Below the pieces are notes generated by a model. That model did not search any database, was not told where the DNA came from, and saw nothing but the letters and a program-made list of their open reading frames with translations. A stretch of DNA of 20,746 nt from a virus, in IMG/VR virus record IMGVR_UViG_3300037343_000176, positions 1-20,746 of that record; one strand, given 5' to 3'. Shown here one piece after another: positions 1 through 20,746 of this stretch. How positions within the stretch are numbered: position 1 is the stretch's first letter; each line of letters opens with the position of its first letter. Both the position numbers and the translations under genes were made by a program.

Positions 1-33
1 CTTCTAAGGAAATAACCAAATAACCACCGTGAA

Positions 34-58
34 GCCCCCGTGAGAGCGGGGGTTTTTT
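34..58 (+). terminator. Rho-independent terminator at left edge
   Basis: Stem CCCCCG/CGGGGG with loop TGAGAG, followed by six T on the + strand. It ends a rightward transcript entering from the left; the 33 bases before it are probably the tail of that unit. Nearly the same hairpin recurs at 1071-1097. Confidence 0.85.
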
Positions 59-126
59 CGTTACCTAACTGTGACAAAGAAATGTTAGATTGACTTGACA
101 AAGTGCAGGAAGGTGCCGCATACTGT
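57..126 (+). promoter_or_regulatory. Promoter of the first Cys-rich gene, with upstream element
   Basis: -35 TTGACA at 95-100. The -10 is either CATACT (119-124, 18-bp spacer) or the overlapping TACTGT. The spacer carries GTGCAGGAAG (103-112). Upstream, GTTACC-TAA-CTGTGA at 60-75 matches the CTGTTACC/CTGTTA element seen at other promoters, about 34 bp before the -35. The TTGACA to start-codon stretch is almost duplicated at 771-832. Confidence 0.85.
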
Positions 127-156
127 ACTTACGCAACACCAACGAAGGGAAACAAA

Positions 157-702
157 ATGCAAAATGTAATCGGAAACTGGGCAGGAATCGAATCTGAGGA
201 ACTGAACCCAGAGAACTGGATTCAAGTTGGATTTAGATTCATCGGTCAAGAAGGAGAGCGCGAGTACCGCGTGTTCGGGCAGCTCTACGGTGAGGACTTT
301 GAGGAGACTTATTCCTCAGAATACGATGATGCCAAGTCTCTGGCATACAGCTATTTCGAAGAGCAGCTAAAGCGGATTGAAAGCGCGCAGACTTGGCTTT
401 ATGATGCTTATGAAGTCTGGGACCACGATTTTGTTGAAGTGGCTTGTGAAGCTTGTGCGGTGGAATTTGCCAAAGAACGTTCGCTTGAATGGAGTAGTGG
501 AATTTCTGCCGATTCGTTCACCCTAAATTCTGAGGAACTAGACGCAGGAGCGTTCTGCACCCCAAGCTACGCACTTGGCGATAGTGACCGCCCACAAACG
601 TGCGTGTGCGGTGTCTACTTAGACACCCGATTCACCACCGAAGGTGAGGAGTATCTTCGAGAGGAGTACCCGAAGGGTGTTCAAAAGCTCTACGGCTACT
701 AA
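157..702 (+). CDS. Hypothetical acidic protein with C-terminal zinc-ribbon-like domain
   Basis: 181 aa. I do not recognise the N-terminal two thirds, which are acidic and aromatic-rich. The C-terminal part has two cysteine pairs, C97-x2-C100 and C149-x-C151-G, spaced like a small zinc-binding fold. This part is clearly related to the whole of the next gene (AYE...C-x2-C...C-x-C-G), so one gene is a longer or shorter version of the other. I chose ATG at 157 because it follows GAAGGGAAACAAA. The longer in-frame GTG at 103 lies inside the promoter spacer and cannot be translated from this promoter. The unit has its own promoter and terminator, typical of phage accessory genes. Function unknown. 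Confidence 0.8.
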   Translation: MQNVIGNWAGIESEELNPENWIQVGFRFIGQEGEREYRVFGQLYGEDFEETYSSEYDDAKSLAYSYFEEQLKRIESAQTWLYDAYEVWDHDFVEVACEACAVEFAKERSLEWSSGISADSFTLNSEELDAGAFCTPSYALGDSDRPQTCVCGVYLDTRFTTEGEEYLREEYPKGVQKLYGY

Positions 703-711
703 TCCAAGATT

Positions 712-742
712 GAACCCTAGGGCTAACGCTCTAGGGTTTTTT
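712..742 (+). terminator. Rho-independent terminator
   Basis: Stem AACCCTAG/CTAGGGTT with a ten-base loop and a T-run, 10 bases after the stop of the 181-aa gene. Confidence 0.85.
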
Positions 743-770
743 CTTGCCCAAAAGTTTTTCTTGGAATGAC

Positions 771-800
771 TTGACAAAGTGCAGGAAGGTGCCGCATACT
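771..800 (+). promoter_or_regulatory. Promoter of second Cys-rich gene
   Basis: TTGACA 771-776 and CATACT 795-800 (18-bp spacer), or TACTGT just after. The spacer holds GTGCAGGAAG (779-788). Bases 771-800 match the promoter at 95-124 essentially completely, indicating a duplicated regulatory module. Confidence 0.85.
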
Positions 801-829
801 GTAACTACACAACGACGAAGGGAAACAAA

Positions 830-1054
830 ATGCAAAATGTAAAAACTTTGGATGCATACGAAATCAACACCGATGATGGAAGCATTGTCGACCGCGTGTG
901 CTTCTCATGCGCTTCTGCTTGGGTGAAAGAACTCACTGGCGCAGAACTCAAGTCAGACGAACCATTCGAGCAAGATGGGGTTTCCGCTTCTTGGCACTGG
1001 CCCGAGAACGATGAGACCCGCGTGTGTTGGTGTGGCGCTCTGCTAGAGGACTAG
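830..1054 (+). CDS. Small Cys-rich protein, paralogue of the preceding C-terminal domain
   Basis: 74 aa, with C24-x2-C27 and C66-x-C68-G. Residues 8-37 align with residues 83-107 of the preceding protein, so the pair arose by duplication with gain or loss of the N-terminal part. The four cysteines suggest zinc binding; no catalytic motif is visible. ATG at 830 follows GAAGGGAAACAAA. The upstream GTG at 779 is inside the promoter. A 28-base stretch around this start (806-833) is identical to the leader of the leftward gene starting at 13270. Function unknown. Confidence 0.8.
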   Translation: MQNVKTLDAYEINTDDGSIVDRVCFSCASAWVKELTGAELKSDEPFEQDGVSASWHWPENDETRVCWCGALLED

Positions 1055-1070
1055 CCCCCTAGACCCGAAA

Positions 1071-1097
1071 GCCCCCCGTGAGAGCGGGGGGTTTTTC
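1071..1097 (+). terminator. Rho-independent terminator
   Basis: CCCCCCG/CGGGGGG stem with loop TGAGAG and five T. It is a near copy of the terminator at 34-58. Confidence 0.85.
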
Positions 1098-1109
1098 TTT
1101 GCCCAGACC

Positions 1110-1139
1110 TTGACAAATGTCAGGAAAGTCTGCCATACT
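1110..1139 (+). promoter_or_regulatory. Promoter of the 78-aa gene
   Basis: TTGACA 1110-1115, 18-bp spacer, CATACT 1134-1139. The spacer contains the variant GTCAGGAAA at the same distance from the -35 as GTGCAGGAAG elsewhere. Confidence 0.8.
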
Positions 1140-1162
1140 GTACCTAAGAAGAGAGGAATCAA

Positions 1163-1399
1163 ATGTACGGGTTACCAGATAACGCAATACTTGGAACTTT
1201 GCAAATCGTGGCAAACAAGCTGACCAGAATCAAGGGTGGCCACCAGCAAACGCAATCCTACATGGATTACTTAATGCGCAACGATGGCCCAGGAAAAGCG
1301 GTGTTGCCCTTCCGAACCGAAGAAGAAAAGTTTGAAGTGGCCCAAAGTCGCCAAGCCTTTTACGACAAGAACGGGTGCTGGCCCCCAGCTACTCAGTAA
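1163..1399 (+). CDS. Hypothetical protein, 78 aa
   Basis: ATG with ribosome-binding site GAGAGGA seven bases upstream. The protein is basic in the first half, has no cysteine pair or membrane segment, and ends with the Trp-Pro-Pro turn CWPPATQ. It is the last rightward gene of the left block and stands as its own transcription unit. I do not recognise the family. Confidence 0.7.
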   Translation: MYGLPDNAILGTLQIVANKLTRIKGGHQQTQSYMDYLMRNDGPGKAVLPFRTEEEKFEVAQSRQAFYDKNGCWPPATQ

Positions 1400-1416
1400 G
1401 TTCAAAAGAAATGAAG

Positions 1417-1452
1417 AAGCCCCCTAGGTAAAAATTCCTGGGGGGCTTTCTC
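1417..1452 (+). terminator. Terminator with GGTAAAAATT in the loop, between convergent units
   Basis: The 11-bp arms are AGCCCCCTAGG and CCTGGGGGGCT, fully paired in + RNA with one G-U wobble. The loop is TAAAAATT, so the repeated motif GGTAAAAATT (1427-1436) spans the loop. The T-run is modest (TTTC). It probably ends the 78-aa gene, and possibly the leftward gene ending at 1489. Confidence 0.75.
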
Positions 1453-1488
1453 GTTCCTCAAACAAACGGTGTTGCTGCTGCTGCAAAT

Positions 1489-1731
1489 CTACTTCTTGGA
1501 CTTGCCAAACACTTCATTGATTTCATCAAGTGATAAGTTGCCATCCTTTAGATACGCCCGTGATAGTCCTTCAACAACCACAGCTACGCCGCCGATGCCC
1601 GCCATCAAGAACGATTGCCAAAGCTCAACGCCCACCATTGTCCCCGCTGCCACCACGCCCAGACCAGTTGCCAAGAACACAGCAACAATTCGCCCAAGTA
1701 TTGTTCCAACTTTTTGTTTTATTGTTAGCAC
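1489..1731 (-). CDS. Two-TM membrane protein, holin candidate
   Basis: 80 aa from GTG at 1731, preceded by AAGGAAAGG. Two hydrophobic segments (about residues 11-31 and 38-53) are followed by a charged tail with an EF-hand-like DGNLSLDE stretch (63-70). Size, topology and position next to cell-wall genes fit a phage holin or accessory lysis membrane protein. A longer frame begins at GTG 1782, but that codon lies inside the terminator hairpin 1768-1810, so I reject it. The upstream terminator implies read-through or an unrecognised promoter. Holin is an inference; the membrane nature is evident. Confidence 0.7.
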   Translation of the reverse strand: MLTIKQKVGTILGRIVAVFLATGLGVVAAGTMVGVELWQSFLMAGIGGVAVVVEGLSRAYLKDGNLSLDEINEVFGKSKK

Positions 1732-1767
1732 GATGCCACCTTTCCTTCTTGCATCTTCGCCAAACGC

Positions 1768-1810
1768 AAAAACGCCCAGCACTCTCTATGATAAGAGAAG
1801 TACTGGGCGT
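1768..1810 (-). terminator. Strong leftward terminator
   Basis: In leftward RNA, CGCCCAGTACTTCTCT pairs with AGAGAGTGCTGGGCG around loop TATCAT and is followed by five T. It sits just after the peptidoglycan-binding gene. Confidence 0.85.
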
Positions 1811-1822
1811 TGATTTAGAAGC

Positions 1823-2455
1823 TTAGGTGCCTACTGTTACTGGAGTACCAGCAAAGATAGCTTTCATAAGCTGCTCGTTGTCAATCTTATTTGCTTCTAG
1901 TCCGTGGTCTCCAGCAAATTCCTTGATAGCTGCAAGAGTGCCATCGCTCAAATAACCGCGATTATCTGAACCAGCTGCCACATAGCCCAGCTCCAACAAA
2001 CGAATCTGAAGTACGCCAACTGACCGTGAGTTGTGTTCGTACAAACTCTCGAACACAATCTTGCCGCGGGACACTGTGATGTCTGAAGTTAGTACTGTTG
2101 GCACTGACTTAGGTTCTGCCTTGTCGCCCTTCGGCGCTGCTGCCGCAGGAGTAGGAGCTTCAACCTTCTTCTCCTCAACAACTTCAACAACCACTTCTGG
2201 CTTAGGGGCTTCCTTTTTTACCTCAACAACCACTTCTGGCTCTTCTTCTACTACTACTGATGCAACCACCACTTCTGGCTCGTCTACACGCTCAAAGTCC
2301 GTGCCATCTTGAACTAGTCCATCAGCGTCACCATCAACCGCGTCAGCTTTGTAGCCATCTAGCTGCTCGCCTACCTTACGCTCGAACTTAGTGCCATCCT
2401 GAACCTTGCCATCGCCATCGCCATCTTTCGCGTTAGCCTTGTATTTACTAGCCAT
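1823..2455 (-). CDS. Protein with EF-hand-like repeats and C-terminal peptidoglycan-binding-like domain
   Basis: 210 aa from ATG 2455, with ribosome site AGAGGAGAG. The N-terminus has two tandem copies (about 8-26 and 37-56) of an Asp/Gly calcium-loop-like unit, D-G-D-G-D-G-x-V-Q-D-G-T-x-F-E-R. Residues 57-118 form a Val/Glu/Pro/Ala/Lys-rich linker. Residues 141-202 (SVGVLQIRLLELGY...DGTLAAIKEF) resemble the PG_binding_1 fold. It starts one base into the stop codon of the transglycosylase gene (TAATG), so the two are translationally coupled. It may tether a lytic enzyme to the wall. No catalytic domain is seen. Calcium binding is an inference from the Asp spacing. Confidence 0.75.
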   Translation of the reverse strand: MASKYKANAKDGDGDGKVQDGTKFERKVGEQLDGYKADAVDGDADGLVQDGTDFERVDEPEVVVASVVVEEEPEVVVEVKKEAPKPEVVVEVVEEKKVEAPTPAAAAPKGDKAEPKSVPTVLTSDITVSRGKIVFESLYEHNSRSVGVLQIRLLELGYVAAGSDNRGYLSDGTLAAIKEFAGDHGLEANKIDNEQLMKAIFAGTPVTVGT

Positions 2456-3078
2456 TACTCTCCTCTTGGGTACTCTTTGTACCATTTGTGAAATGAACCT
2501 TCGGTGCTTCCATTATAAGCATTAGCGCCAATACCCCATGCGCCCCAGTTGGTGCCTTCGCTACTCATCTGGAAAGCAATTCGTGCATTGACATAGGGGT
2601 CAAACAAGTCATCGTACTCAGACAACCCGTACTTCTCCATGCGTGCAGCTCCAAGCTTTCCTATCATGTTGATTTGGAATAGCCCGTAGCTGTTGTCTCC
2701 CGTACTGCTGTTGCCATTGTGCGCTAAAGGATTTCCTGTACTCTCCTTCATCGCCACGGCCCAAGCTGTACGCAGAGCTTGCCCTTCAAACCCGACACCC
2801 AGCAATACTTCAATCATCTCGTGTTCGTAGAAATGCTTCGGAGATTCCACAGCAGGAGAAATTTTTACCTCAGGAACTGCGAGCGCCGAATCGCTTCGGA
2901 CTTCAGCTCTAAAGATTCTCGATGCTGTGGCTTCTTCTTTGCTGTTCTCAAAAGCCGTGGTCTGTTGTGCTTGCTCCGACAAGTTGTTGAAGTCTGAATT
3001 TGCAATAGCAGATACGCCCATCAAGCTCAGTACCAGAGCTACTACCCCTACTTCAACTGTCTCTTTTTTGATACGCAC
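2455..3078 (-). CDS. Membrane-anchored lytic transglycosylase / lysozyme-like endolysin
   Basis: 207 aa from GTG 3078 (GGAAAGG seven bases upstream). The N-terminus is basic and then hydrophobic (KK...VGVVALVLSLMGVSAIA, 4-26), a signal anchor or signal peptide. Residues about 85-195 carry the SLT/lysozyme-like signature: E112 in AMKESTGNP is the likely catalytic glutamate, followed by SYGLFQIN (130-137) and a Trp/Gly/Asn-rich end (NWGAWGIGANAYNG). Members of this fold cleave the MurNAc-GlcNAc bond of peptidoglycan. With its own export signal it could act outside the membrane. It is coupled to the peptidoglycan-binding gene downstream and lies downstream of a small two-TM gene. GGTAAAAATT (2860-2869) and GCGAGCGCCG (2879-2888) both lie inside the gene. 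Confidence 0.82.
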   Translation of the reverse strand: MRIKKETVEVGVVALVLSLMGVSAIANSDFNNLSEQAQQTTAFENSKEEATASRIFRAEVRSDSALAVPEVKISPAVESPKHFYEHEMIEVLLGVGFEGQALRTAWAVAMKESTGNPLAHNGNSSTGDNSYGLFQINMIGKLGAARMEKYGLSEYDDLFDPYVNARIAFQMSSEGTNWGAWGIGANAYNGSTEGSFHKWYKEYPRGE

Positions 3079-3118
3079 AAGGTAGCCTTTCCGTTCGTGA
3101 GAGCTGTTGTAGGCATTT

Positions 3119-3292
3119 TTACCTTTGCTCCCGTGCTGAAAGTACCGCGCTAATAATTCCTATGAATCCTGACGCCAACACCCAGAGCTCGTTGCCTAGG
3201 ATGGCGGATACCAAAATTCCTACTACTGCACCAACAGAAAACACTGATGTCCATACGACATTCTTTAGGGCTTTTAGGTTCAATAGGTTCAT
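3119..3292 (-). CDS. Small two-TM membrane protein, holin candidate
   Basis: 57 aa, starting MNLLNLKALKNVVWTSV. Two hydrophobic segments (about 12-32 and 36-52) are separated by a short turn (GNEL), and the tail is REQR. Its ATG (3290-3292) overlaps the TGA of the HTH gene as ATGA, and AGAAG lies eight bases upstream. The stop codon TAA is part of a GGTAAAAATG copy of the repeat. Just upstream of the transglycosylase, it is a good holin or antiholin candidate. Function is inferred from topology and position only. Confidence 0.72.
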   Translation of the reverse strand: MNLLNLKALKNVVWTSVFSVGAVVGILVSAILGNELWVLASGFIGIISAVLSAREQR

Positions 3293-3483
3293 TGCTGTAT
3301 CTTCTTATCTGGGCGAGTGCGCCCCACTAGTCGGGCGTGGGGGTCACGCAGCACAACGCCTTGGGCAAAGATTGCCTTCCGTGCTGTTCTGTAGGCAACG
3401 CCCAGTTGCTCAGCTACTGCTTCAAGGGCTAAGCCCTCTTCGTATAACTTTGCGGCTTCTTCTGCGATTTCTATACTTTTCAT
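3289..3483 (-). CDS. Small helix-turn-helix protein
   Basis: 64 aa. Residues 5-45 (AAKLYEEGLALEAVAEQLGV then AYRTARKAIF) match the pattern of a homeodomain-like/resolvase-type HTH, followed by a basic tail. It probably binds DNA and could regulate the lysis genes it overlaps. It is also one of two proteins in the window that could read the dispersed motifs, but nothing in the sequence links it to one. The start is the ATG at 3483, 48 bases after the phosphatase gene. Confidence 0.7.
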   Translation of the reverse strand: MKSIEIAEEAAKLYEEGLALEAVAEQLGVAYRTARKAIFAQGVVLRDPHARLVGRTRPDKKIQQ

Positions 3484-3531
3484 TATGTAGTTTCTTCTTT
3501 CTATTTATAGCGGGCGCTTATGCGCTGTTGT

Positions 3532-4227
3532 TTAGTTCTTGATGTCTATTGCTGGAGCTTGTCCGTAGTCGTCACCTTGCCAATCCTGTGCATTTTGCTT
3601 TAGCAAGAATGTAACAAAGTGTTTGTTGCATAGTGCGTGTGCACTTCGCTTCTCGCGAATAAGGGCAATGATGTCTTCCATCTTGCCGCCCGCTCGTAGC
3701 AGAACCAGTGCCATTACTAGCCCAGACCTATTCCACCCAGCTTGGCAACGAATCAGTACTTTTTTACCTTTAGCCCATTCTCTGTGTGCAGCTCGGACGA
3801 TGTCGAATAGCTCTGTTGGGTCAAAGTCATTCATGTTCGCGTCATAGACGCCAAACCGAAACTCTTTAACTTGCCATTGCACTGGTTGTGCACTTGCGTA
3901 CATCGTGATTACTGTGTCGAACTGTTCGGGGGTTATCCGTGCGCTCTCTTTAGCTCTGCCAAAGTGCATCTCGTCGTCCCCGCTTGTACCGCCTTGCCAT
4001 AGGTTAGGCAAAACTTCAGACCATAGGGGGTCTCTGTACCAATCGTCAAGCATGGTTGAGTTGTCTGGGCGTTCTAAGTTGTCCAGTTCTTCCCTAGTGA
4101 GTTCTCCCCACTCTCCCCGCTGGGATGCTTCCATTCGTGCAAGCTCATCTTGCACAGTGAGCTGCTCCTTCTCCTCTTCGGAGATAAGGTCGTAGCTCAG
4201 TGGTTCTTCATGTATTTTTCTAGTCAT
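3532..4227 (-). CDS. Dual-specificity-type protein phosphatase
   Basis: 231 aa from ATG 4227 (GAGGAAAG upstream); a 245-aa reading would start inside the promoter. Residues 1-60 are acidic and likely flexible. From about 70 (LPNLWQGG) the protein follows the cysteine phosphatase fold. The active-site loop is C161-QAGWN-R167-SG, i.e. C-x5-R followed by S, and the usual preceding His is Arg (IRCQAGWNRSG). D129 in YDANMNDFDP is a plausible general acid. Such enzymes hydrolyse phosphotyrosine or phosphoserine/threonine through a cysteinyl-phosphate. In a phage it could alter host signalling; the target is unknown. It lies ahead of the lysis genes, with its own promoter at 4258-4286. Confidence 0.78.
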   Translation of the reverse strand: MTRKIHEEPLSYDLISEEEKEQLTVQDELARMEASQRGEWGELTREELDNLERPDNSTMLDDWYRDPLWSEVLPNLWQGGTSGDDEMHFGRAKESARITPEQFDTVITMYASAQPVQWQVKEFRFGVYDANMNDFDPTELFDIVRAAHREWAKGKKVLIRCQAGWNRSGLVMALVLLRAGGKMEDIIALIREKRSAHALCNKHFVTFLLKQNAQDWQGDDYGQAPAIDIKN

Positions 4228-4257
4228 TTCATCTTTCCTCACTCTTGTGATAGCTCT

Positions 4258-4286
4258 ATCATGCCACAAGTGCAGGAAGATGTCAA
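4258..4286 (-). promoter_or_regulatory. Leftward promoter of the phosphatase/lysis unit, with inverted spacer motif
   Basis: Leftward TTGACA (4286-4281), 17-bp spacer, CATGAT (4263-4258). The spacer contains GTGCAGGAAG, but on the + strand (4270-4279), i.e. opposite to the direction of this promoter. All the other clear copies share the promoter's orientation. Confidence 0.75.
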
Positions 4287-4304
4287 GTGCTAGGAAGAAA
4301 AGTT

Positions 4305-4559
4305 TTACTTGCCCCGTGCAGCAATCAAGGAACGCAAAACTTCTTCAAGCTTGTCTGCGTTGTTTAGATGACTATTACGGGAGATGTCTTCTTCTTCAAT
4401 AAGCCTGTCTAGGGAAAACACCGCGATGTGCCCTTCTTGCTCGAACATCACAACAAGTTTGGTTTCCCCGTCATTGGGGTCGTCAATGATGCTTGCTGTA
4501 AAAGAAGCTGCTGTGCCATTTGCGTGAGTGTCAATGGCTAAAATTACGGGTTTTAACAT
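4305..4559 (-). CDS. Hypothetical protein, 84 aa
   Basis: From ATG 4559: MLKPVILAIDTHANGTAASF..., a likely beta-rich N-terminus followed by an acidic helix (LIEEEDISRN) and a basic end (AARGK). The ribosome site is weak (GGA). The frame is open further up to a TTG at 4652, but that extension would run through the hairpin 4607-4632 and the GCGAGCGCCG repeat, so I prefer the short form. The family is not recognised. Confidence 0.6.
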   Translation of the reverse strand: MLKPVILAIDTHANGTAASFTASIIDDPNDGETKLVVMFEQEGHIAVFSLDRLIEEEDISRNSHLNNADKLEEVLRSLIAARGK

Positions 4560-4744
4560 TCCATTAGTGTACTGCGAGCGCCGAACCGTGATAGTCGGGA
4601 CACACTTCTCCCCAAAGGCGAGGAAGGGGAGAAAGTGCGGGGAAGGTCGCAACCCCTCATCACATACAGTGAGACAGAAATCAACAGCGTGTGGTGTCTC
4701 AATGATACCTAAATTTTTACCTCGGCGCTCGCACTTTGGGAAAA
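4560..4744 (-). promoter_or_regulatory. Long leader region with hairpin, inverted repeat and dispersed motifs
   Basis: No gene. It contains GCGAGCGCCG (4574-4583) and its inverse (4723-4732), GGTAAAAATT on the minus strand (4712-4721), a perfect 7-bp hairpin TCTCCCC/GGGGAGA (4607-4613 / 4626-4632) and GAGACA...TGTCTC (4671-4676 / 4695-4700). I could not find a clear -35/-10 pair. Confidence 0.5.
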
Positions 4745-4776
4745 AGAAAAGAGCCCCCCTAAGGAAGCTCTTTCTT
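4745..4776 (-). terminator. Leftward terminator
   Basis: Arms AAGAGC/GCTCTT (4749-4754 / 4767-4772). In leftward RNA the hairpin is followed by TTCTTTTT-like sequence. It lies after the stop of the 71-aa gene. Confidence 0.6.
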
Positions 4777-4793
4777 CTTCTTCTCTGCTGGTG

Positions 4794-5009
4794 TTACTCG
4801 TCTACAATCCCAACATCATTGGCAGCTTCGAGGACATCCCACCCGTAATGCTCGCCCATCCAAAGGGCAGCAATCCTAATTGCGAAGTCGTCATCTTTCT
4901 CAGCTTCTTGCCGTAGCACTTCATCGAGCTGAACTGTTGTCATCAGCGTGAAGTAGTCGCCTACAAACACCACTGTCCTGTTCAAAGTTACATCGTCTAC
5001 TGTGTCCAT
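4794..5009 (-). CDS. Hypothetical acidic protein, 71 aa
   Basis: Strongly acidic (MDTVDDVTLN...NDVGIVDE) with a predicted helical middle (LDEVLRQEAEKDDD). The start is the ATG at 5009, where the ribosome site and spacer are formed by GGAGAGGTAAAAATG, a copy of the dispersed motif. It has its own promoter (5046-5074). Not recognised. Confidence 0.7.
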   Translation of the reverse strand: MDTVDDVTLNRTVVFVGDYFTLMTTVQLDEVLRQEAEKDDDFAIRIAALWMGEHYGWDVLEAANDVGIVDE

Positions 5010-5045
5010 TTTTACCTCTCCTAGTTCTCTGTCTGTTGTAGCTTA

Positions 5046-5074
5046 ATTCTATGACCTTCCTGCTGCTCCCGCAA
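5046..5074 (-). promoter_or_regulatory. Leftward promoter of the 71-aa gene
   Basis: TTGCGG (5074-5069), 17-bp spacer, TAGAAT (5051-5046). The spacer contains GCAGGAAGG. Upstream, the leftward strand has GGTAAAAAAGTTATTTG (5099-5083). Confidence 0.75.
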
Positions 5075-5109
5075 GTAAGATTCAAATAACTTTTTTACCT
5101 AGCCCCTAG

Positions 5110-5155
5110 AAATGCGAAACCCTTCCCGAAGGGGGGAAGGGAAGGGCTTCGACTA
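5110..5155 (-). terminator. Leftward terminator
   Basis: Leftward RNA forms CCCTTCCC-CCCTTC-GGGAAGGG followed by TTTCGCATTT, just after the stop at 5163. A GGTAAAAA copy (5092-5099) follows about 18 bases further. Confidence 0.65.
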
Positions 5156-5162
5156 AGGGAGA

Positions 5163-5498
5163 CTACTTCGGCATCAACACCGTGTAATCCGTCGTAGCCT
5201 GAGTGGCTACGAACGCTTCTGGGAATAGTTCTTCCAGTAGTTTGACATCAGTTCCTTTACGGCTACGGCTACTCACTTCAATGCGTATTACGCCATCAAC
5301 TGTGACCACTTCTGCTTTGCCAATCAAGGTTCTGACTTGCTTCTCCAACAACTTCTTGGTCTTCTCCAAGTCGTTTACTGTCTTGCGAGTTGCAAGGTAG
5401 TCGTTTAGGAGCACTCGTGCTTCTCCTGCGAACTCAACCGAAACCTGCTCGGTGACGATTTGCTGAACTACCTTTGTTACTACTTTGGTGGTTGCCAT
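5163..5498 (-). CDS. Small protein resembling the C-terminal tail of YqaJ-type phage exonucleases
   Basis: 111 aa from ATG 5498; a GTG three codons earlier is possible. Residues about 35-65 (LATRKTVNDLEKTKKLLEKQ) form a heptad-like helix. They are followed by VRTLIGKAEVVTVDGVIRIE and a basic stretch ending KLLEELFPEAF. From memory, the order 'helix - IGxAEV-DG - basic strand - LLxExxPE' resembles the region after the nuclease core of YqaJ/lambda-type recombination exonucleases. No nuclease residues are present here, so it would be a stand-alone accessory domain. The leader is structured (5527-5575) and the promoter is at 5581-5609. Confidence 0.6.
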   Translation of the reverse strand: MATTKVVTKVVQQIVTEQVSVEFAGEARVLLNDYLATRKTVNDLEKTKKLLEKQVRTLIGKAEVVTVDGVIRIEVSSRSRKGTDVKLLEELFPEAFVATQATTDYTVLMPK

Positions 5499-5526
5499 AA
5501 CAATCACTCTTTCTTTATGTCATTTA

Positions 5527-5575
5527 CCCAGAGAGGCTATCTCGCTGGTAGTTGAGGAGCCGAACTCTTCAACTA
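5527..5575 (-). promoter_or_regulatory. Two adjacent hairpins in a 5' leader
   Basis: CCAGAGAG/CTCGCTGG (5528-5535 / 5541-5548, one mismatch) abuts TAGTTGAGGAG/CTCTTCAACTA (5549-5559 / 5565-5575, one wobble or mismatch). They lie between the promoter and the 111-aa gene, and no base separates the two stems. Confidence 0.55.
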
Positions 5576-5580
5576 GTTAA

Positions 5581-5624
5581 ACAGTATTGCATTTACCTGC
5601 ACTTGTCAAATCCATTAGGTAACG
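5581..5624 (-). promoter_or_regulatory. Leftward promoter of the 111-aa gene
   Basis: TTGACA (5609-5604), then TACTGT (5586-5581, 17-bp spacer) or AATACT. The spacer has GTGCAGGTAA. Just upstream, CGTTACC (5624-5618) recalls the upstream element of other promoters but is closer to the -35. Confidence 0.78.
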
Positions 5625-5635
5625 AATTGATAACG

Positions 5636-5836
5636 CTACACAGACCACAACAACTTCTCGTCTTTGTAGAACCTGTCAATTACTTCCTGCGCTTTCACGG
5701 GTTGCGGAGGAGCGCTACTTCTTATGATGGTCTCAATCCAGTTGTCTAGATTTTTTACCCCAATGGTTGCGAACTTCTCCGCGTCTGTCTTCCTGTGCCA
5801 AGCTTCAATCATCTTGTCTGCATCTGGGCTAGCCAT
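5636..5836 (-). CDS. Hypothetical protein, 66 aa
   Basis: Mostly helical and polar (DKMIEAWHRKTDAEKFATIG; VIDRFYKDEKLLWSV). Its ATG overlaps the stop codon of the preceding gene as TAATG, with GAGGAAG upstream, so it is translationally coupled. A GGTAAAAA copy (5752-5759) is read here as the codons G-V-K-N. Function unknown. Confidence 0.68.
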   Translation of the reverse strand: MASPDADKMIEAWHRKTDAEKFATIGVKNLDNWIETIIRSSAPPQPVKAQEVIDRFYKDEKLLWSV

Positions 5837-6228
5837 TAGTCTTCCTCTCCCCTGTCAATGTTCTCGAAAGCAAGCTCTACTGAATCATCTAAATCATTCA
5901 CTAGTTCGCCTGATTGTTCTTCGGTCAAGTCCTCAACCATGCTCTGGCGAACAGTGGATTGCCAGACAATAGGGTCTTCATCTTCCAACTCTGAGAGTTC
6001 CTCAGCGAAGGTGGCGAAGATGTCCATTTGGTCTTCAACCATGTCAGCTAGGTCAGTGGCTCCTAGTCTCTCGTATGGTGCGAAGACGATTGCCTCGTCT
6101 GGTATCTCGCCCTCTTTAAGCTTCTCCATTATGAAGTCAAAGCCCAGTTCGGCGGTGTCGATAAAAATAGCCCTTATTGCATACTCCTTGATTAGTGCTT
6201 GTTTGTTGTTGTCTAACATTGTCCGCAT
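5836..6228 (-). CDS. Hypothetical acidic protein, 130 aa
   Basis: Very acidic, with a helical first half (NNKQALIKEYAIRAIFIDTA) and Glu/Asp-rich later parts ending NIDRGEED. Starts at ATG 6228 (AGGGA six bases upstream) or ATG 6219 are both possible. The start region overlaps the end of the 33-aa zinc-knuckle gene in another frame. It is acidic enough to be a DNA mimic or binding partner, but nothing specific supports that. Confidence 0.68.
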   Translation of the reverse strand: MRTMLDNNKQALIKEYAIRAIFIDTAELGFDFIMEKLKEGEIPDEAIVFAPYERLGATDLADMVEDQMDIFATFAEELSELEDEDPIVWQSTVRQSMVEDLTEEQSGELVNDLDDSVELAFENIDRGEED

Positions 6229-6314
6229 ACCTTTCCCTTAGTGTATTCGCGTTCCTTGCAGGAGAATTGGTCTCCGCAGTTGTAGCAGTGAATCCAGATT
6301 ATTACGGCGTTCAT
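6213..6314 (-). CDS. 33-aa zinc-knuckle protein
   Basis: Begins MNAVIIWIHCYNCGDQFSCK and ends KVCGQC. The pairs C10-x2-C13 and C30-x2-C33 form a classical CxxC...CxxC zinc-ribbon pattern. ATG 6314 follows GAAGAAG and lies three bases after the stop codon of the 77-aa gene (TAAAAATG). Its end overlaps the start of the 130-aa gene. Close packing, a ribosome site and intact cysteine spacing argue that it is real despite its length. Role unknown, perhaps nucleic-acid binding. Confidence 0.65.
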   Translation of the reverse strand: MNAVIIWIHCYNCGDQFSCKEREYTKGKVCGQC

Positions 6315-6316
6315 TT

Positions 6317-6550
6317 TTACTTCTTCGCTTCTACAAGCACAAACTCAAACTCGTCATTGCTTGTGTCAAAGGCACGCTGAAACTCTGCTTCGTCTTGGAA
6401 GTAGAACCAGATACGCTCATCAAAGCTGTCGTCATTTACCATTTGCTCATACTTGTCGCTGTCATTGAGAATGACAACTTGTGCCTCTGTGTCTCCAGGT
6501 ATCTCTGAGTCTTTCCAACTGTAATTAACCCAAGTAACTCGCTCTTGCAT
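6317..6550 (-). CDS. Hypothetical acidic protein, 77 aa
   Basis: From ATG 6550, with leader GATGAAAGGGACAAAATG of the type shared by many genes here. Acidic and aromatic (WVNYSWKDSE; ERIWFYFQDEAEFQRAF). The longer frame from 6658 runs through the promoter and is rejected. No family recognised. Confidence 0.7.
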   Translation of the reverse strand: MQERVTWVNYSWKDSEIPGDTEAQVVILNDSDKYEQMVNDDSFDERIWFYFQDEAEFQRAFDTSNDEFEFVLVEAKK

Positions 6551-6575
6551 TTTGTCCCTTTCATCGTTCGTGTAG

Positions 6576-6645
6576 ATAGTATTGCATCTCCCTGCAAAAA
6601 TAGCAAACGCATTGGCAAAGTTTTTTATAACAACTAGGTAACAGG
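6576..6645 (-). promoter_or_regulatory. Leftward promoter with CTGTTACC upstream element
   Basis: TTGCTA (6606-6601), with the -10 in AATACTAT (6583-6576). The spacer has TGCAGGGAG. Upstream (6645-6626) are CTGTTACC and TTGTTA, 11 bases apart, followed by AACTTTGC. The distance to the -35 matches that at 10656-10721. Confidence 0.75.
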
Positions 6646-6676
6646 AATGCCCCCGCAATTATCTGCGGAGGCATCC
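6645..6676 (-). terminator. Leftward terminator-like hairpin
   Basis: Arms 6647-6657 and 6664-6674. The single mismatch on + RNA becomes a G-U wobble in leftward RNA, so the leftward hairpin is fully paired. It is almost the same hairpin as 10724-10751. The T-run is poor. It lies 70 bases past the stop of the VWA gene. Confidence 0.55.
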
Positions 6677-6677
6677 C

Positions 6678-6731
6678 GTGTCTTGGTCTAGGTGGTTGGA
6701 CACGACTGGGAGGACGATACTCCTGACCAAG
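6678..6731. other. Nested inverted repeats between a gene end and its terminator
   Basis: CTTGGTC (6682-6688) pairs with GACCAAG (6725-6731), enclosing AGGA/TCCT (6711-6714 / 6721-6724). Alternatively, GTGTC (6678-6682) pairs with GACAC (6699-6703). It forms a possible three-way-junction RNA in the 3' untranslated region of the VWA gene. Confidence 0.4.
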
Positions 6732-6746
6732 AGTTCTGTAGAAGGG

Positions 6747-8540
6747 TTAGGCGTTGTTACGCCTTCCTACATTTGTAAGCGCAGTAGCAGCAGCTCTTCC
6801 AATCTCTGAAGCAGCAGTAACTGGGTCTAGGTCTCCCTCAAGGATAGTTACCCCGCGCTGGTTCCTGACCAAACTCTTTATGGTGTTCCCGCTGTCGAAG
6901 GGCATCCACAAAACCGCGACACCCGCTTCTTCGCAACGCCTCATCCACTCCCGCGCCTCGCTACGCTGGTCTGAGCGATAGTGCCCGTCGGAGACAACCA
7001 CCAACAATCGTGCGCCTTCGCCATTCAGCAAGTTCAGTGCGCCATCAAGAGCTCGGAACGCTGGGTCGAATTCTTCAGTTGAATCATTGGCACCATAAAT
7101 TTTTACCTCGCTGAGATGTTCTCCTGGCTTTAGCGTTGGGAAGACTGAGTTGCCGTAGTAAACCATTGCTGTCCGCCCCTGAACTCTACGCACCGCCTCA
7201 CTCAACACATACGCTGTGACCGCCATAGGCTTCATCGCGTAGTGCATTGACCCAGAGATGTCTACCATCACACCAACAGTTAGGTCTGGGTTGTCGGTCT
7301 GCTTGCGAACAGTCTTCTTCCAAGGCTCGACTTCTTGATACACCCCGCGTGCCCTCATCGCATTGCGCTGAACCAGTGCCCGCGTGCGTAGTCTGCCTGG
7401 AGGAGTAGCGGAATCGACATCAGTCTGAGACCTGTCGCGATACTTCGCCTGTTCCAACATCTTTGCCACAACAACAGCAGCTCGTCTTTCTTCAGCAAGA
7501 GGAGCTCGAGAGGTCTCCAGGTGTGACCGCGTAGAATTTTTACCCCCGTGCGAGCCTTTGCTGAAGATTTCTTTTGCTGTGTCCTTATTTTGCTGGCTCT
7601 CGTCAGCTCTTTTCTGATTTGCTTCGACCTGCTCCTTCCACTCTTCCTTTGTCTCTTGGTCTGCTAAGTCGTCATTTGTCGAGATAACTACTGAAGACTT
7701 CAGGTCTTCCATGGCATCCCGCATCGCTTCTTGGAACTCGGCGCTCGCGGAAGCAAAGCCATCAGCAGCTTCTTCAGGTGTTGGGTCACCATTCTCTTTT
7801 GCAGCTTCGCGGACTAGCTCCGCCCACTCGCGTGCAAGTGGATACAAGAGTGTGGCATTGGTGTGGTGGCTGTGTGCCTGAAATCTCCGTGCGACATCTC
7901 TGAGCTTGTCCACGGTGGCGGGCTGGAGATAATCATCGACCAGCTTTACTAGGGACTTGGCTTCACCTTCTTCAAGAACCCCCGCGTCAATGCGTGCATG
8001 AACCAGCGCGACCAGTGTCGCAGCAGCATAAGTGTTCGGCTCCTTGGTAAAAGCCTCTTCGCAATCAGCAATCACTAAGTCCATGGCACAGGCTCGTAAG
8101 AAATTTTTACCCTCAGGGGCTACCTGGATTCCCTGGAACTCAATGCGTCCTTCTTCCAGCAGCATCATGCCTTTGAACTCGTCTTGCTTCAGCTCGGCGT
8201 TTGCTTCTTCAAGGCTCCAGTGCGAAAACCGTGCATGAAAGGCTTCGTGTATTACTGCGCCTGTTGCCTTGGCGAACTCATACTGCGTAGCCCGCAGATT
8301 GAAGTCGCCTATTAGGTGTGGCTTCACGCCCGCGAATACTTGGTTGGTGGATACCTGAATCTCAGCGAGGTTGGGATTGAAAGCAGCAGGGGCTCCTCCA
8401 GAGACTTCCTCGCCAATGTGCGCGATGATGTCGTGGCGGGCAGCCCATGTGTTTGCAAGCTCGCCAATACTGCGTCCTACTTGAAACCACTCTGGAGCGG
8501 GCTTTCCCAGTCCATTTGCTGAATAGTCAATGTGCGTCAT
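6747..8540 (-). CDS. HExxH metallopeptidase-like + von Willebrand A (CobT/ViaA-like) protein
   Basis: 597 aa from ATG 8540 (GGAGG). Residues about 90-135 carry H98-E-A-F-H102, a zincin motif, with E130 or E134 in LLEEGRIE as a possible third ligand. A helical, charged centre (about 240-400) follows. The C-terminal von Willebrand A domain (about 419-570) has the metal-site motif D427-I-S-G-S431 and V-S-D-G (516-519). It lies directly downstream of a MoxR-type AAA+ ATPase, and VWA/MoxR partners are known in RavA-ViaA and CobS-CobT. Members act as chaperone-like or metal-insertion machines, so the pair may remodel a protein complex. Three GGTAAAAATT copies lie inside the gene. It has its own promoter (8585-8613). 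No chelatase substrate can be named. Confidence 0.82.
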   Translation of the reverse strand: MTHIDYSANGLGKPAPEWFQVGRSIGELANTWAARHDIIAHIGEEVSGGAPAAFNPNLAEIQVSTNQVFAGVKPHLIGDFNLRATQYEFAKATGAVIHEAFHARFSHWSLEEANAELKQDEFKGMMLLEEGRIEFQGIQVAPEGKNFLRACAMDLVIADCEEAFTKEPNTYAAATLVALVHARIDAGVLEEGEAKSLVKLVDDYLQPATVDKLRDVARRFQAHSHHTNATLLYPLAREWAELVREAAKENGDPTPEEAADGFASASAEFQEAMRDAMEDLKSSVVISTNDDLADQETKEEWKEQVEANQKRADESQQNKDTAKEIFSKGSHGGKNSTRSHLETSRAPLAEERRAAVVVAKMLEQAKYRDRSQTDVDSATPPGRLRTRALVQRNAMRARGVYQEVEPWKKTVRKQTDNPDLTVGVMVDISGSMHYAMKPMAVTAYVLSEAVRRVQGRTAMVYYGNSVFPTLKPGEHLSEVKIYGANDSTEEFDPAFRALDGALNLLNGEGARLLVVVSDGHYRSDQRSEAREWMRRCEEAGVAVLWMPFDSGNTIKSLVRNQRGVTILEGDLDPVTAASEIGRAAATALTNVGRRNNA

Positions 8541-8584
8541 TTGTTGTCCTCCAATTTTTTACCCCGTGTCCAGCGGGTGGTCTG

Positions 8585-8613
8585 AATCTATTATAAAAAT
8601 ACCTGGGTGTCAA
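8585..8613 (-). promoter_or_regulatory. Leftward promoter of the VWA gene
   Basis: TTGACA (8613-8608), 17-bp spacer, TAGATT (8590-8585), overlapping a TATAAT-like run. The spacer motif GTGCAGGAAG is absent. Confidence 0.65.
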
Positions 8614-8624
8614 GATTTGTTGAA

Positions 8625-8656
8625 GAGGAGAGAGGACACCCACGAACTCTCTCCTC
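8625..8656 (-). terminator. Hairpin after the MoxR gene
   Basis: Perfect 10-bp inverted repeat GAGGAGAGAG/CTCTCTCCTC (8625-8634 / 8647-8656) just past the ATPase stop. The T-run is weak, so it may be a processing site or a partial terminator separating the two genes. Confidence 0.55.
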
Positions 8657-8665
8657 CCGTGCCAG

Positions 8666-9694
8666 CTAGATTTTTGCTGGCTTAGGCTCGTGAGGGAAAA
8701 CCTTCCCGAGCACATCTGCAACTACTGGTCTGTCCATCTCTGGGGTAGCAGCAAGTAGGTTAGCTACTGCCCACTCCGTGCCGAAGACTGCCTCCGCGCT
8801 CTTGAACGCGAGAAGCTCTCGCATCTGCGGTGCCCAAGAGGTCTCGCCACTCAGCATGCGCTTGGCTAGATTCTGCGCTCCAGTGACCAGCCCAGTGGGG
8901 ACTCCCATCAAGCGTGCTCTGCTCCAGTCCGTGGTCATTTCTGCTTGCACTGTGAACCTAGAAAGCAATGCCTCACTCAATCGGACACCTGGAGCGTGCG
9001 GGTTTGTCGCAGCAATAACAAAGAAGTCTTTATGTGCCTTGACCTTCCCGCGCTCTGGGTTTGCCGTGACAACAAGCTCCCTCCGCCCATCCATCAGTCC
9101 GTAGACAATGGACAGCACTTTAGGGTCAATCAAGCCAATCTCGTCAATGAAGTAAACGCCTCCAGTTTCGGCAGCTCTAACTAGGTCTCCGTCTATCCAC
9201 TCGAATCCTCCAGCTGGTGTTTGCACATAGCCACCAATCATGTCAGCCACTTCAGTGTCGCCCGTGCCCATCAAGGTGTAGATGTCTGGGAACGCGGCTT
9301 CTACAAGGGCTGTCTTGCCACAGCCAGGGGCTCCGTAGAGCAAAGTGAACATAGGAGAGCCCCCGCCCCCTGAAAACGCCTTAGAGGTCTGCTCACGGGT
9401 CTGCCGTAGCACTGTTACATCGGTGTGTGCTCCCCAAGGGCGGGCGTAGTAGATGTCACCATTCGGACGAACATACTCGTCTTCGCCTCCTATGTTGTCT
9501 ACTACAACACTTTTTTTACTCTTGTATGGTGCTCGCTCCGCGCCTGAAGCCCGCTCGACATACCTGCCGTGTGGACTGACCTTCGCGCTCAGAGCCATAC
9601 TCGACTCCTCGTTCCTTGACTGGGACACTACTTCAGTAGCTAAATCCCAGATTGAAGCCAGTGACACTTCGTATCTTTCTTTCAATGTTGACAA
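8666..9694 (-). CDS. MoxR-type AAA+ ATPase (CobS/RavA-like)
   Basis: 342 aa. Walker A is GAPGCGKT (121-128), Walker B YFIDEIG (182-188), sensor ATN (229-231) and the likely arginine finger R246 in LLSRF. This order is typical of MoxR ATPases, which use ATP to drive conformational change in a VWA partner, here encoded next. I chose TTG 9694, where GGGG-TAAAAA-TTG puts the ribosome site in a copy of the dispersed motif and leaves nine bases after the previous stop. ATG 9598, with GAGGAG six bases upstream, would give a 310-aa protein and is a real alternative. Confidence 0.85.
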   Translation of the reverse strand: MSTLKERYEVSLASIWDLATEVVSQSRNEESSMALSAKVSPHGRYVERASGAERAPYKSKKSVVVDNIGGEDEYVRPNGDIYYARPWGAHTDVTVLRQTREQTSKAFSGGGGSPMFTLLYGAPGCGKTALVEAAFPDIYTLMGTGDTEVADMIGGYVQTPAGGFEWIDGDLVRAAETGGVYFIDEIGLIDPKVLSIVYGLMDGRRELVVTANPERGKVKAHKDFFVIAATNPHAPGVRLSEALLSRFTVQAEMTTDWSRARLMGVPTGLVTGAQNLAKRMLSGETSWAPQMRELLAFKSAEAVFGTEWAVANLLAATPEMDRPVVADVLGKVFPHEPKPAKI

Positions 9695-9703
9695 TTTTTA
9701 CCC

Positions 9704-10171
9704 CTACTCTGCTACTGCTGGTGTAAGCAAATCCTCTGGGTAGCCCAGAGCCGTGCGTGATTGATTGATGCGGTAAAGCATCTTCTTCGGTGTGGTCTGG
9801 GTTGAGATGTCCGTCATGTCTTTCTTTGACGCTTCAACCAGAATAGGCTCCTTGACTATGACCCAGCCTCCTCCAGCAAGACTGTCAAGCCAGCCAACAG
9901 CAAAGGACATTCGCATGTCCATGCTGATGTCTTTCTCTGCTTCGCTGGTCAAGGGTGTGCTGAGGGTGTCACCAAGTGAGCGTAGAAAGCTACTACGCCA
10001 TTGTTTCTTGGGGCTGACGGCGCTCACCACTCTGCGATACAGAGCAGCGGAGACAATCTCCCCCGACTCCGCATAGCCATCAGGTGTGATGAGCATCTGC
10101 AAGGTTGACGCGTTTCTGCGGAACTCCGCATACATTGCAACGCCTTGAGAGCTTTTTGTTTGGTCTAACAT
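9704..10171 (-). CDS. Hypothetical protein upstream of the MoxR/VWA pair, 155 aa
   Basis: No domain recognised. The protein is mixed alpha/beta, with a Gly-rich turn (LAGGGWVIVKEP) and a C-terminus ending LLTPAVAE. ATG 10171 has AGAAAGAAG upstream. It is nine bases from the ATPase start, so it is probably cotranscribed and may be a third partner of the MoxR/VWA pair. Confidence 0.68.
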   Translation of the reverse strand: MLDQTKSSQGVAMYAEFRRNASTLQMLITPDGYAESGEIVSAALYRRVVSAVSPKKQWRSSFLRSLGDTLSTPLTSEAEKDISMDMRMSFAVGWLDSLAGGGWVIVKEPILVEASKKDMTDISTQTTPKKMLYRINQSRTALGYPEDLLTPAVAE

Positions 10172-10200
10172 TTGGGTGTCTTCTTTCTCTTTGTCGTTAT

Positions 10201-10242
10201 TTTTTACCTCTTGGGTGGGGAGAGCTTTCGCCCTCTCCCAAG
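10201..10242 (-). other. Hairpin followed by a GGTAAAAA copy
   Basis: CTTGGG (10210-10215) pairs with CCCAAG (10237-10242), with an inner GAGAG/CTCTC stem. In leftward RNA the motif GAGGTAAAAAAT (10210-10199) follows directly where a T-run would be expected. It lies in the gap after the 120-aa gene. Confidence 0.5.
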
Positions 10243-10248
10243 AATCTT

Positions 10249-10611
10249 TTAGTCTCCGAACTTGATGCCGATAGCCCGTGAATCGGTGCCATCCCAGTCA
10301 ACTTCAAATCCTCTGGTTTCGAAGTGCTCAACAACAGCTCTGCCCTGCTGGGTTGGTGTGCCATCTTCGCCCACTAGGTTGTCGTGGTTGAAGTAGATAG
10401 CAGCTCCAGTCAAGTTCTCGTTGAAGTCAAGGCGACTGCCCTGCCCTCCGTAGTGCCAGATGATTGGCTGGGTCTCTGAGACACCTGCGTCATAGCAACT
10501 ACGGCAACAGGTCATTATGTTTCTGCGAGCCACAACACCTGCGCTACGAATCTCTCGCATTGCTATGTCGAAGCGTTCCTTGGTCGAAAGCTGAACTTCT
10601 GTGATAGTCAT
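10249..10611 (-). CDS. Hypothetical protein with CCxxC motif (possibly DUF6891-like)
   Basis: 120 aa from ATG 10611 with AAGGAGACAAA. N-terminal helix, then RRNIMTCCRSCYDAG (30-44) with three cysteines, then AIYFNHDN and a C-terminal strand (FEVDWDGTDSRAIGIKF). The order helix - CCxSC - YFxHxD - GxxVxWDG recalls a bacterial domain of unknown function that I believe is DUF6891, but I cannot check it. Own promoter (10656-10683). Confidence 0.68.
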   Translation of the reverse strand: MTITEVQLSTKERFDIAMREIRSAGVVARRNIMTCCRSCYDAGVSETQPIIWHYGGQGSRLDFNENLTGAAIYFNHDNLVGEDGTPTQQGRAVVEHFETRGFEVDWDGTDSRAIGIKFGD

Positions 10612-10655
10612 TTTGTCTCCTTGTGTCGTTCGGAATGTTCTTTGCTACAAGTAAT

Positions 10656-10721
10656 ACATTACAGCATCTTCCTGCAATGTCTACTAACTTCGCAAAGTTA
10701 TTTGTAACAGTTGGGTAACAG
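10656..10721 (-). promoter_or_regulatory. Leftward promoter with full upstream element
   Basis: TAGACA (10683-10678), 16-bp spacer, TAATGT (10661-10656). The spacer contains TGCAGGAAG. Upstream, CTGTTACC-CAA-CTGTTA (10721-10705) is followed by CAAATAACTTTGC. The two CTGTTA copies are 11 bases apart, one helical turn. Confidence 0.75.
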
Positions 10722-10723
10722 TA

Positions 10724-10751
10724 AAGCCCCCGCAGAAAACTGCGGAGGCTT
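10724..10751 (-). terminator. Leftward terminator
   Basis: Arms AAGCCCCCGCA/TGCGGAGGCTT with loop GAAAAC. The + strand mismatch is a G-U wobble in leftward RNA. It lies 12 bases after the 68-aa gene and is related to the hairpin at 6647-6674. Confidence 0.65.
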
Positions 10752-10763
10752 CACTAGGGCTGG

Positions 10764-10970
10764 TTAGCTGTCTTCGTACTTTTCGTACCTACGCACATAG
10801 GCTTGAAACAACAGAACGCTGTTTATGTGAAAAGATACTGAATCAAAATCTGACCGCTCAAAAGCCATTCTTGCGTTGTCTACGGACTTTGACAATCTCT
10901 CCCTGAAGTACATGTAGTCTGCTTCGGTGATTGTCTCTGTGGTGCTGGTGGTGCTGGTTGAATCGAACAT
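10764..10970 (-). CDS. Hypothetical protein, 68 aa
   Basis: From ATG 10970 with AAGGGGAACCAA. Thr/Ser-rich N-terminus (MFDSTSTTSTTETITEADY), then a polar helix. The in-frame TTG at 10991 would lie in a leader hairpin. No family recognised. Confidence 0.65.
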   Translation of the reverse strand: MFDSTSTTSTTETITEADYMYFRERLSKSVDNARMAFERSDFDSVSFHINSVLLFQAYVRRYEKYEDS

Positions 10971-10986
10971 TTGGTTCCCCTTCTCT

Positions 10987-11079
10987 GACAACCGCCTTGG
11001 TTGTCTGACTAAAGTCTCTCAGACCTTTATGCACTTTGTCAAGCCTTTATGACATTTATTTATAACAGTTCGGTAACAG
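10987..11079 (-). promoter_or_regulatory. Leftward promoter, upstream element and leader hairpin
   Basis: TTGACA (11042-11037); the -10 is weak (near 11019-11013). The spacer has GTGCATAAAGG, a diverged form of the motif. CTGTTACC-GAA-CTGTTA lies at 11079-11063. The leader has a perfect 7-bp hairpin GACAACC/GGTTGTC (10987-11005). Confidence 0.6.
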
Positions 11080-11191
11080 AGCTGCGAGCGCCGTGCACTT
11101 CAGAGCTCATAAAAAGTGAGCAGTTTTATCGCGACATACTCAGGTCGGGTTTTGACGGGGAACGACACCCATCAAACTTAATTTTTACTTT
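11080..11191. other. Non-coding gap with GCGAGCGCCG and small inverted repeats
   Basis: Contains GCGAGCGCCG (11084-11093), GCTCA...TGAGC near 11105-11120 and TGACGGG...CCCATCA near 11153-11175. A GTAAAAATT variant sits just past the next gene's stop. I see no gene and no clear terminator. Confidence 0.4.
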
Positions 11192-11479
11192 TTAGAAATC
11201 CCCATACTTGCTGAGGTCGACGCCGTATCGTTCAAAGGCGGCTCGTAGTCCAGCTTCATCTGCGTCTGCCTCGTAGGACTCTGTGATGAGCCGTGAGACT
11301 ATTGGTCTGAACATCTCGCTCGTATCTTCAATGATGTCCCAGTCCACTTCGTTCCAGTAGGTGGTCTCCATCAGCACATAACCTTCGGCGTTGCCGTAGC
11401 TCCCGTCAGCAGCAAAGTAACTCAATACTTTCTGGGGTGGCTTTGGTGCTCTCTTGCGCTTGAACTTTCCCTTTGGCAT
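11192..11479 (-). CDS. Hypothetical protein, 95 aa
   Basis: Basic N-terminus (MPKGKFKRKRAPKPPQK), then an acidic Trp/Tyr-rich middle (TTYWNEVDWDIIEDTSEMF) and helix. ATG 11479 follows GAGAGGTAAAAAATA, so the ribosome site is again in the dispersed motif. The basic head suggests nucleic-acid contact, but there is no recognised family. Confidence 0.68.
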   Translation of the reverse strand: MPKGKFKRKRAPKPPQKVLSYFAADGSYGNAEGYVLMETTYWNEVDWDIIEDTSEMFRPIVSRLITESYEADADEAGLRAAFERYGVDLSKYGDF

Positions 11480-11543
11480 TATTTTTTACCTCTCTCTGAA
11501 TACTCCTGGTTGGTGGTTCGGGCACTCCACTACCCGCACCATC

Positions 11544-11816
11544 TTACTCCTCGCCTTCGTGTGACAAGTCGAACTCTGAAACAACCGCGTCAAGGTCGTT
11601 CTCATCGAAGTTCTCCCAGTACTCTTCAGTCTTGCGGGCAAAGCGTGTCCACTCGTCCTGATTCATCTCTAGTCGGTAGCCGTGAACGCTCACAGCTTCT
11701 TCTACGGACTCCTTAGTCCAGATAGCACAAGCAACAAGCTCCGTGCCTATGCCCGCTGCTTCTAGGGCTTCAAAATACTCACGCCACTCTGTGACGGTGT
11801 TCTGGTAACTCTTCAT
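11544..11816 (-). CDS. Hypothetical acidic protein, 90 aa
   Basis: From ATG 11816 with GAAGGAGACACG. Acidic throughout (EYWENFDENDLDAVVSEFDL), mostly helical, one cysteine. The longer frame begins inside the promoter. Function unknown; the net charge would allow DNA mimicry but nothing specific shows it. Confidence 0.7.
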   Translation of the reverse strand: MKSYQNTVTEWREYFEALEAAGIGTELVACAIWTKESVEEAVSVHGYRLEMNQDEWTRFARKTEEYWENFDENDLDAVVSEFDLSHEGEE

Positions 11817-11848
11817 CGTGTCTCCTTCGTTCGTTGCGATGTAGTCAT

Positions 11849-11878
11849 ACATTAGTCCATCTACCTGCACTTTGTCAA
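11849..11878 (-). promoter_or_regulatory. Leftward promoter of the 90-aa gene
   Basis: TTGACA (11878-11873), 18-bp spacer with GTGCAGGTAG, TAATGT (11854-11849). Confidence 0.8.
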
Positions 11879-11902
11879 GCCGATTTGAAAAGAATTTTGG
11901 AA

Positions 11903-11991
11903 ATCTTTTTTACCTAGAGAACCAGCAATCTGCGAGCGCCGTCCCTGCCTAAATTTTTACCCCTGCCCGCTGGTCATCGGATTTCGGGCAG
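11903..11991 (-). promoter_or_regulatory. Cluster of dispersed motifs and a hairpin
   Basis: Two leftward GGTAAAAA copies (11907-11914 and 11952-11961) flank GCGAGCGCCG (11932-11941). A perfect 7-bp hairpin CTGCCCG/CGGGCAG (11964-11970 / 11985-11991) comes directly before the second copy in leftward RNA. There is no gene here. Confidence 0.55.
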
Positions 11992-12035
11992 AAAAAAACG
12001 CGGGCCCGAAGGGGGTGGGCCCGCGCTCTCTTTTT
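11992..12035. terminator. Bidirectional terminator
   Basis: CGCGGGCCC/GGGCCCGCG stem (11999-12007 / 12017-12025), with seven T on the leftward side and five T on the rightward side. It ends the MGYSHYF gene. Confidence 0.85.
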
Positions 12036-12040
12036 CGGTG

Positions 12041-12511
12041 TTAGGTAGTTACTTCAAGTTCAAACGGTGCCTCAGCCTCAAAGCCGAATACGGTGCGGAA
12101 AAGGTCGCGCCCGTCATACCACTCTGACCAGTAGCCGTCTGAGCTAATCTCAACGGCATCGGTGTAGCAATCCTTGAGCCATAGCAACACAGCTACTACA
12201 ACGGTGTCATAAGGCTTTTGGGCGGTCTTGCAGAAGTCGAACAGCATTGGCTCGCCTGCGGCGTGCATTGGTTGGCGCGGTGATACGGCGTGCCAAGAGA
12301 ATGTTTCGTGTGCGTCGTCGCCCATACCATTGAAAGCTACGCGGGTCTCGGTAATCTCTGGTGTGGCTGTCTCGCCCATAGCGTCTCCGATTTCAATGCC
12401 ACGGGTTTTAGCCTCGGCAAAAATTCTCTCAACGCCTTTTGTGAATCTGCCGTAAGTGGCTAGCCCACCTGAGCGAGCTATGTTTCTTTGGAAATAATGG
12501 CTGTAACCCAT
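12041..12511 (-). CDS. Phage protein of the MGY(S/T)HYF-starting family, 156 aa
   Basis: From ATG 12511. The N-terminus MGYSHYFQRN resembles a widespread set of phage and bacterial proteins of unknown function that begin MGYTHYF or similar. A conserved-looking DDAHETFSW (73-81) and an acidic C-terminus follow. No catalytic motif is obvious. Its promoter -35 overlaps the stop codon of the upstream 45-aa gene, so it can be controlled separately from that operon. Confidence 0.72.
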   Translation of the reverse strand: MGYSHYFQRNIARSGGLATYGRFTKGVERIFAEAKTRGIEIGDAMGETATPEITETRVAFNGMGDDAHETFSWHAVSPRQPMHAAGEPMLFDFCKTAQKPYDTVVVAVLLWLKDCYTDAVEISSDGYWSEWYDGRDLFRTVFGFEAEAPFELEVTT

Positions 12512-12564
12512 AATCTTTGTCTCTTTCGTTTGTCGTTCTGGCTCCATCTAGTGGAGATAGTGAA

Positions 12565-12593
12565 ACTCTATGCTGCTTTACAACTAATGTCAA
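12565..12593 (-). promoter_or_regulatory. Leftward promoter of the MGYSHYF gene
   Basis: TTGACA (12593-12588), 17-bp spacer, TAGAGT (12570-12565). The spacer motif is not present. Confidence 0.7.
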
Positions 12594-12727
12594 CTATCAG
12601 TTTCGAGCGTGTCGCGGTCTGCATCAGCTTGCCTGTAGTACCGCTCCATAACCATCTCGTGCGTGGATTCCTCGCCCTCTGGCAAGTCTTCTTGGATTTC
12701 CTCCAGGCGTTCTACATAACCTCTCAT
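12590..12727 (-). CDS. Small acidic protein, 45 aa
   Basis: Begins MRGYVERLEEIQEDLPEGEE and is charged and helical. ATG 12727 follows AAGGGGTAAAAATT, a full copy of the dispersed motif acting as ribosome site and spacer. It lies five bases after the stop of the zinc-ribbon gene, at the end of a tight operon. Its TGA overlaps the -35 of the next promoter. Likely real, function unknown. Confidence 0.6.
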   Translation of the reverse strand: MRGYVERLEEIQEDLPEGEESTHEMVMERYYRQADADRDTLETDS

Positions 12728-12732
12728 AATTT

Positions 12733-12918
12733 TTACCCCTTGTCTATCTGTAGTCGCTGTCCAAACCCCGTGCCGAGCTGGCCCGTGGTGTACTCCTCAA
12801 AACAAATCTCGCAAAGGTAAGCCCAAGGGCCGAACTTTGTTGCCGCGTCGTACTGTGCCACACCGCCGCAACCTATGTCGCATTGTGGGAAAGCCGTTAC
12901 TAGTGCCGTGTTAGGCAT
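12733..12918 (-). CDS. Small zinc-ribbon-like protein, 61 aa
   Basis: From ATG 12918 (GGGGAGG upstream). C13-x3-C17 and C36-x2-C39 (LCEICFEEY) give a four-cysteine zinc-finger pattern. The start overlaps the previous stop as TAATG. A longer frame to 12966 would lie inside the upstream gene. Confidence 0.72.
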   Translation of the reverse strand: MPNTALVTAFPQCDIGCGGVAQYDAATKFGPWAYLCEICFEEYTTGQLGTGFGQRLQIDKG

Positions 12919-13142
12919 TAGCCGACCTCCCCTGTCCACTCGTCTTCCGTGCCGCAAGTGGGGCAAGTGAAGTTGCCTGAGATTTCCCCGCCGTAAGCTT
13001 CGGCTTCAAACTCAAGCTCTTGCTCAACCTCGAACATTTTGCAATCGTGGTTGAAGCACAGTACGGTCTCGGTTACTTCTAGGTAAGCGTCAGGCCCCGC
13101 AATCTGGTACTCGTTGCCCGACACTCCTGATGGGTAATTCAT
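12918..13142 (-). CDS. Small zinc-ribbon-like acidic protein, 74 aa
   Basis: C29-x4-C34 and C60-x2-C63-G (CPTCG) in an acidic background. ATG 13142 overlaps the TGA of the preceding gene (ATGA) and has AGGAGGA as ribosome site. It is the middle gene of a four-gene operon (13270 to 12590), in which two of the four products are Cys-rich. Role unknown. Confidence 0.72.
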   Translation of the reverse strand: MNYPSGVSGNEYQIAGPDAYLEVTETVLCFNHDCKMFEVEQELEFEAEAYGGEISGNFTCPTCGTEDEWTGEVG

Positions 13143-13270
13143 TCCTCCTCCTTAGTGAAAACCATAATCGCGCCGCACTCGAAGAAAGCTTCGGTGACAC
13201 GGTCTATGTCCCAAGCGTCCACCAATACGGTGGCGGTCTTGAAATCTGAATAGGTGGCTATTATCTGCAT
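13139..13270 (-). CDS. Small hypothetical protein, 43 aa
   Basis: Begins MQIIATYSDFKTATVLVDAW; beta-alpha-like, ending VFTKEEE. I chose ATG 13270 because it follows a 28-base leader identical to that of the rightward gene at 830 and lies behind a good promoter (13298-13326). A longer frame to 13501 would cross that promoter and the gene upstream. Confidence 0.68.
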   Translation of the reverse strand: MQIIATYSDFKTATVLVDAWDIDRVTEAFFECGAIMVFTKEEE

Positions 13271-13297
13271 TTTGTTTCCCTTCGTCGTTGTGTTTCT

Positions 13298-13326
13298 ATT
13301 ATACAGACTTATCTGACATTTTGCAA
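13298..13326 (-). promoter_or_regulatory. Leftward promoter of the four-gene zinc-ribbon operon
   Basis: TTGCAA (13326-13321), 17-bp spacer, perfect TATAAT (13303-13298). The spacer has AATGTCAGATAAG, a diverged form of the motif. Confidence 0.8.
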
Positions 13327-13328
13327 GT

Positions 13329-13556
13329 TTAGTAGCAAGTGCCGCAAGTACAATGTGCTTTCTTGCCGCTCTTGCATCGGTCAGTAGCCTCGTGCCTCGG
13401 TGACATTCCGTATGCGTTGTAGGTGCAACCCTCGATGCCACACGCGGTGTAGTGGTAGGTCTGAACCTGTGCGCCACGGCATCGGGTGCAAGTTGTCTCA
13501 CAAGGCTCGCCCTCTTTGTAAAAGTAGCAAGGCTCGGTGATTAGTGTTGTCGTCAT
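13329..13556 (-). CDS. Cysteine-rich protein, 75 aa
   Basis: Ten cysteines (10, 19, 23, 26, 39, 44, 61, 69, 71, 74), including CxxxCxxC and CxCxxC groups, enough for two zinc sites. ATG 13556 follows GGGGTAAAAATG, i.e. the dispersed motif is its ribosome site. It overlaps no other gene and is probably cotranscribed with the 49-aa gene just upstream. Cysteine spacing resembles DnaJ/HypA-type zinc clusters, but no family is assigned. Confidence 0.7.
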   Translation of the reverse strand: MTTTLITEPCYFYKEGEPCETTCTRCRGAQVQTYHYTACGIEGCTYNAYGMSPRHEATDRCKSGKKAHCTCGTCY

Positions 13557-13564
13557 TTTTACCC

Positions 13565-13714
13565 CTACGCTTTCTTCTCGAAGATTACTGGGCCGACGAT
13601 ACGGTATCGCGTGCCCGTCCAGCTCAAGATGCCGATTGCATAATCCTCGGCCTCTTTCTTTGTAGCGAACTCGTAAGGAAGGAATTCCTTAGGTGTCTCG
13701 ATAACATAAACCAT
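13565..13714 (-). CDS. Small hypothetical protein, 49 aa
   Basis: Begins MVYVIETPKEFLPYEFATKK, continues ...EDYAIGILSW and ends GPVIFEKKA. ATG 13714 has AGGGGAACAAA. The TAG stop overlaps the ribosome site of the next gene (TAGGGGTAAAAATG). It looks like a compact beta-alpha-beta protein. It has a strong promoter, which supports it being real. Confidence 0.62.
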   Translation of the reverse strand: MVYVIETPKEFLPYEFATKKEAEDYAIGILSWTGTRYRIVGPVIFEKKA

Positions 13715-13759
13715 TTTGTTCCCCTGCCGTTCTAACAAGTTATTTACTTGTTGATGATT

Positions 13760-13789
13760 ATTCTAGTACCTTTCTGACATTGGTGTCAA
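13760..13789 (-). promoter_or_regulatory. Leftward promoter of the 49-aa gene
   Basis: TTGACA (13789-13784), 18-bp spacer, TAGAAT (13765-13760). The spacer has ATGTCAGAAAGG, a variant of the motif. AAAAAAACTTTC lies just upstream. Confidence 0.78.
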
Positions 13790-13850
13790 GCTTATTCTGA
13801 AAGTTTTTTTCGAGCCGTGCCGTGCTTCAAATTTTTACCTCACCCCAGAT

Positions 13851-13892
13851 AGAGAAACGGGGCACAACGGTTGCCCGCTGTACCCCGTGCTC
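13851..13892 (-). terminator. Leftward terminator with GCAA tetraloop
   Basis: Arms 13858-13871 and 13876-13889 enclose, in leftward RNA, a GCAA loop, followed by TTTCTC. It lies 13 bases after the 97-aa gene. A GGTAAAAATT copy (13830-13839) follows. Confidence 0.75.
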
Positions 13893-13904
13893 TGGTGTTG
13901 CTAG

Positions 13905-14198
13905 TTATGCATTCTGCGCCATTTTCTGTAAATCGCTAATCAACCAAGTGTTGCTTATTTCTTTGTAGTCCAGCTCTGTAATGAAAGTCTCCGTGTTGTT
14001 GTCGTCATCGTCAACCGAATAGCTAAGAAAAATCTTGCTTTCCCAGTCTTGAATAGAAACCAACTTTGTTTCGTCCCAGTCGAAGGTCGGGCAATAGATT
14101 TCTAAGTTGTCACGAACATACTCAATCATTGTTTCTTTAGTCTGGAACAGCTCTTCTTCTTCTAGAAGGTAGATGTCCTGGTGGAAGTACTTTTGCAT
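13905..14198 (-). CDS. Hypothetical acidic protein, 97 aa
   Basis: ATG 14198 with GAAAGAAAGAGGACACA. Acidic (LLEEEELF; SVDDDDNNTETF), with an alternating strand/helix look. Not recognised. Own promoter region near 14245-14275 and own terminator. Confidence 0.7.
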   Translation of the reverse strand: MQKYFHQDIYLLEEEELFQTKETMIEYVRDNLEIYCPTFDWDETKLVSIQDWESKIFLSYSVDDDDNNTETFITELDYKEISNTWLISDLQKMAQNA

Positions 14199-14244
14199 TG
14201 TGTCCTCTTTCTTTCGTTCGTTCGGATGGTGCGTAGGTACACGC

Positions 14245-14290
14245 TATCATAGTATCTTCCTGACCGCAAGTTCTTTCTGCAAAGTTTTTC
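14245..14290 (-). promoter_or_regulatory. Probable leftward promoter of the 97-aa gene
   Basis: A TATGAT -10 (14252-14247) with TCAGGAAG in the expected spacer place. The -35 is poor (GAACTT by spacing). AAAACTTTGC lies upstream as in other promoters. Confidence 0.5.
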
Positions 14291-14296
14291 GCGTCA

Positions 14297-14332
14297 AGAA
14301 AAAACCCCCAAGCTTTTAGGCGAGGGGGCTCT
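14297..14332 (-). terminator. Leftward terminator
   Basis: CCCCC/GGGGG stem (14305-14309 / 14324-14328) followed leftward by TTTTTTC. It lies after the 95-aa zinc-site gene. Confidence 0.7.
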
Positions 14333-14356
14333 TCGTACAGGCGTGCCGTTGCAAGA

Positions 14357-14644
14357 TTAGTCTGCTACTAACTCGCTAGCTGGCTTGCCCCTGATGCCCA
14401 TAACATTCAAGCTAATGCCTAGTCTCTGGAAAATCTGAATAGCGGTTTCTTGGGGGGTCTTGTATTCATTGAACTCTGCAAAAAGATTGTCTACTTCGTC
14501 TTTACACGTTGGGTGCCACGGGGCGCCCAATTCGTCGAACCATACTAGGTCGTCTTCCTTTCCCGCGTTGAGTGAGTCTTCGCTCTCGCAGGCCCTACAC
14601 ACTCGCTGCTCGTCTGAGAGCATTCTTATATGTTTTGATTGCAT
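14357..14644 (-). CDS. Small protein with CxxC...HxxC zinc site, 95 aa
   Basis: C16-x2-C19 (VCRACES) and H44-x2-C47 (WHPTC) give a LIM/treble-clef-like ligand set. The rest is helical (DNLFAEFNEYKTPQETAIQI). ATG 14644 has AAGGAAAAG. Promoter at 14689-14717. It is divergent from the rightward gene at 14828. Role unknown. Confidence 0.7.
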   Translation of the reverse strand: MQSKHIRMLSDEQRVCRACESEDSLNAGKEDDLVWFDELGAPWHPTCKDEVDNLFAEFNEYKTPQETAIQIFQRLGISLNVMGIRGKPASELVAD

Positions 14645-14688
14645 AATCTTTTCCTTTCTTATTTAAGCGTTGCGCTTGCAACAAATTT

Positions 14689-14717
14689 ATAATAAACAAC
14701 CTCCGTCAAAAAGTCAA
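14689..14717 (-). promoter_or_regulatory. Leftward promoter of the 95-aa gene
   Basis: TTGACT (14717-14712), 17-bp spacer, TATTAT (14694-14689). Three TTGAC copies lie in tandem (about 14726-14705), so the -35 choice could shift. The leader has a GTTGC/GCAAC hairpin. Confidence 0.65.
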
Positions 14718-14732
14718 GCCTGTCAAGCATCG

Positions 14733-14799
14733 GGTAAAAAGAAATGTTTAGAAAGTTTTTTGCAGGATAGTTGACAAAAGTGCAGGAAGATGTTATAGT
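14733..14799 (+). promoter_or_regulatory. Strong rightward promoter with spacer motif
   Basis: TTGACA 14771-14776, 17-bp spacer with GTGCAGGAAG (14780-14789), TATAGT 14794-14799. AAAGTTTTTTGCAGG lies upstream, and a + strand GGTAAAAA copy sits at 14733-14740, between the divergent promoters. Confidence 0.88.
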
Positions 14800-14827
14800 T
14801 GTATTACAGACACCAAGGAGGTGAAAA

Positions 14828-14992
14828 ATGGTAAAAGAATTTGTTGTGGCTTTCAGGGGAGAGTTGGATTCATTCTCTCCTAGATACTTTGACACCCTAG
14901 AAGAGGCGCAGGCCTTCTTCTCAATGGCGCAGGGGAAACTCGTCAACCCAGAGTTGGTTGAGCTAATGCGAGTAGTTCCGCTAGCCGCCTAG
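14828..14992 (+). CDS. Small hypothetical protein, 54 aa
   Basis: Begins MVKEFVVAFRGELDSFSPRY, continues through an acidic helix (LEEAQAFFSMAQ) and ends RVVPLAA. ATG 14828 has AAGGAGGTG, one of the best ribosome sites in the window. The best-matching promoter and a perfect terminator frame it. It is a single-gene unit built for high expression. Beta-alpha-like; no family recognised. Confidence 0.78.
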   Translation: MVKEFVVAFRGELDSFSPRYFDTLEEAQAFFSMAQGKLVNPELVELMRVVPLAA

Positions 14993-15000
14993 CAAGTCTG

Positions 15001-15033
15001 AATAGCCCCCGCTTCGGCGGGGGTTATTTTTTT
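15001..15033 (+). terminator. Strong rightward terminator
   Basis: Stem AATAGCCCCCGC/GCGGGGGTTATT with TTCG tetraloop and a long T-run. Confidence 0.92.
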
Positions 15034-15084
15034 GGTTAGGTATCGGTGGTCGGGGTTTTGTGCAGCGGCGGGCCCGTGAGGTAA

Positions 15085-15633
15085 AAGTTGTTTACAAGTC
15101 GTATAAATTAAAACGGGGATTTACACTTTTATCTCAAGTTTTGACAGCCCAGTACTGGCGCGGGTTGTGGGGCAGCAAAATGGCGGCTAGACCCGTTTTT
15201 TGTTTTTGCACCAATCCCCGTCTGGGTAAAAGTTATTCGCAAGTTCCTCGCCGCTACTCTCTTGGTCCAAAATTTTACCTCGGGTGATTTCTGGTTGCTG
15301 GGTCTGTACGTACGGGCCTGAAGTTGTTTGCAAGTTGAACCCGCCGCTGCAGGCCGCATGTTTCCGTTTAGTCGAAAAGTCTAAAGTTCTTTATAAGTTA
15401 GGTTGCCGTTAGTTGGCGGATTCAGATGCAGGCCGTCTGGAGGCCCGTAGATAGCGGGCAAGGAGCCGTACAGTCTTAGAGGTAAAACTGTACGGCACGG
15501 TCAGCGTAATGAATAATAGAAAAGCCTGTAGCTGGAGCTGAAGGTTGCAGATGCAAACAACTCCGCGCCGCTAAAGGGCGGCGGGCCTGTTGGCGGGTTT
15601 ACACAAGACTGGCTCCTTCAGATGCAAATAACT
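15085..15633. repeat. Iteron-like repeats AAGTTNTTTGCAAGTT
   Basis: Forward copies at 15085-15099, 15230-15245, 15321-15336 and 15384-15399. Two inverted, partly diverged copies (AGATGCAAAYAACT) at 15549-15562 and 15620-15633. The first two forward copies are fused to GGTAAAAGTT. Spacing is irregular. Confidence 0.65.
15465..15496. repeat. Perfect inverted repeat with GAGGTAAA in the loop
   Basis: GCCGTACAGT (15465-15474) and ACTGTACGGC (15487-15496). The loop CTTAGAGGTAAA contains the dispersed motif. No T-run follows on either side. Confidence 0.75.
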
Positions 15634-15665
15634 ATTAGCCGTCATCAGGCCGCTGCGGTTCCAAT

Positions 15666-15742
15666 CATAAAAAAAGAAGTTGAGCAGCTAGTTCACAGCC
15701 ACATCGCAATGACGTTAGCTGGCTTGCTCCTACTCAACCTCT
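15666..15742 (-). terminator. Structured leftward terminator
   Basis: In leftward RNA, GAGGTTGAG pairs with CTCAACTTC (one wobble) and, inside it, CAGCTA pairs with TAGCTG. The structure is followed by TTTTTTT-type sequence (15675-15669). It lies 85 bases past the last leftward gene. It has tRNA-like size but no T-arm. Confidence 0.55.
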
Positions 15743-15765
15743 CAAAAATAGTATAGCGGTTCCTC

Positions 15766-15828
15766 GCCGCTCGAGGTAAAATTTTACCTCCGCCTGAGTC
15801 AGGCCGCTCGAGGTAAAATTTTTACCTC
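15766..15828. repeat. Tandem palindromes carrying GAGGTAAAA in both orientations
   Basis: Two direct repeats (15766-15790 and 15803-15828), each GCCGCTC followed by a palindrome. The first, GAGGTAAAATTTTACCTC (15773-15790), is a perfect 18-bp palindrome. The second (15810-15828) has one extra T at its centre. It sits exactly at the stop codon of the 79-aa gene. Confidence 0.8.
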
Positions 15829-16066
15829 AGTAAAGAAAGATGCCACCGAACCGTCGGTGGTAGGCCTCAGAGATTGCTTGCCGTGCCTCAAGGGCATCGG
15901 TCAGGTCTGGGCCGTCATAGTCAGGCCGTTTGTTACCCTCGCCCGCTAAGGAGCCCAGTCCGTCAGTCTCAAGCTTCGAGCCGCACCTTGGGCATCCGTC
16001 GTGCCGCCAGAAGTCATAAACCTTGCCGCACCAAAAACAATCGCGGTAAAGCTCTGAGGCGGTCAT
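15827..16066 (-). CDS. Zinc-ribbon protein, 79 aa
   Basis: C10-x2-C13-G and C25-x2-C28-G (CFWCG...CPRCG), a classical zinc ribbon at the N-terminus, then an acidic linker and a helix (DALEARQAISEAYHRRFGG). ATG 16066 has GGAG. It is the last gene of the unit with the terminase-like gene. A hairpin GTAGCG/CGCTAC lies in the 44-base gap before it. Confidence 0.72.
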   Translation of the reverse strand: MTASELYRDCFWCGKVYDFWRHDGCPRCGSKLETDGLGSLAGEGNKRPDYDGPDLTDALEARQAISEAYHRRFGGIFLY

Positions 16067-16110
16067 CGGGTCTCCTTAGTAGCGAGCCGCTGGTGGCCGC
16101 TACAGCAAGA

Positions 16111-16293
16111 CTACTTCTTTCTGTCCTCATTCATTTGCCTAAGCTCAGCGGCTATTGCCTTGGCTTCATTGGCGCGGGCCGTCACCCGTATGTGCTCGTC
16201 TCGGGTTCTGGACAGGCCGATGTCCTCAGTGGTGCGGTCAGCGTGCCGCTCTGCGATAGCGAGTAGCTTCTCAACTAGGTCTATGTCGGCCAT
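16111..16293 (-). CDS. Small helical protein, 60 aa
   Basis: Highly charged, heptad-like helices (VEKLLAIAERHADRTTED; ARANEAKAIAAELRQMNED). ATG overlaps the stop of the terminase-like gene as TAATG. Could be a coiled-coil partner of the preceding protein; not recognised. Confidence 0.68.
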   Translation of the reverse strand: MADIDLVEKLLAIAERHADRTTEDIGLSRTRDEHIRVTARANEAKAIAAELRQMNEDRKK

Positions 16294-17306
16294 TACATTT
16301 CCTTCATTTCTTCTTCATCAAAGTCGGCTGCGGTCTGCTCGCCGTCTTCTTTATCGGAGGTAAAATTTTCTTCGGTTACTGCTTCTGTTTTTTCTTCGGC
16401 TTCTTTGTTGGGTTGTTCAGCGGCAGCGGCGGGAGAGGTCTCAACAACTTCTGCGTCAATGATGTCTTCTTGTTCCTGTGTCCTCGCCATACCTGAAGCC
16501 AAGCGGGCAAGCCGTTCTTGAACAATCTGCGCGGGTGAGCGTCCCTCGGATACTTCAACGTCAATGTTCAAGTCCATGCCTGCCCTCAGGCCTGCACGGT
16601 CAAGTATCTCCGTTGAAGCTTTCAGGCGGACTTGCTCAGACTCAGCGGATTCCATCATCTGCTCCAGTACATCAACTGCGTACGGTGCGGACTGGATTAG
16701 CTTACGGCGGGCCCGTTCGATATCCTCGCCTGGTTTGCGAACGGTGCGAAGGTGGATGCGGCACAGGCCGTCATCTTTGAGTCTTCCTGATGACCACAGC
16801 ATGCAACGGATACCATCAGACTTTATAATCTTGCAGCGGTGCGGTCTTACTGCTGGTGCTCGCTTCGCGGAAGTCGGGCCGCCTCTGTCTTGTTCCTCAA
16901 CCCACTTGCGGGTTGCGCCCACTACCCACGGCGGTGTGATTCGAGTAGCGGTTTCATCGACGAGTAAGTCCAGGCCGATTAAGTAGTCGGAGTTATTGTC
17001 ACGTGGGTCCACAAGGAGCGGCTTCTTATCCTGAATTGAAAGTAGTCGGCGCTCGCGAGCCATCTCAGGGGAGCGGGCCGATATCAGTCCCGTTGCTTGA
17101 CCCGTCTGTGAATAGACTGCGTCCCAGCTAAAGCTGTTGGACCTCAGTACTTGGCGGTTCTCGTAGCTGTCCTCAACCACGCCGCGCTCGTGCTCGAGCA
17201 GGCCGAGGGCTGAGAGGTCAGGCCGTAAGTCGATTGGTGTTTCTAGTGCGGGTTCGTTGTCAACTTCTTCTGGCTTGGGCTCGCTGCCAAGGTCAAGGGA
17301 GTTCAA
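16293..17306 (-). CDS. Terminase-small-subunit-like protein with Cys/His knuckle
   Basis: 337 aa. The N-terminal 150 residues are not recognised. At 157-187 a Cys/His knuckle (C158-x9-C168-x13-C182-x2-H185, ending LCRIHL) is followed by RRKLIQSAPYAVDVLEQMM and VRLKASTEILDRAGLRAGMD (227-245). From memory, this order of a CxxH knuckle followed by an 'ARxxL...A..ILDRAGL' helix pair is common in actinophage small terminase subunits, which bind DNA and recruit the packaging motor. The C-terminus is very acidic. The start is TTG 17306 in GAGG-TAAAAAT-TTG, a motif copy. No large terminase is in the window, so the call is tentative; a scaffold- or portal-associated role is possible. Confidence 0.5.
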   Translation of the reverse strand: MNSLDLGSEPKPEEVDNEPALETPIDLRPDLSALGLLEHERGVVEDSYENRQVLRSNSFSWDAVYSQTGQATGLISARSPEMARERRLLSIQDKKPLLVDPRDNNSDYLIGLDLLVDETATRITPPWVVGATRKWVEEQDRGGPTSAKRAPAVRPHRCKIIKSDGIRCMLWSSGRLKDDGLCRIHLRTVRKPGEDIERARRKLIQSAPYAVDVLEQMMESAESEQVRLKASTEILDRAGLRAGMDLNIDVEVSEGRSPAQIVQERLARLASGMARTQEQEDIIDAEVVETSPAAAAEQPNKEAEEKTEAVTEENFTSDKEDGEQTAADFDEEEMKEM

Positions 17307-17351
17307 ATTTTTACCTCGGCCATATTGTTCCTTAATTGTTATAAAGCTGAA

Positions 17352-17393
17352 AACGGCCCACCGTGAGAATTTTTACCCCCACCGCGGGCCGTT
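17352..17393 (-). terminator. Leftward terminator with GGTAAAAATT in the loop
   Basis: AACGGCCC (17352-17359) pairs with GGGCCGTT (17386-17393), followed leftward by TTTTC-like sequence. The loop contains the motif (17368-17377). It lies 12 bases after the holin stop. Confidence 0.75.
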
Positions 17394-17405
17394 CACAGAG
17401 CTAGG

Positions 17406-17726
17406 TTATTTCTTTGTTACTGGAGCTTTCTTCTTTGTTACTGGAGTTTTCTTGCCTGCCGCTGGCTTGGTCACTTCAACGATTACGGTCTCAGGCTTTG
17501 TGGTCTCGCCTGCAAGTGACGGGCCAGACTTCGAGCCGAGGTTCGCTGAACCCACGGAGCTGAGGATAGAGAGCACAGCTGCTGCTGCAGCGAGGCTCAA
17601 GCCCTGTGCCCAGTCCATGTCAAGCAGGCCGATTTGGTCCGTGCCGAACACAGCTAGGAGGGTCTGTACAAAAGTTTTTAGGGAGCGCTCGAGAGAGGCT
17701 TTCCAAAAATCAAGGTCGTATAACAT
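17406..17726 (-). CDS. r1t-type phage holin
   Basis: 106 aa. WKASLERSLKTFVQTLLAVF (8-27), then LLDMDWAQGLSLAAAAAVLS (34-53) and SVGSANLGSKSG match the r1t holin pattern common in actinophages: amphipathic or first membrane segment, D-W-x-x-x-L turn, Ala-rich second segment, then a polar tail. The tail is extended by Lys/Thr/Pro repeats (two KKTPVTKK/KKAPVTKK units). Holins form the membrane lesion that times lysis. It is unusual that it sits about 14 kb from the lytic transglycosylase, beside a terminase-like gene. ATG 17726 has AAGGAGAAAAC. Confidence 0.8.
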   Translation of the reverse strand: MLYDLDFWKASLERSLKTFVQTLLAVFGTDQIGLLDMDWAQGLSLAAAAAVLSILSSVGSANLGSKSGPSLAGETTKPETVIVEVTKPAAGKKTPVTKKKAPVTKK

Positions 17727-17965
17727 TTTTTGTTTTCTCCTTAAAGGTAGATTTTTACCTAATACCAGAATGGTACAGCAGGTTTGGAAAGTTTTTTGGC
17801 CAGTACGGAGACTGATTCAAGCCCTTTGGTAAACAACGGATAAAAATGCAGGAAGGCAAAAGCCCCCGCAATCCTTTTGATTACAGGGGTTTAGGTACTT
17901 TTGCTCGAGCTATCGGTAAGGTCGTGATTAGTCGAAAAAAAAACTGCTTTTCGGTGTGTTGGTTT
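17727..17965. other. Gap with leftward terminator and a lone GCAGGAAG motif
   Basis: Contains GGTAAAAA copies at 17752-17759 and 17963-17970, TGCAGGAAG on the + strand (17847-17855) without a matching -35, and a CCCC/GGGG hairpin (about 17862-17893) that in leftward RNA is followed by TTTTG, a likely terminator for the genes starting near 20223. I see no gene. Confidence 0.5.
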
Positions 17966-18190
17966 TTACCAGCCGTCTATGCTACGTGCTGGAGAATAGC
18001 CGTCTTTGACTATTTTGATAGCAGCGTTGTAGCCTTCCAAATATTCTTCAGACTTTCTTGCCGAGTAATACCTAGCGCCTTGAACTAGTATGCGTTCGAT
18101 AGCTCTTTGGGTGGCCAGTCTCCCACCGTCGAAGGTGTCTCCGTATCTGACTTGACCGCTCAACATTCCTTTTGTAATTTCAGATGTCAC
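17966..18190 (-). CDS. Hypothetical protein, 74 aa
   Basis: GTG start at 18190, one base after the previous stop, with GAAAGAAAATGAA. Helical, with a basic centre (RLATQRAIERILVQGARYYS), ending SIDGW. The TAA stop is inside a GGTAAAAA copy. Not recognised. Confidence 0.62.
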   Translation of the reverse strand: MTSEITKGMLSGQVRYGDTFDGGRLATQRAIERILVQGARYYSARKSEEYLEGYNAAIKIVKDGYSPARSIDGW

Positions 18191-18191
18191 T

Positions 18192-18497
18192 TCATTTTCT
18201 TTCGTTAGGTGTTTCGGGTGTCTCTAAAATTGGCAACTTGCTGATTGCTTCCTCACCTAGAATCTCGTCAATCGCTCGACGTAATCCCAGCGAGTACATA
18301 CTGCCGTCACTATCTCCCATGACTAGTTCCCAGTCGGCAACCATTGCTCTCAGGTTGGTAACTTTTTCGTTAGCCCAATCGTCGAACTCGGTTGCAACAA
18401 TTTTGCTAATGGTTTCAAAAGCCTTGTTGTCAATAATGTTTACGTGAGCTAACTGCCCTAGGGCACTCGTCACTTCTTTCTTAAAATTCTTAGCCAT
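18192..18497 (-). CDS. Hypothetical helical protein, 101 aa
   Basis: Mostly alpha-helical (KNFKKEVTSALGQLAHVNII; VTNLRAMVADWELVMGD), with a proline-rich end (LETPETPNERK). ATG overlaps the last eight bases of the HTH gene. Function unknown. Confidence 0.68.
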   Translation of the reverse strand: MAKNFKKEVTSALGQLAHVNIIDNKAFETISKIVATEFDDWANEKVTNLRAMVADWELVMGDSDGSMYSLGLRRAIDEILGEEAISKLPILETPETPNERK

Positions 18498-18981
18498 TTA
18501 GTTTCTTCCTTAGATTCACATAGGGTTTCTCTTCCAAACTTTGGGCTACCCAGGCTTCGTACTCTGAGCGCTTGATTCGCATGTGCCTTGACCCAAAACG
18601 ATACACATTTGGGAACTGCCCAAGTGATTGATAGTGACGTAGGGTTCTTTCAGGAATCTTTAGTTCTTTTGAAATCTGCCCGAACAGAAGCCACTCGTCT
18701 TTAGCTTGGTCATTCGGTTGTGAACGTTTTGAGTTTGAGTTCAGCACATGGATAAGCCCTTCTCGAAACCCAGCTTGGTGTGCAGAGTAGTAAGCACTTG
18801 ACTCTTCTGAAGTTGCTTTACGCCATTTGATAATCTCTCCGCCTCCGAGCTCTCGTTGCAAAGATTCAGTATCAACATCCGAGAAGTGGATGTCAAAGTA
18901 GTTTGTTACCCGAAAACCTTCTTCAACGGATTCGTCTGAAGCTGTAGTAGATGCTCTTCGTTCTACGTAATAAATAGCCAT
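18490..18981 (-). CDS. Protein with C-terminal excisionase/MerR-like HTH, 163 aa
   Basis: Residues 1-90 are of unknown fold. Residues 95-148 (LLFGQISKELKIPERTLRHY ... YRFGSRHMRIKRSEYEAWVA) match the HTH_17/AlpA-Xis winged-helix pattern: helix-turn-helix, a wing with R-x-G-S-R-H-M-R-I, and a final YEAWV helix. It likely binds DNA, as a regulator or excisionase-like factor. It is the best candidate in the window for a sequence-specific regulator, though nothing ties it to the dispersed motifs. ATG at 18981, four bases after the zinc-protein stop. Confidence 0.75.
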   Translation of the reverse strand: MAIYYVERRASTTASDESVEEGFRVTNYFDIHFSDVDTESLQRELGGGEIIKWRKATSEESSAYYSAHQAGFREGLIHVLNSNSKRSQPNDQAKDEWLLFGQISKELKIPERTLRHYQSLGQFPNVYRFGSRHMRIKRSEYEAWVAQSLEEKPYVNLRKKLNG

Positions 18982-18985
18982 GTCT

Positions 18986-19447
18986 TTACACCAGTCCTTT
19001 ATAGCAAGAGTTGCATAGCAACATATTATACGCCGAGTGCTCGTTTAGCGCTACGGTCATAGCTGAGTTAGTAGGAACTACTCTTCCAGCTCCTTCGGCT
19101 CCGCACTTCTTGCAAACCTGCGCACCCTCAATCCATTCACAGTCTTTGCCAGCCTCAGCTAGAGCAGCCATTCCTCGAACTAGAGCGTGCTCACTTCCAG
19201 GTCCAGTTGTCTTGCGTAAAAACAATCTCGTATCGTCAACTGTGATAACTGCGTGCACATGCCTACAAGGACACTTGTACTTGGTAGGTTCACATGCACC
19301 GCTCTCAGGTACGTGCTTGTTTACTGCGTGCCCACAGATACAAATTCTTGGGTCACGCCTTGGCTTACTCTTTAGCCGTCTGTCAGTCTCAATGGCTTCA
19401 TCAGCATCAATGCCCATTCCTGCCAGCATGTCTCTTGCACTACTCAT
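18986..19447 (-). CDS. Protein with two putative zinc sites, 153 aa
   Basis: A first cluster has C36, C38, H40, H45, C52, C59, C61, H63 and H65 (ICICGHAVNKH ... CPCRHVH). A second cluster is C112-x2-C115-G ... C145-x2-C148. The pattern suggests two separate metal-binding modules. ATG overlaps the previous TGA (ATGA). No known family assigned. Confidence 0.7.
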   Translation of the reverse strand: MSSARDMLAGMGIDADEAIETDRRLKSKPRRDPRICICGHAVNKHVPESGACEPTKYKCPCRHVHAVITVDDTRLFLRKTTGPGSEHALVRGMAALAEAGKDCEWIEGAQVCKKCGAEGAGRVVPTNSAMTVALNEHSAYNMLLCNSCYKGLV

Positions 19448-19689
19448 TTTGTTTCTCTCTCATCGCCGTTCTCGGGGTTTTCCTTTATGTTCTTTACAAT
19501 TTCCTCGAATGTCATATCTACTGAGAACTCTTTCTTAAAATTCTCAACTAATTCATTCGTTAGTCGCCTTTGCTTACGTATCTGAATAGCACGAATAGCC
19601 CAGACTGCTCCCCAGACTGAACAAGCATTTACAATGCTCGACAGTACTAGGAACCCCAGAATCAGTTCCATCGAAACTTCTGTTTTCAT
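19444..19689 (-). CDS. Single-TM membrane protein, 81 aa
   Basis: Hydrophobic segment about 8-32 (LILGFLVLSSIVNACSVWGA), a basic stop-transfer (RKQRR) and a charged cytoplasmic tail. ATG 19689 has AAAGGA; an alternative ATG lies six codons in, with AGAAG. Role unknown. Confidence 0.68.
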   Translation of the reverse strand: MKTEVSMELILGFLVLSSIVNACSVWGAVWAIRAIQIRKQRRLTNELVENFKKEFSVDMTFEEIVKNIKENPENGDERETK

Positions 19690-19712
19690 TTCCTACGTCC
19701 TTTAGTCGTTAG

Positions 19713-19964
19713 TTAGCGATTACTCTTCTCAATCCATTGGCCCACGGCAGTTACCATCTCATCCGTAGTTAGTTGATTGAAGTCTTCTATAAACTCTGGA
19801 GCTACCAATTTTCTCAGTAGAGAGACCATGCCCATGAACTGTTGTATCGAATCGGTTCCTCGACTGTGCACTTCCATTATGTCAACTGCAGGTATGCACT
19901 TCATGCTGGGAATTAAAACTGTTCTCTCACCGAGGTCTACCTCAATGAAACTCATTTCTGTCAT
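19713..19964 (-). CDS. Tail-assembly-chaperone-like protein, 83 aa (paralogue of next)
   Basis: FIEVDLGERTVLIPSMKCIP, then a helical part and the end FNQLTTDEMVTAVGQWIEKS. The architecture 'beta strands - IPxM - helices - LTxDE(M)...WIE' resembles small phage tail assembly chaperones, and the C-terminus matches that of the next gene. ATG 19964 has GAGGAGACAGA. It is 16 bases after the paralogue. I see no frameshift signal, so the chaperone call is a family inference. Confidence 0.55.
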   Translation of the reverse strand: MTEMSFIEVDLGERTVLIPSMKCIPAVDIMEVHSRGTDSIQQFMGMVSLLRKLVAPEFIEDFNQLTTDEMVTAVGQWIEKSNR

Positions 19965-19980
19965 TCTGTCTCCTCGGGGG

Positions 19981-20223
19981 TTAAATACTTTTGTCGAACC
20001 ACTGCTCTACAGTCGAGATTTTCTCGTCTGTAGTTAGCTCATCAAACTTCTTCAAAGCTTCTCTAGGCATGTTTAATCTAATTAGCTCAAATGCAGCGGT
20101 CTTGTGCTCTGTAGGTCCTCCATCAACAAACAGACGGTTTGAGTCTTTTGTTGATAAGGACTTCATGTTAGGGAGTGAGATTTCTTCGTTTCCCATAGTG
20201 ACTTGAATAAGGTTCTGTTCCAT
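19981..20223 (-). CDS. Tail-assembly-chaperone-like protein, 80 aa (paralogue)
   Basis: Shares with the preceding protein a short strand-like start (IQVTMGNEEISLPNMKSLS) and the C-terminal FDELTTDEKISTVEQWFDKS. ATG 20223 has AGAGAAG; a longer frame to 20283 runs into the promoter. It is the first gene of the leftward unit driven from about 20300. Confidence 0.58.
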   Translation of the reverse strand: MEQNLIQVTMGNEEISLPNMKSLSTKDSNRLFVDGGPTEHKTAAFELIRLNMPREALKKFDELTTDEKISTVEQWFDKSI

Positions 20224-20272
20224 TGTTTTTACTTCTCTCTTTTGATTGCGTAATAAATATTTGTTATAGAGC

Positions 20273-20302
20273 ATCATAGACACACTATTGCCGACTTGTC
20301 AA
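20273..20302 (-). promoter_or_regulatory. Leftward promoter of the 20223-17966 unit
   Basis: TTGACA (20302-20297), 18-bp spacer, TATGAT (20278-20273). It lacks the GCAGGAAG spacer motif, so it may belong to another regulatory class (late or constitutive). Confidence 0.75.
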
Positions 20303-20429
20303 CTTTATAACTAAACTTTTTTTAACCTCAAGTTCTCACTCGAAGTCAAAAAAGATTGCTGCCTCGTAAACTATACCATAACTATACTACTATTACTACT
20401 TTACTACCATCTACTTATTTTAGAATTCC

Positions 20430-20663
20430 ACAATGTTAACCTAAATCTCTCTTCATGTATAGGAAAAAATTCCGCAGTAGTAGAAAATATAGTTAACATT
20501 GTACTAATGCAAGCATAGTCGAATGGTTTTATTAGTCGTATAGTCACGACATACTAACACGTTTTGACCAAAAACTTTTTTCATTTCGTGTTAGTAACTC
20601 TGAAAAAGATACTAACAAGAAACGCTAAAAGCTATCTTTTCATTTTCTGTTAGTATCTTTTTC
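20430..20663. repeat. Three successive inverted repeats in AT-rich DNA
   Basis: ACAATGTTAAC/GTTAACATTGT (20430-20440 / 20492-20502); ACTAACACG/CGTGTTAGT (20553-20561 / 20587-20595); and a perfect 16-bp pair GAAAAAGATACTAACA/TGTTAGTATCTTTTTC (20602-20617 / 20648-20663). ACTAACA or its complement occurs four times. No gene is seen from 20284 to the window end. Confidence 0.7.
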
Positions 20664-20746
20664 TCAAGGCAAGATAAACCTTACGACTTTACGACTAGAC
20701 AGTAAAGCGACTATAAAAAGTGTATTAGTAGATTAGTAGTAAAGTG

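Follow-up and report, generated by a model that had tools for sequence, protein, structure and literature searches.

A conserved word in the promoter spacers of uncultured, probably actinobacterial phages as the candidate operator of a 64-aa HTH protein

Phage P1 has 22 dispersed, asymmetric 17-bp operators for its C1 repressor, which regulates its own promoters as well (PMC8546580). In mycobacteriophage L5, asymmetric sites are bound by a repressor that acts as a monomer, and the stoperators work in one orientation (PMC9283540; PMC6550527). Two other described systems are also relevant: the 17-bp repeats of Corndog (cluster O), which are palindromic, number more than 30 and are not promoter-confined (PMC4351075), and the MotA box of phage T4, which replaces the −35 element (PMC6755090). 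Our literature search turned up no description of how promoters are regulated in uncultured freshwater actinobacterial phages.

The system analyzed here appears, from its sequence, to work like the operators of P1 C1 or L5, but it shares only part of what defines either. As in P1, one asymmetric sequence is dispersed over many promoters; however, P1 is temperate and its site sequence is unrelated, whereas here no integrase was found in the contigs searched, the site lies in the −35/−10 spacer, and the candidate is a 64-aa protein. With L5 and cluster A, the likeness lies in asymmetric sites in phages of actinobacteria, here the probable hosts, and in an HTH protein that would act as a monomeric repressor, as that of L5 does at promoters and elsewhere (PMC9283540). 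In contrast to the L5 stoperators, which are aligned with transcription and lose their function when turned around, the sites described here occur in either orientation, also at orthologous promoters, and, it appears, mainly in promoters. The L5 repressor, moreover, is a protein of 183 aa in which two domains (HTH and stoperator) bind DNA, whereas our candidate and its homologues have 61–64 aa and a single HTH. Corndog, an actinophage without clear signs of being temperate, has repeated sites as well, but these are palindromes found outside promoters too, unlike the asymmetric word described here. Finally, MotA is likewise a phage-encoded factor with a box near −30, and two lineages studied here keep a fixed distance to the −10; however, the TTGACA consensus is mostly retained here and the word follows it, the two lineages with weak −35 elements excepted.

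The window, i.e., the whole stretch of DNA analyzed, is a 20.7-kb fragment of an IMG/VR phage, and no near relative was found among cultured phages. The AAA ATPases of Actinomycetia phage DSL-LC01 and Microbacterium phage Pumpernickel share 58% and 54% identity, respectively, with that of the window, so the host is probably an actinobacterium; the uncultured phages bearing the word probably infect freshwater actinobacteria. A tyrosine integrase was not found in the 15 contigs searched, which are fragments in which an integrase could be missed, and DNA polymerase A was present in 7 of them. The word-bearing phages are probably virulent.

The original prediction described a conserved decamer about five bases after a TTGACA-like −35 at many promoters of the window. 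Inspection of the sequence bore out a decamer-like word at every position listed, but the decamer begins 2 bp after TTGACA, and it is the CAGG of its core that lies at 5 bp. The −35 was found to be perfect in only part of the cases. On the plus strand, TTGACA is present in the promoters at 95..124 (TTGACA 95–100, site 103–112, −10 CATACT 119–124), 771..800 (TTGACA 771–776, site 779–788, −10 CATACT 795–800), 1110..1139 (forward word at 1119 as a TGTCAGGAAAGT variant, −10 CATACT; promoter of the small GLPD gene at 1163–1399) and 14771..14799 (GTGCAGGAAG at 14780–14789, −10 TATAGT, with the upstream half-site TTGCAGGATAG some 20 bp off). On the minus strand, it is present in the promoters at 5582..5609 (GTGCAGGTAA at 5593–5602, −10 AATACT/TACTGT) and 11849..11878 (GTGCAGGTAG at 11861–11870, −10 TAATGT), and in two weak forms, 11025..11054 (near 11031; GTGCATAAAG at 11025–11034, TTGACA 11037–11042, second copy TGTCATAAAG 20 bp upstream) and 13770..13789 (TGTCAGAAAG after TTGACA, core gap 7, −10 TAGAAT). 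A third weak form on this strand, at 13308..13317 (TGTCAGATAAG), is accompanied by TTGCAA and TATAAT. The −35 was weak at the minus-strand sites 5046..5062 (listed at 5053; TTGCGG, CAGGAAG at 5056–5062, −10 TAGAAT), 6578..6597 (listed at 6587; TTGCTA, TTGCAGGGAG, −10 AATACT) and 10656..10677 (listed at 10668; TAGACA, TTGCAGGAAG, −10 TAATGT), and absent at 14246..14265 (listed at 14256; minus strand, GGTCAGGAAG, −10 TATGAT), which has a second half-site, TTGCAGAAAG, at 14273–14282. The word predicted at 4270 is present but inverted relative to its promoter: the minus-strand promoter at 4258..4286 reads TTGACA-TCTTCCTGCACTTGTGG-CATGAT with 17 bp between the hexamers, while GTGCAGGAAG lies on the plus strand at 4270–4279. 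This promoter drives a phosphatase gene (3532–4230) and then, downstream on the same strand, the gene of the HTH protein discussed below. The promoters at 8585, 12565 and 20273 indeed lack the word, and form a separate class that is real in the sequence.

The conserved core is CAGGAAGRT, within a longer word, (A)AAGTGCAGGAAGRT. All 10 copies of the strict core CAGGWARRT in the window are intergenic, for a coding fraction of 0.77 taken from a hand-drawn gene map (0.23^10, or about 4e-7, for all-intergenic placement). With up to 2 mismatches, GTGCAGGAAG matched the window 38 times, compared to 22.4 ± 4.5 in shuffled sequences, and the arrangement TTGACA-N3..7-CAGGAAG, with at most 1 mismatch in each element, was observed 9 times against 2.3 expected (maximum of 6 in 60 shuffles). 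The decamer is thus not equally frequent outside promoters, and in the 827 kb of motif-positive sets, promoter-associated sites outnumbered the others (83 vs. 36), whereas the 519 kb of motif-negative sets held 15 sites, promoter-associated or not, which scales to about 24 per 827 kb. In an alignment of 112 thinned sites, a set chosen on −35 and core and therefore unbiased only in the middle and flanks, conservation was strong for CAGGAAG and weak for GTG, and the flanks, promoter elements excepted, were hardly conserved. The GTG is the least conserved part of the word and is often TGT in relatives. A dimeric palindrome was rejected, as the local dyad symmetry of TTGACAAATGTCAG is lost in the GTG form, which is the commoner one. 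A general direct repeat 20 bp upstream was also rejected, since it was found in some promoters only (at least 5 matches in 7 of 101 promoters, compared to about 1 at neighbouring offsets).

The element is present in dozens of IMG/VR phage contigs. The exact 18-mer TTGACAAAGTGCAGGAAG was found in 50 IMG/VR stretches, and several times per whole contig, with 0–1 matches in the reversed control. When 84,980 species genomes of bacteria and archaea were scanned, the 18-mer gave 23 single matches, scattered over unrelated taxa and with none in any actinobacterial record, and a host-derived motif was consequently rejected; cultured phages and plasmids yielded no convincing or usable match to the promoter word, and a set of sites like that of the IMG/VR contigs turned up in none of these scans.

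In most lineages of these phages, the position of the word within the spacer floats. The −35/−10 distance was 17–18 bp in 41 of the 56 sites with a clear −10, with the core lying 3–7 bp from the −35, and the two distances were anticorrelated (r −0.38, permutation p 0.0016). Because the hexamer spacing is held while the core moves, the promoters look complete unaided. A TG before the −10, typical of an extended −10, was frequent when the alignments were read by eye. The orientation also varies. The inverted word, TTGACA-Y-CTTCCTGCACTT, was found in 10 distinct promoter sequences that have a good −10 and a gap of exactly 1, and that precede several different kinds of gene; an eleventh gap-1 match had no −10. 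The clearest case is the xGLPDSAxxGT family of small genes: in their promoters, the word is forward in about 10 phages, including the window promoter at 1110, and inverted in about 11, of which three (L177, L190 and L223) were missed by the automatic tag and read by eye. Four members (L105, L113, L252 and L256) have neither orientation in this promoter.

The candidate for a protein that binds these sites is the 64-aa HTH protein encoded at 3289..3483 on the minus strand, which carries a basic GRTRPDK tail. When nine motif-positive contigs and the window were compared, by their open reading frames, with five motif-negative contigs and part of DSL-LC01, it was found in 10/10 motif-positive and 1/6 motif-negative sets, and no other near-exclusive family that was checked had a DNA-binding domain. 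Its match to Pfam HTH_23, a homeodomain-like family, is below the gathering score (E 2.5e-4); the structural model has a three-helix fold (pLDDT 78), which Foldseek matched weakly (best E 0.33) to the HTH domains of DeoR and resolvase. The recognition segment YRTAR is invariant in the aligned set, and there is a basic GRTRP tail. A MerR/excisionase-like gene at 18490–18981 was judged a less likely regulator, its Pfam match being weak.

Each of the 27 loci found with the HTH sequence has one or more sites, and 7 of these contigs had been missed by the exact 18-mer search; 24 of the 27 were rescored, with 0 matches in the reversed-sequence control, and the remaining three had already come from the word search. 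In loci selected by their ATPase, nearly all HTH matches fell in motif-bearing loci. Five ATPase-picked contigs had both, one the motif only, none the HTH only, and 24 neither (Fisher p 4e-5, a value that overstates independence as the contigs are related, and that uses an HTH cut-off of E ≤ 1e-20 chosen after the results were seen). At the same cut-off, the closest homologues sit in motif-bearing contigs when whole contigs are considered. The promoters upstream of the HTH gene carry sites in many phages, some of them doubled or inverted. The recurrence of the word, its floating position, its occurrence in both orientations, and its tracking of the HTH gene make contact of a protein with the spacer, as originally predicted, well supported at the sequence level.

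We lean towards the view that the word is an asymmetric operator bound by the phage HTH protein, which would most likely act as a steric repressor of early promoters and regulate its own gene. A repressor is favoured because of the tolerance of orientation and phase, the consensus hexamers, the doubled sites around the −35, and the sites upstream of the HTH gene. The word lies in the −35/−10 spacer of SigA-type promoters that look complete in all other respects, often with an extended −10. The 61–64-aa protein would most likely bind it, probably as one monomer per site and helped by its GRTRPDK tail, with a second copy sometimes bound about 20 bp upstream on the same face of the DNA. It would then cover about −31 to −17 and exclude the host RNA polymerase. 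The word promoters may fire at once after infection and be jointly shut off as the HTH protein accumulates, the promoters upstream of its own gene included. As no tyrosine integrase was found in the contigs searched, such a shut-off of early genes is favoured over the maintenance of lysogeny.

Alternatively, and rather unlikely in our judgment, the HTH protein could be an activator that docks on the word, recruits or stabilises the host RNA polymerase and would thereby turn on genes of a timed class, in the manner of MotA at the middle promoters of T4. Two lineages, G041/42 and L105/113, have the core exactly 6 bp from an often extended −10 in 33/33 sites, and most of their −35 elements are poor. 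No other observation speaks as strongly for an activator or for a substitute of the −35, and the repressor view leaves it unexplained. In the window, the sites at 5053 and 14256 also have no good −35, and the failure to find an integrase in the tested contigs would suit a virulent phage with timed gene classes; like the fixed spacing, it counts against a repressor, since it leaves no sign of a lysogeny to be maintained. However, many promoters of the other lineages retain a consensus TTGACA at 17–18 bp, and an activator in contact with the polymerase should tolerate poorly both orientations and several phases. The MotA box, moreover, takes the place of the −35 and is not placed after it (PMC6755090).

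That the word is the operator of another phage or host protein, with the HTH gene merely a linked neighbour, seems unlikely. The HTH gene does lie in the same gene cluster, where linkage by descent is expected, and several other small genes were likewise found in 10/10 motif-positive sets. The other near-exclusive families examined have no DNA-binding domain, though, and a host regulon is at odds with the scattered, non-actinobacterial matches in the species genomes; L024, whose HTH homologue has a divergent recognition helix, has a different spacer word. A word read directly by the host RNA polymerase as a spacer or extended −10 element, or left as a relic of promoter duplication, is highly improbable: a TGn precedes the −10 in many promoters and near-identical promoters precede tandem small genes, but the inverted copies, also found at orthologous promoters, and the floating position led us to reject an intrinsic polymerase element, and a relic would drift along with the flanks, whereas the word is conserved across phages with diverged flanks.

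Taken as an operator of the HTH protein, the word suggests an undescribed switch by which an entire set of phage genes would be controlled together: a single 64-aa protein would control a dozen promoters in 15 kb. The analysis names a candidate regulator and its site, a pair open to testing, for uncultured phages that are probably virulent and probably infect freshwater actinobacteria. Since orthologous promoters naturally carry the site in opposite orientations, experiments could directly tell a repressor from an activator. The site can also be used as a marker for the regulon and its phages in metagenomes.

Divergent relatives were also inspected. In G009, G010, G044 and G045, with HTH homologues of 57–62% identity, sites are few, mostly near the HTH gene itself, and partly doubled, e.g., GTCAGGAAGGTTTGACAAAAGGTCAGGAAGG. 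The scarcity of sites in these relatives, the fragment of G004, in which the word is present and the HTH gene is not, and the relatedness of the phages, which keeps the co-occurrence from being fully independent, speak against the repressor reading. In L024, the HTH homologue is 55% identical, and about 20 strong promoters carry, instead of the word, another conserved spacer word around TGTTTACA, which is suggestive of a regulator and a site that change together as pairs. The spacer may, tentatively, be an exchangeable regulatory slot, holding at many early promoters of each lineage a word, in either orientation, that is served by a small HTH regulator of its own; this would be a type of regulon distinct from those of P1 and L5, in phages without an integrase. 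Still other repeated spacer words were observed in L020 and L036, where the case is weaker than in L024.

Conserved words within the promoter spacer were also found in related phage contigs. In L024, a relative encoding a diverged homologue of the candidate HTH regulator, about 20 strong SigA-type promoters located between positions 3307 and 15230 share a conserved spacer word, TTGACATT...TGTTTACA, that is different from the CAGGAAGRT-type word of the window, and their −35 elements are preceded by CGAT. The promoters of a second relative, L020, carry a repeated spacer word, TTTGTCAG, that also differs from that of the window, and another repeated spacer word, AAAGTTT, was observed ahead of the −10 element in L036. 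Between the promoter and the start codon, a ACGACGAARGGAAA-like leader is conserved in many phages of the window's group (at 142, 815, 13285, and 11830 in the window), and was also present in L024.

The window also contains a strand-biased repeat, GGTAAAAAT, found 16 times on the minus strand (2869 to 17759) and once on the plus strand, when about 0.05 copies are expected per strand. The repeat, located both within genes and in intergenic regions, is oriented in the main direction of transcription. Among the relatives compared for this repeat, it was absent from L020 and L024, and was likewise common and strand-biased in L005, L012, L013, L177, and L190.

In the region 6747-9694, the AAA ATPase gene adjoins a gene whose counterpart in the Actinomycetia phage DSL-LC01 is annotated as encoding a cobalamin biosynthesis protein, and the promoter of this pair, at 8585, is devoid of the CAGGAAGRT-type word. 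Finally, approximately 0.8 kb without a clear gene (15000-15826), flanked by genes at 14828-14992 and 15827-16066, contains GGTAAAA-like words repeated in both directions.
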